A stretch of 64,000 nucleotides of DNA from Labedella phragmitis (GTDB lineage Bacteria; Actinomycetota; Actinomycetes; Actinomycetales; Microbacteriaceae): the NCBI RefSeq assembly GCF_004078635.1, contig NZ_RZNB01000002.1, positions 124,001-188,000 on the forward strand. Reading direction: 5' to 3'. Positions 1 through 64,000 of the stretch are shown one piece after another. A program made the translations under genes and the position numbers. Positions within the stretch are counted from its first letter, which is position 1, and each line of letters opens with the position of its first letter. The notes under the pieces were generated by a model. The model did not search any database. It was not told where the DNA came from and saw only the letters and a list, made by a program, of their open reading frames with translations.

Positions 1-1082
1 AGCCGCCGCACCGACGAGTCAGAGTTGAGGCACACGATGAGGCAGTCGCCGAGTGAGCGGGCCGCCGCGAGGGTGCGCGCATGACCGGCGTGCAGGAGGT
101 CGAAGCACCCTCCCGTCGCGACGACAGTGCCGCCGCGCTCCCGAGTAGCGCGCGCCACGGCGAGTGCCTCGGCGGCCTCTCCGCCGATCGCTGCGGCGTT
201 GTCCGGGAGCTCGAGCCCGGCGACGCCGCCGGTGGCGAGGAACGCCGATGCCCGGGCCACGGCGGCGCGCAACGCGTCCTCCGCCGACGCGCCGGCCGCG
301 AGTTCGAGTGCGAGAGTCGCCGCGAGGCGGTCGCCGGCACCGCACGGATCGGCGGAGTCGACGGCACGGGCCGTCGCGACGAGCGGCAGCCGCCCGGGCG
401 CCGAGAGCACGGCGCCGCCCTCGCCGAGCGTCACAGCGACACGTTCGACGCGCCAGTCCTCGAGGAGGCGTTCGCCCGCGGCGGCGGCGTCCGGGACACC
501 GTCGACACTCCTGCCGGCGAACGCGGCGGCCTCCCCGCGGTTCGGTGTGACGATCGTGACGCCCGCCACGGGAACGGCACCGCGCGGGTGCGGGTCCCAG
601 ACGACGGGGATCGTGCCGGCGCGTCGCGCGACGACGGCGCGGATCGCCGGGTGCGCTGCCATGCCGCGGCCGTAGTCCGCCACGACGATCGCGTCGGCCC
701 CCTCGAACTCGGCGAGCATCGCTCCGTCGACGACGAGCTCGCCGGGCGGGCCGCACGCCTCGTCGAGTCGCGCGATGGCGTGACCGGACGCGCGCACGCG
801 CGTCTTCACGGGAGTGGGATCACCCGAACCGGCGGTCACGACGCGGACCCCGTCGAGCGCCCCGACGAGTTCGGCGCCGTGATCGTCAGCGGCGATCGAG
901 GACACGAGCGAGACGTCGATGCCGTCGCGTCGCAGCATCGTCGCGACGAGGCCGGCGCCTCCCGCTCGCACGGAACGTGACCGCAGGTCGACGACGGGGA
1001 CGGGAGCGTCGGGACTCAGACGCTCGGCGCTCCCGTCGACGTCGACGTCGAGCAGGGCATCGCCCACGACCACGATCCTCAC
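1..1082 (-). CDS. hldE: Bifunctional heptose-7-phosphate kinase / heptose-1-phosphate adenylyltransferase (3' end cut by window)
   Basis: The protein starts at GTG 1082 and runs off the window edge. Residues 1 to about 310 are a PfkB-type sugar kinase: the N-terminus has a GDALLDVDV strand and the signature loop reads DPCGAGDRL with the catalytic Asp at residue 251. After a linker, a nucleotidyltransferase domain opens with [11 protein letters not shown] (HxGH at 331-334). This kinase-plus-adenylyltransferase order is that of HldE/RfaE, which phosphorylates heptose 7-phosphate at C1 and, after GmhB removes the 7-phosphate, forms ADP-heptose. The start overlaps the gmhA stop as GTGA, so translation is probably coupled. 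The neighbours gmhA and gmhB support heptose rather than another sugar. The kinase loop differs slightly from the usual DTTGAGD. Whether an epimerase (HldD) follows lies outside the window. Confidence 0.88.
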
Positions 1083-1795
1083 GAGCGTGTCCCCGGACGC
1101 TCGGTGGCGAATTCGCGCAGGCGCGCGTCGAACGCGAGGCACACGGCGTGCACCGCGACGAGTTCGGCCTCCTGCACATTGGGTGAGGACCCGGGGAGGC
1201 AGATCGCGTCGTCGCACGCGGTGCTGAGCGGGTTGGGACCCGGCCCCGTGACGGCCCAACTCCGAGCACCGACCTCGGCGCACGCCGCCGCCGCGCTCAA
1301 GAGGTTCGCGCTCGCCCCGCTCGTCGAGAGGAGGATGACGACGTCGCCCGGGCGGGCATGCGCCCGGACCTGCCGTGCGAAGACCTCGTCGAAGCCGTAG
1401 TCGTTGCCGATCGCGGTGACGCTCGACGAATCCGCGTTCAGGGCGATCGCCGAATACGCCTTCCGATCGCCGTCGAAGCGACCGACGAGCTCCGCCGTGA
1501 GGTGCTGGGCCTCCGCCGCTGAGCCGCCGTTGCCGGCGACGAGGGCACGACCACCCGCCTCGAGGTGGTCGGCGAGGGTCCGCCCCCAGGAGGCGAGGTG
1601 ATCGGCTTCGGACTGCAGCGCGGTGAGGACGCCGTGGAGGGCGTCGACGTGATCGCGGATCACGCGGCCGGACGGCGAGGCGTCCCGCACGTCGGTCGAG
1701 GTCGTGGCCTCGCGCGCGGGTCTCGCGAGAGTCCTCGTGTCGGTGTCGGTGTCGGCGGTATCGGTTCCGGTGCCGCGGCGGGCCTGCATGGTCAT
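1079..1795 (-). CDS. gmhA: Sedoheptulose-7-phosphate isomerase (SIS domain)
   Basis: This 238-residue protein carries a single SIS domain, with the phosphosugar-binding sequence [11 protein letters not shown] and a later STSGAS loop, both characteristic of GmhA. The family converts sedoheptulose 7-phosphate to D-glycero-D-manno-heptose 7-phosphate in the cytosol, the first step towards ADP-heptose. The ATG at 1795 is preceded by GGGAGGT and overlaps the upstream glycosyltransferase stop as ATGA. An N-terminal extension of about 40 residues is low complexity; a DTDT stretch comes from a hexanucleotide GTGTCG repeat at 1737-1755. The stop overlaps hldE. A different SIS sugar isomerase is possible, but the operon context makes GmhA the best reading. 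Confidence 0.85.
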
Positions 1796-3084
1796 CGTGT
1801 ACCTCCCTGTCGTCGCGTGTGCCGTCTCGACCCGATCCCGTTTACCCGGCCGACGGTCTCGAGAGGCTCGTCGCCACGACGGCGAGCCGCCGCGGTCGCG
1901 CGATAGACCCGCTCGGTGTCCGCGGCCACACGGTTCCACGAGTAGCGGGACGCCATGCGTCGCCGACCCGCCCGGCCGAAAGCCTCTCGCTGCTCGGGCC
2001 GTGCGAGCAGTTCGGAGACGGCATCGGCGATCGCGGCGGGATCGCGTGGTGGGACGTGCGTGCCCGTCGTCCCGCTCACGACCGAGTCGATGAGTCCGCC
2101 GACCGAGCTCGCGACGACGGGGACCCCGCACGCCATCGCCTCGAGCGGCACGATGCCGAAGGGCTCGTACCACGGGGCGCAGACGACGAGATCCGACGAG
2201 CGCATGACGGCCGGCAGATCCCGTTGCGCCATCTGCCCGCGCAGCACGACGCGATCGGCGACGCCGGCGCGTTCGGCGATGCCGCGGAGCCGTCGGATCT
2301 CCGGGTCGTCGGCGCTCCCGCCGCCCCCGACCACCACGAGTTCGGCGTCGAACCCGTTCCCGACGACCGCGGCGAGAGCCTCGATGACGGTTCCGACGCC
2401 CTTGCGCTGCACGAGCCGACCGACCGTCGTGATGCGGTGCGGGCGGCCGCGTTCCTCGCTCGGCCCGTCGGGCGTGAAGTGGTCGAGGTCGACGCCGCAC
2501 GGGACGACGGAGATGTGGGCGGCCGGCACGCCGAGCATGCGGAGCTCGAACGCCTCGTCCGAGCACGTCGCGACGATCGCGTCGGCCCGCCGACCGATGT
2601 CGGTCTCGAGGGGCTCCCGCTCCGTGGGGCTCGTGTCGTCGGCGCCCTGGTTGCGGCGCTTGACGACCCCGAGCGCGTGATAGGTGTGCAGCACCGCCGG
2701 GCGGAGGCCGGCGCGCTCGGCGCGGTCGGCCGCGTCGAGCACCGCGACCCCCGACATCCAGAAGTGGCCGTGGGCGACGTCCGGCCGTGTGCGTGCCCAG
2801 TCGTCGGCGACGCCCGCAGCGAGGTCGCCCATGAAGGGGAGGAGCTCGTCCTTGGGGATCGACGCCGGCGGTCCGGCGTCGATGTGCACGACCTCGACGC
2901 CGGGCGCGAAGGCGACGCGCTCGGGCAGGTCGGGGGAGTCTCGTCGCGTGTAGACGGTCACCTCGTGCCCCCGACGTGCGAGGGCGGCGGAGAGTTCGGC
3001 GACGTGGACGTTCTGGCCGCCCGCGTCCACTCCGCCGAGCGTCGCGAGTGGGCTCGCGTGTTCCGAGACCATGGAGATCCTCAT
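1792..3084 (-). CDS. Glycosyltransferase family 4
   Basis: A 430-residue GT-B glycosyltransferase. The N-terminus has the nucleotide-sugar glycosyltransferase sequence [12 protein letters not shown], as in sucrose-phosphate-synthase-like and MshA-like GT4 proteins. The C-terminal half has the EPFGIVPLE (EX7E) motif that binds the donor sugar phosphate, followed by GVPVVAS. It probably adds a sugar from an NDP-sugar to an envelope glycan or lipid precursor in the cytosol. The ATG at 3084 follows a GGAAGGA ribosome site and overlaps the preceding gene as ATGA. Donor and acceptor cannot be read from the sequence. Placement between gmhA and two other glycosyltransferases suggests the same surface glycan. 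Confidence 0.85.
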
Positions 3085-4088
3085 GTCGCGTTCCTTCCGG
3101 TCGTAGCGGGAGCGGTCCTGCGGCTCATGGCTGCCGCGTCGGCGAGCACCTCGTCCCAGTCCCGGAGGAACCGGTCGAGGCCGTAGCGGCCGATGGCAGC
3201 TTCGCGAGCGGCGCGGCCGGCGGCCTTCGCCGCGTCGGGGTCGGCGAGCAGTCGTCGCGCGGCGGCGGCGAGCTCGTCCACATCCGTCGAGATCGCGCCG
3301 GCCTCGGGCGGCACGGCGCGACCGGCCTCGGTGACGCCGAGGACCACGACGGGCATCGCGAGATGCATGGCCTCGAGGAGGGAGAGCCCGAGCGAGGTCC
3401 ACCGCGCGGTGTGCACGTAGACGCGGCGTCGCGCGAGTTCGGCGTGCATCCGCGCCGTGGGCAGGTCCCCCCGCACGATCACGTCGTCACCGCTCGCGCC
3501 GATGGCGGCCGGCAGCTCGTCCGTTCCCATCCCGAAGACATCGAGGGGGCCGGCCTCGAGGAAGCGCGGCAGCAGGTCCGTCCCCGTGATGCGCCAGCGC
3601 CGGACGGGTTCGTTCGTCACGACGGCGAGGCGCTCGATCTCGCCCGTGTAGAGCGGGCCGGGGTCGGGGATCCCGTGCTCGATGACGACCGTGGGTGCGT
3701 CACCGGAATCCCACACGAGGTCGTTGAAGTGGGTCACGTGCACGATCGGGATGTCGGACTGGTCGGCGAGCGGATGCCGCGTCGTCACGGCCGCCGGTTT
3801 CGGTGTGTTGTGCTCCAGGAACACCGCAGGGACGTCGCGACCGGGGCGGCGGCCGAGGAGGTTCGCGGCGACCTCGATCTCCTCCGGTCGCTGGAGCACG
3901 ACGAGGTCGACGTCGATGGAGGCGAGCTCATCCGGAGCGACCTCGACGGCGTTCTCGGGCCACGGCCGGCCGCCGCGTCCCAACCCCCACGCGCCACCGT
4001 CGGGGGTGCGGGGGAGCAGATAGTCGTGACCGCCGCGGACGAAGGCGTCCGACCAGCCGCCGTGGACGTGCCAGAGGAGAATTCTCAC
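3081..4088 (-). CDS. Glycosyltransferase (GT-B fold, GT4-like)
   Basis: A 335-residue protein that starts [20 protein letters not shown], the typical first strand and glycine loop of a GT-B enzyme. The C-terminal section reads [18 protein letters not shown], which places a conserved glutamate in the donor-binding site. The GTG start at 4088 overlaps the GT9 stop as GTGA, and the 3' end overlaps the next gene as ATGA, so it lies within the same translationally coupled operon. An [15 protein letters not shown] segment near residue 95 probably lies in the acceptor half. It is likely to build the same envelope glycan as its neighbours. The specific substrate is unknown. Confidence 0.8.
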
Positions 4089-5170
4089 CGCCGGTGCTCC
4101 TTGCGTCGGGGGGCCGCGATCGTGGCGCTGCCGAAGGTCGCCGCCGACCCGATCGGGCCCGTGAGGGCGAAGACGGCGTCGACGACCTGCTCGGGGTGCA
4201 CGGTCGTGAGGCAGGGGTGGCCCGGGACGGGGCAGATGCGCGCCCGGCTGCGGGCGCACGGTGCGTCCTGATCCCCGAGGAGGACCGTCGGCACACCGTA
4301 GGGCGCCCAGCGCTCGTGAGGGACGACGGCCGAGAAGAGGCTCACGACGGGAGTGCCGACGGCTGCGGCGAGGTGCGCAGCCCCCGTGTTCCCGACGACG
4401 ACCGCGGCGGCATGGCGCAGCACGGCGGCGAGGGAGCCGAGGTCGGTCCTCCCGCCGAGGTCCGTGCCGGTCGATCCGGCGACGGCCGCGGTGAGGGAGC
4501 GTTCGGACGGTCCCCCCGTGACGACGACGCGGACGCCACGGCCCGTGAGCAGATCGACCGTCGCGGCGTGGTGCCCGGCAGGCCACGTGCGCGCCGGGAC
4601 GGCGGCCCCCGGGTGGACGACGACGTAGGCGTCGCCGCCGACGTCCTCCGGGAGCGCACCGGCGTCGCGCACGCGCAAGCGGCCGTCGTCGCCGGGTGGC
4701 AGATGGAAGCCCGCCGCCTCGGCGATGCGGAGGGCGCGAACGGGCTCCGGCTGGTCCTCGGGGAAGTCCTCACCCGGGCGCACTCGCACGTCGAGGAGGC
4801 TGCCCGGGTAATCGACCGAGGCCGCGGAGATGCGTCGCACACCGGCGAGCCGCAGCAGGAGGGCGAGCGGCAGGGGGCTCTGGTGGAAGGACGTGAGGAC
4901 GACGGCCTCCTCGACGCCTGCGGACAGGACGAGCCCGAGCAGCTCGTCGACGACCGGCTGGCGCACGTCGCGAGCGGGGTCGGTGATCCACGGGCAGTCC
5001 CACGTGAGGACTTCCGTGACGCCAGGCAGGAGACGGGCCGCTGGCGCGCCTTGCGGTCCTGCGAGCAGCACGACCTCTGCGCCGCTCGCCGCGACGGCGC
5101 GGACGGCGGGTCCCGAGACCAGCACGTCTCCGACGCTGTCGAGCCGGACGACGAGGATCCGCCCCGTCAT
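4085..5170 (-). CDS. Glycosyltransferase family 9 (heptosyltransferase-like)
   Basis: A 361-residue member of GT9, the family of LPS heptosyltransferases WaaC/WaaF that use ADP-heptose. The N-terminus RILVVRLDSVGDVLVSGPAV is the family signature, and the C-terminal half has VVVHPGA and GNTGAAHLAAAVGTPVVSLF, the donor-binding end of the fold. Start ATG 5170 overlaps the gmhB stop as ATGA. In a Gram-positive there is no lipid A, so the acceptor is presumably a cell-wall or membrane-linked polysaccharide; this is inference. A cysteine-rich segment (CARSRARICPVPGHPC) near residue 310 could bind a metal, though it is also seen in other GT9 proteins. Confidence 0.85.
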   Translation of the reverse strand: MTGRILVVRLDSVGDVLVSGPAVRAVAASGAEVVLLAGPQGAPAARLLPGVTEVLTWDCPWITDPARDVRQPVVDELLGLVLSAGVEEAVVLTSFHQSPLPLALLLRLAGVRRISAASVDYPGSLLDVRVRPGEDFPEDQPEPVRALRIAEAAGFHLPPGDDGRLRVRDAGALPEDVGGDAYVVVHPGAAVPARTWPAGHHAATVDLLTGRGVRVVVTGGPSERSLTAAVAGSTGTDLGGRTDLGSLAAVLRHAAAVVVGNTGAAHLAAAVGTPVVSLFSAVVPHERWAPYGVPTVLLGDQDAPCARSRARICPVPGHPCLTTVHPEQVVDAVFALTGPIGSAATFGSATIAAPRRKEHRR

Positions 5171-5727
5171 CGTGTCACCACCCCGGAGAGCGCGAGCTCC
5201 ACGGCCTCGAGAGCGGTCGACGCGACGAACTCCGCGGCGAGGACCTCGGGGACCAGGGTCACCTCGGTCGGCACGAGCACTCCCGTCGCGCCGGCCGCCG
5301 CGGCGGCTCCGAGGTCGGCGGCGATGTCGCCGATCACGACGGCCCCGCGGGGGTCGACCCCGAGGCGCTCGCACGCGTCCAGCACGAGGCCCGGTCGCGG
5401 CTTCCGGCAGGGGCAGCCGTCGTCGGGACCGTGGGGGCACACGCACCACACGTCGAACGGGCCGACGAGGTCGTCGATCGCGCCGTTGACGGCGCGGACG
5501 TCGTCGAGCGAGATGAGGCCGCGCGCGACACCCGACTGGTTCGACACGACGCCGACGGGTACGCCCGCGTCCCGGACGAGGTCGAGAGCCTCCCGCACCG
5601 TCGGGAGGATCTCGACGAGTGCGGGATCGCCGTTGTAGGGCACGTCCCGCACGAGAGTGCCGTCGCGGTCGAACAGCACGGCGCTCGGCGCTGCCGTACC
5701 GGTCGCCGCGGTCCCGTCGAATCCCAT
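5167..5727 (-). CDS. gmhB: D-glycero-D-manno-heptose-1,7-bisphosphate 7-phosphatase (HAD-IIIA)
   Basis: A 186-residue HAD phosphatase of the length usual for GmhB. Motif I is FDRDGT with the nucleophile Asp20 and Asp22; VSNQSGVARG is the substrate loop; and CVCPHGPDDGCPCRKP (95-110) is the structural zinc loop with C97, H99, C105 and C107. GmhB removes the 7-phosphate between the two HldE reactions. It is the first gene of the minus-strand operon and diverges from a GT9 gene across a 74-bp gap. Related HAD-IIIA histidinol phosphatases share these motifs, but heptose function fits the operon. Further members of the pathway are the next five genes downstream. Confidence 0.88.
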   Translation of the reverse strand: MGFDGTAATGTAAPSAVLFDRDGTLVRDVPYNGDPALVEILPTVREALDLVRDAGVPVGVVSNQSGVARGLISLDDVRAVNGAIDDLVGPFDVWCVCPHGPDDGCPCRKPRPGLVLDACERLGVDPRGAVVIGDIAADLGAAAAAGATGVLVPTEVTLVPEVLAAEFVASTALEAVELALSGVVTR

Positions 5728-5801
5728 ACGACCCTGATACCCACTTCTCGGGAGTCGAAACGCCCGTGCGCCCGACGGACCGTTTTTGCCACGATGGAGT
5801 G

Positions 5802-6752
5802 ATGACGCTCCTCGGATCCGATCCCGACCGACCCACCCTGCTCGCGTTGCGTGCCATCAAGCTCGGGGACCTGCTCGTCGCCGTTCCCGCGCTGCACGCG
5901 CTCCGGAGGGAGTTCCCGGAGCACCGCATCGTGCTCGCGACGACGGGATGGCTCGAGCCGATCGTCGGTCTCGTGGGGGCGGTCGACGAGGTGCTGCCGA
6001 CCCCCGGTCTCTCGCAGCCGCTCCGTGTCGAGCCGGGAGTCGTCGACGTCGCCGTGAACCTCCATGGTCGGGGACCCGAGAGTGGCGGACTCCTCGCGGC
6101 GATCGAGCCACGGCGGCTCATCGCCCACCGTCCCGACGATGCGGACGGTCCCGAGTGGGTCGACGGAGTCCTCGAGCGATACCGCTGGACGCGACTGCTC
6201 GTCGAGCACGGCATCCCGGCCGACCCCGAGGAGGTCGGGATCGACGTTCCCGCGATCCCGCCGCGGGTGCGCGGCGCGACGGTCGTGCACGTCGGTGCGT
6301 TCTACGGTGCCCGCCATTGGCCGGCTGACCGGTTCGCGGAGGTCGCATCGCGCCTCCGCGCGGCAGGCCACCGGCTCGTCCTGACGGGAGGGGACGTCGA
6401 GCGGGAGCGCGCCATGGACATCGCGACCCGTGCCGGGCTCGACCCCGACGACGTGCTCGCCGGGCGCCTCGACCTCGTCGAGTTCGCGGCGGTCGTCGCC
6501 GCGGCACGGCTGGTCGTCACCGTCGACACAGGCGCCGCGCACCTCGCGTCGGCGTACGGCATCCCGTCCGTCGTGATCTTCGGTCCCGCTCCTCCCGAGG
6601 AATGGGGCCCGCCGGAGAGCGGTCCGCACATCGTCCTCACCGACGCGTCGGTGCGACGGGGAGACGTGTTCTCGGCGGAGCCCGACCCCGCGCTCCTCGC
6701 GGTCACGGTCGACGACGTCATCGCCGCCGTCGAGACGCTCCCCGTGCGCTGA
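5802..6752 (+). CDS. Glycosyltransferase family 9 (second heptosyltransferase-like protein)
   Basis: A 316-residue GT9 protein divergently oriented from gmhB. It begins with LLALRAIKLGDLLVAVPALHALRREFPEH, the N-terminal GT9 signature, and ends with VTVDTGAAHLASAYGIPSVVIFGP, the donor-site motif. The ATG at 5802 follows GGAG with a four-base spacer; longer in-frame starts exist upstream but have no ribosome site. It is likely to act with the first GT9 enzyme in adding heptose or a related sugar to the same acceptor. A shared divergent regulatory region (5728-5801) would allow co-expression with the heptose operon. Confidence 0.84.
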   Translation: MTLLGSDPDRPTLLALRAIKLGDLLVAVPALHALRREFPEHRIVLATTGWLEPIVGLVGAVDEVLPTPGLSQPLRVEPGVVDVAVNLHGRGPESGGLLAAIEPRRLIAHRPDDADGPEWVDGVLERYRWTRLLVEHGIPADPEEVGIDVPAIPPRVRGATVVHVGAFYGARHWPADRFAEVASRLRAAGHRLVLTGGDVERERAMDIATRAGLDPDDVLAGRLDLVEFAAVVAAARLVVTVDTGAAHLASAYGIPSVVIFGPAPPEEWGPPESGPHIVLTDASVRRGDVFSAEPDPALLAVTVDDVIAAVETLPVR

Positions 6753-6773
6753 CGGGGTCGGACGGTCGAACGG

Positions 6774-7601
6774 TCAGGCCGCTCCGACCGTGGGCGGGCG
6801 AAGATCGCCCAGCCGATCGCGGAGGGTCTCGAGGATGCGGGAGAGGATGCGCGACACCTGCATCTGGGTGACTCCGATCTCGTGAGCGATCTCGCGCTGG
6901 GTGCGGTGCTGGACGAAGCGCAGTTCGACGACACGCTGGTCCCGCGGGTCGAGCGTGCTGAGGACCGAGCGCAGGGTCAGCGCGAGATCGACCCTCTCGA
7001 AGGAGTCGTCGACGACGGGGATCGTCTGACCGAACGGCGTCGCGTCATCGGACGTGATCGGCGCATCGAGGGAGGTCGGGCGGAGGCTCGAGTCCGCCGC
7101 GAGGGCTTGCACGACATCGGTGATGCTCCGATCGAGGTGTCCGGCGAGTTCGGCCATCGTCGGCTCCCGCCCGATGCATTGACCGAGCTCGACGGTCGCG
7201 CGGAGAGCTTCGGCCCGGAGCTCCTGGACGCTGCGGGGCGGTCGCACGAACCAGCCGTTGTCGCGGAGATGCCGTTTGATCTCCCCGCCGATCGTCGGAA
7301 CGGCGAACGGGACGAACGGGACACCCCTGTCGGGCTCGAAGCGTCGAACGGCCTTCACGAGACCGACGCACCCCACCTGGCGGGCGTCGCGGATCTCGCG
7401 GCTCGCACCCACGATCCGCGCGGCGAGCGTGTCGACGAGATCGAGGTGAGCGACCGTGATCTCGTCCTCGATCCGCCGCCGTCGCTCACCGCGGGACCGC
7501 GCGGCCTCGGCGAACCGCTGCCCCGTCCACCTCTCCTTCTCGGCCCAGCGTTCCTGCAGGTGGTCGCGGTCGCGGTGCACGGTCTCGACGTCGTTCGACA
7601 C
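6774..7601 (-). CDS. RNA polymerase sigma factor, SigB/SigF/SigG group (group 3 sigma-70)
   Basis: A 275-residue stress- or development-type sigma factor. Region 2 is visible as LVDTLAARIVGASREIRDARQVGCVGLVKAVRRFEP; region 3 follows with EIKRHLRDNGWFVRPPRSVQE; and region 4 is a helix-turn-helix (TQREIAHEIGVTQMQVSRILSRIL). I chose GTG 7601 because AAAGGAC lies seven bases before it; a TTG at 7646 in the same frame would add 15 residues. No anti-sigma factor or anti-anti-sigma gene is adjacent, which is unusual for this group. Genes nearby that look stress-related (PRC-barrel, DUF2188, ChaB-like, CBS) are plausible targets but I find no convincing shared promoter motif. Confidence 0.88.
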   Translation of the reverse strand: MSNDVETVHRDRDHLQERWAEKERWTGQRFAEAARSRGERRRRIEDEITVAHLDLVDTLAARIVGASREIRDARQVGCVGLVKAVRRFEPDRGVPFVPFAVPTIGGEIKRHLRDNGWFVRPPRSVQELRAEALRATVELGQCIGREPTMAELAGHLDRSITDVVQALAADSSLRPTSLDAPITSDDATPFGQTIPVVDDSFERVDLALTLRSVLSTLDPRDQRVVELRFVQHRTQREIAHEIGVTQMQVSRILSRILETLRDRLGDLRPPTVGAA

Positions 7602-7700
7602 GGAAAAGTCCTTTCCGTCGGCGGGGGAGAAGTACTCGCCAGCCAATCGGGAAGGAGAAGAAGTGCGAAGTGCTTGACGCGGGCCGTCCGGCGCAAGTAC

Positions 7701-7724
7701 CTTTCCCCCCGATCGGGGGGAAAG
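7701..7724. promoter_or_regulatory. 24-bp perfect palindrome between zwf and the sigma factor gene
   Basis: The sequence CTTTCCCCCC-GATC and its exact complement form a gapless self-complementary 24-mer, 9 bp after the zwf stop and about 100 bp upstream of the sigma factor start. It could be a protein-binding operator for the sigma gene or a termination or processing structure for zwf. It has no run of T after it, so a classical terminator is less likely. Confidence 0.5.
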
Positions 7725-7733
7725 CGCTTCGGA

Positions 7734-9146
7734 TCACCAGTCGGTTGGGCCTGCCGAGCCGGCCGGGTACTCGTCGAGGTCGCCGTGGTCGCGCTTCCAC
7801 GCGGCGATCACCGGGTCGACGATTCGCCAGCACTGCTCCGCGACGTCGCCGCGGATCGACAGCAGCGGATCGCCGTCGAGGATGCCGCGCAGCATCTCGC
7901 CGTAGGGGAGCAGGTCTCCCGCGCCCTGGTGGGCGACGAGGGTCGACTGCTCGAGGCGGAAGGGGTCGCCCGCGCCGTTCATCGTGACCTGGAGCTCGAC
8001 GTCACCCGTCATGAGATCGAGCACGATGACCTGCTCCTCCGGGACGCCGTCGAGGCCAGGAACCGGCGAAACCGCGCGGAGGTACAGGCGGGCTTGCGAC
8101 GTCTTGGCGCCGAGGGCCTTGCCCGATCGCAGGACGAACGGCACTCCCTCCCACCGACGCGTCCGGACCGCGACCGTGAGCTCCGCGAGCGTCTCGGTCC
8201 CGCGGCTCGGGTCGACGCCCGGCTCGTCCACGTACGACGGCAACGAGCGGTCGCCGATCCGTCCGGCGGCGTAGCGCGCCCGCCGCGCCGTCTTCGTGAC
8301 GTCGTCGTCCCAGAGCGTGGTGTTGCGGAGGACCTGCGCGATGTTGTCGCGCAACTCCACCTCGTCGACGCGCGGCGGCAGTTCCATCGCGATGATCGCG
8401 AGGATCTCGAGGAGGTGGCTCTGGATCATGTCGACGAGGGCGCCGCTGCCGTCGTAGTACCCCGCGCGACCCTCGAGCCCGAGAGTCTCATCGAAGACGA
8501 TCTCGACGCGCTCGACCGAGGCTTCGTTCCACACGGGCTCGAGGATGCGGTTGGCGAGGCGCAGTCCCAGGATGTTGAGGACGGTCGACTTCCCGAGGAA
8601 ATGGTCGATCCGGAAGACCTGGCGCTCCGGCACGAGAGTCGCGATGACGGCGTTGAGCGCCCGGGCGCTCTCCTCGTCGACGCCGAAGGGCTTCTCGAGC
8701 GCGAGCCGAGTGCCCTCGGGGAGATCGACCTGCTGGAGGGCTCGGCACACCTTGGCCGTGACGGCGGGCGGCAGAGCGAAGTAGATGACGGGGACGCCGG
8801 TGCATGCCGCGAGCAGCTCGCGGAGGGCCGCGGGATCCGTCGCGTCGGCCGTGATGTACCGCGTCGACTCGGTGAGGCGTCGGGTCCGGTCGGCGTCCGT
8901 GGTCTCCGCATCCGTGTCCTCGGCGTCACCCCGTCGGGCGTCGACCCGGCGCTCGTCGCCGGCGGCGTCGAGCGACTCTCTGACGAGGTCCTGCCAGCGC
9001 TCGGCGACGTCGTCGTCGAGGCCTGCTCCGAGCAGCGTCACATCGTGGTCGTGGTGCGCGAGCAGACTGCCGAGTCCGGGCAGGAGGAGCCGCTTCGTCA
9101 GGTCGCCGCCGGCGCCGAGGATCAGGAGGGTCACAGGAGAGCTCAT
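7734..9146 (-). CDS. zwf: Glucose-6-phosphate dehydrogenase
   Basis: A 470-residue protein of usual length for the family. The NADP-binding loop is LGAGGDLTKR near the N-terminus, followed by LEKPFG (150-155) and the active-site motif RIDHFLGK (179-186), which contains the substrate-binding Asp-His and Lys. It oxidises glucose 6-phosphate to 6-phosphogluconolactone, feeding the pentose phosphate route and NADPH supply; that route also makes sedoheptulose 7-phosphate, the substrate of GmhA. An acidic insert at 69-90 (rich in D, E, T and R) is unusual. It does not sit in the classical tal-zwf-opcA cluster, so it may be a second or alternative copy, often found beside oxidoreductases. Confidence 0.9.
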   Translation of the reverse strand: MSSPVTLLILGAGGDLTKRLLLPGLGSLLAHHDHDVTLLGAGLDDDVAERWQDLVRESLDAAGDERRVDARRGDAEDTDAETTDADRTRRLTESTRYITADATDPAALRELLAACTGVPVIYFALPPAVTAKVCRALQQVDLPEGTRLALEKPFGVDEESARALNAVIATLVPERQVFRIDHFLGKSTVLNILGLRLANRILEPVWNEASVERVEIVFDETLGLEGRAGYYDGSGALVDMIQSHLLEILAIIAMELPPRVDEVELRDNIAQVLRNTTLWDDDVTKTARRARYAAGRIGDRSLPSYVDEPGVDPSRGTETLAELTVAVRTRRWEGVPFVLRSGKALGAKTSQARLYLRAVSPVPGLDGVPEEQVIVLDLMTGDVELQVTMNGAGDPFRLEQSTLVAHQGAGDLLPYGEMLRGILDGDPLLSIRGDVAEQCWRIVDPVIAAWKRDHGDLDEYPAGSAGPTDW

Positions 9147-9254
9147 GCAGCGAGCGTAAGCGGCGCACGTGCCGGCGTCAGCCCGTGTCCTCGGACGCCG
9201 ACGCGGTGCTAGTGTCGCGGCCGGCGGGATCGACGTCGACGGCGGTGCCGACGC

Positions 9255-10439
9255 TCAGTCGAGCCGTTCGATGATCGTCGCGTTGGCGAGGCCACCGGCC
9301 TCGCACATCGTCTGCAGTCCGAAGCGCCCACCGGTCTGCTCGAGCACGCCGAGCAACGTCGTCATGAGTCGGCCGCCGCTCGCTCCGAGAGGGTGTCCGA
9401 TCGCCGTCGCACCGCCGTTGACGTTGACGCGCGCGGGGTCGGCGCCCGTCTCGGCGAGCCAGGCGAGCACGACGGGCGCGAAGGCCTCGTTGACCTCGAC
9501 GGCGTCGATGTCACCGATCGCGAGCCCCGCCCGCTCGAGCACCTTCCGTGTCGCCGGGAGGATGCCCATGAGCATCGTGACGGGGTCGTCGCCCGCCACG
9601 GCGACGCTGTGGACGCGGGCCCGGGCTCGCAGCCCGAGCCGCCCGGCCGCCTCACGGCTCGCGAGCAGCACCGCCGAGGCGCCGTCCGTGAGCGGGGAGG
9701 CGTTGCCGGCGGTGATCCGCCAGTCGATCTCGGGGAAGCGCTCCGTCCACGCGGGGTCCTCGAAAGCGGGCGGCAGCGAGGCCAGCCGCTCGACCGTCGT
9801 GCCCTCGCGGACCGTCTCGTCCCGGTCGACGACACGGCCGTCGCCCATCGTCACGGGAACGACCTCCGCGTCGAAGCGGCCGTCGTTCCACGCCGCGGCC
9901 GCTCGCGCGTGGCTCTCGACCGCGAAAGCGTCGAGAGTCTCCCGCGGAAGGTCCCAGCGCGCCGCGATGAGCTCGGCACTGATGCCTTGCGGCACGAGCC
10001 CGCCGGGGTAGCGCGCCGCGACGCCGGCACCGAAGGGATCCCGCCCCGCGGTCTGGCTCCCGATCGTCACGCGGCTCATCGATTCGACGCCCGAGGCGAT
10101 CACGAGGTCGTATGCGCCGCTCTGGATGCCCTGGGCGGCGAAGTGGATGGCCTGCTGACTGCTCCCGCACTGCCGGTCGATCGTCACGGCGGGGACGGAC
10201 TCGGGGAAGCCGGCGGCGAGCACCGCCCAGCGCGCGGTGTTGCCGCTCTGCTCGCCGATCTGCCCGACGGCACCCGAGATGACGTCGTCGAGCGACGCGG
10301 GGTCGATGCCGGTGCGCTCGACGATCGCGCGGAGCACATGGGCGTGGAGGTCGACAGGGTGGACCGCACTCAACGCGCCGCCCGGTTTCCCCCGTCCGCT
10401 CGGCGTCCGGACGGCGTCCACGATGAGAGCGTCACGCAT
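9255..10439 (-). CDS. Acetyl-CoA C-acyltransferase (thiolase)
   Basis: A 394-residue thiolase. The acyl-accepting cysteine is Cys91 in DRQCGSSQQ; the catalytic His349 is in GGATAIGHPLGASG; and the second cysteine, Cys379, is in CEAGGLANA near the C-terminus. The family condenses or cleaves 3-ketoacyl-CoA in fatty-acid oxidation or acetoacetyl-CoA formation. The ATG at 10439 has an excellent AAGGAGG site seven bases upstream; longer frames are not needed. No beta-oxidation partner gene is adjacent, so the chain-length preference is open. The next gene upstream (10624) is divergent. Confidence 0.9.
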   Translation of the reverse strand: MRDALIVDAVRTPSGRGKPGGALSAVHPVDLHAHVLRAIVERTGIDPASLDDVISGAVGQIGEQSGNTARWAVLAAGFPESVPAVTIDRQCGSSQQAIHFAAQGIQSGAYDLVIASGVESMSRVTIGSQTAGRDPFGAGVAARYPGGLVPQGISAELIAARWDLPRETLDAFAVESHARAAAAWNDGRFDAEVVPVTMGDGRVVDRDETVREGTTVERLASLPPAFEDPAWTERFPEIDWRITAGNASPLTDGASAVLLASREAAGRLGLRARARVHSVAVAGDDPVTMLMGILPATRKVLERAGLAIGDIDAVEVNEAFAPVVLAWLAETGADPARVNVNGGATAIGHPLGASGGRLMTTLLGVLEQTGGRFGLQTMCEAGGLANATIIERLD

Positions 10440-10623
10440 CTCGGGTCCTCCTTCGTCACCCCGCGATCGGGTGTCCCGACCAGCGTACGCCGCGCGCCTA
10501 GCGGACCTCCGGCAGTCGCGGAAGCCCTCCGCAACAGGTTGACCGGCCGAAACCGGTGGGGTTGCGTAGCTCGGGAACGATGACCGACGGCTGCGAGTCG
10601 TCGACGAGGCGAGAGGACGACGC

Positions 10624-11772
10624 ATGAGAGCGATGGTCTACCGCGGACCGTACAAGGTCCGCACCGAGGAGAAGGACATCCCGAGGATCGAGCACCCGAA
10701 CGACGCGATCGTGAAGGTGACACGAGCGGCGATCTGCGGCTCCGACCTGCACTTGTACCACGGCATGATGCCGGACACGCGGATCGGGCACACGTTCGGG
10801 CACGAGTTCATCGGCATCGTGCACGAGGTCGGGTCGTCCGTGCAGAACCTGCGGGTGGGCGACCGGGTCATGGTGCCCTTCAACGTGTACTGCGGCTCGT
10901 GCTACTTCTGCGCGCGCGGCTTGTACTCGAACTGCCACAACGTGAATCCGAACGCGACGGCCGTCGGCGGGATCTACGGCTACTCGCACACGACCGGTGG
11001 CTACGACGGGGGACAGGCCGAGTTCGTGCGCGTCCCATTCGCCGACGTCGGGCCGCAGGTCATCCCCGACTGGATGGACGAGGAGGATGCACTGATGTGC
11101 ACGGACGCCCTCTCGACCGGGTACTTCGGCGCCCAGCTCGGCGACATCACGCCGGGCGACACGGTCGTCGTCCTCGGGGCCGGGCCGGTGGGCCTCTTCG
11201 CCGCGAAGTCGTCGTGGCTCATGGGCGCCGGTCGTGTCATCGTGATCGACCACCTCGAGTACCGGCTCGAGAAGGCGCGGACGTTCGCTCACGCCGAGAC
11301 GCGCAACTTCCTGGAGCACGACGACATCGTCGTGGAGATGAAGAAGACGACGGATTATCTCGGAGCCGACGTCGTGATCGACGCGGTGGGTGCCGAGGCC
11401 GACGGGAACCTGATCCAGCACATCACCTCCGCGAAGTTCAAGCTGCAGGGCGGCTCACCCGTCGCGCTCAACTGGGCGATCGACGGTGTCCGGAAGGGCG
11501 GCACGATCTCGGTGATGGGAGCCTACGGCCCCCTCTTCAGCGCCGTGAAGTTCGGCGACGCCCTCAACAAGGGCCTCACCCTGCGGATGAACCAGGCCCC
11601 CGTGAAGCGGCAGTGGCCGCGGCTCTTCGAGCACATCCGCAACGGCTACCTCACGCCGAGCGACATCATCACGCACCGCATCCCGCTCGAGCACATCGCG
11701 GAGGGGTACCACATCTTCTCCTCCAAGCTCGACGACTGCATCAAGCCCGTCATCATCCCGAGCGAGAGCTAG
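10624..11772 (+). CDS. Zinc-dependent alcohol dehydrogenase (MDR superfamily)
   Basis: A 382-residue MDR dehydrogenase. Catalytic zinc ligands are Cys38 and the His60-Glu61 pair in FGHEFIG. Four structural-zinc cysteines are at 90, 93, 96 and 104, and the NAD(P)-binding loop reads VVLGAGPVGLFAA. The overall shape resembles glutathione-independent formaldehyde dehydrogenase-like proteins and threonine-type dehydrogenases. A second member with the same zinc spacing lies at 37852. It is followed after 12 bp by a conserved small protein gene, suggesting a two-gene operon that ends at the terminator at 12377. The substrate cannot be told from sequence. Confidence 0.88.
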   Translation: MRAMVYRGPYKVRTEEKDIPRIEHPNDAIVKVTRAAICGSDLHLYHGMMPDTRIGHTFGHEFIGIVHEVGSSVQNLRVGDRVMVPFNVYCGSCYFCARGLYSNCHNVNPNATAVGGIYGYSHTTGGYDGGQAEFVRVPFADVGPQVIPDWMDEEDALMCTDALSTGYFGAQLGDITPGDTVVVLGAGPVGLFAAKSSWLMGAGRVIVIDHLEYRLEKARTFAHAETRNFLEHDDIVVEMKKTTDYLGADVVIDAVGAEADGNLIQHITSAKFKLQGGSPVALNWAIDGVRKGGTISVMGAYGPLFSAVKFGDALNKGLTLRMNQAPVKRQWPRLFEHIRNGYLTPSDIITHRIPLEHIAEGYHIFSSKLDDCIKPVIIPSES

Positions 11773-11784
11773 GAAGGACACACC

Positions 11785-12360
11785 ATGCCGTACACCGCTC
11801 AGAAGCCCGAGCCGCCGGAGTCGCCCGACGAACTGCGGGCGCGTATCCCGGGCTGGGGCGTCGACGCCGACCCCGCCGATCGTCCGTCGGTCCCCAAGGA
11901 GCGCTTCGACCTCCCTCCCACGGGAGCGCACTGGGAGTTCCCCGAGCGGCAGGAGGAGCTGGCGCCGCGGGAACGCTCGATCGAGCACGCGATGCTCACG
12001 CCCGTGTTCGGGACGGCGCAGCCGCTGTCCGGGCTCTCCGGGCTCATCCGCCGCCGCGCCTACGACCGCTACAGCGAGGGGCAGCTCGCCCACTGGCTCC
12101 TGCTCGTCCTCGGCGACCGTGTCGACGCCGTCGAGAACCACCTGGCCTCGTTCGCGACGCTGCGCCCCGACAACCCGATCACGGAGACCGGGGTGCTGTC
12201 CGAGCCCGGGCACCGGCCGATCAGCTCCCGCTTCGGGAGGAAGCGCGCCGACCTCAAGCACATGTGGATGGACCCGTTCCTCGTGGCCGGTCCCTGGATC
12301 GCTGGCGGCATCGCCGTCGCGGTCGTCGCCTCGAAGGTCCTGAAGCGCTCGCGCGGCTGA
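11785..12360 (+). CDS. Conserved hypothetical protein with C-terminal membrane helix
   Basis: A 191-residue protein translated from an ATG with AGGAAGGA upstream, 12 bp after the dehydrogenase gene. The first 70 residues are rich in proline and charged residues (PEPPESPDELRARIPGWG). The middle contains an SGLIRRRAYDRYSEGQLAHWLLLVLGDRVDAVE segment that looks helical, and residues 168-187 (FLVAGPWIAGGIAVAVVASK) form one membrane segment before a basic tail. I do not recognise a named domain. Its position suggests it supports or anchors the dehydrogenase, but this is only guilt by association. Confidence 0.75.
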   Translation: MPYTAQKPEPPESPDELRARIPGWGVDADPADRPSVPKERFDLPPTGAHWEFPERQEELAPRERSIEHAMLTPVFGTAQPLSGLSGLIRRRAYDRYSEGQLAHWLLLVLGDRVDAVENHLASFATLRPDNPITETGVLSEPGHRPISSRFGRKRADLKHMWMDPFLVAGPWIAGGIAVAVVASKVLKRSRG

Positions 12361-12376
12361 CCACCGATCGCACGAG

Positions 12377-12407
12377 AAGGGGCCCGGCGCTGTGCGCCGG
12401 GCCCCTT
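12377..12407 (+). terminator. Strong GC hairpin after the alcohol dehydrogenase operon
   Basis: Two 14-base arms (AAGGGGCCCGGCGC and its complement) around a TGT loop, ending in CCCTTTCG. It lies 16 bp beyond the stop at 12360 and 18 bp before the convergent gene end at 12425, so it may serve both directions. Confidence 0.85.
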
Positions 12408-12424
12408 TCGTCACGCGACGGGCG

Positions 12425-13108
12425 TCACTGCCGCCGGTCGGGAGCGGGACTCCCGTCGCCGTCGGAGTCACCGCCGAGCGGTTCACGCTCGATCCTGACC
12501 TCCTCGCGCGTGACGGGAACCGTGACGGTCTGCTCCTCCGTCACGGTGTACTTGCGGAGCCGCACGCGGCCCGTCTCGACACCGTCTCTCGCCGCGGAAG
12601 CCGTGCCGTTCGCCGCATGGCGACCCTGCCCGTCCTCGCTCCGACGGTCCGAGCCGAGCTCGTGCTCGCGGTCGTCGTCACGGCGGTCGTGATCCTGAGC
12701 ACGGCGGTCCTGGTCGTGCTCATGCTCGGCGTGGTCGTGCTTACCGAAGCCGAGGCGTTCGGCGAGCCCGGGGCGGTGGTCGCCGTCGTGGTCGTCATTC
12801 TGCGGGCGGTAATGCGCGTAGAGGCTGTCCTCCTCGTCGTGCGTGAGAGCCCCGTCCGCGTCGATCCGCGGGGCGTGCTTCACGACGTCCTTCGAGTGTT
12901 CGACGTGGAGCCGGTCGTCGGTGTACGACGCGCCCTCGAGCGGGACGAACGACTCCTTGCTGCCGAACAGTCCCGTCTTGACGGTCGCCCACAGCGGACG
13001 GTCGGTGTCGGGATCGAGGTAGACCTGGCCGACGGTGCCGATCTTCTCGCCGTCGGGGTCGAGGACGTCCGCTCCGATGAGGGAGGCGGTGCTGCGTGGG
13101 TCGATCAT
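12425..13108 (-). CDS. PRC-barrel domain protein with His/Asp-rich linker and short DUF2382-like C-terminus
   Basis: A 227-residue protein. Residues 1-80 form a PRC-barrel (IGADVLDPDGEKIGTVGQVYLDP followed by a WATVKTGLFG strand). Residues 105-170 are extremely polar, with dense His and Asp including HDHAEHEHDQD. The C-terminus VRLRKYTVTEEQTVTVPVTREEVRIERE matches one beta-unit of DUF2382, which is often found fused to PRC-barrels in actinobacterial stress proteins. The DUF2382 part is shorter than usual. The role is unknown, possibly envelope or desiccation stress; the linker could bind metal. It follows the membrane protein at 13134 by 25 bp in an apparent operon. Confidence 0.8.
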   Translation of the reverse strand: MIDPRSTASLIGADVLDPDGEKIGTVGQVYLDPDTDRPLWATVKTGLFGSKESFVPLEGASYTDDRLHVEHSKDVVKHAPRIDADGALTHDEEDSLYAHYRPQNDDHDGDHRPGLAERLGFGKHDHAEHEHDQDRRAQDHDRRDDDREHELGSDRRSEDGQGRHAANGTASAARDGVETGRVRLRKYTVTEEQTVTVPVTREEVRIEREPLGGDSDGDGSPAPDRRQ

Positions 13109-13133
13109 GGTTCTCTTCCTTCCGGTCCCGGCC

Positions 13134-13787
13134 TCAGCGACCGAGTCCGACGCGGTCGACCTTGCGGTGGAACCGCATGCCCGCGAGACCGCCGAGGAGG
13201 GCGCCGCCGAGGCTCACGAGGAGCGCGGCGATGGCCGTGATGATGCCGGCCGTCGTGAGCTGTCCCTCGTTGACCGGGAGCCTCGGGAAGCTGTTGAGGT
13301 TCGCGAGGATGTTCCACTGGCTCCCGGCGATGACGCTCACGATCGCGAGGATCACCGCGATGATGAGGGCCCACAGCCAGACCGCGAGGCCCTGCTTCGC
13401 TCCGCTGAAACGTGCCATCCGCCCCGCGACGTAGCCGCCGGCGTAGTAGGCGATGAAGAGGATGACGAGGACCGCGATCGCCCCGACGATGCCGATCGTG
13501 TCGGCGTTCGCCGCCGCGTCGTCGGCGACCTGGTCGGGGTCGGCGTTCGAACCGAGGCCGATCGCGGCGCCCGCGCCGGCCACCAGGGCCGTCAGGAGGA
13601 CGGCGGTGCCGGTGGCGGCGAGCCAGCCGAAGAAGGCCGAGCCGAACTTCATGCCGCCGAACTCGTCCTTCTCGCGGGCGACGACCTCCTCGCGGACCGT
13701 GCGGCCCGATCCGGCCGGAACCGCGGCCGGCCGCTCGGTCGGGGTCGTCTCGTCGTGGTGACGATCGTTGTTCGATGGAGTGCTCAT
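13134..13787 (-). CDS. Conserved four-helix membrane protein
   Basis: A 217-residue protein with a hydrophilic, charged first 45 residues (TVREEVVAREKDEFGGMKFG) and then about four hydrophobic stretches: AFFGWLAATGTAVLLTALVAG, TIGIVGAIAVLVILFIAYYAGG, LAVWLWALIIAVILAIVSVI and IITAIAALLVSLGGALLGGLAG. The ATG at 13787 follows AAAGGACTCCC. It resembles YrzE/TIGR04086-like actinobacterial membrane proteins of unknown function. It precedes the PRC-barrel gene in the same direction, so both may belong to a general stress operon. A longer upstream frame lacks a ribosome site. Confidence 0.75.
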   Translation of the reverse strand: MSTPSNNDRHHDETTPTERPAAVPAGSGRTVREEVVAREKDEFGGMKFGSAFFGWLAATGTAVLLTALVAGAGAAIGLGSNADPDQVADDAAANADTIGIVGAIAVLVILFIAYYAGGYVAGRMARFSGAKQGLAVWLWALIIAVILAIVSVIAGSQWNILANLNSFPRLPVNEGQLTTAGIITAIAALLVSLGGALLGGLAGMRFHRKVDRVGLGR

Positions 13788-13969
13788 GGTGGGAGTCCTT
13801 TCCGATACTTCAGGTGAGATCCCTGGATTGCCAGTGAAGCGACGTGGACGGAGCGCGGCAAGGGGTAGCGGAACCGGTCCGGAACCGCATGCAGCGACGT
13901 CTCGGTAGGCTCGAACCGTCGGCGGACGATGCCGCTGACGCATCGTCACCCCGCCGCGGAGGAGATCGC

Positions 13970-14572
13970 ATGACTGCCGAGCACGCCGCCGCCGAGCGCA
14001 CCGTCGAGTGGACGGAGGGGCGGTGGACGACGACTCCGACCGCGGTCGTCGAGTCCACCGACGGCCTCCTCGTCACGGCGACCGAGGGGAGCGACGCCTG
14101 GCGCGTCACGAGCTACGGCTTCGTGCACGACACCGAGCACGCCCTCGTGACGACGCTCGACGAGGGCCGCGCGGTCGAGGTCACGTTCTCGGCCGAGTTC
14201 TCCGGGGAGTTCGATCAGGCCGGCGTCTTCGTCCGAGCTGCGGAGGACGTGTGGATCAAGGCCGGAGTCGAGTACGCCGACGGGGCCCTCGGGGTCGGAG
14301 CGGTCGTGACGAACGGCGTCTCGGACTGGTCGATCGGCCCCGTGCCCGAGTGGGCGGGGCGCCCCATCACCGTGCGCGCGAGCCGATCGGGCGACGCCGT
14401 GACCATTCGGGCGCGCGCGGGCGACGAGCCGTTCCGCCTGCTCCGCGTCGCGCCGTTCCCCGAGGCTGCAGCGGTCGAGGCCGGTCCGTTCTGCTGCGCA
14501 CCGACGCGCTCGGGACTCGAGGTCCTCTTCCGCTCGTGGGTCGAGACGGGCGCTGACGCGTCGCTGCACTAG
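13970..14572 (+). CDS. DUF1349 (regulation of enolase-like, concanavalin-fold) protein
   Basis: A 200-residue single-domain protein with the DUF1349 pattern: YGFVHDTEHAL near residue 50, FSAEFSGEFDQAGVFVRAAEDVWIKAGVEY in the middle and FRLLRVAPFPEAAAVEAGPFCCAPTRSGLEVLF near the end. The family has a concanavalin-like beta-sandwich and is often called YesU-like; biochemical role is not established. The ATG at 13970 sits six bases after a GGAGGAG site. It is monocistronic, with a convergent map gene 9 bp away. Confidence 0.85.
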   Translation: MTAEHAAAERTVEWTEGRWTTTPTAVVESTDGLLVTATEGSDAWRVTSYGFVHDTEHALVTTLDEGRAVEVTFSAEFSGEFDQAGVFVRAAEDVWIKAGVEYADGALGVGAVVTNGVSDWSIGPVPEWAGRPITVRASRSGDAVTIRARAGDEPFRLLRVAPFPEAAAVEAGPFCCAPTRSGLEVLFRSWVETGADASLH

Positions 14573-14581
14573 CGCACGGCG

Positions 14582-15349
14582 TCAGCGGACGGTGAGGATC
14601 TCCGCACCGTCCTCGGTGATGGCGACGGTGTGCTCGCTGTGCGCCGTCCGCGCGCCGGTCGCGCTCCGGAGGGTCCAGCCGTCGGGGTCCGTGACGAGGA
14701 CGTCGGTGTCGGCCATCACCCACGGTTCGAGGGCGAGCAGCAGCCCGGGACGCAAGCGATAACCGCGGCCCGCGCGTCCGTCGTTCGCGACGTGGGGGTC
14801 CTGGTGCATCGTCGATCCGATGCCGTGGCCACCGAACTCGAGGTTGATCGGGTAGCCGGCGTCGGAGAGGACGGACCCGATCGCGGCCGACAGATCGCCG
14901 AGTCGTGCTCCGGGTCCGGCGGCGGCGATGGCGGCGGCGAGAGCCCGTTCCGTCGCGTCGATGAGGGCGACGGACGCCGCCGGTCGGGCGGAACCGACGA
15001 GGAAGCTCACGGCGGAGTCGGCTGCGATTCCGTCGAGTGAGACGGCGAGGTCGAGCGTGAGCAGATCGCCGTCGGCGAGGGTGTAGTCGTGGGGGAGTCC
15101 GTGGAGGACGGCGTCGTTGACCGCGGTGCAGATGTAGTGGCCGAAGGGGCCGCGGCCGAAGGAGGGGGCGTAGTCGACGTAGCAGGAAACGGCGCCCGCC
15201 TCGAGGATCATCTCCTTCGCGCGGCGGTCGATGTCGAGGAGGTTCGTGCCGACGGTCGTGCTCTCCTGCAGCGTGCGGAGGATGCGGCCGACGAGCGCGC
15301 CGGTGCGCCGGGCCCGGTGGATCTCGGCCGGGGTGAGGATCTCGATCAT
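14582..15349 (-). CDS. map: Type I methionine aminopeptidase
   Basis: A 255-residue pita-bread-fold enzyme that removes initiator methionine from nascent proteins. Metal ligands are visible as Asp100 (LLTLDLAV), Asp111, His175 (GGHGIGSTMH), Glu208 (LEPWV) and Glu239 (SEHTV), with catalytic His83 in AVLHGLP. Start ATG 15349 follows GAAAGG. This copy is standalone and divergent from an XRE regulator; the housekeeping map of actinobacteria is usually beside adk/secY, so this may be a second paralogue. The intergenic region holds TATAGT in the minus direction as a possible -10. Confidence 0.92.
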   Translation of the reverse strand: MIEILTPAEIHRARRTGALVGRILRTLQESTTVGTNLLDIDRRAKEMILEAGAVSCYVDYAPSFGRGPFGHYICTAVNDAVLHGLPHDYTLADGDLLTLDLAVSLDGIAADSAVSFLVGSARPAASVALIDATERALAAAIAAAGPGARLGDLSAAIGSVLSDAGYPINLEFGGHGIGSTMHQDPHVANDGRAGRGYRLRPGLLLALEPWVMADTDVLVTDPDGWTLRSATGARTAHSEHTVAITEDGAEILTVR

Positions 15350-15428
15350 GCTGCGCCTTTCGTTCGACGGATAACTATACCGGTCAAACAATCCCACTGC
15401 ACGCGGTCGGCGGCGGTACGATCGGAGC

Positions 15429-15737
15429 ATGGTCAGACTGCCCCTCAGCCGTGCCGAGGTCGAACGCGGCGAACGACTCGGCGCGCTCCTCAGACGCTCA
15501 CGCGGCGAACGCTCGATCCTCGACACCGCGCTCGACGCGGGCATCTCGCCCGAGACCCTCCGCAAGATCGAGTCCGGCCGCGTCGCGACACCGTCGTTCC
15601 CGACGATCGCGGCGATCGCGGGTGTCCTCGGCCTGTCCCTCGACGACGTCTGGCGGGAGATCGCCGGGGAGATCCGGGACGAGGCGTCGGGTGAGACGGA
15701 TGCGGGACGGAGCGCGCCGGAGCGCCTCGTCTCCTGA
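15429..15737 (+). CDS. XRE-family transcriptional regulator
   Basis: A 102-residue protein consisting mainly of one helix-turn-helix domain of the lambda repressor type (TALDAGISPETLRKIESGRVATPSFPTIAAIAGVLGLSLDDVW). A TACGAT -10-like hexamer ends six bases before the ATG, so the mRNA may be leaderless. It is divergent from map with an 80-bp AT-richer gap containing TAACTATACCGGTC, a plausible binding site; this regulator may control itself and map. No toxin gene follows, so it is not an antitoxin of an obvious pair. Confidence 0.85.
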   Translation: MVRLPLSRAEVERGERLGALLRRSRGERSILDTALDAGISPETLRKIESGRVATPSFPTIAAIAGVLGLSLDDVWREIAGEIRDEASGETDAGRSAPERLVS

Positions 15738-15771
15738 CACCGACCGGCGGAGGGGTCGGCTCCCGCCCGCG

Positions 15772-16806
15772 TCAGCGTCCCGCGGCGCGAGCCGGGGCGA
15801 GGCGGACGAGCCGAGCGCTGTCGCTCTGCTCCTGCTCCGCGATGTCGCTGCGCGACTCGAGGAAGTCGGTGAACGTGCGGAAGCCGAGCGCCTTCTCGCT
15901 GAACGACGGATCCATACGCTTCATCTGCGTCTTCACCGTCGACGAGTGCAGCCACTCGGCATCGTCGTCCTTTTCATGCCCGAGACGGAGCGCACGCTCG
16001 AGGAGACCCGTCGCCACCTCCTGCGGGTTCTCGGGCTCCGGCTCGGTCTCCTCCTCGGCGGCGCGGACGGTCTTCGCGCGGCGCCGCTTGGGCGGCGCCA
16101 CCTCGATCGGCGGCTCCTGGAAGGTGACGGTCGGGACGCCGGCGGCGATCGCGGTGCCCTCGCTCGCGAGCGCCGTGACGTCCTCGGTCGGGGCCGGCGT
16201 GATGCGGGGGGCGGCGACGGCCGTCGGGACGGGCTTCACGCCGGGGAGCGCGTCGTATGTCGCGAACTCGTCGCACGCGGCGGCGAGGGAGCGGCTCGTC
16301 GACCCGGCGACGCCGATCCCGACGACGTAGCGCCCGAGCCGCTTGCAGCGCTGCGCGAGGGCGATGTAGTCGGAATCGCCCGCGACGATGATGACGTGGG
16401 TGAGGTCGGGGAGCCGGAACATGTCCTCAACGGCGTCGACCGCGAGGCGGATGTCCGCACCGTTCTTCGCGTACGCCGCGGCGGGGAACAACTGCACGAG
16501 GTCGACGGCGCGACTCACGAGCTGTCCGCGGTAGTCGGCGTTCACGGGAGCGGACCAGTCGGCGTAGGCGCGCGTGAGGACGAGCGTGCCGAACGAGGAG
16601 GCGAAGTCGATGATCGCGCCGACGTCGACGGTCGCCTGGGTGAGCTTCTCGGCCATGTCGACGTCGGAGGCCTTGCTCGAGGAGCTGTAGGCGCGCGCCT
16701 TGTCGCGCATGAACTGGCTGCGGCCGTGCACCTGGTCGTAACGAGAGATGACGATGTTGTCGAAGTCGATGTAGACGGCGACTCGCGCGTCGATCGGCTC
16801 GGTCAT
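15772..16806 (-). CDS. NYN-domain (LabA/DUF88-like) protein with C-terminal OST-HTH-like domain
   Basis: A 344-residue protein. Residues 8-160 are an NYN PIN-like nuclease fold: VYIDFDNIVIS gives the first acidic pair (D14, D16), NGADIRLAVDAVED gives the middle acids and VIIVAGDSDYIALAQRCKRLGR the third cluster. Residues 175-265 are a disordered Pro/Ala/Glu linker with a PPKRRRAKT patch. The last 75 residues (STVKTQMKRMDPSFSEKALGFRTFTDFLES) match the OST-HTH/LOTUS RNA-binding domain. The combination suggests an RNA-binding ribonuclease. ATG 16806 follows AAAAGAG. The natural target RNA is unknown. Confidence 0.85.
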   Translation of the reverse strand: MTEPIDARVAVYIDFDNIVISRYDQVHGRSQFMRDKARAYSSSSKASDVDMAEKLTQATVDVGAIIDFASSFGTLVLTRAYADWSAPVNADYRGQLVSRAVDLVQLFPAAAYAKNGADIRLAVDAVEDMFRLPDLTHVIIVAGDSDYIALAQRCKRLGRYVVGIGVAGSTSRSLAAACDEFATYDALPGVKPVPTAVAAPRITPAPTEDVTALASEGTAIAAGVPTVTFQEPPIEVAPPKRRRAKTVRAAEEETEPEPENPQEVATGLLERALRLGHEKDDDAEWLHSSTVKTQMKRMDPSFSEKALGFRTFTDFLESRSDIAEQEQSDSARLVRLAPARAAGR

Positions 16807-17024
16807 GAGTGCTCTTTTCCGTGAGGTGGACCCCCAGTCTCTCGCGAAACCGCGGGCGGCGGGAACCGCGCCGGGAGAACAGGGCACTGTACGGCATGCG
16901 GCGGGGCCGGCTGACCCGTTGTGAGCGCCGCTCGCCGGTGTGATGCTGACGGGGCGTCTCCTCGCCGGAGATCGCAGACTTCCGACGACGTCGGTCGGTC
17001 GGCTGGGAGGGAGAGGCGGCACGC

Positions 17025-18326
17025 GTGCTCGAGTTCGACGGATCCGGGGTGGTCTTCGCGGCGATCGGTCTCGCGACCCTCGCCGCCGCGCTCCTTCCCC
17101 GCGTGCTCGGGCGGCTCCCCGTGTCGATGCCGATGGTGTTCCTCGGTGCGGGGATCCTCGGCTTCGCCCTCATGCCGAATCTGCCGGATCCGTCACCGAT
17201 GGAGCATCCCGAGGTCGCGCTGCACCTGACGGAGATCTGCGTGATCGTGTCGCTCATGGGTGCCGGCCTCGCGATCAACCGGGCGCCGTCGCTCCGCGGC
17301 TGGTCGTCGACCTGGCGGCTGCTCAGCATCACGATGCCGCTCTCGATGCTCGCCGTCGGGGTACTCGGGTGGGCCGTCCTCGGACTCGGGCTCGCGAGCG
17401 CCGTCCTCCTCGCGGCGGCGCTCGCACCCACCGATCCCGTCCTCGCGACCGAGGTCCAGGTGAGCGAACCGGTGACCGACGCGGAGGCGGAGGACGACGA
17501 GGCGCGCTTCGCGCTCACCTCGGAGGCGGGACTCAACGACGGGCTCGCGTTCCCCTTCACGTACGCGGCGATCGCGCTCAGCCTCGCCGGCGCCGGATCC
17601 GCGTCGTGGCTGGGGGAGTGGTTCCTCGCCGACGTCCTCTGGCGACTGGCTCTCGGCGTCGGCATCGGCTACCTCACGGGACGGCTGCTCGGGAGGCTCT
17701 TCTTCTCGTCGCTCTCCGAGCGGCTCGGTCTCACCGAGAAGGCGGAGGGTTTCGTCGCCCTCGCGGCCACCTTCCTCGCGTACGGCGCGACGGAGTCCGC
17801 CGAGGGCTACGGCTTCATCGCCGTCTTCGTGTGTGCGACCGCCCTACGGGCCTCGGAGCGCGCGCACGGCTATCACTCGGTGCTGCACAAATTCGTCGAG
17901 CAGATCGAGCGCCTCCTCACGGTCGCCGTCGTCGTCCTGCTCGGCGGCTCGGTCGCGCGCGGCGCCCTCGACTCGATCGGGTGGGTCGACGTCCTCGTCG
18001 TCGCCGTGATCCTCGTCATCGTGCGCCCCGTCGCGGGGTACATCGGGCTCTCGCCGGGGAAGACCGGACCGAAGGAGCGCGCGGTCATCTCGTTCTTCGG
18101 TGTGCGTGGCGTCGGCTCCCTCTTCTACATCGCCTTCGCCCTGCAGGAGGGCGAGTTCCCGGGCGGGGAGCACCTCTGGGCGCTCACGTCACTCGTCGTG
18201 ATCGGCTCGATCGTGCTCCACGGGGCGACGGCGACGCCCATCATGGCGATGCTCGATCGGCGCCGCGCGCGGGCGGCCCGACGGGCCGGCGTCGGTGACG
18301 ACGACGCCGCGAGCATCGCCGTATAG
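17025..18326 (+). CDS. Cation:proton antiporter (CPA1 family)
   Basis: A 433-residue integral membrane protein with about 12 hydrophobic segments. The ion-binding signatures of the CPA1 Na+/H+ antiporters are present: LAPTDPVLATEVQV near residue 140 and SEAGLNDGLAFPF near residue 170, with the essential Asp in each. A later FFGVRGVGSLFYIAF matches transmembrane segment 11. It exchanges Na+ or K+ for H+ across the membrane. The GTG start is preceded by GGGAGGGAGAGG. It is divergent from the NYN gene and followed by a small membrane protein; no TrkA-type domain is fused. Confidence 0.9.
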   Translation: MLEFDGSGVVFAAIGLATLAAALLPRVLGRLPVSMPMVFLGAGILGFALMPNLPDPSPMEHPEVALHLTEICVIVSLMGAGLAINRAPSLRGWSSTWRLLSITMPLSMLAVGVLGWAVLGLGLASAVLLAAALAPTDPVLATEVQVSEPVTDAEAEDDEARFALTSEAGLNDGLAFPFTYAAIALSLAGAGSASWLGEWFLADVLWRLALGVGIGYLTGRLLGRLFFSSLSERLGLTEKAEGFVALAATFLAYGATESAEGYGFIAVFVCATALRASERAHGYHSVLHKFVEQIERLLTVAVVVLLGGSVARGALDSIGWVDVLVVAVILVIVRPVAGYIGLSPGKTGPKERAVISFFGVRGVGSLFYIAFALQEGEFPGGEHLWALTSLVVIGSIVLHGATATPIMAMLDRRRARAARRAGVGDDDAASIAV

Positions 18327-18399
18327 CAGGACCTGTTGCATCCGTGGCCGCGAGGCGCGCCGACTTGTGTCCTCCGCCCGGCTGACCGACACTTCTCGA

Positions 18400-18738
18400 G
18401 TGAGATCAGCCCACCTCTTCACCGCGGCCACGGTGAGTTACCTCGCCAATTGCGCCGTCGGGACCGGGGTGGCGACGCGAACCATCGACACCTCGAACGT
18501 CCGCTGGGTGCACCACGCGCTCTACATCTCGACGTCGGCTCTCGCGGCCGCGGCAGCGGCGGCGGGTCTCCGTCGGGGCGCGGGCAGGTCGACGCGGGCT
18601 GCCACCCTCGCCCTCGCACCCGCCGCGGTACCGCTCTCCCTCATCCCGTACCTCGGCTCGCACTCGAACCGGCACATCGTCGTGGCGCTCACGGCCGCGC
18701 CGTTCTTCGCCGCGGGCCTCATCCGAGCCTGGAGGTGA
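18400..18738 (+). CDS. Small four-helix membrane protein
   Basis: A 112-residue hydrophobic protein with four predicted helices: [58 protein letters not shown] and [19 protein letters not shown]. The start is uncertain: GTG 18400 is taken because it begins just before the first helix; GTG 18367 in the same frame would add 11 residues. Its stop overlaps the Shine-Dalgarno region of the following nitroreductase gene, so the two are probably cotranscribed. I do not recognise the family. Confidence 0.6.
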
Positions 18739-18740
18739 CC

Positions 18741-19532
18741 GTGGACCTCCTCGAGGCCATCAGACGTCGCAAGACGACCAATGGGGCGTTCCTGCCCGAT
18801 CCCGTGTCCGAGGAGCACCAGCGCATCCTCATGGAGGTCGCCGGTCGTGCCCCGTCGCAGCTCAACAGCCAACCGTGGCGCTTCGTGATCGTCGAGGACC
18901 GTTCGACGATCGAACGCGTCGCCGACATCAGCGGGTCGAGCATGACCGAGGCGATGTCGAACGGCACGTTCTTCGAGCGCTACAAGCCGTACTTCCGTTT
19001 CAGCGCCGCGGAGATGGAGCGGCGCCGCGACGGCATGCTCTTCGACAAGCTGCCGGCACCGCTGCGACCGTTCACGAGCCAGGCCTTCACGAAGCGCGGG
19101 CAGACTCTCATGAACGCCCTGGGCGTGCCGAAGACCCTGGGCTCGGAGAACCGGAATCTCGTCGCGGGGTCCCCGCTCCTCCTCGGCGTCATGCTCGACC
19201 GCTCCGAATACCGGCCGGGCGAACTGTCGTCGTTCTACTCGCTCTTCAGCATGGGGGCGGCGATGGAGAACGTCTGGCTCACGACCACGGAGCTCGGGAT
19301 GGGCATCCAGTTCGTCTCGTTCCCCATGGAGGTGCCGGGAAAGTGGGACCTCATCGTCGACCTGCTGAAGGTGCCGGACGAGCTCGAGCTCATGGCCGTC
19401 TACCGGCTGGGTTACCTGCCGCCCGAGCAGCGTCGACCCGCGATCGACTGGTCGAGCCATCAGCGGAAGCTGCCGTCGCAATACGTCTATCGAGAGACGT
19501 GCGAGACGCCGCAAGCGGGCTGGGACGACTGA
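18741..19532 (+). CDS. Nitroreductase-family FMN protein
   Basis: A 263-residue protein of the nitroreductase fold. The N-terminus [26 protein letters not shown] carries the RR FMN-phosphate contact, [17 protein letters not shown] is the FMN-binding signature, and [22 protein letters not shown] corresponds to the later flavin-binding helix. The family reduces nitro-aromatics, quinones or enones with NAD(P)H. A long internal helix region (residues 75-130, with [20 protein letters not shown]) extends it beyond the minimal fold. GTG 18741 sits five bases after GGAGG; GTG 18735 is an alternative. Confidence 0.85.
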
Positions 19533-19567
19533 CCGGTCGGCGACCGTCTTCCACCGACGCGGCACCT

Positions 19568-19867
19568 TCAGCGCAGCGGGGACCCGACCACGTCGAAGCG
19601 GAATCCGCCGAAGTCGCCCGAGAGGAGCGGCATCGCCTCGGCGATGCTCGCCTTCACGCTCTCGAGCTGGAGTGACGCGGCGTGCGCCTCGGCCGAGATC
19701 CAGAGCTCGCTCACGAAGACCGTGTCCGGGTGTTCGGGGTTGACCCCAACCTCGTAGCTGAGGCAACCCGACTGGGCGAGGACCGTCGACGGGCGGGTGA
19801 GGATCTCGACGACCTCGTCGCGTCGACCGGGCTGGACTCCGAGGGTTCCCACGTTCGCGAATGTCAT
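19568..19867 (-). CDS. Antibiotic-biosynthesis-monooxygenase (ABM) fold protein
   Basis: A 99-residue dimeric alpha-beta barrel protein: GTLGVQPGRRDEVVEIL at the N-terminus, GCLSYEVGVNPEHPDTVFVSELW in the centre and ASLQLESVKASIAEAMPLL near the end, all typical of YgiN-type ABM proteins. Members act as quinol monooxygenases or heme-degrading enzymes, but many small ones are uncharacterised. The ATG at 19867 lacks a clear Shine-Dalgarno site. It is divergent from the beta-propeller gene, whose likely -10 lies 67 bp away. Confidence 0.82.
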   Translation of the reverse strand: MTFANVGTLGVQPGRRDEVVEILTRPSTVLAQSGCLSYEVGVNPEHPDTVFVSELWISAEAHAASLQLESVKASIAEAMPLLSGDFGGFRFDVVGSPLR

Positions 19868-19945
19868 GGGGACAGCATGGCGGACGCCCCCGACATCGCC
19901 ACAAGCCTCTGGCCCGGCGCCGGACCGTCCGCCTAGCATCGGGGT

Positions 19946-20854
19946 ATGGACGCAGCGCAGCAGTCGGAGTCGACCGGAGGGCGCCGGCACGCGCCCGGGC
20001 AGTGGAGCACGGTGTGGGTCGCTCCGCTCGAGGGAGAGCCGTTCGTCGTGCTCGAGAGCACGGACCTGCTCCTCGAGGCGCCGAACTGGTCGGACGACGG
20101 CAGGCTCGTGCTCAACGGCGGCGGCCGGCTCTGGTCGCTCCCCCCGACGCACGGCGCCGGATTGTCGCCGATCGGGATCGACGGCGTCTCCCGCCTCAAC
20201 AACGATCACGTGCTCGCGCCGGACGGCGACGACGTCTTCGTCACGTCGGACGACGGGCACCTCTACGTCGCGCCGCTCTCGGGCGGGACGGCCCGCCGCA
20301 TCACGGACGACCGTAACGTGCGCCACTACCTGCACGGGGTGAGTCCCGACGGTGGCACCCTCGCCTTCGTCGAGATCCCGTGCGAGCATGACGGCCGCGA
20401 TCCGCAAGGCCGCCTCGGGCTCGTCTCCGCGACCGGGGGAGAGGTCCGTCACCTCGACGCGGGCGACGGCCACCTCGACGGGCCGGAGTTCACGCCGGAC
20501 GGCGAGTGGATCGTCTTCAACTCCGACGCCTTCACGGACGAGCCGGGGCACGCCCAGCTCGGGCGCATCCGCGTCGACGGTTCGGGGCTCGAGCGCCTCG
20601 TCGAGAGCGATACGGTCGACTGGTTCCCGCACCTCTCGCCCGACGGCCGGTTCGCGTCGTACGTCTCGTTCCCCGCCGGCACCATCGGTCATCCCGCCGA
20701 CGTCCCGGTCGTCGTGAACGTCGTGTCGACGGAGGACTGGTCGACACCGATCCAGAGCTACGCGGTCTTCGGGGGTCAGGGCACGCTCAACGTCAACAGC
20801 TGGTCGCCCGACTCGGACGCGCTCGCCTTCGTCGAGTATCCGACGCGCGAGTAG
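19946..20854 (+). CDS. TolB-like six-bladed beta-propeller protein
   Basis: A 302-residue protein made of repeated WD40/TolB-like blades. SPDGGTLAFVEIP, TPDGEWIVFNSD, SPDGRFASYVS and SPDSDALAFVEYP mark successive blade strands. There is no signal peptide, so it acts in the cytosol unlike the periplasmic TolB. TAGCAT ends six bases before the ATG, suggesting a leaderless transcript. Related proteins are annotated as biopolymer transporter TolB or WD40-like; a substrate is unknown. It is convergent with the PLDc_N-type gene across the inverted-repeat region. Confidence 0.82.
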   Translation: MDAAQQSESTGGRRHAPGQWSTVWVAPLEGEPFVVLESTDLLLEAPNWSDDGRLVLNGGGRLWSLPPTHGAGLSPIGIDGVSRLNNDHVLAPDGDDVFVTSDDGHLYVAPLSGGTARRITDDRNVRHYLHGVSPDGGTLAFVEIPCEHDGRDPQGRLGLVSATGGEVRHLDAGDGHLDGPEFTPDGEWIVFNSDAFTDEPGHAQLGRIRVDGSGLERLVESDTVDWFPHLSPDGRFASYVSFPAGTIGHPADVPVVVNVVSTEDWSTPIQSYAVFGGQGTLNVNSWSPDSDALAFVEYPTRE

Positions 20855-20861
20855 CGAAAGA

Positions 20862-21049
20862 GCTACACCCGCACGAGGGCGCCACGTATAGCGGGCGCTC
20901 TCGCGACCGACGAGCCGCCCTCGGCCTCGGTCGCGCGGTCGAGGAGCAGGGAGGCCGGTGAGAGGGCAGCGGGGATGGATGGTTCGTCGAGGGCGCCACG
21001 TCGGTACCGAGGGCGCTAGACGCACATGGCGCCCTCGTGCGGGTGTAGC
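20862..21049. repeat. Inverted-repeat unit filling a convergent intergenic gap
   Basis: The 23-base arm at 20862-20884 (starting GCTACACCCGCACG) is exactly inverted at 21027-21049, with 142 bases between. Part of it (CGAGGGCGCCACGT) is also directly repeated at 20989-21002. The arms lie 7 bp from each flanking stop codon. The interior has no coding signal. It may be a miniature inverted-repeat element or a bidirectional termination structure. Confidence 0.6.
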
Positions 21050-21056
21050 CCTCTGG

Positions 21057-21446
21057 TTAGGGGGAGTCGGGGCGCTTGTCGCCGAGCTCCGCCTCGAGCC
21101 GCTTGATGCGCGCTTGCTTCTCGTAGAACTCGGCCTCGCGCTCGAGGGCGGCGAGCTGCTCCTCGGTGGAGAGCGGACGCTGGATGCGCTGCGGTGCCAG
21201 GGGCCCCGCCGCGGTCGGCGACCGATCCCACCGGCGTCGATCACCGAAGCTCACGTTCTCCTGCTGCGCTCCCCAGTCGCGCCCGACGGTGAACCAGATG
21301 ATGCTCCCGATGACTGGGAGCAGGATCACGAGGAAGACCCACACGAGCTTGGGCAGGTAGCGGACCTGGTCGTCCGGCCGGGTGATGATGTCGATGAGCG
21401 CCCCGAGGAGGACGAGGAATCCGACGGCCGAGATCAGCAAGTACAT
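21057..21446 (-). CDS. PLDc_N-domain membrane protein
   Basis: A 129-residue protein with two N-terminal membrane helices (LLISAVGFLVLLGALIDII and LVWVFLVILLPVIGSIIWFTVG) of the phospholipase D N-terminal (cardiolipin synthase) pattern, then a charged cytoplasmic tail with a coiled-coil-like stretch (TEEQLAALEREAEFYEKQARIKRLEAEL). No PLD catalytic HKD motif is present, as is usual for the short actinobacterial form. ATG 21446 was taken; GTG 21464 would add six residues. Function unknown. Confidence 0.8.
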   Translation of the reverse strand: MYLLISAVGFLVLLGALIDIITRPDDQVRYLPKLVWVFLVILLPVIGSIIWFTVGRDWGAQQENVSFGDRRRWDRSPTAAGPLAPQRIQRPLSTEEQLAALEREAEFYEKQARIKRLEAELGDKRPDSP

Positions 21447-21946
21447 GCCGCACAGTGTATTCACAGCCAGGGAGAGGGGGAAGGACCTTTCCGGGGGTCG
21501 GGGTCGTCGGACTGGGGAGAAGTCGCTTGGCCTCGTCGCCCGGCCAGGAGCCGGTGTGGGACTACACCGCGGTCACCGCGCGGCGAGCCCGTGCGCGCGA
21601 AGGACGGTGTCTTCTACGGCGGCTGGATCACCTCGGAGGTCGTCGGCCCGTCACGGGTGGTCCCGGCACCCGGGGTCGGTGAGCCGGGAGACACTGCCTC
21701 GATCGGCGCAGCGATTGTTTCGATCGTGTTTAGCTTTCATTACTTTGTGAAACTTCTGACGCTCATGTATTGACGCGCGCCCCGCCGACCGGGTTTGCTG
21801 GGCCCACCGCCGCGATCTCCCTCGCCGTCATCTCCGAAGCCGCACATCCCGTGGCACCGACGGCGCCGATCGACGTACCCGCTCCACTCGCACCCACGCA
21901 CCCACCGGGCCCCGAGGCCCGTTCTGCATCCCGACGAGGAGAAACG
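21447..21946. other. 500-bp stretch without a supported gene
   Basis: This is the upstream region of the peptide transporter operon. The first 250 bp are GC-rich; near 21544-21680 the reading VWDY and GEPVRAKDGVFYGGW in two different frames weakly recalls a DUF427-like protein and could be a decayed gene. From about 21710 to 21775 the base composition turns distinctly AT-rich, where a promoter is likely. I see no convincing intact gene in either strand. Confidence 0.5.
21745..21773 (+). promoter_or_regulatory. Candidate promoter of the peptide transporter operon
   Basis: TTGTGA (21745-21750) and TATTGA (21768-21773) are separated by 17 bases in the AT-rich part of the gap. This would give a leader of about 165 nt before the binding-protein start at 21947. 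Other hexamer choices are possible in this AT-rich patch. Confidence 0.35.
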
Positions 21947-23536
21947 ATGAGAAGGAAACAGCGCACCGCCACAGCAGGCGTCCTGCTGGTCGCGGCCATG
22001 GCCCTCACGGCCTGCGCGACCGGCGGTTCCGACACCGCCGACGACGGCACCCGCGCCATCACGATGGGCGTCACCGACCCCGGCACCCTGACACCGGGCC
22101 GCCAGCTCGTCGCCTACGACTTCAACATGGCGGTGTGGGCGCCGCTCACCTTCCTCGAGTCGGACGGGACGCTCAACTACGTCCAGGCCGAGTCCGTCGA
22201 GTCCGAGGACAACATCACCTGGACCATCACTCTCAAGGACGGCTGGACATTCCACGACGGCACCCCGGTCACCGCGCAGAGCTACGTCGACTCGTGGAAC
22301 ACGGTCGCGTACGGTCCGAACGCCTTCGAGAACTCGGGTCAGGTCGCGAACATCGTCGGCTACACGGATCTCAACCCCGCGGAGGGCGAGCCCACCGCGA
22401 CGGAGATGTCGGGACTCACGGTCGTCGACGACTCGACCTTCACGGTCGAGCTCATCGGACCCGACAGCCAGTTCCCGCTCCAGGTCAGCCAGGCGCAGAC
22501 GGCGATGTACCCGATGCCGGAATCGGCCTTCGACGACCTCGACGCCTACAACACTCACCCCGTCGGCAACGGCCCGTTCGAGCTCCAGGACGACTACGTC
22601 GAGAACGAGCCGCTCGTCGTGACGGCGTTCGAGGACTACGCCGGTGACGAGCCCACGACGGATCAGATCACCTTCGTGCCCTACACCGACGACACGACCG
22701 CCTACACCGACGTGCAGGCCGGGAACCTCGACATCGCATCGGTGCCCGCGAGCCGACTGCCGCAAGCGGATGAGGAGTTCGGCGACGCCTTCTACTCGTT
22801 CGAGGCCCCTGGCATCTCCTACCTCGGCCTCCCGCTGTGGGACGAGCGCTACCAGGACGTCCGCGTCCGCCAGGCGATCTCGATGGCGATCGACCGTGAA
22901 ACCATCAACGACGTCATCTACGGCGGCGCGTACACCCCGGCGACGGCCTTCACCCCGGCGATCGAGCCGGGCACACCGGAGGGCATCTGCGGCGAACTCT
23001 GCGAGTACGACCCCGAGGCGGCGAAGGCCCTGCTCGACGAGGCCGGCGGTTTCGAGGGCAGCATGGAGATCTACTTCCCGGGCGGCGGCGGACTCGACGA
23101 GTTCTACAACGCCATCGCGAACAACCTGCGCCAGAACCTCGGCGTCGACGCGACGGCCGTGCCGAGCGCCGACTGGGCCGAGTTCTCCGACAAGCGCACG
23201 GCGAGCGACATCGACGGGCCGTTCTTCTCCCGCTGGGGAGCGCTCTACCCGAGCCAGCAGGCGACGCTGCGTCCGTTCTTCGTCGAGAACGGCGGCTGCG
23301 CGAACTGCATCCCCTGGTACGACGAGTCGGTCAAGGCCGCGATCGACACCGCCGACGCGACGGACCCGGGCGACGGCTCGGCCTACGCCGACGTCCAAGA
23401 CCTCATCCTCGAGGAGTTCCCGGCCCCGCCGCTGTTCTTCGAGACGTACTCCTACGTGACGTCGGATGCGATCAGTGACCTTGCGACCTCGCCGGTCGGC
23501 AACCCGCGTCTCACCCACGTGGAGCTCGCGGACTGA
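21947..23536 (+). CDS. ABC transporter substrate-binding lipoprotein (peptide family, SBP_bac_5)
   Basis: A 529-residue extracytoplasmic binding protein. A positively charged, hydrophobic signal peptide ends in the lipobox LTAC with Cys23, so the mature protein is lipid-anchored. The chain follows the OppA/DppA pattern: LKDGWTFHDGTPVTAQSYVDSW, then VRVRQAISMAIDRETINDVIYGG and an interior GVSTIPD-like region replaced by SVPASRLPQAD. Its ligand is probably a peptide or peptide-like compound, given the peptidase and hydrolase in the operon. ATG 21947 follows GAGGAGA. It is the first gene of the 21947-30510 operon and contains a C-x2-C pair (CANC) late in the chain. Confidence 0.92.
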   Translation: MRRKQRTATAGVLLVAAMALTACATGGSDTADDGTRAITMGVTDPGTLTPGRQLVAYDFNMAVWAPLTFLESDGTLNYVQAESVESEDNITWTITLKDGWTFHDGTPVTAQSYVDSWNTVAYGPNAFENSGQVANIVGYTDLNPAEGEPTATEMSGLTVVDDSTFTVELIGPDSQFPLQVSQAQTAMYPMPESAFDDLDAYNTHPVGNGPFELQDDYVENEPLVVTAFEDYAGDEPTTDQITFVPYTDDTTAYTDVQAGNLDIASVPASRLPQADEEFGDAFYSFEAPGISYLGLPLWDERYQDVRVRQAISMAIDRETINDVIYGGAYTPATAFTPAIEPGTPEGICGELCEYDPEAAKALLDEAGGFEGSMEIYFPGGGGLDEFYNAIANNLRQNLGVDATAVPSADWAEFSDKRTASDIDGPFFSRWGALYPSQQATLRPFFVENGGCANCIPWYDESVKAAIDTADATDPGDGSAYADVQDLILEEFPAPPLFFETYSYVTSDAISDLATSPVGNPRLTHVELAD

Positions 23537-23587
23537 TCACGACGCGACGGGTCCCGTCGTGCGGTATCGCCGCACGACGGGACCCGG

Positions 23588-23667
23588 ACCGCATCACCGC
23601 ATCACCGCCCCACCGCACCACCGCATCACCGCACCACCGCACCACCGCATCACCGCATCACCGCCCC
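23588..23667. repeat. Ten-copy imperfect octanucleotide tandem repeat
   Basis: Ten consecutive 8-base units of the form ACCGCATC, ACCGCACC or ACCGCCCC, in the gap between the binding-protein gene and the M14 peptidase gene. Units differ only at positions 6 and 7. The repeat lies 21 bp from the peptidase start, so copy-number change would alter the mRNA leader. It is not a CRISPR array because there are no spacers. Confidence 0.9.
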
Positions 23668-23688
23668 ACCCGATCCGCAGAGGACGCC

Positions 23689-25116
23689 ATGACCTCCACT
23701 CCGTCGGCCCCGCCGGCCACCCCTCCGGCCACCGGCTCCGTCCCCTCGCTCGCCGAGATCCTCGAGCGGGCCGCGCGCATCGAGCCGCTGTCGACATTCC
23801 CGCCGATCGACGAGCTGCTCGCGGCCGTCGACCTCCTCGCGGCCGGTTCCGAGGGCCGGCTCGTCAAGCGGCGGATCGGCACCTCTCGGCTCGGCGAACC
23901 GCTCAACGAATACGTCATCGGATCCGGGTCCCGTCACGCGCTCGTCGTCGGCGGGGTGCATCCGAACGAACCCATCGGTTTCCACACGGCTCGGGTGCTC
24001 GCCGAACACCTGCTCGCCGAGCCCGAGTTCTTCGCCCGCTTCGACACGACGTGGCACATCGTCCCGTGCATCGACCCCGACGGCGCCCGGCTCAACGAGG
24101 GCTGGTTCGCGAACCCCGGGGATCGCTCTCACTACGCCCGGAAGTTCTACCGGCCCGCTCCGCGGGAGCAGGTCGAATGGTCGTTCCCCATCAACTACAA
24201 GAACGCCTACTTCGATCGGCCGATGCCCGAGACCGATGCGGTCATGAGGCTCATGGTCGAGACCTCGCCGGCGCTCCTCGTCGGCCTGCACAACGCGGAG
24301 CTCGGCGGCGTCTACTACTACGTGAGCCGGGAACTCGCGGGGGCCGTCGACGCGCTGCACGCCATCCCCGACGCGCTCGGGCTCCCGCTCGACGCCGGTG
24401 AACCCGAGTCCGCCGACCTGACCGCCATCGCCCCCGCCGTCTTCCGGGCGCCACTCGCGACGGAGCACTACGACCACCTCGAGTCGCTCGGCGTCGATCC
24501 GACCGTCGAGGTGGGCGGGGGAGGATCGGCCGACTACGCGGCGCAGTTCGGCACGCTCACCCTCATCGCCGAGCTTCCGTACTGGACCCACCCCGACGCG
24601 CTCGACACGGACCCGTCCGAGACGTCCTACGACGACGTCCTGCGTGCGAAGGCCGCCGGTCTCCGTGAGCTCGGAGCGGTCCTCGAACGCGCCCTCGCGG
24701 ACGCCGCCCCGCACCTCTCGATCGAGTCGCCGTTCCTCCGCGCCTCGCGTGCTTTCGTGCCCATGATGACGGTCGCCGGGGACGCCGAGGCCGCACGCGC
24801 CGAGGTCCCCGAGAGCCGACGGCCCGCGACCGTCGCCGAGGTCTTCACGAACGCCGACCTCGTGCGCTGCTTCCGATTGCGGTTCGGCGGCATGCTCGTG
24901 CGGGCGTTCGAGGCCGAGGTCGTCGCGGGAATCGCCCACGTCGAGGTGCGGCGCGCCCACGCCGCCCTGCGTGCCACCTACGACGAGTGGATCGCCGAAT
25001 CGGACGCCGTCGAGGGCATCGCCGTGCTGCCGGTCGAGCGGCTCGTGGGTGTCCAGTACGCCTCGACCCTGGCGATGGCGGGACTGCTCGCCGGGGGCGG
25101 GGAGGACGCCGCATGA
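23689..25116 (+). CDS. M14-family zinc carboxypeptidase-like protein
   Basis: A 475-residue cytoplasmic protein (no signal peptide). Zinc ligands are His91 and Glu94 in GGVHPNEPIG and His201 in VGLHNAELGG; Glu295 in LIAELPYWTHP is the likely catalytic base. This is the M14 metallocarboxypeptidase and succinylglutamate-desuccinylase pattern. It would remove terminal residues from peptides delivered by the transporter. The C-terminal 150 residues are helical without a recognised domain. The stop overlaps the first permease start as ATGA. ATG 23689 follows GAGGA. Confidence 0.85.
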   Translation: MTSTPSAPPATPPATGSVPSLAEILERAARIEPLSTFPPIDELLAAVDLLAAGSEGRLVKRRIGTSRLGEPLNEYVIGSGSRHALVVGGVHPNEPIGFHTARVLAEHLLAEPEFFARFDTTWHIVPCIDPDGARLNEGWFANPGDRSHYARKFYRPAPREQVEWSFPINYKNAYFDRPMPETDAVMRLMVETSPALLVGLHNAELGGVYYYVSRELAGAVDALHAIPDALGLPLDAGEPESADLTAIAPAVFRAPLATEHYDHLESLGVDPTVEVGGGGSADYAAQFGTLTLIAELPYWTHPDALDTDPSETSYDDVLRAKAAGLRELGAVLERALADAAPHLSIESPFLRASRAFVPMMTVAGDAEAARAEVPESRRPATVAEVFTNADLVRCFRLRFGGMLVRAFEAEVVAGIAHVEVRRAHAALRATYDEWIAESDAVEGIAVLPVERLVGVQYASTLAMAGLLAGGGEDAA

Positions 25117-26039
25117 TCCGGTTCGTCGGCCGTCGCGTCCTCGAACTCGCGATCGTGTTCGTCGGCGTCACCTTCATCATCTACGTCATGGTGTTCACGC
25201 TTCCCGGCGACCCGATCGCTGCCCTCGGACGCGATCGGCCGCTGCCCGAGGCCGTGCAGGCGCAACTGCGCGCGCAGTACCACCTCGACGAGCCCGTGTG
25301 GCTGCAGTACCTGCGCTACGTCGGCGGCCTCTTCGCGGGCGACCTCGGGACCGGCTTCGACGGTCGTCCGGTCGGTGACCGGATGGCGGCGCGCTGGCCG
25401 GTCACGATCACCCTCGCGCTCACGGCATGGGCCATCGAGGTCGTCATCGGCGTCCTCCTCGGCCTCGTGACCGGACTCCGCAACGGCGGCCTCCTCGACC
25501 GGACCGTGCTCGTCGGCACGATCCTCGCGACCTCGATCCCCGTCTTCGTCCTCGGCGTCACCGCCCAGCTCGTCTTCGGCCTGCAACTCGGCTGGTTCCC
25601 CATCGCGGGGACGAGCGCCGGGTGGCCGTCAGCGTACCTCCTGCCCGCGATCGTGATCGCCCTGTTCGGCCTCGCGAGCGTCACGCGCCTCATGCGCGGC
25701 AGCGTCGTCGACACGATGCGCTCGGACTTCGTCCGGACCCTCACCGCGAAGGGCATGCCGCGCCGCAACATCGTCGGCGTGCACGTCATGCGCAACTCGG
25801 TCGCCCCCGTCCTCACGTTCCTCGCGATCGACCTCGGCTACCTGCTCGGCGGTACCGTCGTCATCGAGGCGATCTTCAACCTCCCGGGGATCGGAGCGCT
25901 CCTGTTCGATGCGATCAAGACGCATGAGGGCCCGACGGTCGTCGGCGTCGCGACGGCGCTCATCCTGATCTTCCTGGCGACGAGCGTGCTCGTCGACCTC
26001 GTCAATTCGCTGCTCGACCCGAGGATCCGCCATGAGTGA
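25113..26039 (+). CDS. ABC transporter permease (DppB/OppB type)
   Basis: A 308-residue membrane protein with about six helices. The first is typical of DppB (VGRRVLELAIVFVGVTFIIYVMVFTLPGDPI). The EAA loop facing the ATPase is seen as DFVRTLTAKGMPRRNIVGVHVMRNSVAP. It forms the translocation pore with the next permease. Translation is coupled to the M14 gene by an ATGA overlap and its 3' end overlaps the next gene by eight bases. It belongs to the peptide/nickel (PepT) class, type I importer. Confidence 0.93.
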   Translation: MIRFVGRRVLELAIVFVGVTFIIYVMVFTLPGDPIAALGRDRPLPEAVQAQLRAQYHLDEPVWLQYLRYVGGLFAGDLGTGFDGRPVGDRMAARWPVTITLALTAWAIEVVIGVLLGLVTGLRNGGLLDRTVLVGTILATSIPVFVLGVTAQLVFGLQLGWFPIAGTSAGWPSAYLLPAIVIALFGLASVTRLMRGSVVDTMRSDFVRTLTAKGMPRRNIVGVHVMRNSVAPVLTFLAIDLGYLLGGTVVIEAIFNLPGIGALLFDAIKTHEGPTVVGVATALILIFLATSVLVDLVNSLLDPRIRHE

Positions 26040-26925
26040 ACAGCTCGCGCCGCAGCAGGCGCCCCTCGTCGCACCGGGCGACCGCAGCGTCTGGGCGACG
26101 CTGCGCGCGCGACCCCTCTTCTGGGTCTGCTCCGGTGTGCTCGCCGTCCTCGCGATCATCGCCCTCCTGCCCGGGCCGATCGCCGGGATCTTCGGCCAGC
26201 CGGACCCTCGAGCGTGCAACCTCGCGGACAGCGCGCTCGAACCGGGCGGCGCCCACGTCTTCGGGACCGACCTGCAAGGCTGCGACATCTTCGCGAACGT
26301 CGTCTACGGCACGCAGACGTCGCTCTTCATCGGGCTGCTCACGACGGTCCTCTGCCTCGCGATCGCCATGGTCCTCGGGACGCTCGCGGGCTACTACGGC
26401 GGAATCGCCGACCGGATCGTCGCGCGCCTCACGGACGTCTTCCTCGGCTTCCCCTTCCTCCTCGGTGCGATCGTCGTGCTCAACAGCATCGGGGCGCGAT
26501 CACCCGTCACGGTCTCACTCGTAATCGCCTTCTTCTCGTGGCCGACGCTCGCGCGCCTCGTGCGGAGCTCCGTGCGCACGGTCCGCTCGGCCGAGTACGT
26601 GCAGGCGGCGTCGGCGATGGGACTCCGCGACCGGCACATCCTGCTCGGCCACGTGATCCCGAACTCCCTCGGGCCGGTCCTCGCGATCGCGACGACGATG
26701 GTCGGCTCCGTCATCGTCGCCGAGTCGACGCTGACCTTCCTCGGCGTCGGCCTCCGTGCCCCGTCGATCTCGTGGGGACTGCAACTGTCGACGGCGCAGT
26801 CCTACTTCCAGAGCGAGCCGCACCTCCTCGTCTTCCCGAGCATCTTCCTCACCGTCACGGTGTTGAGCCTCATCACGCTGGGGGACATCCTCCGCGACGC
26901 CCTCGATCCGAAAGGACGGTCATGA
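26032..26925 (+). CDS. ABC transporter permease (DppC/OppC type)
   Basis: A 297-residue membrane protein pairing with the preceding permease. The N-terminal helix (FWVCSGVLAVLAIIALLPGPIAG) is followed by the periplasmic HVFGTDLQGCDIFANVVYGTQTSL motif seen in OppC proteins. The EAA loop reads SAEYVQAASAMGLRDRHILLGHVIPNSLGPVL. It ends in DALDPKGRS, the conserved terminal DP(K/R). The start overlaps the previous gene and its stop overlaps the hydrolase start as ATGA. Confidence 0.93.
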   Translation: MSEQLAPQQAPLVAPGDRSVWATLRARPLFWVCSGVLAVLAIIALLPGPIAGIFGQPDPRACNLADSALEPGGAHVFGTDLQGCDIFANVVYGTQTSLFIGLLTTVLCLAIAMVLGTLAGYYGGIADRIVARLTDVFLGFPFLLGAIVVLNSIGARSPVTVSLVIAFFSWPTLARLVRSSVRTVRSAEYVQAASAMGLRDRHILLGHVIPNSLGPVLAIATTMVGSVIVAESTLTFLGVGLRAPSISWGLQLSTAQSYFQSEPHLLVFPSIFLTVTVLSLITLGDILRDALDPKGRS

Positions 26926-28355
26926 CGATCGACCGCACCAGCATCCTCCGCTCGCTCGCCCCGTACCTCGAGCAGTGGCTCGCCTTCCAGGGCGCCTATC
27001 GCCGCACCCCCGGGCTCCAGGCCGCGATCCGTGTCGACGACGAGGTCGTCCTCGACACGGCGTGGGGCAGCGCCGACCTCGAGACCGGGGAGGAACTCAC
27101 GACGCGGCACCTCTTCCGCATCGCGTCGCACTCGAAGACGATGACGGCGACGGCGATCCTCCAGCTCGTGGAGGCCGGCACGGTTCGGCTCGACGACCCG
27201 ATCGAGCAGTGGGTCCCCGAGCTCGAGGGCACGGGCCTCGCGGGAGTCTCCGTCCGCGAGCTCCTCGGTCACCAGGGCGGGGTCATCCGCGACGGCGTCG
27301 AGAACAACTTCTGGCAGCGCGGCGGCGAGTTCCTCGATCGCGAAGCCCTCATCGCGGGAGCCCGCTCGGACGGCGTCGTCTTCGCGCCCAACGAGAACTT
27401 CAAGTACTCGAACATCGGATTCTCGCTCCTCGGGCTCGTCATCGAGGCCGCGACGGGTCGCTCCTACAACGAGCACGTCTCCGAGAGCATCGCCACCCGG
27501 CTCGGTCTCGCCGACTCCGGTCCCGAGTACGACCCGGAGCGCGCCGACGAGTACGCCGCCGGTCACACCGGCCTCACGGCGGGCGACGACTCCCGCCACC
27601 GCATCGAGCACGTCGACACGCGAGCGATGGCCGCGGCGACCGGGTGGTTCTCGACGGCACGCGACCTCACCACCTACGGCGCGGCGCACTGGTTCGGCGA
27701 CGTCACCCTCGTGAGCGACGCGAGCAAGCGCCTCCTCCAGCGCGAGGAGTCCCGCGTCGAGGCGCACGGCCGCGAGCTCGGGCGCTACGGTCTCGGCTTC
27801 GAACTCCGGACCATCGGTGACCGCGACCTCGTCGGGCACAGCGGCGGCTACCCCGGCCACATCACGCGGACATGGATCGACCCGACCGACCGGCTCGTCG
27901 TCTCGGTGCTCACGAACGCCGTCGACGGTCCCGCCGACGCCCTCGTGACCGGGCTCGTGCAGCTCATCGACCTCGCCCTCGACGCCGCGCGCGCCATCGA
28001 GGAGGACGACACCGCCGTCGACACCGACCTCTCGCGCTTCACGGGCCGCTTCGCCAACATGTGGGGCGTCACCGACATCGTCGACCTCGGCGGGCGGCTC
28101 GCGAGCGTCGGACCGCGGGCGCCCGAACCGATCGGCGCGTACCAGTTCCTCGAGGTCGTCGGGGACGACGAGCTGCGGACGGAGAGCGTGCCCGGGTTCG
28201 GGGCGACGGGGGAACGCGTCCTCATCGAGCGGTCCGACGACGGCGCGATCACCGCCGTGACGATGGGCGGCATGACGATGTGGCCGATCGACACGTACCG
28301 ACGTGCCCTCGCCTCCGGGCGCCCCGTCGACACGCTTGCCAGGATGTCCCTATGA
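26922..28355 (+). CDS. Serine hydrolase of the beta-lactamase / penicillin-binding fold
   Basis: A 477-residue cytoplasmic protein with no export signal. The class C motifs are present: S69-H-S-K72 (catalytic Ser69 and Lys72), Tyr162-Ser-Asn164 and His306-Ser-Gly308. Such enzymes include D-aminopeptidases, esterases and DD-peptidases. The last 130 residues (AIEEDDTAVDTDLSRFTGRFANMWGV onward) form a beta-rich extra domain, often found in D-aminopeptidase-like members. In this operon it would process imported D-amino-acid or peptide-like substrates. AAAGGAC precedes the ATG, and the start and stop overlap neighbours as ATGA. Confidence 0.85.
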   Translation: MTIDRTSILRSLAPYLEQWLAFQGAYRRTPGLQAAIRVDDEVVLDTAWGSADLETGEELTTRHLFRIASHSKTMTATAILQLVEAGTVRLDDPIEQWVPELEGTGLAGVSVRELLGHQGGVIRDGVENNFWQRGGEFLDREALIAGARSDGVVFAPNENFKYSNIGFSLLGLVIEAATGRSYNEHVSESIATRLGLADSGPEYDPERADEYAAGHTGLTAGDDSRHRIEHVDTRAMAAATGWFSTARDLTTYGAAHWFGDVTLVSDASKRLLQREESRVEAHGRELGRYGLGFELRTIGDRDLVGHSGGYPGHITRTWIDPTDRLVVSVLTNAVDGPADALVTGLVQLIDLALDAARAIEEDDTAVDTDLSRFTGRFANMWGVTDIVDLGGRLASVGPRAPEPIGAYQFLEVVGDDELRTESVPGFGATGERVLIERSDDGAITAVTMGGMTMWPIDTYRRALASGRPVDTLARMSL

Positions 28356-28879
28356 CGACAGCGCAGAACGACGACGACGCCCGGCTCACGGAACTCGACG
28401 AGGCGACGTGGTCGTTCGTCGAGGACTTCGCCACCTCGTGGGTGTCCACGAACAACTCGCGCATGGACGGCCGCGTCCTCGCGCTCCTCATCATCGTCGA
28501 CGAGCCCTACCTCTCGTCCGCCCGGATCGCCGAACTCCTCCGCGCGAGCACGGGCGCCGTGTCGACGGCCACACGATCGCTCGTCTCCGTCGGCTTCATC
28601 AAACGCCATAGCGTGCCGGGCGACCGCAGCCACTACTTCCGCGTCGAGGACGACGTGTGGGGCAACTTCCTGAGCGGCGAGCGCGAGTACCTGCGGCGGA
28701 TGAAGGCGACCGTGCTCGGCGGGATGTCGCTCGTCGACGCCGCCGGCCCGCGTACGCGACTCCGCAACGCCGAGCGCTACATGACCTGGCTCGAGGGCTA
28801 CCACCGCAAGATGCTCGCGGATTGGGAGGCCTTTCGCGACGCCCCGGACGACGAACCCCCGAAGGACGAGACACGATGA
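28352..28879 (+). CDS. MarR/GbsR-like transcriptional regulator
   Basis: A 175-residue winged-helix protein. The DNA-binding part reads ARIAELLRASTGAVSTATRSLVSVGFIKRHSVPGDRSHYFRVEDD, as in GbsR/MarR repressors, followed by a helical dimerisation region (YLRRMKATVLGGMSLVDAAG). It is encoded between the hydrolase and the ATPase with ATGA overlaps on both sides, so it is produced with the transporter and probably controls the operon in response to its substrate. The binding site is expected in the AT-rich region near 21710-21775; I could not identify a dyad there. Confidence 0.85.
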   Translation: MTTAQNDDDARLTELDEATWSFVEDFATSWVSTNNSRMDGRVLALLIIVDEPYLSSARIAELLRASTGAVSTATRSLVSVGFIKRHSVPGDRSHYFRVEDDVWGNFLSGEREYLRRMKATVLGGMSLVDAAGPRTRLRNAERYMTWLEGYHRKMLADWEAFRDAPDDEPPKDETR

Positions 28880-30510
28880 CGACACCGGTCCTCTCCGTAC
28901 GCGACCTCGCCGTGACCTTCTCCGTCGGCGGCGAGGAGGTCACGGCCGTGCACGCCGTCGACTTCGACCTCCACGCCGGTGAGGTGCTCGCGATCGTCGG
29001 CGAATCGGGTTCCGGCAAGAGCGTCACGTCGCTCGCCGTGCTCGGGCTGCTCCCGCGGAACGCAACCGTGACGGGACGCATCCTCGTCGACGGGACGGAC
29101 GTCGTGGGCGCGAGCGAGCGGACGTTCGCCTCGGTGCGCGGCGATCGCGTCGCGATGATCTTCCAGGACCCGTCGAACGCCCTCGACCCGGTGTTCACGA
29201 TCGGCTACCAGATCCAGGAGATGCTGCGCCGTCATGATCCGAAGCAGTCCCGCGACGATCGCCGGGCGCGGGCGATCGAGCTCCTCGCGATGGTCGAGCT
29301 GCCGCAACCCGAGGAGCGACTCGATTCGTACCCGCACCAGCTGTCCGGCGGCCAGGCGCAGCGCGTCATGATCGCGATGGCGCTCGCGTGCGACCCCGAG
29401 GTCCTCATCGCGGACGAGCCGACGACGGCGCTCGACGTCACCGTCCAGCGCGAGATCCTCGACGTGCTCCGGCGCATGCGTGAGCGCACGTCCGCGGCGA
29501 TCCTGCTCATCACCCACGACATGGGCGTCGTCGCCGACCTCGCCGACCGCGTCATCGTGATGCGGCGGGGGCGGATCGAGGAGACGGCCGACGTCCGCTC
29601 GCTCTTCGCATCACCCACCGCCGAGTACACGCGGACCCTGCTCGCGGCCGTTCCGCGTATCGGCGCGGGCGCGAGGTCCTCCAACGCCGACGGAGCGGAA
29701 CGGCCCGTCCTCGAGATCGAGGGCCTCGCCGTGGAGTATCACAACCGACGCGGTCGCCACATCCGTGCCGTCGACGGCGTCTCGCTCGACATCCGTGCCG
29801 GCGAGATGGTCGCCCTCGTCGGCGAGTCCGGCTCCGGCAAGTCGACGATCGGCAAGAGCGTGCTCGGACTCGCCCCCGTTGCCGCCGGACGGATCGTCGT
29901 CGACGGCGTCGAGCTCCGCACGGCGTCGCGCGGAGACGTGCGGGAGGTCAAGAAGCGGATCGGTGTGGTGTTCCAGAACCCGACGGCGGCGCTCGATCCG
30001 CGACGGACCGTCGGCCAGTCCATCGGCGAGCCGCTGCGCGTGCACGAGGGAGTTCGCGGCGCCGCCCTCACGGCTCGCGTCTCCGAACTCCTCGAAGCCG
30101 TCGAACTGCCGTCCTCGTGGGCGGGCCGATACCCGCACGAGCTCTCGGGCGGGCAGCGCCAGCGCGTCGCGATCGCGCGCGCCGTGGCACTCGACCCGCT
30201 CCTGCTCATCGCGGACGAACCGACCTCGGCCCTCGACGTCTCCGTCCAGGCGACCGTCCTCGATCTCCTCCGTCGTCTTCAGGAGCGGTTCCGGTTTGCG
30301 TGCCTCTTCATCAGCCACGACCTCGCCGTCGTCGACGCGTTGTGCGATCGGGTCGTCGTCCTCCACCGGGGGTCCATCGTCGAGGAGGGTGAGCGGCGTC
30401 GAGTCCTCACCGCGCCCGAGCACGCGTACACGCGTCGCCTCCTCGCCGCCGCTCCCGTGCCGGATCCGGACGAGCAGGCCAGGCGGCGGGCGGAGTCCCT
30501 CGCGGGTTGA
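28876..30510 (+). CDS. ABC transporter ATP-binding protein, two fused nucleotide-binding domains (DppDF type)
   Basis: A 544-residue protein with two complete ATPase domains. Domain 1 has Walker A GESGSGKS at 42-49, signature LSGGQAQRV and Walker B VLIADEPTTALD. Domain 2, from about residue 275, has GESGSGKS, LSGGQRQRV and LLIADEPTSALD. Each carries the oligopeptide-transporter C-terminal extension (EYTRTLLAAVP and AYTRRLLAAAP). It therefore supplies both ATPases for the two permeases. It is the last gene of the operon. The start overlaps the regulator's stop as ATGA. Confidence 0.95.
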   Translation: MTTPVLSVRDLAVTFSVGGEEVTAVHAVDFDLHAGEVLAIVGESGSGKSVTSLAVLGLLPRNATVTGRILVDGTDVVGASERTFASVRGDRVAMIFQDPSNALDPVFTIGYQIQEMLRRHDPKQSRDDRRARAIELLAMVELPQPEERLDSYPHQLSGGQAQRVMIAMALACDPEVLIADEPTTALDVTVQREILDVLRRMRERTSAAILLITHDMGVVADLADRVIVMRRGRIEETADVRSLFASPTAEYTRTLLAAVPRIGAGARSSNADGAERPVLEIEGLAVEYHNRRGRHIRAVDGVSLDIRAGEMVALVGESGSGKSTIGKSVLGLAPVAAGRIVVDGVELRTASRGDVREVKKRIGVVFQNPTAALDPRRTVGQSIGEPLRVHEGVRGAALTARVSELLEAVELPSSWAGRYPHELSGGQRQRVAIARAVALDPLLLIADEPTSALDVSVQATVLDLLRRLQERFRFACLFISHDLAVVDALCDRVVVLHRGSIVEEGERRRVLTAPEHAYTRRLLAAAPVPDPDEQARRRAESLAG

Positions 30511-30627
30511 CGAGCGGCGGATTCTTTCACTGCAGCGGACGGGGGACAACCGCCTGGCCGGCTGAGCGCACGCGCTGGAGACTGGAGGCTCCAGATACGA
30601 CGATCCGGCACGGAAACGGAGACGACC

Positions 30628-30843
30628 ATGGCGCACGGAGACGTGACGACTCGCGACAACCGTGGGCAGTGGGAGAACAGCGTCGAGGGCGAGCCCGAGC
30701 GTTCGGCGAGCTACTCGAGCAGGGACGAGGCGCTCGAGGCGGGGTCGGCGCTCGCCGCCGAGTTCGGTTCGACGCACCTCGTCGAGGACTCCGAACCGAC
30801 CGGCGTCATCACCGACGAACAGGAGGACGACGATGCCCGCTAG
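30628..30843 (+). CDS. DUF2188 small protein
   Basis: A 71-residue protein with the DUF2188 signature: NRGQWENSVEGEPERSASYSSRDEALEAGSALAAEFGSTHLV. It ends in an acidic tail. Members are small, often stress-associated and of unknown function. The gene overlaps the following gene by 11 bases, and that gene's AGGAGG site lies within its last codons, which suggests coupled expression. Confidence 0.8.
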   Translation: MAHGDVTTRDNRGQWENSVEGEPERSASYSSRDEALEAGSALAAEFGSTHLVEDSEPTGVITDEQEDDDAR

Positions 30844-31225
30844 GGAAGAACTGCCGTCGACCATCGAGCGATCCGACAAGCACGCGCAAGCGCTGTGGTC
30901 CAAGACCCACGACTCGGCCGTCGAGAGCTACGGGGAGGGTGAGCGCGCCCACCGCACCGCTTTCGCGGCGCTCAAGCACGAGTACGAGAAGGTCGGGGAC
31001 CACTGGGAGCGGAAGGCCGAGAACGGCCCGTCCGATGAGAAGGCCGAGGGCTCCGTCGGGTCGTCCGGGAAGACCGCCGGTGGTGTCGACGCGAATTCCA
31101 CGAAGGAGCACCTCATGGACATCGCGAAGAAGCTCGACATCTCGGGCCGATCGTCGATGAAGAAGGACGAACTCGTCGAGGCCATCCAGAAGGAGAACGA
31201 CCGCCGCACGCGAAAGGCCCGCTGA
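30833..31225 (+). CDS. ChaB-family protein with C-terminal Rho-N-like domain
   Basis: A 130-residue basic protein. The N-terminal 70 residues (LPSTIERSDKHAQALWSKTHDSAVESYGEGERAHRTAFAALKHEYEK) match ChaB, a cation-antiporter-associated family. The C-terminal STKEHLMDIAKKLDISGRSSMKKDELVEAIQKEN is a SAP/Rho N-terminal nucleic-acid-binding helix pair. The two are joined by a Gly/Ser/Lys linker. ATG 30833 follows AGGAGGACGACG. Such fusions occur in actinobacterial stress operons with DUF2188. Role unproven. Confidence 0.82.
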   Translation: MPAREELPSTIERSDKHAQALWSKTHDSAVESYGEGERAHRTAFAALKHEYEKVGDHWERKAENGPSDEKAEGSVGSSGKTAGGVDANSTKEHLMDIAKKLDISGRSSMKKDELVEAIQKENDRRTRKAR

Positions 31226-31259
31226 CCCCTCCTGGTCCATCGGGCTGGGAGACCTCGTT

Positions 31260-31278
31260 CCCTGAGCCTGTCGAAGGG
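31260..31278. repeat. Interspersed palindromic motif CCCTGAGCCTGTCGAAGGG
   Basis: This 19-base imperfect palindrome belongs to the CCTGAGC-TGTCGAAGG type that recurs in intergenic regions of many bacterial genomes. It sits 35 bp after the ChaB-like gene and before the convergent recQ end. Its function is not known; a termination or REP-like role is possible. Confidence 0.6.
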
Positions 31279-31321
31279 TGGCGACCACCTCGAAAACGGG
31301 ACCCTGCGCGCCGCCGCACCC

Positions 31322-32995
31322 TCACGCGCGAGCGGAGTCCTCGACGTCGACGATGCCGCGTTCGAGTGCCTCGCGAGCGACCACCTTGTAGCCCTGCTCG
31401 TCGAAGAAGACCGTCATGCGGTCGTCCTCGACACTCACGACGGTGCCGTGCCCCCATTCCCGATGCTCGACGGCGTCGTCCACGTGGACCTCGTCGTCAC
31501 CGGCCCGCGCACCCGCCGCCACGAAGCGAGTCGTCGAGTCCTCGTCCCGGTCGGCCAGGGCGTCGCAGCGATCGCAGTTCTCGCACCGATCTGGCGCCTC
31601 GACGCCGAAGTACTCGAGGAGCGCCCGCCGTCGGCAGCCCGTCGTCTCGGCGTACCCACGCATGATCGCGATGCGGGACTCGCGGATGCGGCGCTGCGCT
31701 TCCTCGCCCTCGCGGACCGCCTCGACGACATCCTCCACGCGTCGAGGCTTCACGGGCAGGAAGCCCCGTGGCTCCGCCGTCGCGGCGCCGGCCGTCACGA
31801 TACCGTTGAGGATCCGCGCCGCGACACGCGACGAGAGCCCAGCGGTGTCCGCGACCGCGGTCGCGCGAACGGGCCCGTCCGCCTCGGCGAGCGCCTCCCA
31901 CACCGCACCGACGTCGTCCTTTCGCGTGCGGCCTCCGGCGAAGAACGACCGTACCGAGAAGTCCTCCGGTCGGTAGTGCAGGACCGCTCGCGCGGGTTCC
32001 CCATCTCGAGCGGCTCGCCCGATCTCCTGGACGTACGCGTCGAGGGACTCGGTGACATCGGCGTGAGCGACGAGTCGCACGTCGGGCTTGTCGATGCCCA
32101 TGCCGAACGCCGAGGTCGCGACGACGACGTCGAGCTCGCTCGCGGTCCATGCCGCGTGCACCTCGTCCCGGCGGCGAGACGCCATCGCGCCGTGATACGC
32201 CGCCGTACGCCGTCCGCGTTGCGCGAGCTCGTCGGCGTACCGCTCCGTGTCCTTCCTGGTCGCGACGTACAGGAGCGTCGGACCCCCCTCCGTCGCGACC
32301 TCGTCGAGGACGGCGCGTCGCTTCTCCGCGTCGTCCTCGTGGCGCCGGACCGTCAGACGGATCTCCGGACGGTCGATCCCACGCACGTCGATGTGGGCGT
32401 CGCGCATGCCGAGCCGCTCCACGATCTCCGTCCGCACCGGCGTCGACGCCGTCGCCGTGAGGGCGAGCACGGGTGGATGACCGAGGGCCTCGACGGCCTC
32501 CCCGATTCGGACGTAGTCCGGGCGGAAATCGTGGCCCCACGCGGAGACGCAGTGTGCCTCGTCGACCACGACGAGCCGTACGTCCGCCGCGACGAGCCGA
32601 TCGAGCACCTCGTCGCGAGCGAGCTGCTCCGGCGCGAGGAAGAGGTACACGGGCTCGCCGCTCTCGACGGCCGCCCAGGCGGCCGAGAGTGCCCGCGCCG
32701 ACGTGCGCGAGTTGACGGCGACCGCGGCGGGCGCATCGGGGGCGGCGTCGATCGAGGCGATCTGATCGCGCTGGAGTGCGAGCAACGGGGAGATGACGAC
32801 GGTCACGCCCCCGAGCTCGAGACCCGCGATCTGGTACACGGCCGACTTCCCGGCGCCCGTCGGGAAGACCACGAGGGTGTCACGGCCCGCGACGACGGAG
32901 GCGATGGCCTCGGCCTGGCCGGGGAGGAGGGTGTCCCATCCGAACGCGTCACGGGCGGTGCGGCGGGCGTCGGCGATGGTCGAGGTGGTGCTCAC
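31322..32995 (-). CDS. recQ: RecQ-type ATP-dependent DNA helicase (lacking HRDC)
   Basis: A 557-residue superfamily 2 helicase. Walker A is PTGAGKS (45-51), the DEAH box is at 145-148 in VVVDEAHCVSAWGHDFRPDY, and motif VI is IGRAARDG. The zinc module is visible as TTGCRRRALLEYFG and RCENCDRC, four cysteines. There is no HRDC domain; the last 70 residues (DDAVEHREWGHGTVVSVEDDRMTVFF) form a small beta-fold. RecQ unwinds 3'-tailed DNA in recombination repair. The GTG at 32995 follows AGAAGGAC. It is divergent from the CBS gene. Confidence 0.9.
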   Translation of the reverse strand: MSTTSTIADARRTARDAFGWDTLLPGQAEAIASVVAGRDTLVVFPTGAGKSAVYQIAGLELGGVTVVISPLLALQRDQIASIDAAPDAPAAVAVNSRTSARALSAAWAAVESGEPVYLFLAPEQLARDEVLDRLVAADVRLVVVDEAHCVSAWGHDFRPDYVRIGEAVEALGHPPVLALTATASTPVRTEIVERLGMRDAHIDVRGIDRPEIRLTVRRHEDDAEKRRAVLDEVATEGGPTLLYVATRKDTERYADELAQRGRRTAAYHGAMASRRRDEVHAAWTASELDVVVATSAFGMGIDKPDVRLVAHADVTESLDAYVQEIGRAARDGEPARAVLHYRPEDFSVRSFFAGGRTRKDDVGAVWEALAEADGPVRATAVADTAGLSSRVAARILNGIVTAGAATAEPRGFLPVKPRRVEDVVEAVREGEEAQRRIRESRIAIMRGYAETTGCRRRALLEYFGVEAPDRCENCDRCDALADRDEDSTTRFVAAGARAGDDEVHVDDAVEHREWGHGTVVSVEDDRMTVFFDEQGYKVVAREALERGIVDVEDSARA

Positions 32996-33241
32996 GGATG
33001 TCCTTCTGGTCGTGGTGTCGTTCCCTCCATCCCAGCCGACGTCCGGCTGGGGCGATCAGGGCTTGCCAGGAGACGCCGCGTACCGCAAGGACGCCGAGCG
33101 GCACGGGTTTCGGCGACTCTCGGAGGGTGTCACCCGAGGGGCCCGGCGAGTCGATCCGGCCGATGTCAAGGCGCTGAAGGCGCGGGATGCCTCGGCGTAG
33201 CGTCGCTTCCACTCGCAGGAACCGACGAAAGGAACGACGAC

Positions 33242-33658
33242 ATGGTCGTGGCACGCGACATCATGACGCCCGGCGCCGAGTGCGCCGGAGTGAACGACAC
33301 CCTCGTGGACGCGGCGCGCAAGATGCGCGATCTCGACGTTGGGGCTCTGCCGATCTGCGGTGAGGACGCCCGACTCGCCGGAATGCTGAGCGACCGCGAC
33401 ATCGTCGTGAAGTGCATCGCGGAGGGCGGAGACCCGTCGCAGACGCTCGTCGGCAGCCTCGCCGAGGGCAAGCCCGTCACGATCGGAGCCGATGACGACG
33501 TGCGCGAGGCGCTCGACGTCATGGAGCGGCACCAGGTCCGGAGGCTCCCCGTGATCGACGGCCACGATCTCGTGGGCATCATCAGCCAGGCCGACGTCGC
33601 TCGTGCGCTCGAGCCCGTCGAGGTCGGCGAAACGGTGGCGGAGATCTCCGAGGAGTAG
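33242..33658 (+). CDS. CBS-domain protein
   Basis: A 138-residue protein of two tandem CBS motifs: ARDIMTPGAECAGVNDTLVDAARKMRDLDVGALPI and VTIGADDDVREALDVMERHQVRRLPVID, each followed by an LxG(x)I/M-SDRD or ISQADV strand. CBS pairs bind adenine nucleotides. It is monocistronic, with a GAAAGGAACGACGAC leader and a hairpin just after its stop. Standalone CBS pairs in actinobacteria are often hypoxia- or stress-induced; that is inference here. Confidence 0.88.
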   Translation: MVVARDIMTPGAECAGVNDTLVDAARKMRDLDVGALPICGEDARLAGMLSDRDIVVKCIAEGGDPSQTLVGSLAEGKPVTIGADDDVREALDVMERHQVRRLPVIDGHDLVGIISQADVARALEPVEVGETVAEISEE

Positions 33659-33674
33659 GACGACACAGTGATGC

Positions 33675-33704
33675 GGGCCCCGTCGGAGTGTTCCGACCGG
33701 GCCC
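33675..33704 (+). terminator. GC hairpin after the CBS gene
   Basis: GGGCCC plus GTCGGA pairs with TCCGAC plus GGGCCC around a GTGT loop with one internal C/C mismatch. It lies 16 bp past the stop at 33658 and has no T run. Confidence 0.6.
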
Positions 33705-33758
33705 CACGCCGTCCCGGGCCCCTCGCGGTGGCCGTCGCTTCCCGCGTAGGGTGCTCGC

Positions 33759-34793
33759 ATGGCAAGCAGCGCGGTCACCATCCCCGTCCCCGGTCCCTCC
33801 GGCGAGCGGGAGGTGCGGATCTCGAGCCCCGATCGCGTGCTCTGGCCCGAGGTCGGGATCACGAAGCTCGACCTCGCGACCTACATGGTCGAGGTGTCCG
33901 ACGCCTTCCTCGCAGCGAACGGCGATCGACCGGTGTCGTTGCAGCGCTTCCCGGAAGGCACCGACGGCGAGTGGTTCTTCTCGAAGAACCCGCCGAAGGG
34001 CGCTCCCGACTACGTCGACGCCGTGACGGTGCAGTACCCGAGCGCCCGCGCCCATCCGCAGGTCGTCCTGCACGAGGCGGCCGCGACGGTGTGGGCTGTG
34101 CAGATGAACACGGTGGTCTTCCACCCGTGGGCCTCGCGCGCCGGCGACACCGATCACCCCGACCAGTTCCGCATCGACCTCGATCCGCAGCCGGGGACCG
34201 ACTTCGCCGACGCCGTGCCCGCGGCGCACGCACTTCGGGAACTGCTCGCCGAGGTCGGACTGACGGCCTTCGTGAAGACCTCCGGCAATCGTGGCCTCCA
34301 CGTCTTCGCTCCCATCGAGCCCGTGCTCGAGTTCCTCGACGTGCGGCACGCGGTCATCGCCGCGGCCCGCGAGCTCGAGCGGCGCATGCCCGACGCGGTG
34401 ACGACGTCGTGGTGGAAGGAGGAGCGCGGCGAGAAGATCTTCGTCGACTTCAACCAGGCGAACCGCGATCGGACGATGGCGGGCGCCTACAGTCCACGTG
34501 CGCTGCCGATGGCGTCGGTCTCCTGTCCGCTCGAGTGGACGGAACTCGACGGCGTCGATCCGCACGGGCTCACGATCCGCACCGTCCCTGAACGGTTGCG
34601 CACGACCGGCGACCCGTGGGCGGGGATGCACGAGAACCCGGGGCGCCTCGACGTGCTCATGGAGTGGTGGCAGCGCGACCTCGAGAACGGTCTCGGGGAG
34701 CTGCCGTTCCCTCCCGACTTCCCGAAGATGCCGGGGGAGCCGCCGCGCGTCCAGCCCTCGCGGGCTCGACACCCCGACCCGGACCCCGCGTGA
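33759..34793 (+). CDS. LigD polymerase-domain protein (archaeo-eukaryotic primase type)
   Basis: A 344-residue standalone polymerase domain of bacterial NHEJ ligase D. The metal-binding residues are Asp140 and Asp142 in RIDLDPQPG, and KTSGNRGLHVF is the conserved nucleotide-binding segment (SGxxGxH). It fills gaps with ribo- or deoxynucleotides during end joining. Here it is not fused to the ligase; that activity is encoded separately at 35233. TAGGGT ends six bases before the ATG, so the mRNA may be leaderless. No Ku gene and no LigD nuclease domain lie in this window. Confidence 0.9.
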   Translation: MASSAVTIPVPGPSGEREVRISSPDRVLWPEVGITKLDLATYMVEVSDAFLAANGDRPVSLQRFPEGTDGEWFFSKNPPKGAPDYVDAVTVQYPSARAHPQVVLHEAAATVWAVQMNTVVFHPWASRAGDTDHPDQFRIDLDPQPGTDFADAVPAAHALRELLAEVGLTAFVKTSGNRGLHVFAPIEPVLEFLDVRHAVIAAARELERRMPDAVTTSWWKEERGEKIFVDFNQANRDRTMAGAYSPRALPMASVSCPLEWTELDGVDPHGLTIRTVPERLRTTGDPWAGMHENPGRLDVLMEWWQRDLENGLGELPFPPDFPKMPGEPPRVQPSRARHPDPDPA

Positions 34794-34807
34794 CCAGCCT
34801 GACCCTC

Positions 34808-34857
34808 CTGAAAATCCCTCGTGTGCACGCGTTTTCGTGCACACGAGGGATTTTCAG
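34808..34857. repeat. 50-bp palindrome 1
   Basis: Two 22-base perfect arms (outer CTGAAAATCCC, inner TCGTGTGCACG) around a six-base loop, 14 bp past the LigD-polymerase stop. It is much richer in A/T than its surroundings and has the core TGTGC at positions 15-19 mirrored by GCACA at 32-36, as in the elements at 35181 and 49983. Confidence 0.9.
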
Positions 34858-34895
34858 TACTTGAGGGGGCGGAGGCGCGGGGTTACCGTGTGGGC

Positions 34896-35510
34896 ATGTG
34901 CCGGAACATCCACACCCTCCACAACTTCGAGCCCGCCGCGACGGACGACGAGGTCCACGCCGCAGCGCTGCAGTACGTGCGCAAGATCAGCGGGACCACG
35001 AAGCCGTCGAAAGCGAATCAGGCGGCGTTCGACCGTGCCGTCGCGGAGATCGCGCACGCGTCGCGTCACCTGCTCGAGGACCTCGTGACGACCGCCTCTC
35101 CGAAGAACCGAGAGGTCGAGGCCGAGAAGCACCGCGAGCGCTCCGCGAAACGTTTCGCGACCGCCTGTCCTTTCCCGCCCATTGATTTGTGGATTGTGCG
35201 CGTAGCTACGCGCACAATCCACAAATCAATGGTCAGGAGAGGACGTCGCCGAGGTCGTAGCGCGCGGGCACCTCGAGTTGCTCGAAGGTGCACGACCGTG
35301 CGTCGCGGTCGGGCCTCCAACGGGAGAACTGCACCGTGTGGCGGAAGCGGTCGCCCTCCATCTGGTCGTAGCGGACCTCGACGACGCGCCTCGGCTCGAG
35401 CCGCACGAACGACACGTCCTTGCTGCCCGAGAACCGCGAGCGCTCCGTCTCACCCCGCACGGGATGGCCGTTCTCGTCGCGGACGACGTCCGGTGCGAGT
35501 TCGTCGATGA
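34896..35510 (+). CDS. DUF2277 protein with an abnormal read-through C-terminus
   Basis: Residues 1-88 (MCRNIHTLHNFEPAATDDEV to SAKRFA) are a complete DUF2277 domain, normally a protein of about 90 residues. No stop codon follows. The frame passes through the 50-bp palindrome at 35181 and then antisense into the ligase gene, ending at 35510 with 204 residues; the last 95 are Arg-rich and low in plausible structure. SAKRFA is encoded by a 16-base palindrome (35144-35159). TACCGT six bases before the ATG suggests a leaderless start. Either the native stop was lost when the palindrome arrived, or the frame truly extends. The function of DUF2277 is unknown. Confidence 0.75.
   Translation: MCRNIHTLHNFEPAATDDEVHAAALQYVRKISGTTKPSKANQAAFDRAVAEIAHASRHLLEDLVTTASPKNREVEAEKHRERSAKRFATACPFPPIDLWIVRVATRTIHKSMVRRGRRRGRSARAPRVARRCTTVRRGRASNGRTAPCGGSGRPPSGRSGPRRRASARAARTTRPCCPRTASAPSHPARDGRSRRGRRPVRVRR
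35181..35230. repeat. 50-bp palindrome 2 (gapless)
   Basis: The 50 bases are perfectly self-complementary with centre TAGCTA and outer ATTGATTTGTGG; with two flanking C and G bases per side it reaches 54 bp. Its right edge abuts the ligase stop codon at 35233. Its outer arms differ from the other two copies, but the offset and sequence of the core TGTGC/GCACA are identical. Confidence 0.9.
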
Positions 35511-36288
35511 GTTCGCGACGCCGTACGGTCGTGAAGGCCGACGCCCCGCCGACGTTCCGCAGGTTCCCCTCCGCGTCGTAGAGACCGAGGAGGAGGGACC
35601 CGACCCCTGTCCCGCTCGCGTGGATGCGATAACCGAGGACGACGACGTCGGCCGATCGGTGGTGCTTCGCCTTGAGCATGACACGCTTGCCGGGGGAGTA
35701 GGCCGCCGCGAGCGGCTTCGCGACGACGCCATCGAGACCGGCCCCCTCGAACTCCTGCAACCAGCGTCTGGCGGTCTCCACATCGCGGGTCGTCTGCGTG
35801 AGATGGACGGGGGCGCTCACATCCACGAGCATCGCCTCGAGAGCCGCACGTCGTTCCGAGAAGGGCGTGTCGAGCAGGCTCTCCCCGTCCGCTTGCAGGA
35901 CATCGAAGGCGATGAACGAGGCCGGTGTCTCCTGAGCGAGTGTCCGGACACGGCTCGCGGCCGGGTGGATGCGCTGCGAGAGCGCCTCCCAATCGAGCTT
36001 CTCCCGGCCCGGTTCGCCGACGCGCACGACGATCTCGCCGTCGACGACGCTGCCGCGGGGGAGGCGCCCGCCGAGGGCCTCGACGAGTTCCGGGAAGTAG
36101 CGCGTGAGCGGCTTCGATCCCCGGCTGCCGAGCTCGACCGTCCCGTCGTCGCCGACGTAGACGATGCTGCGGAAGCCGTCCCACTTCGGTTCGTACGAGA
36201 GCCCGCCGGCGAGGGAACCGGGTTCCGGGACCGCGTCGACGGCCTTCGCGAGCATGGGGGCGATGGGGTCGTCGATCGAGAGCGTCAT
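35233..36288 (-). CDS. ligD: ATP-dependent DNA ligase (LigD ligase domain)
   Basis: A 351-residue ligase. Motif I is EPKWDGFR with the adenylated Lys35; motif III is SFIAFDVLQADG; motif IV is LDGVVAKPL and motif V KHHRSADVVVLGY. An OB-fold C-terminus follows (LVEVRYDQMEGDRFRH-like, here VVEVRYDQMEG). It seals breaks in non-homologous end joining. It is convergent with the DUF2277 frame, and the 50-bp palindrome lies directly at its stop. ATG 36288 follows CCAGGATGG. It is separate from the polymerase gene at 33759. Confidence 0.9.
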   Translation of the reverse strand: MTLSIDDPIAPMLAKAVDAVPEPGSLAGGLSYEPKWDGFRSIVYVGDDGTVELGSRGSKPLTRYFPELVEALGGRLPRGSVVDGEIVVRVGEPGREKLDWEALSQRIHPAASRVRTLAQETPASFIAFDVLQADGESLLDTPFSERRAALEAMLVDVSAPVHLTQTTRDVETARRWLQEFEGAGLDGVVAKPLAAAYSPGKRVMLKAKHHRSADVVVLGYRIHASGTGVGSLLLGLYDAEGNLRNVGGASAFTTVRRRELIDELAPDVVRDENGHPVRGETERSRFSGSKDVSFVRLEPRRVVEVRYDQMEGDRFRHTVQFSRWRPDRDARSCTFEQLEVPARYDLGDVLS

Positions 36289-36464
36289 GCGACCATCCTG
36301 GCCGCGCCGCCTGCCGTGCACCAGCAGTGGCGCTCCGGCGCCCGGCGCGCAAGCCCGACCGCGGCCGTCGGCCCCGCACGTAGACTGGCGGCCCGCTCGC
36401 ACCGCGGGCCCGCGCCCGCCGAGGCCTCGTGCGCGGGCCGTGTCCGCTCGATTCCGGAGGTCCC

Positions 36465-37721
36465 GTGCCCCTCGATCCCTTCTTCGCCGACAGGCTCAAG
36501 ACCCACCGCGCCTACCTCGTCCGCACGGCCCTGCAGGGGTACGCGGAGAAGTGGGGCTGGCCCTGGCTCGCACGTCTCGCCGTGCGGATCGCGCCGCCGC
36601 CTCCTCCCGCGCACGGCGGGAGCGCCGGGAGCGGATCGGGGTCGAGCGCGCGGGCGTCGGCGCGGAGCGGTGGCGGCGCGGCCGCGGAGAAGTCGGGCGT
36701 CGGAACCGCTGTGACGCTCGGCAGCAGGCCGACGGGCGGCGGGGCGGCCGGGCGCGACACGCCCCCCGCGCGCAAGCGCGCGGCCCCCAAGAAGAAGCCG
36801 ACGCGGGCCGCCCACCGTAAAGCCGCGATCGCGTGGGACCGTAAGGAGCTCGCCGCCGTCGGCCGCCCCGGCCCGGATGTCCGCATCGTGGAGCACACCG
36901 TCCCCGTGCCCCGATATCCCGACGTGCGGGTCCGCATCTACTACCCGGAACTCGCCGACGCCGAGCCCGACTTTGAGCCCGACGAAGAACGCGCTCTCGT
37001 CCCGGCGACCCTCGCGTTCTACGGCGGCGGCTTCCGGATCGGCGGGATCGACTACCCGACGACGGACGCGGGCTTCCGGCTCCGAGCCGTCGATGCGGGC
37101 GTCGCGGTCGTCGCGGTCGACTACGCGCTCGCTCCCGAGCACCGGTTCCCGACAGCGGTCGAGCAGGGACATGCGGCTCTCGACTGGCTCGTCCGGGAGG
37201 CCGCCGGACTCGGCATCGACCCCGATCGCCTCGCGATCTCGGGGATCTCGGCCGGTGGGAACATCGCTGCCGCCGTGACGCTCCTCAACCGCGATCGCGG
37301 CGACCTCCCGCTCCGGCTGCAGCTCCTCGAGGTGCCGGTCGTCGACCTCACCGGGCGGCACATCGACCTCGGTCCCGTGCGCGCGATGGGCGTTCCGACG
37401 TTCCTCGCGGTCCGCGAGTTGCGCTCTGTCGCGCGCACGTATCTTCGCGATCCGGGCGAGGCGCGGAATCCGCTCGCGTCGCCGTTGCTCGCCGAGTCCC
37501 ACGCGGGGCTGCCGCCCGCCCACATCCTCACAGCCGAGTACGACGCACTCCGCGGCGAGGGCGCGGCCTACGGCGCGGCGTTACGCGCGGCGGGCGTGGA
37601 GGCGACCGTCGTGCGCTACCTCGGCATGACGCACGACACTCCGGTTTTCCTCGGAGCGGTGCCGGCCGCCATGCGTTGGCATCGCGACGTCGTCTCGGCC
37701 CTGAGGACGCTGCACGACTGA
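36465..37721 (+). CDS. Alpha/beta hydrolase of the hormone-sensitive-lipase family with an N-terminal low-complexity insert
   Basis: A 418-residue protein. The catalytic half has the oxyanion motif FYGGGFRIGG (a variant of HGGG), the nucleophile Ser in GISAGGN, an Asp near ILTAEYDALRGEG and the His in LGMTHDTP. Before it, residues 47-112 form an unusual Ala/Gly/Ser/Lys/Arg-rich segment ending in KKKPTRAAHRK, which may be a flexible or nucleic-acid-adjacent linker. GTG 36465 is preceded by GGAGG. Likely an esterase. TAGACT at 36381 is a candidate -10. Confidence 0.82.
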   Translation: MPLDPFFADRLKTHRAYLVRTALQGYAEKWGWPWLARLAVRIAPPPPPAHGGSAGSGSGSSARASARSGGGAAAEKSGVGTAVTLGSRPTGGGAAGRDTPPARKRAAPKKKPTRAAHRKAAIAWDRKELAAVGRPGPDVRIVEHTVPVPRYPDVRVRIYYPELADAEPDFEPDEERALVPATLAFYGGGFRIGGIDYPTTDAGFRLRAVDAGVAVVAVDYALAPEHRFPTAVEQGHAALDWLVREAAGLGIDPDRLAISGISAGGNIAAAVTLLNRDRGDLPLRLQLLEVPVVDLTGRHIDLGPVRAMGVPTFLAVRELRSVARTYLRDPGEARNPLASPLLAESHAGLPPAHILTAEYDALRGEGAAYGAALRAAGVEATVVRYLGMTHDTPVFLGAVPAAMRWHRDVVSALRTLHD

Positions 37722-37810
37722 GCCGATCCGATCCGCCGACGGCCGTGGTAGCACGGTGACCCCGACGGGGCCAGCCCCGGACATCGTCCGATCCGGCGCC
37801 TAAGGTGGCT

Positions 37811-37827
37811 CTCCCGGGCGCCGGGAG
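37811..37827 (+). promoter_or_regulatory. Hairpin CTCCCGG-GCG-CCGGGAG in the leader of the dehydrogenase gene
   Basis: Seven-base perfect arms around GCG, five bases after a TAAGGT -10-like hexamer (37801-37806) and 25 bp before the start at 37852. It would sit at the transcript 5' end or act as an operator. Confidence 0.4.
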
Positions 37828-37851
37828 GGCCGGCGCGGGAGGAAGCGACTC

Positions 37852-39075
37852 ATGAAGGCGATCGTGTGGCACGGCGTCGGCGACATCCGACTCGACGAGG
37901 TCGACAAGCCGACCATTCAGCATCCCGAGGACGCGATCGTGCGCATCACGCGCAGCGCGATCTGCGGAACGGACCTGCACTTCATCCGCGGCACCATGGG
38001 CCCGATGAAAGAGGGCACGATCCTCGGCCACGAGGCCGTCGGTGTCGTCGAGGAGGTCGGTGAGAACGTCCGCGGGTTCAGCCCCGGAGACCGCGTCATC
38101 ATCGACTCGACCGTGTCGTGCGGCGCGTGCCGCTATTGCCGAGAGGGACACACGGCGCAGTGCGATGTCGCGAACCCCAACGGTCCGTCCGCCGGAACGT
38201 GCTTCTTCGGCGGTCCGGAGTCCACGGGTCCCGTGAACGGCCTGCAGGCCGAGTTCGCGCGCGTTCCGTGGGCTCGCAACACCCTCGTCCCTATCCCGGC
38301 CACCCTGAGCGACGAGGACGCCATCCTGCTCTCCGACATCCTGCCGACGTCGTGGTTCGGTGCCGAGCTCGGCGACATCTCCGCAGGGGACGTCGTCGTG
38401 GTGTTCGGGGCCGGGATCGTCGGTCAGCTCGCGATCGCGTCGGCGTGGAAGATGGGCGCCGCCCGGGTCATCTCCGTCGACGGCATCGACACCCGCTTGG
38501 CGCAGTCGCTCGCGCAGAACGCCGAGATCGTCGACTTCAACGCGGAGGACCCCGTGGCCGCGATCATGTCGCTCACGAACGACATCGGCGCAGACGTCGT
38601 CATCGACGCGGTCGGCGTCGACGCGCAGTCTCCGAAGACGGGTCCGGCGGCCGAGCAGGCCGCGGAGAACGCTGATCAGTTCACGCAGGAGGTCGAACAG
38701 GTGGCGCCCGACGCCGATCCCGACGGGGATACATGGGTGCCGGGAGACGCTCCGACGCAAGCGGCGCAGTGGGCCGTGCAGTCGGTCGCGAAGTACGGTC
38801 GCATCAGCATCATCGGGGTGTACCCTCCGACGCTCACGTCGTACCCGATCGGCGAGGCGATGAACAAGAACCTCACGATCCGGGCGGGCAATTGCGACCA
38901 CCACCGCGTGACCCCTCCTCTTCTCGACCTCGTCGCGACGGGCGCCTTCGACGTGGCGCCCTTCATCACGCAGCACGCCGAGCTCGCCTCGGCGATCGAC
39001 GCCTACGAATCGTTCGACCGGCGCGAGCCGGGGTGGATCAAGACGGTCCTCAGCGTGGCGGACGCGTCAGCCTGA
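37852..39075 (+). CDS. Zinc-dependent alcohol dehydrogenase (MDR superfamily), second copy
   Basis: A 407-residue MDR enzyme related to the gene at 10624: catalytic-zinc Cys38 and His60-Glu61, structural-zinc Cys90, 93, 96 and 104 at the same positions, and the NAD loop VVFGAGIVGQLAI. A roughly 30-residue acidic insert (near AEQAAENADQFTQEVEQ) distinguishes it, falling between the cofactor fold and the C-terminal catalytic part. GGGAGGAAGCGACTC precedes the ATG. It is followed 14 bp later by a quinone-oxidoreductase-like gene, making a two-gene redox operon. Confidence 0.88.
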   Translation: MKAIVWHGVGDIRLDEVDKPTIQHPEDAIVRITRSAICGTDLHFIRGTMGPMKEGTILGHEAVGVVEEVGENVRGFSPGDRVIIDSTVSCGACRYCREGHTAQCDVANPNGPSAGTCFFGGPESTGPVNGLQAEFARVPWARNTLVPIPATLSDEDAILLSDILPTSWFGAELGDISAGDVVVVFGAGIVGQLAIASAWKMGAARVISVDGIDTRLAQSLAQNAEIVDFNAEDPVAAIMSLTNDIGADVVIDAVGVDAQSPKTGPAAEQAAENADQFTQEVEQVAPDADPDGDTWVPGDAPTQAAQWAVQSVAKYGRISIIGVYPPTLTSYPIGEAMNKNLTIRAGNCDHHRVTPPLLDLVATGAFDVAPFITQHAELASAIDAYESFDRREPGWIKTVLSVADASA

Positions 39076-39089
39076 CGAGGAGGAGTTGA

Positions 39090-40034
39090 GTGGCGCACAT
39101 GGCGCTTTCGTGGATCGCACGTGACTTCGGCGGGCTCGACGTCTTCGAGATGGTGGAGTCCGAGGTACCGGAACCCGGCCCCGGCGAGGTGACGATCGAG
39201 GTCCGGGCAGCCGGGATGAACCCCGCCGACTACAAGCACGTGTCGGCGGGTGGAGACCCGGCCGATCTGCCGGTCAGGGTCGGCTACGAGGTGTCCGGCA
39301 CGATCGCGGCGATCGGATCGGATACCGAGATCGCGTCGGGCGGGGGAGCGGTCGGCGACGAGGTGCTCGCCTTCCGGATCCGCGGCGGCTATTCGAGCGC
39401 GGTCACGGTGCCCGCGAAGGACGTCTTCGCAAAGCCGGGGTCCCTCGGCCATCCCGAGGCGGCGAACCTCCTCCTCGCGGGAACGACGGCGGCGGAGATG
39501 CTCGACGTGACGCGCGTCCGCGAGGGCGAGACGATCCTCGTCCACGGAGCGGCCGGCGCCGTCGGGGTGAGCGTCCTGCAACAGGCGCGACTGCTCGGCG
39601 TCCGCGTCATCGGGACGGCGGGCGCGGCCTCCGCGGCCACGGTCGAGCGCTTCGGCGGGGAGCACGTCGAGTACGGCGACGGGCTCGAGACGCGCGTCCG
39701 CGAGCTCGCGGGTGGCCCCGTCGCCGCCGCTCTCGATTGCGTCGGCACGGACGAGGCGATCGACGCCTCGCTCGCGCTGGTCGCCGATCGGGGCCGGATC
39801 GTGAGCATCGCCAACTTCGCCAGGGTGGAGCGCGACGGCTATCGCGTCATCATGGGGCGCTTCCCGGCGAGCGCGGTCTTCCGCGACCGGGTTCGCGCGC
39901 GGCTCGTCGACCTCGCCGGGCAGGGTGAACTCGTCGTTCCCGTCGCCCGCACGTTCCCGCTCGCGGAAGCGCGGGAGGCGATGGCGTTCCTCGCGGAGCA
40001 GCATCCGGGCGGGAAGCTCGCGCTGCTGCCCTAG
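39090..40034 (+). CDS. NADP-dependent quinone oxidoreductase-like MDR protein
   Basis: A 314-residue zinc-free MDR protein. AAGMNPADYKHVSAGG near the start and ILVHGAAGAVGVSVLQQARLLG (nucleotide-binding glycine loop) are typical of quinone oxidoreductases and related enoyl reductases. The zinc-ligand cysteines are absent. GTG 39090 is seven bases after GGAGGAG. It probably reduces quinones or enones with NADPH and shares an operon with the preceding dehydrogenase. Confidence 0.87.
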   Translation: MAHMALSWIARDFGGLDVFEMVESEVPEPGPGEVTIEVRAAGMNPADYKHVSAGGDPADLPVRVGYEVSGTIAAIGSDTEIASGGGAVGDEVLAFRIRGGYSSAVTVPAKDVFAKPGSLGHPEAANLLLAGTTAAEMLDVTRVREGETILVHGAAGAVGVSVLQQARLLGVRVIGTAGAASAATVERFGGEHVEYGDGLETRVRELAGGPVAAALDCVGTDEAIDASLALVADRGRIVSIANFARVERDGYRVIMGRFPASAVFRDRVRARLVDLAGQGELVVPVARTFPLAEAREAMAFLAEQHPGGKLALLP

Positions 40035-40058
40035 GGAGCGGTCATCCACTCGTGCCCG

Positions 40059-41102
40059 TCAGCCGAGGGGAGGGACGTCCTCTCCGGCGACGGGCGGGGG
40101 CGGGGGAGTGCCGTCGCCGAACGGACGACCGCCGAGCTCCTCGCGGCCGTGCGGGGTCAGCCACCCGCGCGGGTCCGGTCCCTTCGGGATGATCCCGGTC
40201 GGATTGATGTCACTGTGGACGACGTAGTAGTGGGCCTTGATCTGGGCGAAGTCGATCGTGTCGCCGAAACCGGGGGTCTGGAACAGGTCGCGCGCGTAGG
40301 CCCACAGCACGGGCATCTCGGTGAGCTTCGAGCGATTGCACTTGAAGTGGCCGTGGTAGACGGCGTCGAAGCGCGCGAGCGTCGTGAACAGGCGCACGTC
40401 GGCCTCCGTGATCGTGTCGCCCACGAGGAAGCGCTGAGACGTCAACCGCTCCTCGAGCCAGTCGAGCCGGTTGAAGAGAGCGTCGTACGCCCGCTCGTAG
40501 GCCTTCTGCGAGCCCGCGAAGCCCGCCTTGTAGACGCCGTTGTTGACGTCGTGGAAGATCTTCTCCGCCACGTCGTCGATCTCGTCGCGGAGAGGCTCGG
40601 GGTAGAGGTCGGGGGCGCCATCGCGATGGAACTCCGTCCACTCCGTCGAGAAGTCGAGCGTGATCCGCGGGTAGTCGTTGGTGACGACGCGGCCGGTGGG
40701 CACATCGACGATGGCCGGAACGGTGATGCCGCGCGGGTAGTCGGGGAACCGGGCGAAGAACGCCTCCTGGAGCCGTTCGATGCCGAGAACCGGGTCGACG
40801 CCGCCCGGATCGAGGTCGAACGTCCAGCTGCGTTCGTCGTGCGTCGGTCCCGGAAGGCCGAGCGAGATGGCCGACTCGAGCCCGAGGAGCCGCCGGACGA
40901 TGACCGCACGGTTGGCCCACGGGCAGGCACGAGCGGCGATCAGCCGGTAGCGGCCGGCCTCGACGGGCCAGCCGTCGCGCCCGTCGCGCGTGATGCGGTC
41001 CTCGATGTAGTTCGTGTCCCGTGTGAACTCGCGCCCGGGCTCGACGTATCGGCCCTGCCCGGTGCCGCCGGTGGTGGTCTCGCGCTTCTCCGTGTCCGTC
41101 AT
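40059..41102 (-). CDS. Glutathione S-transferase family protein, glutathionyl-hydroquinone-reductase-like (Xi class)
   Basis: A 347-residue protein of the ECM4/YqjG type. The N-terminal thioredoxin-like part has the catalytic Cys in AARACPWANRAVI, followed by DGWPVEAGRYRL and TNDYPRIT; the C-terminal helical part has LDWLEERLTSQRFLVGDTITEADVRLFTTLARFDAVYHGHFKCN. In actinobacteria mycothiol probably replaces glutathione as the thiol. ATG 41102 is the likeliest start; ATG 41123 would add seven residues, and neither has an ideal ribosome site. Confidence 0.88.
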   Translation of the reverse strand: MTDTEKRETTTGGTGQGRYVEPGREFTRDTNYIEDRITRDGRDGWPVEAGRYRLIAARACPWANRAVIVRRLLGLESAISLGLPGPTHDERSWTFDLDPGGVDPVLGIERLQEAFFARFPDYPRGITVPAIVDVPTGRVVTNDYPRITLDFSTEWTEFHRDGAPDLYPEPLRDEIDDVAEKIFHDVNNGVYKAGFAGSQKAYERAYDALFNRLDWLEERLTSQRFLVGDTITEADVRLFTTLARFDAVYHGHFKCNRSKLTEMPVLWAYARDLFQTPGFGDTIDFAQIKAHYYVVHSDINPTGIIPKGPDPRGWLTPHGREELGGRPFGDGTPPPPPVAGEDVPPLG

Positions 41103-41297
41103 CCCTCCAGCGTAGATCTGCATTCATGCGCATGGAACGGGTTGCGGTCGCGATACGGGCGACGCCGGCACCGGTGCTCCGATGAACCCGGGGTGAATCG
41201 CCCGGCAATTCCCCGCGAACGACCGTGAGAAGCCCGCCGTCCCCGTCGACCCGCTCATACGATGGCCGCGACGGCACCACCCGACGAGAGGCGTCGA

Positions 41298-42008
41298 ATG
41301 CGGATCCTGAGTTACAACCTCTGGCACCACCGTGCGGCATCGGAGCTGCGGGGCCTCGCGGAACTGCACGACGCCGACGTCGTGTGCGTGCAGGAGGCTC
41401 ACGCCGACGACCTGCCGCGACGCCTCGGCGACTTCGAGCTCGCCGCGACCACGTCGACGGGACTGCTCGGACTCGGGGTCTACGTGCGCCCCGATCGCTT
41501 CGCGGTGACCTTCCACCGCGCCTTCCGGTTGAAGCCGGGCCTCCACGACCTCTTCCTCCTCCGTGACACCGAACGACTGCTGGCCGTGCGCCTCGTCGAT
41601 CGGCGGACGGGAGAACGCGCGACGGTCGCCTCCTTCCACGCCGCGCCGCTCACGGCGACGAACGTCCTCCGCCGGCACCAGATCTCGGCGGCTCACATGC
41701 TGCTCGCCGAGGTGGCGGACGGTGATCCCGTCGTCATGATCGGCGACTTCAACTACCCGCTCTTCCGCTCACGGCTGGAGCGTGTCGCCGCCCTCGACGG
41801 CTTTAGCGTGACCTTCAGCGACGAGCCGACATATCGGCACACGGCCTCGCTCGCGACGCACTTCGACTTCCTCACCTCGAGAGGCATGCGCATCGACGCG
41901 GTGCGGACCCTCCCCGCCGGAGCATCGGACCACCGCCCGATCCTCCTGGACGCCGCGATGGCGTCGGTCGTGGCCGAAGACGCCGACCGCCGCGTGCGGA
42001 CGGTCTGA
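41298..42008 (+). CDS. Endonuclease/exonuclease/phosphatase (EEP) family protein
   Basis: A 236-residue EEP-fold protein. MRILSYNLWHH gives the metal-binding Asn, VVCVQEAHAD the catalytic Glu, VVMIGDFNYP the GDFN active-site motif, and GASDHRPILL the C-terminal Asp-His. Substrate could be DNA, RNA or a phosphoester lipid. A TACGAT -10-like hexamer at 41258 supports ATG 41298 rather than a start further upstream, and GAGAGG precedes it. A paralogue lies at 44839, with closely similar SFHAAPLTATN and SDHRPI segments. Confidence 0.88.
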   Translation: MRILSYNLWHHRAASELRGLAELHDADVVCVQEAHADDLPRRLGDFELAATTSTGLLGLGVYVRPDRFAVTFHRAFRLKPGLHDLFLLRDTERLLAVRLVDRRTGERATVASFHAAPLTATNVLRRHQISAAHMLLAEVADGDPVVMIGDFNYPLFRSRLERVAALDGFSVTFSDEPTYRHTASLATHFDFLTSRGMRIDAVRTLPAGASDHRPILLDAAMASVVAEDADRRVRTV

Positions 42009-42055
42009 GCTCGCGTCGGTCATCGAGGGTCGGCGGGCCGTCAGCCTGCCCGTCG

Positions 42056-42847
42056 TCAGGGGAAGAAGTCCGCGAGGGCGTCGGTGATCGCCGAGCGGAC
42101 CTCGTCGTCCGCGACGGTCGACCGGCCGTCGCCGGGTTGCGGCCCGTAGTCGCCGAAGTCGGCGTGGTTCGCCCCGTCGAGGACCACGAACGTCGCGTCG
42201 TCGGGGAGGAGGTCGGCGTTGGTCTCGATGTCCGTCGGCGTGCTGAGGCCGTCGTTCGTCGCCGAGATGCTCAGGACGTCGAGGCCCGACGCGGAGACGT
42301 CGTTCGCGCAGTAGCTGCCGAAGAGGACGAGACCGGATATCGGGACGCTGTCGTCTCCTGCGGCCATCGCGCACGCCTTCACGCCGCCGAGCGAATGGCC
42401 CCCGACGCTCCACTCGTCGACGCCGGGGACCGCTGCGGTGAAGTCGGACAGGGGCCGGGCATCGAACAATGCGAGGTGGAGCGTCGGCTTCGTGATGACG
42501 ACCGTGACGCCTGACCGCTCCACGACGCCCGAGAGTACGCGAGCGTAGGCGAACGGATCGACGCGGGCGCCGGGCACGAACACGAGCCCCTCGGCACGTC
42601 CAGCCGTGACCGGCTCGAGGACGAACGAGAGATCCGTCTCGGTCACGGTCAGCGCGTCGTCGCGCCACACCTCGAGCGCCGCGGTCCGATCGCCGGCCAT
42701 GACGGTGTTCGCCCACGCGAGGAACACCACGACGACGAGGACGACGACGACAGCCGTGCCGGCGAGCACCCGGAGCAGGACCCGTCGCACGCGGCCGGAC
42801 GGCGTCCTGGGGTCGCTCGTCGTAACGTCCTGCGATGACTGCGACAT
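42056..42847 (-). CDS. Membrane-anchored alpha/beta hydrolase
   Basis: A 263-residue protein. Residues about 18-45 form an N-terminal helix (VRRVLLRVLAGTAVVVVLVVVVFLAW) with basic residues before it, anchoring the enzyme with its catalytic domain outside. The nucleophile Ser is in GGHSLGGVKA, the charge-relay Asp lies in DGLSTPTDIE or nearby, and His in LDGANHADFGDYGP. It resembles the PF12695-type actinobacterial hydrolases that cleave lipids or esters at the envelope. ATG 42847 follows GGGGAG. It is divergent from the MFS gene. Confidence 0.85.
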   Translation of the reverse strand: MSQSSQDVTTSDPRTPSGRVRRVLLRVLAGTAVVVVLVVVVFLAWANTVMAGDRTAALEVWRDDALTVTETDLSFVLEPVTAGRAEGLVFVPGARVDPFAYARVLSGVVERSGVTVVITKPTLHLALFDARPLSDFTAAVPGVDEWSVGGHSLGGVKACAMAAGDDSVPISGLVLFGSYCANDVSASGLDVLSISATNDGLSTPTDIETNADLLPDDATFVVLDGANHADFGDYGPQPGDGRSTVADDEVRSAITDALADFFP

Positions 42848-42946
42848 GCTGGCGGCTCCCCGTCCCCGGAGCCGATGCCCCGGAGACATCCTCCCATCGC
42901 GCTAGCGTAAGGACATGCCATCGCTCCACCGTCCCGACCCGGCCGT

Positions 42947-44143
42947 ATGACCTGGAACCCTCTCGGCCGGGTCGAGCGCCGACGGCGCAGCGACCGCGAA
43001 CCACTCCCGCGTGACGTCCGGGTCCTCGGAGTCGTCGCGTTCTTCGTCATGCTCGGCTTCGGGGTCGTCATCCCGGTGCTCCCGGTCTTCGTCCGCGGTT
43101 TCGGGGTGGGCTACATCGAGGTCGGGGCCGTGGTGTCCGCCTTCGCCGTCATGCGCCTCGTCGCGGCGCCGATCGTCGGCCGACTCGTCGACCGCTGGGG
43201 TGAGCGCGTCGTGCTCGCCGTCGGCATCGCCATCGTCGCCGTGTCGAGCGGAGCCGTGGGCATCGCGACCGACTACCCGCAGGTCCTCGTGCTGCGCGGG
43301 CTCGGCGGCATCGGTTCCGCCATGTTCTCGGTCGCCGCGATGACACTCATCATCGGCGTGACCTCGCCGACTCAGCGTGGCCGGGCCGTGGGCTTCTGGC
43401 AGGGCGGATTCCTCATCGGCGGCATGGCCGGACCCGCAGTCGGCGGACTGCTCACGACGGTCTCGCTCACGGCGCCGTTCTTCTTCTACGCCGCGACGCT
43501 CGCCGTAGCGGGAACGGTCGGCCTCGTCCTGCTCCGCGGCGACGGCCGTTCCGACGAGACGGCCTCGACGACGGACGGAGGCATGCGCTCGGTGCTTCGC
43601 GACCGACGGTTCCAGGTCGCGAGCGTCGCGAACCTCGCGTCGGGCTGGGCGGCGATGGGTGTCAGAGGGGCTCTCGTCCCCGTGCTGGTCGTGGAGGTCC
43701 TCCACCGGGAGCCGGCCTGGACCGGCATCGCCTTCGCGATCGCGGCCGTCGTGCAGACGGTCGCGCTCGGACCAGCCGGTCGATTCGTCGATTCCGTCGG
43801 ACGCCGGCCGGCCATCGTCTGGGCGTTCCTCGTCGGAGCCGTGACGATGATGGCGATCCCCTTCGTGGCGGAGCTCTGGATGCTCATCGCGCTCCTCGTC
43901 GTCTACGCCGTGGCGGCCGCTTTCATCGGCACGGCTCCGTCGGCGCTCATGAGCGACGCGGCCGGCGGTCGCCGCGGCACTCCCGTCGCCGTCTTCCAGG
44001 CGTCGGCCGACGTCGGGTCGATCGTCGGCCCGCTCGCGGCCGGCGCGCTTCTCGACGCGTTCTCCTACCCCGCGGCCTTCGCCTCGGCGGCCGTCCTCAT
44101 GCTCGCGGCGTCGGTGTTCGCCGCGACGCTCAAGCGCGACTAG
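42947..44143 (+). CDS. Major facilitator superfamily transporter
   Basis: A 398-residue membrane protein with twelve hydrophobic helices. The helix 2-3 loop has the MFS motif GRLVDRWGERVVL, and helix 5 has FLIGGMAGPAVGGLL, as in drug/H+ antiporters. The substrate is unknown; multidrug or metabolite export is most likely. TAGCGT at 42903 is a candidate -10 upstream. The start has no clear ribosome site, so the exact N-terminus is uncertain. Confidence 0.88.
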   Translation: MTWNPLGRVERRRRSDREPLPRDVRVLGVVAFFVMLGFGVVIPVLPVFVRGFGVGYIEVGAVVSAFAVMRLVAAPIVGRLVDRWGERVVLAVGIAIVAVSSGAVGIATDYPQVLVLRGLGGIGSAMFSVAAMTLIIGVTSPTQRGRAVGFWQGGFLIGGMAGPAVGGLLTTVSLTAPFFFYAATLAVAGTVGLVLLRGDGRSDETASTTDGGMRSVLRDRRFQVASVANLASGWAAMGVRGALVPVLVVEVLHREPAWTGIAFAIAAVVQTVALGPAGRFVDSVGRRPAIVWAFLVGAVTMMAIPFVAELWMLIALLVVYAVAAAFIGTAPSALMSDAAGGRRGTPVAVFQASADVGSIVGPLAAGALLDAFSYPAAFASAAVLMLAASVFAATLKRD

Positions 44144-44226
44144 CACCTCGACGCGCACGCGGCGGCGGGTTGCCCAGGAGGTCGGGCCGGAGTGGACTGG
44201 AGTTCCGCCTCGAAAGGAGTACCACC

Positions 44227-44736
44227 ATGGCAACGACTCGGGACCTGCTCGTCGATGCGTTCGATCGGATCCGTGACAGCACGACGCGCGTCCTCGACGG
44301 GCTCACGGACGAGGAGCTCACGTTCCGCGCGACCGCGGACGCCAACTCCATCGCCTGGCTCGTCTGGCACCTCACGCGCGTGCAGGACGACCACATCGCC
44401 GACGCCGCCGGCACCGAACAGGTGTGGACGGCGGACGGCTGGTTCGAGGACTTCGGGCTGCCCTTCGACGTCGAGGAGACGGGCTACGGCATGTCGCCCG
44501 ATCAGGTCGGCGCGGTGGGCGGCGTCTCCGCCGAGCGGCTCGCCGCGTACCACGTCGCCGTCCACGACAGGACGGTCGCCTATCTGGGCGGTCTCACCGA
44601 TGCCGAACTGGACCGCATCGTCGACGAGGCCTGGGACCCGCCCGTCACGCTCGCCGTCAGGCTCGTGAGCGTCGTCGCGGACGACCTCCAGCACGCGGGC
44701 CAGGCCGCCTTCGTGCGCGGCCTGCTCCCACGCTGA
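44227..44736 (+). CDS. DinB/DUF664-family protein
   Basis: A 169-residue four-helix-bundle protein. LVWHLTRVQDDHIADA supplies two of the three metal-ligand histidines and DDLQHAGQAAFVRGL the third, as in DinB-like mycothiol-dependent enzymes. In actinobacteria these often act as mycothiol S-transferases or detoxifying enzymes; the substrate is unknown. ATG 44227 has an excellent GAAAGGAG site eight bases upstream. The gene is monocistronic and convergent with an EEP gene. Confidence 0.87.
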   Translation: MATTRDLLVDAFDRIRDSTTRVLDGLTDEELTFRATADANSIAWLVWHLTRVQDDHIADAAGTEQVWTADGWFEDFGLPFDVEETGYGMSPDQVGAVGGVSAERLAAYHVAVHDRTVAYLGGLTDAELDRIVDEAWDPPVTLAVRLVSVVADDLQHAGQAAFVRGLLPR

Positions 44737-44802
44737 CCCGCGCTCGTCCTGTAGCCGATCGGAGTCCGCCCACGGGCGGCTCCGCCGGGACGCCGCGGCG
44801 CG

Positions 44803-44830
44803 CGCCGACGACGTCTGTTCGACGTCGGCG
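44803..44830. terminator. Hairpin between convergent genes
   Basis: CGCCGACG and CGTCGGCG arms around 12 bases lie 8 bp from the stop of the minus-strand EEP gene and 66 bp after the DinB-like gene; no T run follows. Confidence 0.5.
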
Positions 44831-44838
44831 ACGAGCGG

Positions 44839-45513
44839 TCAATCGTCGGCGAGGTGGGCGGTCAGGCTGATGGGGCGGTGATCGGACGCGCCGAAGGGCA
44901 GCACGTCGACGCGCTCGATCATGTAGCCGTTCGACGTCACGAAATCGAAGTAGCCCGAGAAGTACTTGTAGCGGACATAGGTCGGCTCGGTGCTCCGCGT
45001 GAGCTGGAATCCGGCGTCCGTGAGGTGGCGCTCGAGCTTGTTGACGAACCACGGGTAGTTGAAGTCGCCCACCATGAGCGCCGGGGCGCCGGGGGCCAGG
45101 GCGCGCATGCCGGCGTGCGCTCCGGCGATCTGCTTGCGACGCAGCGCGTTCGACGCCGTGAGCGGCGCGGCGTGGAAGTCCCCGACGAGCACCTCGCGGC
45201 CTCGCACCTTGTCGAACAGGCGGGCGGCGAGCAAGCGTTCGTGCGCGGGGCGGAGGACGCGGTCGTGCAGGGATTTGCGGACGGCGAAGACGCGCGTGTC
45301 GAGGATGTCGAAGCGCTCGTCGCTCGCGTACATCGCGAGGCCGAGCCGGTTGTTCTCGGTGGCACCGATGAGCCGCAGCCCGCCCACACTGGGGGCGAGG
45401 GCGGCCGTGTCGCCCTCCTGGATGCAGAGGACATCGATCGCGTGGGTCTCCACGAGATCGGTGAGCTCGCCCACGGCGGCGTGCTTGCGGAGGTTGTAGC
45501 TGACGACCTTCAG
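44839..45513 (-). CDS. EEP family nuclease/phosphatase with an apparent CTG start
   Basis: A 224-residue paralogue of the EEP protein at 41298. The frame opened at CTG 45513 reads LKVVSYNLRKHAAVGEL, matching the conserved EEP N-terminus whose Asn binds metal. The first ATG/GTG/TTG in frame is GTG 45474, which would remove this strand and Asn, while an in-frame TAA lies not far upstream of the CTG. A GAGAAGGG ribosome site is seven to eight bases before the CTG. Later motifs are VLCIQEGD, MVGDFNYPW and GASDHRPI. Either CTG initiates or a mutation has changed ATG/GTG; the rest of the gene is intact. Confidence 0.82.
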   Translation of the reverse strand: MKVVSYNLRKHAAVGELTDLVETHAIDVLCIQEGDTAALAPSVGGLRLIGATENNRLGLAMYASDERFDILDTRVFAVRKSLHDRVLRPAHERLLAARLFDKVRGREVLVGDFHAAPLTASNALRRKQIAGAHAGMRALAPGAPALMVGDFNYPWFVNKLERHLTDAGFQLTRSTEPTYVRYKYFSGYFDFVTSNGYMIERVDVLPFGASDHRPISLTAHLADD

Positions 45514-45675
45514 GAGCGTGCCCTTCTCGAACGGCCAGGCGGAGCATCTCGCGCTCGCGACGAGGCAACGTTACCCCGCCGGGCGCGAGGGCTCGACCGG
45601 TTGCACTCGAGTGTCCGGCGTCCTCACGGCTGACCGAGGGTTTCGAGCCGGTCCGCCCCCGTAACATGTGCCGAG

Positions 45676-46869
45676 ATGAACGCCGTCGTGGACATTGTCC
45701 TTCTCCTTCTCGCGATCGCCGCCCTCGTCGGCGGCTGGCGCCGTGGTGCGCTCGTGACCGCCGCGTCCCTCGTCGGGATCGTCGGCGGGCTGCTCCTGTC
45801 GACGGTGGCGACGCCCGTCGTCGTCGAGTGGGCCGCGGGCTTCGGATGGGCGACGTCGCTCCAGCGCACCGTCGTGGCCGTCGGCGTCCTCCTCCTGTCG
45901 ATCGCGCTCGTCGTCACCGTCCTCTCGGTCCTGGCGCGGCTCCTCAAGCGCGTCATCTCGAAGATCTCGCTCGCTCGCGGACTCGACACGCTCGGGGGAG
46001 CGGCACTCGGACTCCTGACGTGGGCGGCGTCCGTCTGGCTCATCGCGGGCTTCCTCGCCTCGACGGGACTGCCGCCGCTCACCTGGCTCGCGTCGTCCTC
46101 GCGCGTCGTCGCGACCCTCGACTCCCTGGCGCCCGTGCCGTCGAGCACGGCGCTCGGCGCCCTCGACCGCGCGATCGGAAATTCCGGCTTCCCGCGGGTC
46201 TTCGCGGGCGGCGTCGAGAGCATCATCGGGGTCACCGAGCCGGACCCGTCGATCTCGGCGGAGGTCGACGCCGCCTCATCGGGCATCGTCCGCGTGCTCT
46301 CGTCGGCGCCGTCGTGCGGTTCCGACGCGACGGGGAGCGGCTGGGTCGTCGGCTCCGACCGCGTCGTGACGAATGCGCACGTCGTCGGCGGCTCCGACGA
46401 ACTCTTCGTCCAACTCGGCGGGACGGGACGTCCGTTGCCCGCGACGCTCGTCGTCTTCGACCCGCAGCGCGACCTCGCGGTCCTCGCGGTCGCCGGGCTC
46501 GGCGTCGATCCCCTTCCGCTCGGCGACGAGCTGGGAGCCACCGAGTCGGCCTACGTCGCGGGATACCCCGAGAACGGTCCCTACGACGTCGAGCCGGCTC
46601 GCGTCCGGCAGGTGATGCAGGCGACGGGGCTCGACATCTACGAGCGCGACACCGTGACGCGCGAGATCTACTCGCTGCGAAGCATCGTCCGTCCGGGCAA
46701 CTCGGGTGGTCCGCTCCTCGACCCGGCCGGGGACGTCGTCGGCGTCGTGTTCGCACGGTCGACGACGGACGCCGAGACCGGATATGCACTCACTCTCGAC
46801 GAGCTGGCTCCCGTGCTCGACCGTGTGGGTGCCACCGACGAGGTGGCGTCGGGCGATTGCGTTTCCTGA
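45676..46869 (+). CDS. MarP-type membrane serine protease
   Basis: A 397-residue protein with four N-terminal membrane helices of the colicin-V-production type (residues 1-130), then a periplasmic trypsin-like domain. The catalytic triad is His235 (TNAHVV), Asp266 (RDLAVL) and Ser343 (GNSGGPLL). Cysteines 214 and 395 are placed to form the disulfide that regulates the mycobacterial enzyme MarP (Rv3671c), which protects against acid and oxidative stress. TAACAT at 45662 ends eight bases before the ATG, so the mRNA leader is very short. The gene is not linked to others. Confidence 0.9.
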   Translation: MNAVVDIVLLLLAIAALVGGWRRGALVTAASLVGIVGGLLLSTVATPVVVEWAAGFGWATSLQRTVVAVGVLLLSIALVVTVLSVLARLLKRVISKISLARGLDTLGGAALGLLTWAASVWLIAGFLASTGLPPLTWLASSSRVVATLDSLAPVPSSTALGALDRAIGNSGFPRVFAGGVESIIGVTEPDPSISAEVDAASSGIVRVLSSAPSCGSDATGSGWVVGSDRVVTNAHVVGGSDELFVQLGGTGRPLPATLVVFDPQRDLAVLAVAGLGVDPLPLGDELGATESAYVAGYPENGPYDVEPARVRQVMQATGLDIYERDTVTREIYSLRSIVRPGNSGGPLLDPAGDVVGVVFARSTTDAETGYALTLDELAPVLDRVGATDEVASGDCVS

Positions 46870-46942
46870 CACGGGTCTAGGGATCGGACCGGCGGACCGC
46901 CAGCCCCTGCCGCGTCGACGTGGTCGCGGCCAGACTCGAGGG

Positions 46943-47635
46943 ATGACCGATACCGCACACACCGCGACAGCCGTCCTCTTCGACATCGACGGGACTCTCG
47001 TCGACTCCAACTACCTGCACGTGGAGAGTTGGGCGCGCACCTTCCGGGACCTCGAGGTGGACGTCGACACGTGGCGCATCCACCGGGCGATCGGCCTCGA
47101 CTCGTCGAAGCTCCTCGAGGAACTCCTCGGGGATCGTCTGGAGGAACTCGGCGACCGTGCGAAAGACATGCACACCGAGTACTACTCGCGGCTCGTCGAC
47201 CGCTTGCGCCCCTTCCACCGCGCGACCGAGCTGCTCGGCGTCCTCGCCGGTCGGGGGACACGCGTCGTTCTCGCGACGTCGGCACCCGAGGAGGAGCTCG
47301 TCGAGCTGCGCCGCGTCCTCGACGTCGAGGAGAGCCTGCACGCCGTCACGTCCTCCGCCGACGTCGAGACCGCGAAGCCCGAACCGGATGTCATCCGGGT
47401 GGCTCTCGACGAGGCGGATGTGCCTCCCGAGCGCGCCGTCATGATCGGCGACGCCCGGTGGGACGGCATCGCCGCTGAACGCGCCGGTGTGCCCTTCGTC
47501 GGTGTCCTCACGGGAGGGATCTCCGAGGCGGAACTGCGCGAGGCGGGCGCGGTCGCCGTGTATGCGAGCGTCGCCGACCTCCTCGAGAACCTCGAGGGCA
47601 GCCCCGTCGCGCCGCTGCTCGACGCCGACGACTGA
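46943..47635 (+). CDS. HAD-family phosphatase
   Basis: A 230-residue HAD subfamily IA hydrolase. Motif I is VLFDIDGTLVDS with two Asp, motif II is LATSAPEEELVELRR, motif III Lys in ETAKPEPDV and motif IV MIGDARWDGIAA. The helical cap lies between motifs I and II. It resembles phosphoglycolate-phosphatase-like proteins; the substrate is unknown. A weak CGAGGG site precedes the ATG; TAGGGAT upstream could be a -10. Confidence 0.87.
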   Translation: MTDTAHTATAVLFDIDGTLVDSNYLHVESWARTFRDLEVDVDTWRIHRAIGLDSSKLLEELLGDRLEELGDRAKDMHTEYYSRLVDRLRPFHRATELLGVLAGRGTRVVLATSAPEEELVELRRVLDVEESLHAVTSSADVETAKPEPDVIRVALDEADVPPERAVMIGDARWDGIAAERAGVPFVGVLTGGISEAELREAGAVAVYASVADLLENLEGSPVAPLLDADD

Positions 47636-47739
47636 TCCGCACCGAGCGACGGCCTCGACGCGACGGTGTCGAGGATGCACCGAGGGGGTCGCGGAGGAAT
47701 TATCCTGAATCTTCGGCTCGATCCGCACCGCGGAGGGCC

Positions 47740-49971
47740 GTGCACCCGCTCGGACGAAGGACCGCCACGATTCTCGATAGACTCGCCGCCCAATCGCGGC
47801 TCGACACCATCCGCTCGACGGTCGCCGATCTCGTCGCCTCGGAGAGCGCCCGCCTCGCGACGGTGCTCCGCGAGAGCGGCGACGCCGTCGAGCTCTGGGA
47901 CCGCGATGCCCGCGCCGACCACCACCGCAAGCAGCTGAGCCGGTTCGAGAACGCCGGCGGCGGCCTCCTCTTCGGCCACCTCGGGATGCGCGACGGCGCC
48001 GAGTGGTACATCGGGCGTATGGGTCTCTTCGACCCGGAGACGCGGGACCCGCTGCTCGTCGACTGGCGCGCGCCGCTTTCGCGGGCCTTCTACACGGCGA
48101 CGCCGCTCCACCCCCAGGACGTGGCGGCCCGTTCGACGATCGGGACGCGCGGCTGGCGCGTCTCGAGCGTCGTGACCGAGGACCTCGCCGCTGGGGGCGA
48201 AGGCTCCACGACGGGGCCGTCCGCCCTCATGGCGGCGGTGTCCCACCACCGTACCGACCGCATGTCCGACATCGTCGCGACGATCCAGGGCGAGCAGGAT
48301 CGCATCATCCGGGCGGGACTGCGGGGAGCGCTCGTCGTGCAGGGCGGCCCGGGGACGGGCAAGACCGCCGTCGCGCTCCACCGCGCCGCGTACGTGCTCT
48401 ACGAGCACCGCGACCGCCTCGCTCGCGAAGGGGTTCTCATCGTGGGCCCGAATCCCGACTTCCTCGGCTACATCAGCGAGGTGCTCCCGTCCCTCGGTGA
48501 GGACAGCGTCGTGCTCACGTCGCTCCACACCCTCCTTCCCGGCGTCGTCGCGCACGGTGAGGACGAGCGCGACGTCGCGGAGGTGAAGGGGCGCCTCGAC
48601 CTCGCGAAGGCGATCGACAGCGCGGTCCGTCGGCGGGAGATCGCCGTGCGCGCCCCGTACGTCGTGACGCTCGAGTCCGAGCAGACGGTGCGGATCGAGA
48701 GCAAGGAGCTCGCGGCGCTCCGCACGCGGATGCGCCGGAGCCGCCGGTCGCACAACGAGGCGAGACCCGTCTTCGAGCGGCTCTTCCGCGAGCTCGTGGC
48801 GCGGATGCTGTTGTCGACGGCGGGTCGCTCCGTCGAGGTCGACGTCGATCAGGAGGACGTCGAGGACTTCGCCGAGGAGCTGCAGCTCGACGACCGGATC
48901 GCCGCCGCGATCGACGAGCTGTGGCCGATCGTGTCGCCGGAGGAGCTCGTCTCCGAGCTCCTGTCCGACGAGAAGATCCTCGCGGCGTGCGCCCCGATGC
49001 TCTCGGACGACGACCGCGCGATCATCGTCCGCCCCGCGTCGTCGGGATGGACGGCTTCCGATATCCCGCTCCTCGACGAGGCGGCGTCGCTCCTGGGGGA
49101 GGACCCGCGGCCGGGGATGCGTGCGCGCGCTCGCGAGCGGGCAGAGCAGGAACGGGAGCTCGAGTACGCGCAAGGTGTGCTCGATCTCTACTCCGACACG
49201 ACGACGGACGACGACGGCACGCGAGCATCGGGGGTGACGGCCGAGCAGCTCGCGGCGCGGCAGCGCCAGGACGAGCGCAGCACGGTCGCGGAGCGCGCCG
49301 AGGGCGAGGTGGGGTGGACCTACGGCCACGTCATCGTCGACGAGGCCCAGGAACTGACGCCCCTCGCGTTGCGAGCGGTCCTCCGCCGCTGCCCGTCGCG
49401 GTCGCTCACGCTCGTCGGAGACATCAATCAGAGTTCGGCCGCGCACGGCGCCGATTGGGACACGCTGTTGCGTCCGCAGTTGCGGTCGTACACGCGTGAG
49501 GAACTCACCGTCAACTACCGCACGCCCTCGGAGATCATGGACCTCGCGGCGCGCGTGCTCGGGCACATCGATGCGACGCAGAAGGCGCCGACGTCGATCC
49601 GTTCGACGGGCGAGCAGCCCGAGATCCTCCGCGTGCCGTACGACGCCATGTCGGACGCCATCGCCGAGCGAGCCGAGGCGTTCCTCACGGAGTCCGAGGG
49701 CACGTTCGCCGTGATCGGGGACGCCGAGCTCCTGCCGCGGTTGCGTTCAGCTGTGTCGGCGCTGCCGCCCGGTTTGAGCGAACGGGTCTGGTTCGGTTCG
49801 CCGCGCGCCGCGAAGGGCCTCGAATTCGACGTCGTCGTGCTCGTCGAACCCGGCTGGCGATCCGAGCGCGGAGTCGCGGAGACGCGTGAACTCTACGTCG
49901 CGCTCACCCGGGCCACCCAGCGGCTCTCGATCCTCCACTCGACCCCGCTCCCACCCGAACTCACTCCCTGA
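47740..49971 (+). CDS. helD: HelD-like RNA polymerase-associated helicase (UvrD/PcrA-type)
   Basis: A 743-residue superfamily 1 ATPase of the HelD group. The N-terminal arm is followed by Walker A GGPGTGKT (202-209). Walker B is VIVDEAQELTP; later motifs are LVGDINQSSAAHG and LTVNYRTPSEIMD; and VALTRATQRL is motif VI. HelD frees stalled RNA polymerase from DNA and can give rifamycin tolerance in actinobacteria. The GTG at 47740 follows GGAGGG. The closest alternative is a UvrD-like DNA helicase, but the large central insert and N-terminal arm favour HelD. A 50-bp palindrome lies just after the stop. Confidence 0.87.
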   Translation: MHPLGRRTATILDRLAAQSRLDTIRSTVADLVASESARLATVLRESGDAVELWDRDARADHHRKQLSRFENAGGGLLFGHLGMRDGAEWYIGRMGLFDPETRDPLLVDWRAPLSRAFYTATPLHPQDVAARSTIGTRGWRVSSVVTEDLAAGGEGSTTGPSALMAAVSHHRTDRMSDIVATIQGEQDRIIRAGLRGALVVQGGPGTGKTAVALHRAAYVLYEHRDRLAREGVLIVGPNPDFLGYISEVLPSLGEDSVVLTSLHTLLPGVVAHGEDERDVAEVKGRLDLAKAIDSAVRRREIAVRAPYVVTLESEQTVRIESKELAALRTRMRRSRRSHNEARPVFERLFRELVARMLLSTAGRSVEVDVDQEDVEDFAEELQLDDRIAAAIDELWPIVSPEELVSELLSDEKILAACAPMLSDDDRAIIVRPASSGWTASDIPLLDEAASLLGEDPRPGMRARARERAEQERELEYAQGVLDLYSDTTTDDDGTRASGVTAEQLAARQRQDERSTVAERAEGEVGWTYGHVIVDEAQELTPLALRAVLRRCPSRSLTLVGDINQSSAAHGADWDTLLRPQLRSYTREELTVNYRTPSEIMDLAARVLGHIDATQKAPTSIRSTGEQPEILRVPYDAMSDAIAERAEAFLTESEGTFAVIGDAELLPRLRSAVSALPPGLSERVWFGSPRAAKGLEFDVVVLVEPGWRSERGVAETRELYVALTRATQRLSILHSTPLPPELTP

Positions 49972-49982
49972 CCTCCCCCCCC

Positions 49983-50032
49983 CTGAAAATCCCGAATGTG
50001 CGTGAATACTCGTGCACATTCGGGATTTTCAG
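49983..50032. repeat. 50-bp palindrome 3
   Basis: Two arms with outer CTGAAAATCCC and inner GAATGTGC around a 12-base loop, between the helD stop (49971) and the convergent AIM24 stop (50046). Compared with the element at 34808 the length and outer 11 bases are identical, and bases 12-14 (TCG there, GAA here) are changed together with their pairing partners (CGA there, TTC here). Confidence 0.9.
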
Positions 50033-50045
50033 GGGGAGGAGAGGG

Positions 50046-50717
50046 TCAGGCGGTGACCGGGAACGAGAGCTCGGACGGCTGGACGATCACCCAGCCCGGA
50101 CCGTGGAACGCGTACTGGAACGCCTCGCCGCTGCCGCGGCCGATGAGGGCGCCGGCGGTCACCGACGACTTCACCTGCGGCCGCAGGTTCGCCGACCACG
50201 CGATCGTCGCCTGCATGTCGGTGAAGGTCGGCTGCTGCGAGCAGTCGAGGATCACGGGCGGCCCCTGCGTGACGACCGCGGCCGTCCCCACGCCGTGGAT
50301 CGTCGTGTTCCACATCCCACCCGTCAGCATCCCCGCGCCCTGGACCCGATTGAGGTCGTACTGGAGGCTCGACTGGAAGGCGAGGAGATTGCGGCCGTTG
50401 ATCGTGATCGCGTCGTTCTCGAGCTGGATGAGGTGCACGTTCGCCTTGTAGCTCGCGAGGAAGACCTCGCCGTCGCCCGACAGTCTCATGAGGGGCTGAT
50501 CGTCGGACGACATCATCTTCTTGAGGAACTGACCGACGTCGCGCGAGCCCTCGTGCGCGAACGTCACGTCGCCCTGGTAGGCGACCATCGCACCCTTCTG
50601 AGCGATGAGGTCGTACTGGGGATAGATGCGCGCCTTGAGCATGTACTCGTTCTGGAGCGACATCCACTCATTGGTGGTGATCTCGTTGTTGCGGGGTTCG
50701 AACAGACTCGACTTCAT
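50046..50717 (-). CDS. AIM24-family protein
   Basis: A 223-residue protein with the AIM24/DUF124 jelly-roll pattern: YPQYDLIAQKGAMVAYQGDVTF near the start, LMRLSGDGEVFLASYKANVHLIQLENDAITINGRNLLAF in the middle and TIHGVGTAAVVTQGPPVIL, FHGPGWVIVQPSE at the end. The family has mitochondrial homologues and is also common in actinobacteria; biochemical role unknown. ATG 50717 follows GGGAG. Confidence 0.88.
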   Translation of the reverse strand: MKSSLFEPRNNEITTNEWMSLQNEYMLKARIYPQYDLIAQKGAMVAYQGDVTFAHEGSRDVGQFLKKMMSSDDQPLMRLSGDGEVFLASYKANVHLIQLENDAITINGRNLLAFQSSLQYDLNRVQGAGMLTGGMWNTTIHGVGTAAVVTQGPPVILDCSQQPTFTDMQATIAWSANLRPQVKSSVTAGALIGRGSGEAFQYAFHGPGWVIVQPSELSFPVTA

Positions 50718-50793
50718 GGAGCTCCCGATCGCGTTCGGTGCGGCGGCGTGAGTGGCCGACGGCGGTGTCGAGAGCGACTGTAGCAGGGCTCCT

Positions 50794-51879
50794 TCAGGCC
50801 TCGGCGGGGTGACCAGCGGTCGCCTCGACGGCGTCGAGCATGACGGCCGAGAGGGAGTGCGACCGGGTGAAGACGGCGCGCTGGCGGTCCGCCCCGGTGC
50901 CGTCGCGGAAGATCGAGTCGACCCCGTCCGTGATCCGCTCGCGGTCGCCTGAATCCTCGAGGGCGGAGCCGACATGGTCGAGCAGGGCGTCCACAGCCTC
51001 GCGTGCCGACGCGGGCCGCCCTGTCAAGGGATGCACGAGCTCTCCGCCGAGCCCCTCGGCCGAGGCCCGCCATGCCGCCAGGCGGAGCGCGGCCGGGGTG
51101 ACCGGGAGGGGCGGTTCGTCCTCCGCCCATGCGGCCGCCGCCGTCGACACGAGCGCCCTCGCGAGGCCCGCGATCGTGACGGCGTGCTCGATGTCGAGGC
51201 ACACGTCGGCGACCCGCACCTCCACGGTGGGATACCGGCTCGAGAGACGCGCGTCGAAGTAGAGCATGCCGCGGTCGAGGAGGACGCCCGTCGCGAGGAG
51301 CTCGTCCTCGAACGCGGTCAGGGCCTCGACGTCGCCGAGGATCGGCAGGGGACCGGCCGACGGCCAGCGGCTCCACACCTGCGAGCGGTAGCTCGCGTAC
51401 CCCGTGTCGAGTCCGCCGTGGAACGGCGAATTGGTGCTGAGCGCGGTGAGGAGAGGGAGCCACGCCCTGATGCGGTCGAGGACGCCGACGCCCTCCTCCC
51501 GGGAGGAGATGTCGACGTGCACGTGACAGCCGCACACCATCGTCCGGCGCGCCGTGACGCCGAAGTGCTCGGCCATCCAGTCGTAACGGTCGTCGGGGGT
51601 GAGGTGGGGGAGCGTCGGGACGGCCGACGACGCGATGGCCGCCGTCCGCGCTCCCACGGAGCGCGCGAGGTCGTCGGCCTCACGACGCCGAGAGAGAAGG
51701 GAATCGCGCACGTCGGCGAGACTCGCGAAGGGATCGCTCGCGATCTCGATCATCTCCTGCTGCAGCTCTGTCTGGAGATGGTCGTGGCCGTGCACGAGCG
51801 CCTCCGCCGAGAGGGCGAGGGGGCGACCATCGGTCGGATGCACGAGGAGCATCTCCTCCTCGATACCGATCTTCCGCAC
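50794..51879 (-). CDS. Carboxylate-amine ligase (glutamate-cysteine ligase family, YbdK type)
   Basis: A 361-residue ATP-grasp-like GCS2 protein: KIGIEEEMLLVHP carries the metal-binding glutamates, VCGCHVHVDISS and LSTNSPFHGGLDTGYASYRSQVWSRWP form the substrate and ATP region, and STVEVRVADVCL-like (here PTVEVRVADVCLDIE) is the second glutamate site. The family joins glutamate-like carboxylates to an amine; the product is uncertain in organisms that use mycothiol. GTG 51879 is eight bases after the DedA stop, so the pair is probably cotranscribed with an uncertain start codon. Confidence 0.87.
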   Translation of the reverse strand: MRKIGIEEEMLLVHPTDGRPLALSAEALVHGHDHLQTELQQEMIEIASDPFASLADVRDSLLSRRREADDLARSVGARTAAIASSAVPTLPHLTPDDRYDWMAEHFGVTARRTMVCGCHVHVDISSREEGVGVLDRIRAWLPLLTALSTNSPFHGGLDTGYASYRSQVWSRWPSAGPLPILGDVEALTAFEDELLATGVLLDRGMLYFDARLSSRYPTVEVRVADVCLDIEHAVTIAGLARALVSTAAAAWAEDEPPLPVTPAALRLAAWRASAEGLGGELVHPLTGRPASAREAVDALLDHVGSALEDSGDRERITDGVDSIFRDGTGADRQRAVFTRSHSLSAVMLDAVEATAGHPAEA

Positions 51880-51887
51880 GAGATCGA

Positions 51888-52577
51888 TTATGCCGCGTCG
51901 GAATCGCGGCGACGAAGGGTGCGGATGCGCTTCATGACCCACCAGACCACGGCGAGGACGACGACGACGATGACGACCCACTGGAAGATGCCTGCGTACT
52001 GCTCGACGATGTGCCAGTTCTCGCCGAGGAGGAACCCCGCGCCGATGAAGAGCGAATTCCAGAGGAGGCTTCCCGCGAGGGTCAGGAGGGTGAAGATCCC
52101 GAGGTGCATGCGTTCGATGCCGGCGGGGATCGAGATCAGACTGCGGAAGATGGGGACCATGCGGCCGAAGAAGACTGCTTTGTTGCCGTGCCGTTCGAAC
52201 CACGCCTCGGTGCGATCGACGTCTTCGACCTGCACGAGGGGGAGCTTCGCCGCGATGCGGCGGACTCTGTCGCGGCCGAGTGCCGCGCCGATGCCGTAGA
52301 GCGCGAGCGCGCCGACGACTGAGCCGAGCGTGGTCCAGAAGATCGCCTCGGCGATCGTGAAGCTCCCACGACTCGCGGTGAAACCGGCGAGGGGGAGGAT
52401 GAGCTCGCTCGGGAGCGGAGGGAAGAGGTTCTCCAGAGCGACGGCGATCCCGGCCCCGGGAGCCCCGATCGTCTCCATGAGGCCGACCGCCCAGTCGGAG
52501 AAGCCGGAGAGGAGCGATCCGGACCCGCCCGAGTCCGACGAGGAGGCCGTCGAGGCGACGAGCGGGGTGAGAGTCAT
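51888..52577 (-). CDS. DedA-family membrane protein
   Basis: A 229-residue membrane protein. The family signature is seen: ENLFPPLPSELILPLAGFTA, then a GSVVGALALYGIGAALGRDR segment and FGRMVPIFRSLISIPAGIERM, with the conserved acid and arginine residues. DedA proteins are thought to move lipids such as undecaprenyl phosphate across the membrane. It ends with a basic RRRDSD tail. The neighbouring YbdK-type gene follows in the same direction. Confidence 0.88.
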   Translation of the reverse strand: MTLTPLVASTASSSDSGGSGSLLSGFSDWAVGLMETIGAPGAGIAVALENLFPPLPSELILPLAGFTASRGSFTIAEAIFWTTLGSVVGALALYGIGAALGRDRVRRIAAKLPLVQVEDVDRTEAWFERHGNKAVFFGRMVPIFRSLISIPAGIERMHLGIFTLLTLAGSLLWNSLFIGAGFLLGENWHIVEQYAGIFQWVVIVVVVLAVVWWVMKRIRTLRRRDSDAA

Positions 52578-52695
52578 GCGTGCGGCTCCAGTGCGTGCTG
52601 TCGGTGGTCGGCGGCTGGGAAGAGCCTATGGGCTCCGTCTGAACGTCCGATCGGAGAACGTGGAGTCGGACGAGTGGGCGCGGACCCGGGACGGC

Positions 52696-52738
52696 GGAAG
52701 GCCCCGCCGCCGCCGATCGAGCGATGGCGGGGCCTTCC
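52696..52738 (-). terminator. Hairpin after the surface-protein gene
   Basis: Thirteen-base arms beginning GGAAGGCCCCGCC (52696-52708 and 52726-52738) lie 11 bp beyond the stop at 52749 and also follow the DedA gene's start region. It is GC-rich with little T afterwards. Confidence 0.7.
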
Positions 52739-52748
52739 CATGCTGCGA

Positions 52749-55094
52749 TCAGACGGTCGACGACCTCCGGCGTCCGACGAGGTAGACCGCGGCTCCCACG
52801 AGGAGCAGGCCCCCAGCGAGACCGCCGAGGGTCACGGCGCCGTCGGCTCCCGTGATCGCGAGGCCGCTGCCATCGGCCGGCGGCCGCTTCGCGAAATACG
52901 GGTCGTCGTCGATCACGGTGATCCCGCTCACGATCCCGATGCCCGAGACGGTCGCGACATCGTGGTGGTCGCTCCCCACCGCGACGCCCGAGAGCGTCGC
53001 CGTGCAGTCGAACGCGTCGCCGATGGCGAAGGGGCCGTCCCACGTCGTGCCCGTCGAGCCGTCGGGGAAGACGCACGAGAGCCCCGTGACCCGCCCGCCC
53101 TCGATGACGCGGTCGGAGACGACGACGTCGATGAGGGGCTCGTTGCCGGGGTTCGTGACGGTGAACTCGAGCGCCGTCGTCCCGTCGTCGAGCGTGACCG
53201 CATCGCCGACGGTATCGGCGGCGTTGCCGTCGGCGTCACCCTTCACGATGACGATGGACGGCTTCGGAGTCGGGGTCGTGACGTGGAACGGGTCCTCGTC
53301 GTCCACCTCGATGCCGCTCTCCACGCCGACGCCGACGACGTCGGCGACGTCGGAGTGCACTCCGCCGATCGGCATGCCGGGGACCACTCCGGTGCACTCG
53401 AACGTGTCGCCGACGCCGAAGGGCCCGTCCCAGGTCGTGCCCGTCGCGGGTCCACCGAGCGGCGAGAAGTCGCACGTGAGGTCCGTGATGTCGGGGCCGG
53501 TGATCGTCGTGTCTCCGACGCTGACGTCGGCCAGCGCCTCGTCGCCGTCGTTGGTGATCGTGAAGGTGACGTCGACCGGCGTGTCGATGTCGACGGCCGT
53601 GCCGGGGAGGTCGTCGGCGTCTCCCGCCGGGTAGCCGTCGGCCGTCGCCCACTTCTCGATGTCGATCGCGGGCACGGGCGGAGTCGTCGAGGTGAAGGGG
53701 TCGTCGTCGGTCACGCCGGTACCAGAGGCCTGACCCGTGCCGACGACGGTCGCCGAGTCCGCGTGGAGCGTCCCCGAATCCATCGCGGGGACGGTGCCGG
53801 TGCACTCGAAGGCGGCGCCGATCGCGAAGGGGCCGGCCCACGTGGTGCCCGTCGCGGGGCCGCCGAGGGCGGAGAAGTCGCACGTCAGGCCGATCAGGTC
53901 CGGGCCGGACAGGGTGGAATCGGTCACGGCGATGTCGGTGAGCGGCTCGTCGCCGTCGTTGCGGATCGTCATCGTGACGGGGATCGGCGTTCCCGCCTCG
54001 ACGCGCTTGCCGGGCTCCGTGTCGAAGTCGCCCGGCACCGCGCCGTCGGCCGTCGCCCACTTCTCGATGTCGATCGAGGGCTCGTTGTCGCCTTCTCCGC
54101 CACCGCCGCCTGTCGAGCTCACGAGGGTGCGGCTCGGCGTGTCCGTCCGCACGGACCCGTTCGGGGCCGTCGAGACGACGTTGGCCGTGTTCGCGAACTC
54201 GTGCGACTCGGGCCCCGTGGCCTCGTCGAGGTCGATCTTGAAGCCGAGGCGGACGGCCTGGCCCGCCGGGATCGGCCCGACGGTGACCGACACGGCGTCG
54301 GCCGTGCACGTCCGCGCGATCACGACGGGCCGGGTGAACGTCCCGCCGATGTTCGTCGCGTTGCGCGTGCCCTGGAGGAGGTCGACGGTCGCGCAGTCGA
54401 TGTTCATGCCCGCACCGGGGTTGTCGCTGATGACGACGCGGCTGAGCGGACCGACCGGGGTGACCACGTACCACTGGATGGCGTCGTCCGGATCCGTGTG
54501 GCCCTGGTCGGGTGAGAGGCGCCCGAACTTGAACGCCTCGTCGACGTCACCGACCGGCCCGTCGCCGCCGCGGGGCGTGACGTCGGTGGAGAACTCGGTG
54601 CCGTCGTTCGCGACGGATTCGAACGGGACGGTGACCCCCGGCGTCAGGCCGTTGTCGAAGCCGGAGCGGATGAAGGCGGTGCCGCAGACGTTCGAGTGCG
54701 TCTCGGCGTACTCCGTCATCGTGAAGGTCACGACGGCCGGGTCGGTCGTCGAGATGACCGCCGTGGCGACGACCTCGTCGTTGGCGGGGTCGTTGAGGCT
54801 GAAGCCCGGGGGGAGGGTGCGCAAGTACTCGCTCAGGGTGAGGGAGAACGTATCGCCAGCACGTGTGCCGTTAGGCACGCACCAGTCGATGTCCGTCTGG
54901 ACCTGGGTACCGAGCCGGGGATCGGTCGGCGAGACGTCGACGTCGCGGATGACGCCGGAGAGTTCGGCGGCATTCGCGGGCAGCGCGGTCGCGCCGCCGA
55001 AGAGCAGAGCCCCGACGGCTGCCGCGGCGAGACCGATGATGGCCGATCGGCGGCGGCGGGGAGGAAGGATGGGACGCACTGGGCCTCTTTTCAT
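52749..55094 (-). CDS. Cell-wall-anchored repeat protein (DUF11/DUF7507-like) with LAITG sorting signal
   Basis: A 781-residue secreted protein. A basic N-terminus is followed by a hydrophobic segment and a likely cleavage at LPANA-A (about 42). Residues 43-330 are a beta-rich adhesin-like head with Cys72, Cys137 and Cys234. Three repeats of about 130 residues follow (337-472, 473-609, 610-735), with SIDIEKWATAD, AIDIEKWATAD and SIVIVKGDADG at their starts and TGTTW(A/D)GPF repeated inside. LAITG (745-749), a hydrophobic stretch and RRRSSTV end the protein, the signal for a class E/F sortase. The ATG at 55094 follows AGGAGAT. It probably mediates surface contact; sortase is not in this window. 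Confidence 0.9.
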   Translation of the reverse strand: MKRGPVRPILPPRRRRSAIIGLAAAAVGALLFGGATALPANAAELSGVIRDVDVSPTDPRLGTQVQTDIDWCVPNGTRAGDTFSLTLSEYLRTLPPGFSLNDPANDEVVATAVISTTDPAVVTFTMTEYAETHSNVCGTAFIRSGFDNGLTPGVTVPFESVANDGTEFSTDVTPRGGDGPVGDVDEAFKFGRLSPDQGHTDPDDAIQWYVVTPVGPLSRVVISDNPGAGMNIDCATVDLLQGTRNATNIGGTFTRPVVIARTCTADAVSVTVGPIPAGQAVRLGFKIDLDEATGPESHEFANTANVVSTAPNGSVRTDTPSRTLVSSTGGGGGEGDNEPSIDIEKWATADGAVPGDFDTEPGKRVEAGTPIPVTMTIRNDGDEPLTDIAVTDSTLSGPDLIGLTCDFSALGGPATGTTWAGPFAIGAAFECTGTVPAMDSGTLHADSATVVGTGQASGTGVTDDDPFTSTTPPVPAIDIEKWATADGYPAGDADDLPGTAVDIDTPVDVTFTITNDGDEALADVSVGDTTITGPDITDLTCDFSPLGGPATGTTWDGPFGVGDTFECTGVVPGMPIGGVHSDVADVVGVGVESGIEVDDEDPFHVTTPTPKPSIVIVKGDADGNAADTVGDAVTLDDGTTALEFTVTNPGNEPLIDVVVSDRVIEGGRVTGLSCVFPDGSTGTTWDGPFAIGDAFDCTATLSGVAVGSDHHDVATVSGIGIVSGITVIDDDPYFAKRPPADGSGLAITGADGAVTLGGLAGGLLLVGAAVYLVGRRRSSTV

Positions 55095-55345
55095 GGGGAC
55101 GATCTCCTGCTCGGAACCGCCCGGTGGATGGCGCGGAACACGATCCACCGCGCGGCTGAGAGGGGAGGGTAGGGCGCAAGAGTAGGCAGTCGTCGCCTCG
55201 GACCGACCGGATATGCCCCTGCTCGTACTCCCCCCGGTTACGGGGGTGGCGTAGCGGCAGGGGGGCGTCCCGCCACTGATGCCACGCCCAGCGACGCGCC
55301 CCATCCGCTTTCTAGACTGATACCTCCCGACCCCCGAGGAGGCTC

Positions 55346-56533
55346 ATGTCCGAGTGGAACCCCTGGCTGCAGTTCGCCGTCGCGGCCCTGGTCGCCGTGA
55401 TCGCGGCGCTCGCCGCGATCGCCGTGACCACGTCCATCGTCCGCATCGTCGCGAGGCGGAGGCCGGCGGCGCTCGGTCTGCTGGCGAGCGCCCGCCTCCC
55501 GTTCCGTCTCCTCCTCGTGGTCGTGTCGCTCTGGATCGCATGCGCCGCTTCCGTGCCCGCGAGCCTCGGATGGTGGCCGCTCGTCTCGCACGGCTTCGTC
55601 ATCGCCGTCATCGTGCTCGCGTCGTGGCTCGTCGGGTCGGTGGCCTCGTTCGGGCTGACCCAGGCGGTGAGCCGCTACCGCATCGACGTCCCAGACAACA
55701 GGGTCGCCCGCCGCGTGCGCACGCAGCTCCAGATCGTCCGCCGACTCGTGCTCGTCGCGATCACGATCGTCGGCGCATCGGCCGTTCTCATGACCTTCCC
55801 AGAGGTCCGTACCGTCGGTGCGAGCCTCCTCGCCTCTGCCGGTGTCGTCTCGATCATCGCGGGCCTCGCGGCGCAATCGACCCTCGGCAACGTGTTCGCG
55901 GGAGTGCAGCTCGCCTTCAGCGACGCGATCCGCGTCGATGACGTGGTCATCGTCGAGGGGGAATGGGGTCTCATCGAGGAGATCACCCTCACGTACGTCG
56001 TCGTCAAGATCTGGGACGACAGGCGGCTCGTCGTCCCGTCCACCTACTTCACGACGACGCCCTTCCAGAACTGGACGAGGCGCACGAGCGACCTGCTCGG
56101 GGCCATCGAACTCGACCTCGACTGGCGCGTCGACCCGCGAGCCATGCGTGTCCACCTCGACGACGTCCTCGAACGCAGTGAGCTGTGGGACGGCCGGGTG
56201 AAGGTCCTTCAGGTGACGGACGCGGTCGGCGGCTTCGTACGCGTGCGCGTCCTCGTCTCGGCGAGCGACGCCGGGCGGCTCTTCGACCTCCGCTGCGAGG
56301 TGCGCGAGGAGCTCGTCGACTGGGTCCACCGGCACGGCGTCGATGCCTTGCCGAAGACGCGCGTCGCGATGTCCGACGAGAAGGCGCCGCCGCGTCGCCG
56401 CGCCGAACCGGATGCCACGACGGGCGCTCACCGCGGGCTCTTCAGCGGGAGTCCCGAGGCCGAGGAGCGGGGCATGGAGTTCACGCAGTCGATCTCGGTG
56501 ATCGATCCGGACGAGTCCGGTCCGCTCCGCTGA
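55346..56533 (+). CDS. MscS-family mechanosensitive ion channel
   Basis: A 395-residue protein with N-terminal helices and the MscS pore-lining helix seen as SLLASAGVVSIIAGLAAQSTLGNVFAG, followed by VQLAFSDAIRVDDVVIVEGEWGLIEEITLTYVVVKIWDDRRLVVPSTYF, the beta domain signature. It opens under membrane tension to relieve osmotic stress. GAGGAGGCTC precedes the ATG and TAGACT at 55313 is a candidate -10. It is divergent from the surface-protein gene. Confidence 0.92.
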   Translation: MSEWNPWLQFAVAALVAVIAALAAIAVTTSIVRIVARRRPAALGLLASARLPFRLLLVVVSLWIACAASVPASLGWWPLVSHGFVIAVIVLASWLVGSVASFGLTQAVSRYRIDVPDNRVARRVRTQLQIVRRLVLVAITIVGASAVLMTFPEVRTVGASLLASAGVVSIIAGLAAQSTLGNVFAGVQLAFSDAIRVDDVVIVEGEWGLIEEITLTYVVVKIWDDRRLVVPSTYFTTTPFQNWTRRTSDLLGAIELDLDWRVDPRAMRVHLDDVLERSELWDGRVKVLQVTDAVGGFVRVRVLVSASDAGRLFDLRCEVREELVDWVHRHGVDALPKTRVAMSDEKAPPRRRAEPDATTGAHRGLFSGSPEAEERGMEFTQSISVIDPDESGPLR

Positions 56534-56567
56534 ACAGCCGCGGTCGACGGGTGAATGCCCCGTCCGA

Positions 56568-57356
56568 TCAGGCGGGCGGAGCCAGGAACCCGATCGCGGA
56601 TCGGCGGAAGACGGCGGAGGTCGGGGCCGAGAAGTGATCCCGGTCGGGCAGCTCCACGAAGACACCGAGAGGCGCCGCCGACGCGAGGGCCTCGGAGTCC
56701 TCGCGGACGGGGTCGCGATCGCCCGCAGCGATGAGGATCGGCTGTCGTGGCGGGTCGGCGGGATCCGGCTGCGTCCCACCGCGCATGCCCTCGACGAGGG
56801 AGATGAGCGAGGCGAGGTCGTTGCCACGGATCCCCGCCGCCATCTCGATGTAGGTCCGCGTGAGGTGGTCGTCCACGGGAGTCGCCGACTCCGCGAAGGC
56901 CCGCGCCGCGCGCAGATCGAACCCCCGGAGCGGATCCCCCGTCGGGAGCCCGCCCAGCACGACGCGCGGGAATCGGTGGGCGTCGGAGCGGGCGAGGTGC
57001 CACCCGACGCGGGCGCCGAGCGAGTAGCCGAGGAGGACGGCCTCGTCGACGAGGTGCGCGTCGAGTACTCCGAGCACGTCGGCGGCGAGCCGCTCCGTCG
57101 TGAACTGGAGCGGGTCGTGCGGTTTTCCGCTCCTCCCATGGCCACGCTGGTCGAGTGCGAGCACCCGGTATCCCGCGCGCGTCAGGTCACGCGTCCATCC
57201 CGAGTGGAACCAGTTCAGCACTCCGCTCGAGGCGAAGCCGTGCACGGCGATCACGACGGGAGCGTCGGCGTCGCCGACGTCGTAGACGGCGAGGCGCACC
57301 CCGTCGTCGCTCATCACGAAGACGGGGTCCGGAGCAGGCGGAACGATGGTCACCAC
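56568..57356 (-). CDS. Alpha/beta hydrolase
   Basis: A 262-residue single-domain hydrolase: VIAVHGFASSGVLNWF (oxyanion strand), LDQRGHGRSGKP, LLGYSLGARVGWHLA with nucleophile Ser, LIAAGDRDPVRED for the Asp and LPDRDHFSAP for the His. It is related to haloalkane dehalogenase-like and esterase proteins of the 3-oxoadipate enol-lactonase type. It is divergent from the acyl-CoA ligase gene; both could act on the same pool of acyl compounds. GTG 57356 or GTG 57353 are equally plausible starts. Confidence 0.85.
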   Translation of the reverse strand: MVTIVPPAPDPVFVMSDDGVRLAVYDVGDADAPVVIAVHGFASSGVLNWFHSGWTRDLTRAGYRVLALDQRGHGRSGKPHDPLQFTTERLAADVLGVLDAHLVDEAVLLGYSLGARVGWHLARSDAHRFPRVVLGGLPTGDPLRGFDLRAARAFAESATPVDDHLTRTYIEMAAGIRGNDLASLISLVEGMRGGTQPDPADPPRQPILIAAGDRDPVREDSEALASAAPLGVFVELPDRDHFSAPTSAVFRRSAIGFLAPPA

Positions 57357-57407
57357 GCGTCAACCCTATGGGGCTCACGGCGCTGCGAGTCTCTAGAGTG
57401 GTGTCTC

Positions 57408-59096
57408 GTGACGATCGCCAATGACCGGCCCTGGCTCGCGAGCTACGCTCCCGGAGTCCCCACCATCCTCGATGTCCCCGACGGCTCGCTCGTCGACATC
57501 ATCGAGGGATCGGCGCGGGAGTATCCGGACGCCGTCGCCCTCGAGTTCTTCGGTGCGACGGTGTCCTACCGGGAGCTCTCCGATCGCATCGACCGGGCTG
57601 CAGCCGGACTCGTGAAGCTCGGCGTTTCGCGCGGCGAACCCGTTGCGATCGTGCTCCCGAACTGCCCGGAGCACATCGTCGCGTTCTACGCGATCCTCCG
57701 CGTGGGAGGCATCGTCGTCGAGCACAATCCGCTCTACACGCCGCGGGAGCTGCGGCATCAGTTCGAAGACCACGGCGCCCGCGTCGCCATCGCGTGGGAC
57801 AAGGTCGTGGCCTCCATACAGGAGTTCCCGCGTGACGTCGCCGTCGAGTACATCGTGTCCGTCGACATCACGCAGGGGATGCCCTTCGTGAAGCGGACGG
57901 CGTTGCGCCTGCCGGTCCCCGCCCTCCGTCGGACTCGGGCCACCCTCACGACGCCCGTGCGGGGCACGACTCCGTGGCCGCGGCTGCTCGGACGCGAGCG
58001 CATCGGAGCCGACGTGCCGCATCCGGTCGCCGGCGACGTCGCCGTCATCCAATACACGAGCGGCACGACGGGCACGCCGAAGGGAGCCGTGCTGACGCAC
58101 CGGAACCTCGGAGCGAACGCCGCGCAGTCGCGGGCCTGGGTGCCCACCATCCGTCGAGGCGACGGCTGTGTCGTGTACGCGGTCCTCCCGATGTTCCACG
58201 CCTACGGACTCACCCTGTGCCTCACCTTCGCGATGAGCATGGGCGCTCGCCTCGTCCTCTTCCCCAAATTCGAGCCGGACCTCGTCCTCGCCGTCATGAA
58301 GAAGCGGCCGCCGACCTTCCTCCCGGCCGTCCCTCCGATCGCCGATCGCCTCATGCGGGCGGCCGACGAGAAGGGTGTCTCCCTCGCGGGGGTCGAGGTC
58401 GCGATCTCCGGCGCGATGCCCCTCGACGAAGCCATCGTGCGGCCGTGGGAGGATCGCAGCGGCGGCTTCCTCGTCGAGGGTTACGGCTTGAGCGAGTGCT
58501 CGCCCGTGCTCATGGCCAACCCCGTCGCCGAGAACCGCAAGGCCGGGACCGTCGGCCTGCCGCTGCCCGGCACCGATGTCCGCATCGTCGACCCGGAGGA
58601 CCCGACGAGCGTACGCACGATCGGGGAGGAGGGGGAGCTTCTCGTCCGCGGTCCCCAGGTCTTCTCGGGCTACTGGCGGAAGCCGGACGAGAGCGCGGCG
58701 GTCTTCGTCGACGGCTGGTTCCGCACAGGGGACATCGCGACGCTCGACGGCGAGGGTTTCGTGCGCATCGTTGACCGCATCAAGGAGCTCATCATCACGG
58801 GGGGCTTCAATGTGGCGCCGAGCGAGGTCGAAGAGGCGTTGCGCGGTCTGACGGGCGTCGCGGACGCCGCGGTCGTGGGACTGCCGAGCGTGCACTCCGG
58901 CGAGGACGTCGTCGCCGCCGTCGTGCTCGAGCCCGGGGCGGACTTCTCGCCGGAGGAGGCGCGGACGTCGCTGCGCGGATCGCTCACGCCGTACAAGGTG
59001 CCGCGTCGCATCGTCGTCGTGGAGGAGCTCCCCAAGTCGCTCATCGGGAAGGTGCAGCGGCGCCTCGTGCGCGAGGGTCTTGTCGAGAAGGGCTGA
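57408..59096 (+). CDS. Long-chain acyl-CoA ligase (AMP-forming)
   Basis: A 562-residue AMP-binding enzyme. The P-loop is IQYTSGTTGTPKGAVLTHRN; later are VEGYGLSECSPV and WFRTGDIATLDGEGFVRIVDRIKELIITGGFNVAP, the latter with the hinge aspartate; and SLIGKVQRR carries the conserved C-terminal lysine. It activates fatty acids to acyl-CoA. TAGAGT (57394-57399) ends eight bases before GTG 57408 and no ribosome site is visible, so the mRNA is probably leaderless. The start excludes longer upstream readings that lie antisense to the hydrolase gene. Confidence 0.9.
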   Translation: MTIANDRPWLASYAPGVPTILDVPDGSLVDIIEGSAREYPDAVALEFFGATVSYRELSDRIDRAAAGLVKLGVSRGEPVAIVLPNCPEHIVAFYAILRVGGIVVEHNPLYTPRELRHQFEDHGARVAIAWDKVVASIQEFPRDVAVEYIVSVDITQGMPFVKRTALRLPVPALRRTRATLTTPVRGTTPWPRLLGRERIGADVPHPVAGDVAVIQYTSGTTGTPKGAVLTHRNLGANAAQSRAWVPTIRRGDGCVVYAVLPMFHAYGLTLCLTFAMSMGARLVLFPKFEPDLVLAVMKKRPPTFLPAVPPIADRLMRAADEKGVSLAGVEVAISGAMPLDEAIVRPWEDRSGGFLVEGYGLSECSPVLMANPVAENRKAGTVGLPLPGTDVRIVDPEDPTSVRTIGEEGELLVRGPQVFSGYWRKPDESAAVFVDGWFRTGDIATLDGEGFVRIVDRIKELIITGGFNVAPSEVEEALRGLTGVADAAVVGLPSVHSGEDVVAAVVLEPGADFSPEEARTSLRGSLTPYKVPRRIVVVEELPKSLIGKVQRRLVREGLVEKG

Positions 59097-59105
59097 CGCC
59101 GCAGC

Positions 59106-59987
59106 TCAGCCCTGCCGCAGTTCGGTGCGCGCGGCTTCCGTTATCGCGGTCGCGGTGTCATCGAGAGCGGTCGTGAAGATCGCCCACTGCTGCCAATACA
59201 GGACGACGTCGATCGACCGACCCGGATCGAGGTCGACGAGCTCTCGGCGCCGTTCGCCGTCGCTGCTCTGGCCGTCGGGAAGCATCGCCCACCCCATGCC
59301 GAGGAGCACGGCCCGCGCGAAATCCGCGGACGAGGGCAGATAGTGCCGCGGCGGGGCGACGTCGGGCGTGACGAGTCGCAGGTATCGGTCCTGCAGGTCG
59401 TCCCGTCGGTCGAACACGATCATGGGAGCGGCCGCGAGTGCCGTCGGTGTCATTCCCCGGGGGAAGAACGTCTCCGCGAAGCCCGGCGAGGCCATGGCGC
59501 GATAGCGCATCGTGCCGAGTCGTGCCACCGAACATCCCTGTACCGCCGTCGCATCCGTCGTGATCGCGGCCATCACTCGGCCGTCACGCAGGAGTTCCGC
59601 CGAATGGTCCTGGTCCTCGCGATGGAGATCGAACGACACGCGACGCCCGAGAGTCGCGAGCGCTGGCAGCACCCAGGTCGCGAGCGAATCGCCGTTGACG
59701 GCGAGGGAGACGGACGGCGGGGAGGTCCTCTCGGGTGCGACGGTCGCGTCGGTCTCACGGGCGAGGGCGACGATCTGACGTGCGAGTCGGACGTAGGCGT
59801 TGCCGGCTTCCGTCGCCGTCGCGGGTCGTGACCGCCGTACGAGGACCGCGCCGGCGGAGCGCTCGAGCGTCTTGATCCGTTGGCTGACGGCCGACGGGCT
59901 GATGTGGAGGTCGCGAGCTGCGCTGTCGAAGGAGCCGGTGTCGACGACGGCCGCCAGAGCGGAGAGCTGCGCGAGATCGAGGTCCAC
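59106..59987 (-). CDS. lysG: LysR-family regulator of the ArgP/LysG group
   Basis: A 293-residue LysR protein. The winged helix-turn-helix reads QLSALAAVVDTGSFDSAARDLHISPSAVSQRIKTLER, with the ArgP/LysG pattern, and the effector domain follows with SLAVNGDSLATWVLPAL. LysG activates lysE when lysine or arginine accumulates. It is divergent from lysE, as in Corynebacterium glutamicum. The GTG start has no ribosome site; TAGTGT lies seven bases upstream, so the mRNA may be leaderless. Confidence 0.9.
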   Translation of the reverse strand: MDLDLAQLSALAAVVDTGSFDSAARDLHISPSAVSQRIKTLERSAGAVLVRRSRPATATEAGNAYVRLARQIVALARETDATVAPERTSPPSVSLAVNGDSLATWVLPALATLGRRVSFDLHREDQDHSAELLRDGRVMAAITTDATAVQGCSVARLGTMRYRAMASPGFAETFFPRGMTPTALAAAPMIVFDRRDDLQDRYLRLVTPDVAPPRHYLPSSADFARAVLLGMGWAMLPDGQSSDGERRRELVDLDPGRSIDVVLYWQQWAIFTTALDDTATAITEAARTELRQG

Positions 59988-59996
59988 ATAAGCAAC

Positions 59997-60022
59997 ACTA
60001 ATGGTGCTGTAAAAGGATTAGT
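59997..60022. promoter_or_regulatory. Candidate LysG operator between lysG and lysE
   Basis: ACTAAT (59997-60002) and ATTAGT (60017-60022) form an inverted six-base pair spaced by 14, in the middle of the divergent gap and overlapping the lysE -35 region by one base. LysR proteins bind such interrupted dyads. The T-N11-A form is present inside it. Confidence 0.5.
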
Positions 60023-60051
60023 TGGACTTGATCTGGCCGGAATCCTACTGT
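60022..60051 (+). promoter_or_regulatory. Promoter of lysE
   Basis: TTGGAC (60022-60027) and TACTGT (60046-60051) are 18 bases apart. The -10 ends six bases before the GTG at 60058, so transcription should begin at or near the start codon and the mRNA would be leaderless. Confidence 0.6.
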
Positions 60052-60057
60052 CGGAAC

Positions 60058-60678
60058 GTGTCCTCCTCCCTTCTCGCCGCCGCCTCGGGCCTCGCGTTCG
60101 GTCTCTCGCTCATCGTGGCCATCGGTGCGCAGAACGTCTTCGTGCTCCGACAGGGCATCCGCCGCGAGCACGTCGGGCTCGTGGTCCTGACGTGCATGCC
60201 CGCCGACGCCCTCCTCATCGCCGTCGGCGTCGCGGGTGTCGGCGGGCTGATCCAGCGGATCCCGTGGCTCGTACCCGTCGCGACGCTCGGCGGCGCCGCC
60301 TTCCTCCTCGGCTACGCGGTGCTCGCGGCGCGGCGCGCGATCCGCCCGGGCGTGCTCGATCCGGATGCCGACGGCGAGAAGGTCGCGTGGACGACCGTCC
60401 TCGGGGGAGCGCTCGCGATCACGTGGCTCAATCCGCACGTCTACCTCGATACCGTCGTTCTGCTCGGCTCGATCGCCGCAGCGAATGGCGAGGATCGCTG
60501 GTGGTTCGGTGCTGGCGCGGCACTCGGGAGCGTGCTCTGGTTCACGGCTCTCGGTTTCGGCGCTCGCGCGCTCGCACCGGTCTTCGCCCGGCCGGGCGCC
60601 TGGCGCTGGGTCGACGCCGGGGTCGCCGCTGTCATGTTCGTGATCGCCGCGCGACTCGTCTGGGAGCTCGTCGGCTGA
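60058..60678 (+). CDS. lysE: LysE-family amino-acid exporter
   Basis: A 206-residue membrane protein with about six helices. The N-terminus LAFGLSLIVAIGAQNVFVLRQGIRREHV is the LysE signature and NPHVYLDTVVLLGSIAA is the second conserved motif. It exports basic amino acids such as lysine and arginine, with LysG as activator. GTG 60058 is chosen on the basis of the adjacent -10 box; a start 12 residues earlier is possible but contains the promoter. Confidence 0.93.
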   Translation: MSSSLLAAASGLAFGLSLIVAIGAQNVFVLRQGIRREHVGLVVLTCMPADALLIAVGVAGVGGLIQRIPWLVPVATLGGAAFLLGYAVLAARRAIRPGVLDPDADGEKVAWTTVLGGALAITWLNPHVYLDTVVLLGSIAAANGEDRWWFGAGAALGSVLWFTALGFGARALAPVFARPGAWRWVDAGVAAVMFVIAARLVWELVG

Positions 60679-60695
60679 TTGTGTAACAATCGACC

Positions 60696-61631
60696 GTGCC
60701 CGCCCTCCTGATCCTGCTCGCCGCCGTGTGCTTCGGCACGACCGGCACGGCTCTCGCGCTCGGCCCCGATTCCGCGTCGCCGGCATCCGCCGGCGCTGTG
60801 CGCATCGTGGTCGGCGGAGCCCTGCTCGCGATGGTCGTCTTCGCGCGCCGCTCGTCGCGGCGGGGAGCGCCGCCGCGCGCGGCCGCCCGACTCCGGGTGC
60901 CCACGGTCGTCCTGGTGCTCGTCGGGGCCGCCGCGATCGTGGCGTACCAGCCGACCTTCTTCCTCGGTACGACGCGAGCGGGTGTGGCCGTCGGGACGAT
61001 CGTGGCACTCGGGAGCGCCCCGATCTTCACGGGACTGCTCGAATGGGTCGCCACGCGTCGTTTCCCCGGAACCGTGTGGATCGTCGCGACGGTCGTGGCG
61101 AGTGTCGGCGTCGCCCTCCTCGGCGGTGCTCTCGAACCCGGCTCCTCGAGAGTCGATCCCGTCGGGATCGCCGGGTCTCTCGGGGCGGGGGCCAGTTATG
61201 CCGTCTACGCCCTCGTCGCCAAGCTCCTCCTCATGCGAGGTGCTCATTCGACGTGGTCGATGGGGGCGCTTTTCGGCAGTGCCGCCGCCGTGAGCCTCCC
61301 GATCGCCCTCACGACCGACCTCTCGTGGCTCGCCCGCCCGGACGGGGTCGCGACCGCCGTCTGGCTCGGCGTCGTGACGACGGGCGTCGCCTACGTGCTG
61401 TTCGGCCGCGGGCTCTCGGACGTCCGGGCGTCGACGGCGGCGACCCTGACGCTCGTCGAGCCGCTCACCGCCGCTCTGCTCGGCGTCCTGATCCTCGGCG
61501 AGACCCTCGCGGCCACCGCCGCCTCGGGAATCGCGGTGGTCGCAGCCGGGCTCCTGGTCCTCGTCGTTCCTCGCCGTGGCGGCGCACCTCGACGGAGCGA
61601 GCGGGTCACCTCGCGAGCGGACGGGTTTTGA
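60696..61631 (+). CDS. EamA/DMT-family transporter
   Basis: A 311-residue protein with ten predicted helices in two EamA halves: ILLAAVCFGTTGTALALGP and IAGSLGAGASYAVYALVAK, then LTLVEPLTAALLGVLILGE near the end. It exports metabolites or amino acids. TAACAA (60684-60689) ends six bases before GTG 60696, so it has its own, leaderless promoter although it follows lysE by 17 bp. Its last base overlaps the GntR gene (TGATG), which suggests that regulator controls it. Confidence 0.9.
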   Translation: MPALLILLAAVCFGTTGTALALGPDSASPASAGAVRIVVGGALLAMVVFARRSSRRGAPPRAAARLRVPTVVLVLVGAAAIVAYQPTFFLGTTRAGVAVGTIVALGSAPIFTGLLEWVATRRFPGTVWIVATVVASVGVALLGGALEPGSSRVDPVGIAGSLGAGASYAVYALVAKLLLMRGAHSTWSMGALFGSAAAVSLPIALTTDLSWLARPDGVATAVWLGVVTTGVAYVLFGRGLSDVRASTAATLTLVEPLTAALLGVLILGETLAATAASGIAVVAAGLLVLVVPRRGGAPRRSERVTSRADGF

Positions 61632-62314
61632 TGGCCCGCTCCGCCGGTACCCGCGCAACCCGGGCGCACTCGGTCGCCGCGGACCTGCGCGAGCGCATCC
61701 TCTCCGGCTCGCTTCTCCCGGGGGCCCCTCTGCGGGAGGTCGAAATCGAATCGCACTACGGTGTCTCGCGTCACACGGTGCGAAGCGCTCTCGCCGAGCT
61801 CGTCTCCGAACGTCTCGCGGCGGCCCGACCGTACAGCGGTGTTTCGGTCGTCGCCCTCGACATCGACGCTGTCGTCGCCCTCCAGGACCTGCGGTCGGCC
61901 CTCGAGAGCGAGGCCGTGCGGCTCCTCCGCCTGCGGCACGGCTCCCGCTGGCCGGGTCGCGTCCTGGGTCCCGTGTCGTCGGCTCTCGACGAACTCGTCG
62001 ACGCGTGTCGCCTCCCCGACGACTGGGTGGCGGTCGAGAGAGCGCACTCGGCCGTGCACCGCGCCATCGTCGACGCCGCGGACAGTACGCGGATCTCGGA
62101 GGCGTATCGCTCGCTCGACGGGGAGCTGCAGGTGTTCCTCCTGCACCTCCGACCCCGGCTCGACGCCGAGGTGCTCGCGGCGGATCACCACGACTATGTC
62201 GACGAGCTCCGCACCGTAGGGCCGGCCGCCGTGCGCGAACACCTCGACCGGTCCACGGCGCTCATGACCGCCGCCCTGTCACCGCCCGGCGCCGGGGATC
62301 GCCGTAGCGGGTGA
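61631..62314 (+). CDS. GntR-family regulator, FadR (FCD) subfamily
   Basis: A 227-residue regulator. The N-terminal winged helix reads ADLRERILSGSLLPGAPLREVEIESHYGVSRHTVRSALAELVSERL; the C-terminal two-thirds is an all-helical FCD effector domain (VVALQDLRSALESEAVRLL, HSAVHRAIVDAADSTRI). FCD proteins sense organic acids or related ligands. Its ATG overlaps the upstream transporter stop, so it is made with that exporter and may repress it. Confidence 0.9.
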   Translation: MARSAGTRATRAHSVAADLRERILSGSLLPGAPLREVEIESHYGVSRHTVRSALAELVSERLAAARPYSGVSVVALDIDAVVALQDLRSALESEAVRLLRLRHGSRWPGRVLGPVSSALDELVDACRLPDDWVAVERAHSAVHRAIVDAADSTRISEAYRSLDGELQVFLLHLRPRLDAEVLAADHHDYVDELRTVGPAAVREHLDRSTALMTAALSPPGAGDRRSG

Positions 62315-62322
62315 TCCGTCGG

Positions 62323-62574
62323 TCAGTGCGCGCCGGTGTCGTGAGGGAGATTGAGGTCGTCCGGGTCGACGTCGACGTCGCCGACGTCATCCGGTCCGCC
62401 CGTCCCGGGAACGACGGTGATGTCGTCACGCGAGATGTCGCCGTCGATCGAGTCGGGGACCGGGTCCACTTGCTTCTCGTGGGTCTCGGTGTCGCTCGCG
62501 GGGCTGTAGCTCATGTCCCTCGCGGTCTGGCGCTCGTCGTCCAGTCCGTCAGGGGCGTTCGATTCAGTCGTCAT
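62323..62574 (-). CDS. Small acidic conserved hypothetical protein
   Basis: An 83-residue, very acidic protein (many Asp, ending DDLNLPHDTGAH) with the phrase GDISRDDITVVPGTGGPDDVGDVDVDPDDLN. I do not recognise a domain; the composition suggests a disordered protein. The GntR gene ends 8 bp from its stop and the methyltransferase gene starts 95 bp beyond its start. It may be a real conserved actinobacterial small protein or, less likely, a chance frame. Confidence 0.55.
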   Translation of the reverse strand: MTTESNAPDGLDDERQTARDMSYSPASDTETHEKQVDPVPDSIDGDISRDDITVVPGTGGPDDVGDVDVDPDDLNLPHDTGAH

Positions 62575-62668
62575 GCCGCGAGACTACGAGCGCACGGAGT
62601 CCCGTCGCACCCCCTTGCCAGCACGACGGGCGGTGCTACCGGGCGCTTCCCCGTACGATCGGAGGACC

Positions 62669-63553
62669 ATGGAACGGCGTGCCGGAGGACTCGACCTCGT
62701 CGTCGACGTCCTCGCGTGTCCCGTGTGCGGCGAGGGGCTCGCGATCGAAGACACGACGGTCCGGTGCGTCAACGGGCACGCCTTCGACATCGCGAGGCAG
62801 GGCTACGTCTCGCTCACGAGCGGTCGGGCGACCGCCGGTGACACCCCCGCGATGATCGAGGCCCGCGAACGCTTCCTCGGCGCCGGGCACTATGACGCGA
62901 TCGTCGACGCCGTCGTCGCGGCGGTCCCCGTCGACGCGCGGGGAGTGGCGGTCGACGTCGGCGGGGGGACCGGCTACCACCTCTCCCGCGTGCTCGAGGA
63001 GAGGGAAAACCTCCTGGGCCTCGTCCTCGACACGTCGAAGCCCGCGATCCGGCGCGCCGCCCGAGCCCATCGAAGAATGGCGGCCGCCGTGGCTGACGCA
63101 TGGTCGGGGCTCCCGCTGCGGTCGGGGAGTGTTCCCCTCGTCCTCAGCATCTTCGCGCCGCGGAATGCGGTCGAGTCGGCGCGGATCCTCGCTCCCGGTG
63201 GATCTCTCGTCGTCGTGACGCCGACCGGCCGGCATCTCGCCGAACTCGTCGGAGCCGTCGGGCTCGTCTCGGTCGACGAACGCAAGGAGGAACGGCTCGC
63301 ACGGCAGCTCGCGGGCTTCCGGCTCGAGCGCCGGACGTCCGTCGAGTACCCCGTCTCACTCGACCGGCGCGCCGCCGTCGACGACGTCCTCATGGGACCG
63401 ACGGGCCACCATGCCGACGAAGCACGCATCGCGGAGGCCATCGCTGCCCTCGCCGACCCCGTCACGACGACGGTCTCGGTCACCGTCTCGGTCTTCCGGC
63501 CGGTCCTCGATGACGGCCACGACGTGGAGACCGACGTCGGCGGTCCGCGCTAA
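62669..63553 (+). CDS. rRNA (guanine-N1)-methyltransferase, RlmA/TlrB type
   Basis: A 294-residue methyltransferase. The N-terminal zinc finger has Cys17, Cys20, Cys33 and His37 (LACPVCGEGL and CVNGH), and the SAM fold begins with VAVDVGGGTGYHLSRVL. RlmA methylates G745 of 23S rRNA in Gram-negatives; TlrB, its Gram-positive homologue, methylates G748 and can add macrolide tolerance. Which position applies here cannot be told. ATG 62669 follows GGAGGACC. Confidence 0.88.
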   Translation: MERRAGGLDLVVDVLACPVCGEGLAIEDTTVRCVNGHAFDIARQGYVSLTSGRATAGDTPAMIEARERFLGAGHYDAIVDAVVAAVPVDARGVAVDVGGGTGYHLSRVLEERENLLGLVLDTSKPAIRRAARAHRRMAAAVADAWSGLPLRSGSVPLVLSIFAPRNAVESARILAPGGSLVVVTPTGRHLAELVGAVGLVSVDERKEERLARQLAGFRLERRTSVEYPVSLDRRAAVDDVLMGPTGHHADEARIAEAIAALADPVTTTVSVTVSVFRPVLDDGHDVETDVGGPR

Positions 63554-63590
63554 CGTCTGCTGAGGACGAGCGGACGGAGCGGGAGGCGCC

Positions 63591-64000
63591 ATGGGAGCAT
63601 TCGACGAGTTCATCGGTCGTGAGACCGTCGCCGAACTGCGTGGAGTCCTCACCGCGGTACGGCCCGATCGACCGTGGTCCGCGCTCGGGGCCGTGCATGG
63701 ATCGCTTCCCGGCCATGCCCTGAAGGCGCGCAGTGATCTGGTGGCGACGGCTCTCGTCGACGACCTCGACGGCGAATACGTGACGGCCGCCGCCGTGTTC
63801 CGCGCCGCTCTCGGCGATCCGGGGTTCCGCGGCTGGACCATCTGGCCGGTCACGGAGAGCGCGGTGACGCTCGCCCTCGCCGACGGCTCTGTCGCGGCTT
63901 TCGACGACGCCCTCGCGCTCCTCTCGGAACTGACGCACCGCCTCACGGCGGAGTTCGCCATCCGGCGGCTCCTCGCGGCCGACCTCGACCGCTCTCTCGA
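63591..64000 (+). CDS. DNA alkylation repair protein-like, 5' part
   Basis: The first 136 residues run to the window edge: MGAFDEFIGRETVAELRGVL, a HALKARSDLVATALVDDL segment, then LTHRLTAEFAIRRLLAADLDRSL. This pattern matches the HEAT-like repeat AlkC/AlkD proteins that excise alkylated bases. ATG 63591 follows GGGAGGCGCC. The C-terminal end and any catalytic residues are missing, so the assignment is provisional. Confidence 0.7.
   Translation, partial: MGAFDEFIGRETVAELRGVLTAVRPDRPWSALGAVHGSLPGHALKARSDLVATALVDDLDGEYVTAAAVFRAALGDPGFRGWTIWPVTESAVTLALADGSVAAFDDALALLSELTHRLTAEFAIRRLLAADLDRSL

Follow-up and report, generated by a model that had tools for sequence, protein, structure and literature searches.

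Dispersed palindromes at gene ends in Labedella phragmitis and a candidate partner protein with AbiEi-type and putative nuclease halves

As described in the available portions of the relevant papers, REP/REPIN-RAYT systems combine short extragenic palindromes, dispersed near gene 3' ends and between convergent genes, with a RAYT partner gene that is bracketed by its own repeats, single-copy and tracks the species tree (PMC3733652, PMC3116915, PMC8266576). Where these texts assign a dedicated partner to REP-like repeats, it is a tyrosine (HuH Y1) transposase, and for some repeat classes no partner is known; the CGTC-tagged REPs are dispersed palindromes reported there without a dedicated transposase (PMC3733652). 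DNA uptake sequences are inverted motifs that occur at gene ends and form terminators (PMC2267715).

The three palindromes analysed here lie in a window of 64,000 nucleotides from Labedella phragmitis (contig NZ_RZNB01000002.1, positions 124,001 to 188,000) and belong to two dispersed families, A and B. From our point of view, they are probably REP-like repeats, of which family A has a dedicated partner other than a RAYT, namely an AbiEi-type plus PD-(D/E)XK-like protein. Like the repeats of a REP/RAYT system (REPtron), A and B are dispersed, short, extragenic and situated at gene 3' ends, and the candidate partner gene is bracketed by its own repeats, though the partner is not a RAYT. They differ in that the palindromes are longer (about 50 nt) and the partner has an AbiEi and a PD-(D/E)XK-like half instead of a Y1 transposase; a GTAG or CGTC end tag is absent from the symmetric A and B consensuses, and there is no such flank consensus. 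The CGTC-tagged REPs are also dispersed palindromes, whereas here a candidate partner exists and the CGTC tag is missing. DNA uptake sequences occur in species dialects and share with the Labedella motifs the inverted arrangement at gene ends, but in Labedella the longer half-motifs lie mostly inside palindromes and copies number in the tens. A reverse complement within 60 nt accompanies GATGGTGCGCG in 14 of 17 and CTGAAAATCCC in 10 of 13 cases, and the pairing is less clear for TGTGCACGA (4/17), TGTGCACG (6/45) and GGTGCGCGTA (8/14), exact matching being prone to miss palindromes with unlike halves. With AbiEi antitoxins and DUF559/REase_MTES_1575 proteins the partner homologues share domain matches; unlike either, the partner joins both halves and its gene often stands between matching palindromes. 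Of the two kinds of partner envisaged by an earlier, sequence-only reading of this DNA, the RAYT-like transposase (Y1 tyrosine transposase, PF01797) was found in none of the four Labedella genomes (control positive in 5/14), and the DNA-binding protein has a dedicated-looking AbiEi-type candidate.

Two families of 50-base palindromes

The sequence-only reading had described three AT-rich palindromes of 50 bases with TGTGC at positions 15-19 mirrored by GCACA at 32-36, two of them with identical outer 11 bases, and all of this, coordinates included, proved exact in the window (Table 1). For the elements at 34808, 35181 and 49983, respectively, the GC content is 0.52, 0.44 and 0.46, compared to 0.707 for the window, Watson-Crick pairs form at 22, 25 and 22 of 25 positions, and the folding energy lies 10.3, 12.7 and 12.0 standard deviations under that of dinucleotide shuffles. 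No other inverted repeat in the list for the window ranks above these three. All three are close to stop codons: the element at 49983 is separated by 11 nt from the preceding UvrD-like stop, and that at 35181 ends 2 nt short of the ligase stop.

Table 1. Palindromes and neighbouring features, in positions of the window.
Feature	Position	Strand	Remarks
LigD primase-polymerase domain gene	33759..34793	+	PF21686; upstream of copy 1
Family A palindrome, copy 1	34808..34857		14 nt past LigD-Pol stop codon; 75.1 bits with model R2, an own-model score as this copy went into building R2
DUF2277 gene	34896..35168	+	PF10041; between the first two palindromes
Family B palindrome	35181..35230		Perfect over 50 bases; flanked by DUF2277 (+) and DNA ligase (-); scores 73.4 bits with model R3, an own-model score as this copy went into building R3
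ATP-dependent DNA ligase gene	35233..36402	-	PF01068; convergent to B copy
UvrD-like helicase gene	47740..49971	+	PF00580/PF13361/PF13538; upstream of copy 49983
C-rich, G-poor left flank of A element	49968..49982		Flank composition; G-rich right flank 50033-50047
Family A palindrome, copy 2	49983..50032		Where the UvrD-like helicase (+) and AIM24 (-) genes converge
AIM24-domain gene	50046..50975	-	PF01987; convergent to copy 49983

What has to be revised is the idea that one family shares an unvarying TGTGC core. The elements at 34808 and 49983 belong to family A, with a consensus that starts CTGAAAA, and the one at 35181 to family B, whose consensus starts ATTGAT. The core GGTGC is present in 14 of the 15 B copies that were aligned; the TGTGC of 35181 is a compensated change away from the core of its own family. 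Neither family is unique to the window: among the matches listed, 22 places in the genome carry A and 20 carry B. A scan of named genomes for the exact pattern, which was too strict, returned two stretches, both from Labedella populi. The paired covariation that had been noticed between two copies recurs between the arms in the alignments of both families, where 7.7 and 5.5 percent of cells are unpaired and wobble pairs persist too.

The left flanks of 37 A copies from three species are rich in C (0.67) and poor in G (0.06), compared to 0.41 and 0.35 in 95 convergent junctions without A or B elements. We considered these flanks as extended arms, but since pairing of C-rich with G-rich flanks is no better within one copy than across copies, they are treated as composition. 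Matches of the palindromes in Rfam (13 up to E 1, comprising 12 microRNA families and one snoRNA family) all remained under the gathering scores and were taken as generic hairpins.

In the DUF2277 gene, TGT (35166-35168) stands where the sister species have their stop codon, and the frame continues through the B palindrome to 35510. A plasmid nucleotide search with positions 33000-36500 of the window gave 116 records; those listed either cover genes for a ligase, a CBS-domain protein or DUF2277 or carry no annotation.

Gene ends and sister species

The gene-end bias suspected in the sequence-only reading is pronounced: 18 of 19 sampled elements lie within 60 nt of a gene 3' end (random mean 1.9), a contrast that is overstated, since the gene caller, a simple codon-usage script, missed genes (DUF2277 among them) and the random control thus holds uncalled coding DNA. 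For five of the 19, a 5' end likewise lies no more than 60 nt away, against a random mean of 2.8. By the same caller, ten junctions are convergent, nine co-directional and none divergent. One weak B-like hairpin (35 bits) was omitted from the element lists for these and the sister-junction counts.

At the corresponding junctions, the sister species usually hold a palindrome as well, often from another family: 6 of 7 mapped elements from G003 and 9 of 12 from G002 face a palindrome in this genome. At the site of 34808, the palindrome is of A type in G002 as well as G003 and degenerate in G001; the sisters have the core kept and the arms altered. At the site of 35181, a palindrome of different sequence is present in G001 and G002, and G003 is missing both the gene and this palindrome. 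The site of 49983 holds an A-type palindrome in G003 and a B-like one in G002 (C2:253497, 44.9 bits with R3), and none was visible in G001 on inspection. Unrelated GC-rich hairpins stand at some convergent junctions. The families thus turn over at fixed gene-end junctions between species. That sister sites might carry unrelated hairpins without the core, which had been named as an argument against a conserved family, does not apply to the first site, while several others hold a different family. The comparisons yielded a single clean case of presence against absence (88 nt, with GA...GA at its bounds), which a deletion would explain equally well, and they caught no insertion event. The earlier reading, which allowed for mobile repeats of REP type, RNA hairpins and recognition sites of a dedicated protein, is supported in that the palindromes are dispersed, covary, favour gene ends and turn over at orthologous junctions, and in that a dedicated-looking partner gene exists; their mobility is presumed.

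The candidate partner and its homologues

A candidate partner gene of family A, flanked on either side by an A palindrome, is located on contig 15 (89808-90833). Its product joins a winged-helix half of AbiEi type to a PD-(D/E)XK (DUF559/Vsr-like) half. Among 45 homologues (aligned without L231, L238, L241, L242 and L244, which were long, truncated or duplicate), Pfam matches comprise AbiEi_4 in 21, REase_MTES_1575 in three and DUF559 in three, and a PADLOC AbiEi model matches in 44. The member of this genome matches PADLOC AbiEi at 3e-6 and had no match in the Pfam scan. In Foldseek, the top fold match of the partner is the AbiEi antitoxin 6y8q (E 2e-5), Vsr structures matching only at E above 1, and among solved structures a profile search found no match under E 0.3. 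E206, D238 and E249 are invariant in 45/45 members and K255 is present in 42/45; these four would be the catalytic residues of the PD-(D/E)XK family, and such conserved acidic and lysine residues fit a putative PD-(D/E)XK (DUF559/Vsr-like) nuclease.

The locus is collinear across four Labedella species, and its palindromes resemble the dispersed kind of each species, most clearly in G001; the own-species match is marginal in G000 (0.76 vs 0.75 and 0.73) and likewise in G002 and G003. The only other homologue found in this genome, 35 percent identical and at another location, has no matching palindrome pair at the thresholds used. For family B no partner gene was found, and no domain was recognised in a small gene that two A copies flank on contig 11.

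Beyond this locus, the gene family is associated with matching palindromes on both sides in many lineages. The survey started from 50 homologue loci, the 30 best as selected by the search tool and 20 hand-picked from the same list, of which L242 (same place as L214) and L244 (4912/4912 bases identical to L243) were dropped. Matching palindromes bracket 21 of the remaining 48 distinct loci, at a match cut-off of 0.7 that was fixed after 30 loci had already been inspected; L207, which seemed matched at first inspection, failed the distance criteria and is uncounted. Adding six distant homologues from G047 and G137 brings the count of bracketed loci to 26 of 54 distinct ones (6/14 in Labedella, 20/40 elsewhere), and 28 lack a matching pair at the thresholds used. 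Tsukamurella gave 0 of 3 and one phage-derived fragment 0 of 1. None of 550 control genes, all from Labedella, is bracketed in this way, and a small internal control in the homologue loci gave no match among 16 palindrome pairs. In the 26 matching pairs, one palindrome lies just upstream of the gene and the second after it, at a spacing of 1021-1247 nt (median 1094.5).

In one genus other than Labedella, a dispersed 61-nt family of G047 had already been found before its partner flanks were compared. It resembles the palindromes at one of the G047 homologues (0.85-0.87), the other partner flanks reaching 0.34-0.39. For a TGTGC-core family of G366, no partner was found among the homologue loci of that genome.

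Possible functions and competing readings

The question arises how such a protein could act on its palindromes. The winged-helix half would bind the conserved core as a dimer, the nuclease half would cut or nick at or near the palindromes, and repair would then copy the palindrome into hairpin-bearing gene ends, where, between convergent genes, the element may serve as a 3'-end hairpin in both directions.

Other readings of the same observations can be imagined. The palindromes could be operators or self-marks that the AbiEi-nuclease protein binds for autoregulation or defence and does not spread, with the other gene-end copies being retained as additional sites that serve regulation or nucleoid structure. 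AbiEi proteins bind inverted repeats at their own promoter, and both the match of the N-terminal half to AbiEi antitoxins (PADLOC, Foldseek) and the palindrome just upstream of each gene agree with this; we nevertheless regard it as unlikely given the second palindrome after the gene, the dispersed copies at 3' ends and the family turnover at fixed junctions. That the elements are ordinary bidirectional transcription terminators, alike through gene conversion and hairpin selection, with the nuclease gene being incidental, appears decidedly improbable to us, even though the location at gene ends with no divergent junction, the A/T tracts outside the stable stem in family A, the covariation and the conserved positions in the sister species would all suit a terminator. 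A terminator needs neither the conserved core nor the outer bases, family B has no T tract here, other convergent junctions have unrelated GC-rich hairpins, and one gene family is bracketed by matching palindromes in several genera. Moreover, a scan for stems with five or more T among the next eight positions gave 0 sites in 33500-51500 against a mean of 3.5 in shuffles, although it is blind to T tracts paired in the stem, and A copies have TTTT inside their long stem.

A further point concerns the covariation only and is compatible with the other readings: template switching, by which long palindromes are corrected, could have perfected imperfect palindromes and so produced the paired changes in place of hairpin selection. 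The element at 35181, perfect over its full length with compensated differences from the family consensus, would fit, whereas the wobble pairs and unpaired cells persisting in both alignments make this explanation rather doubtful.

Returning to REP-like repeats with a dedicated partner, one could tentatively extend the idea and regard AbiEi-PD-(D/E)XK proteins as an Actinomycetota class of palindrome-propagating enzymes, unrelated to RAYTs, each with a cognate palindrome that shifts along with the divergence of its protein. Spread by cutting and copying, with families replacing one another at gene-end hairpins, would mean that a genome owes some of its 3'-end hairpins to a selfish system that has been tamed. 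If true, this second, unrelated partner class would imply that REP-like systems arose more than once, give the frequent, functionally unassigned AbiEi plus DUF559-like protein group a testable role and supply protein-palindrome pairs as a natural series in which the co-evolution of recognition can be studied. In Collinsella, which belongs to another class, a homologue has arrays of a palindromic motif of its own on both sides.

Dispersed palindromes at gene ends

The palindromes are real, dispersed and REP-like. Coordinates and description of the three window palindromes in the sequence-only reading proved exact, and all three head the list of its inverted repeats; the window itself is positions 124001-188000 of contig 2. 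Their assignment to a single family with an invariant TGTGC core was, however, mistaken: there are two families, A (palindromes 34808 and 49983) and B, of which 35181 is a copy. In the 3.52 Mb genome of Labedella phragmitis, TGTGC-N12-GCACA occurs at 11 places versus 3 for the reversed control, and family B was revealed by loosening this core pattern. The consensus of family A is CTGAAAATCCC-nnn-TGTGCACG-n6-CGTGCACA-nnn-GGGATTTTCAG, that of family B ATTGATTTGGCGATGGTGCGCGTA-nn-TACGCGCACCATCGCCAAATYAAT. Covariance models, with at most 40 candidates scored per genome and the weakest places counted as listed, gave at least 22 distinct A and at least 20 distinct B places in this genome among the matches listed.

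Paired changes, already suspected from the window copies, exceeded both shuffles and slid controls, with 17 cells altered on both sides in family A (shuffled mean 5.1) and 14 in family B (shuffled mean 6.2). As kinship of copies can beat shuffles without selection, this covariation is support rather than proof. Further gene-end palindromes in Labedella (L062-L079, L131-L170) look like other families (TTGTCACGAATC.., GCGTTTGCGCC.., GTGCGGGCTTCGG..).

The expected gene-end bias was borne out in a survey of 824 kb, made up of the window and 38 stretches of contig 1. Here 18 of 19 element centres were no more than 60 nt from a gene 3' end, whereas 2000 sets of random intergenic placements averaged 1.9 and never exceeded 9, a contrast that is inflated because the simple gene caller used misses genes. 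Five of the 19 were equally close to a 5' end (random mean 2.8), and by the same caller 10 junctions were convergent, 9 co-directional and none divergent. The left flanks of A elements are C-rich and G-poor (C 0.67, G 0.06; 37 copies from three species), the values at 95 convergent junctions without elements being C 0.41 and G 0.35, and no covariation was found in the A-element flanks. In the DUF2277 gene of the window, a TGT codon stands at the position of the TGA stop of the sister species G001 and G002, so that the frame continues across the B palindrome and on, antisense, into the ligase gene.

Coordinates of palindromes and associated features in L. phragmitis and Collinsella aerofaciens
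Feature	Sequence	Position	Remarks
First site, family A	window	34808-34857	22 of 25 Watson-Crick pairs; folding energy 10.3 sd below dinucleotide shuffles
Second site, family B	window	35181-35230	25 of 25 pairs; 12.7 sd below
Third site, family A	window	49983-50032	22 of 25 pairs; 12.0 sd below
DUF2277 reading frame	window	34896-35510	TGT at 35166-35168
A palindromes bracketing the partner gene	contig C15	89759 and 90848	343-aa gene in between
B copy with A-like relic	contig C1	811106
Site lacking an A element of G003	contig C1	840412	88 nt (A element and flanks) absent
Stretch shared with G003	contig C1	838102-839501	1400 nt, 99.7 percent identical
Truncated partner homologue	contig C1	957532-957993	adjoins TTGTCACATATC-type palindrome
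Palindromic motif arrays (L279, L283)	C. aerofaciens NZ_OY725717.1	402-423 kb	CTGTTACAGATCGAGA; around partner homologue and two nearby places

Turnover among species and distribution

At the first site, the A-type palindromes of the sister species G002 and G003 have the same core but different arms, and the palindrome of G001 is degenerate. The second site is occupied by a palindrome of different sequence in G001 and G002, and the gene is absent from G003; at the third, the palindrome is A-type in G003 and B-like in G002, and none was seen in G001. In a junction comparison covering the stretch that matches 360 kb of contig 1, 7 of 10 G003 elements map to a junction of the L. phragmitis genome and 6 face A or B, the corresponding numbers for G002 being 12 of 16 and 9. 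Six of the seven L. phragmitis B sites in this stretch map, and there G003 has A at 4, and G002 has A at 3 and B at 2.

At C1:811106, an apparent truncated A relic directly adjoins the B copy and both G003 and G002 have A, so that B looks like the newcomer at this site. At C1:840412, one base differs from G003 besides the missing segment, which fits gain or loss alike. The nearly identical stretch shared with G003 likely stems from a recent interspecies exchange. Other stretches compared between these two genomes are about 85 percent identical.

In a wider set of genomes, 10 of 149 match the A model and 6 of 149 the B model (L. phragmitis included). The strict core TGTGCRCG-N6-CGYGCACA was found in 4 of 398 Microbacteriaceae genomes, namely L. 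phragmitis (8), G003 (7), G366 (17), a genome outside Labedella, and G397 (1), with no match in G001, G002 or seven further genomes of the G366 genus. The G366 copies have the core in common with Labedella but not the arms; its loci L178, L181 and L183-L201 hold a dispersed family with TGTGCRCG core, ACGTTCCGGC.. arms and asymmetric ends, in one species of the genus.

A candidate nuclease-like partner, often bracketed by matching palindromes

A RAYT-like transposase, the partner that REP-like repeats had suggested, was not found: PF01797 is present in 0 of 4 Labedella genomes, the control being positive in 5 of 14. Association of the palindromes with a non-RAYT, nuclease-like partner is instead well supported; the function of palindromes and partner is something we infer. 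The gene between the two A palindromes of C15 encodes an AbiEi-type DNA-binding and PD-(D/E)XK-like protein, and its locus is collinear across the four Labedella species. Homologues (E ≤0.001) occur in 38 of 42 hand-chosen genomes, and L. phragmitis itself has one other at this threshold (35 percent identical).

In a first look, 22 of 30 homologue loci had a palindrome close to either end, versus 158 of 906 control genes. With a match cut-off of 0.7, fixed after that look, palindromes on both sides matched each other at 21 of 48 distinct loci (50 examined, 20 of them hand-picked), whereas among 550 control genes of 800-1400 nt, taken exclusively from Labedella, 19 had palindromes on both sides and none matched. 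Matching pairs also bracket 5 of 6 more divergent homologues (27-32 percent identical) from G047 and G137, two genomes outside Labedella, which brings the total to 26 of 54 loci (6 of 14 in Labedella, 20 of 40 elsewhere) with a centre-to-centre spacing of 1021-1247 nt (median 1094.5). The same loci contain 16 further palindrome pairs with a spacing of 800-1400 nt, and none of these matched. A matching pair is missing at 28 of the 54 loci, including the second L. phragmitis homologue; Tsukamurella (0 of 3) and one fragment of phage origin (0 of 1) likewise have none, and no partner emerged from the homologue loci examined for either family B or the core family of G366. In open-access titles and abstracts, the scope of our search, no protein of this kind flanked by a matching pair is described, nor, in the part of the Labedella literature listed, are these repeats in the genus.

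The bracketing palindromes partly resemble dispersed copies of the same genome. At one G047 homologue they resemble, at 0.85-0.87 (four copies compared), a 61-nt family found before the partner came to light, and those of G001 reach 0.90 to two own copies versus 0.45-0.51 for A copies from the other species and 0.53 for B; this type is present at two places in 400 kb of G001. The difference between own-species and other likeness is small in L. phragmitis (0.76 versus 0.75 and 0.73), G002 (0.87 versus 0.86) and G003 (0.82 versus 0.81), likeness to L. phragmitis copies being lower (0.69 for G002 flanks, 0.66 for G003 flanks). The truncated homologue on C1 is perhaps a relic of another family's partner. 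In G366, the palindrome type that brackets the L248 homologue is found twice in locus L199, close to 1120 and to 2502, and the profile search lists no homologue there.

Partner protein and its Collinsella homologue

Among 45 aligned members, Pfam reports AbiEi_4 in 21 and REase_MTES_1575 and DUF559 in 3 each, with none of the three in the Labedella member; MTES_1575 is described in PMC3710099 as a Vsr-type REase domain. A single PADLOC AbiEi model matches 44 of the 45. With an AlphaFold2 model of 319 residues (mean pLDDT 92.4), Foldseek returned two structures at E ≤0.001, the AbiEi antitoxin 6y8q (2e-5) and Rv2827c 1zel (2.3e-4), and Vsr at E 1.5-1.9. E206, D238 and E249 are conserved in 45 of 45 members and K255 in 42.

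In C. aerofaciens, which belongs to another class, arrays of a palindromic motif flank the homologue on both sides. Allowing up to 3 mismatches, this motif has 24 matches in the surrounding 50 kb and 1 in another 200 kb of the record, where the reversed control has 0 and 4, respectively, so that the motif is local there. The record is labelled a plasmid, yet many ribosomal protein genes are aboard.
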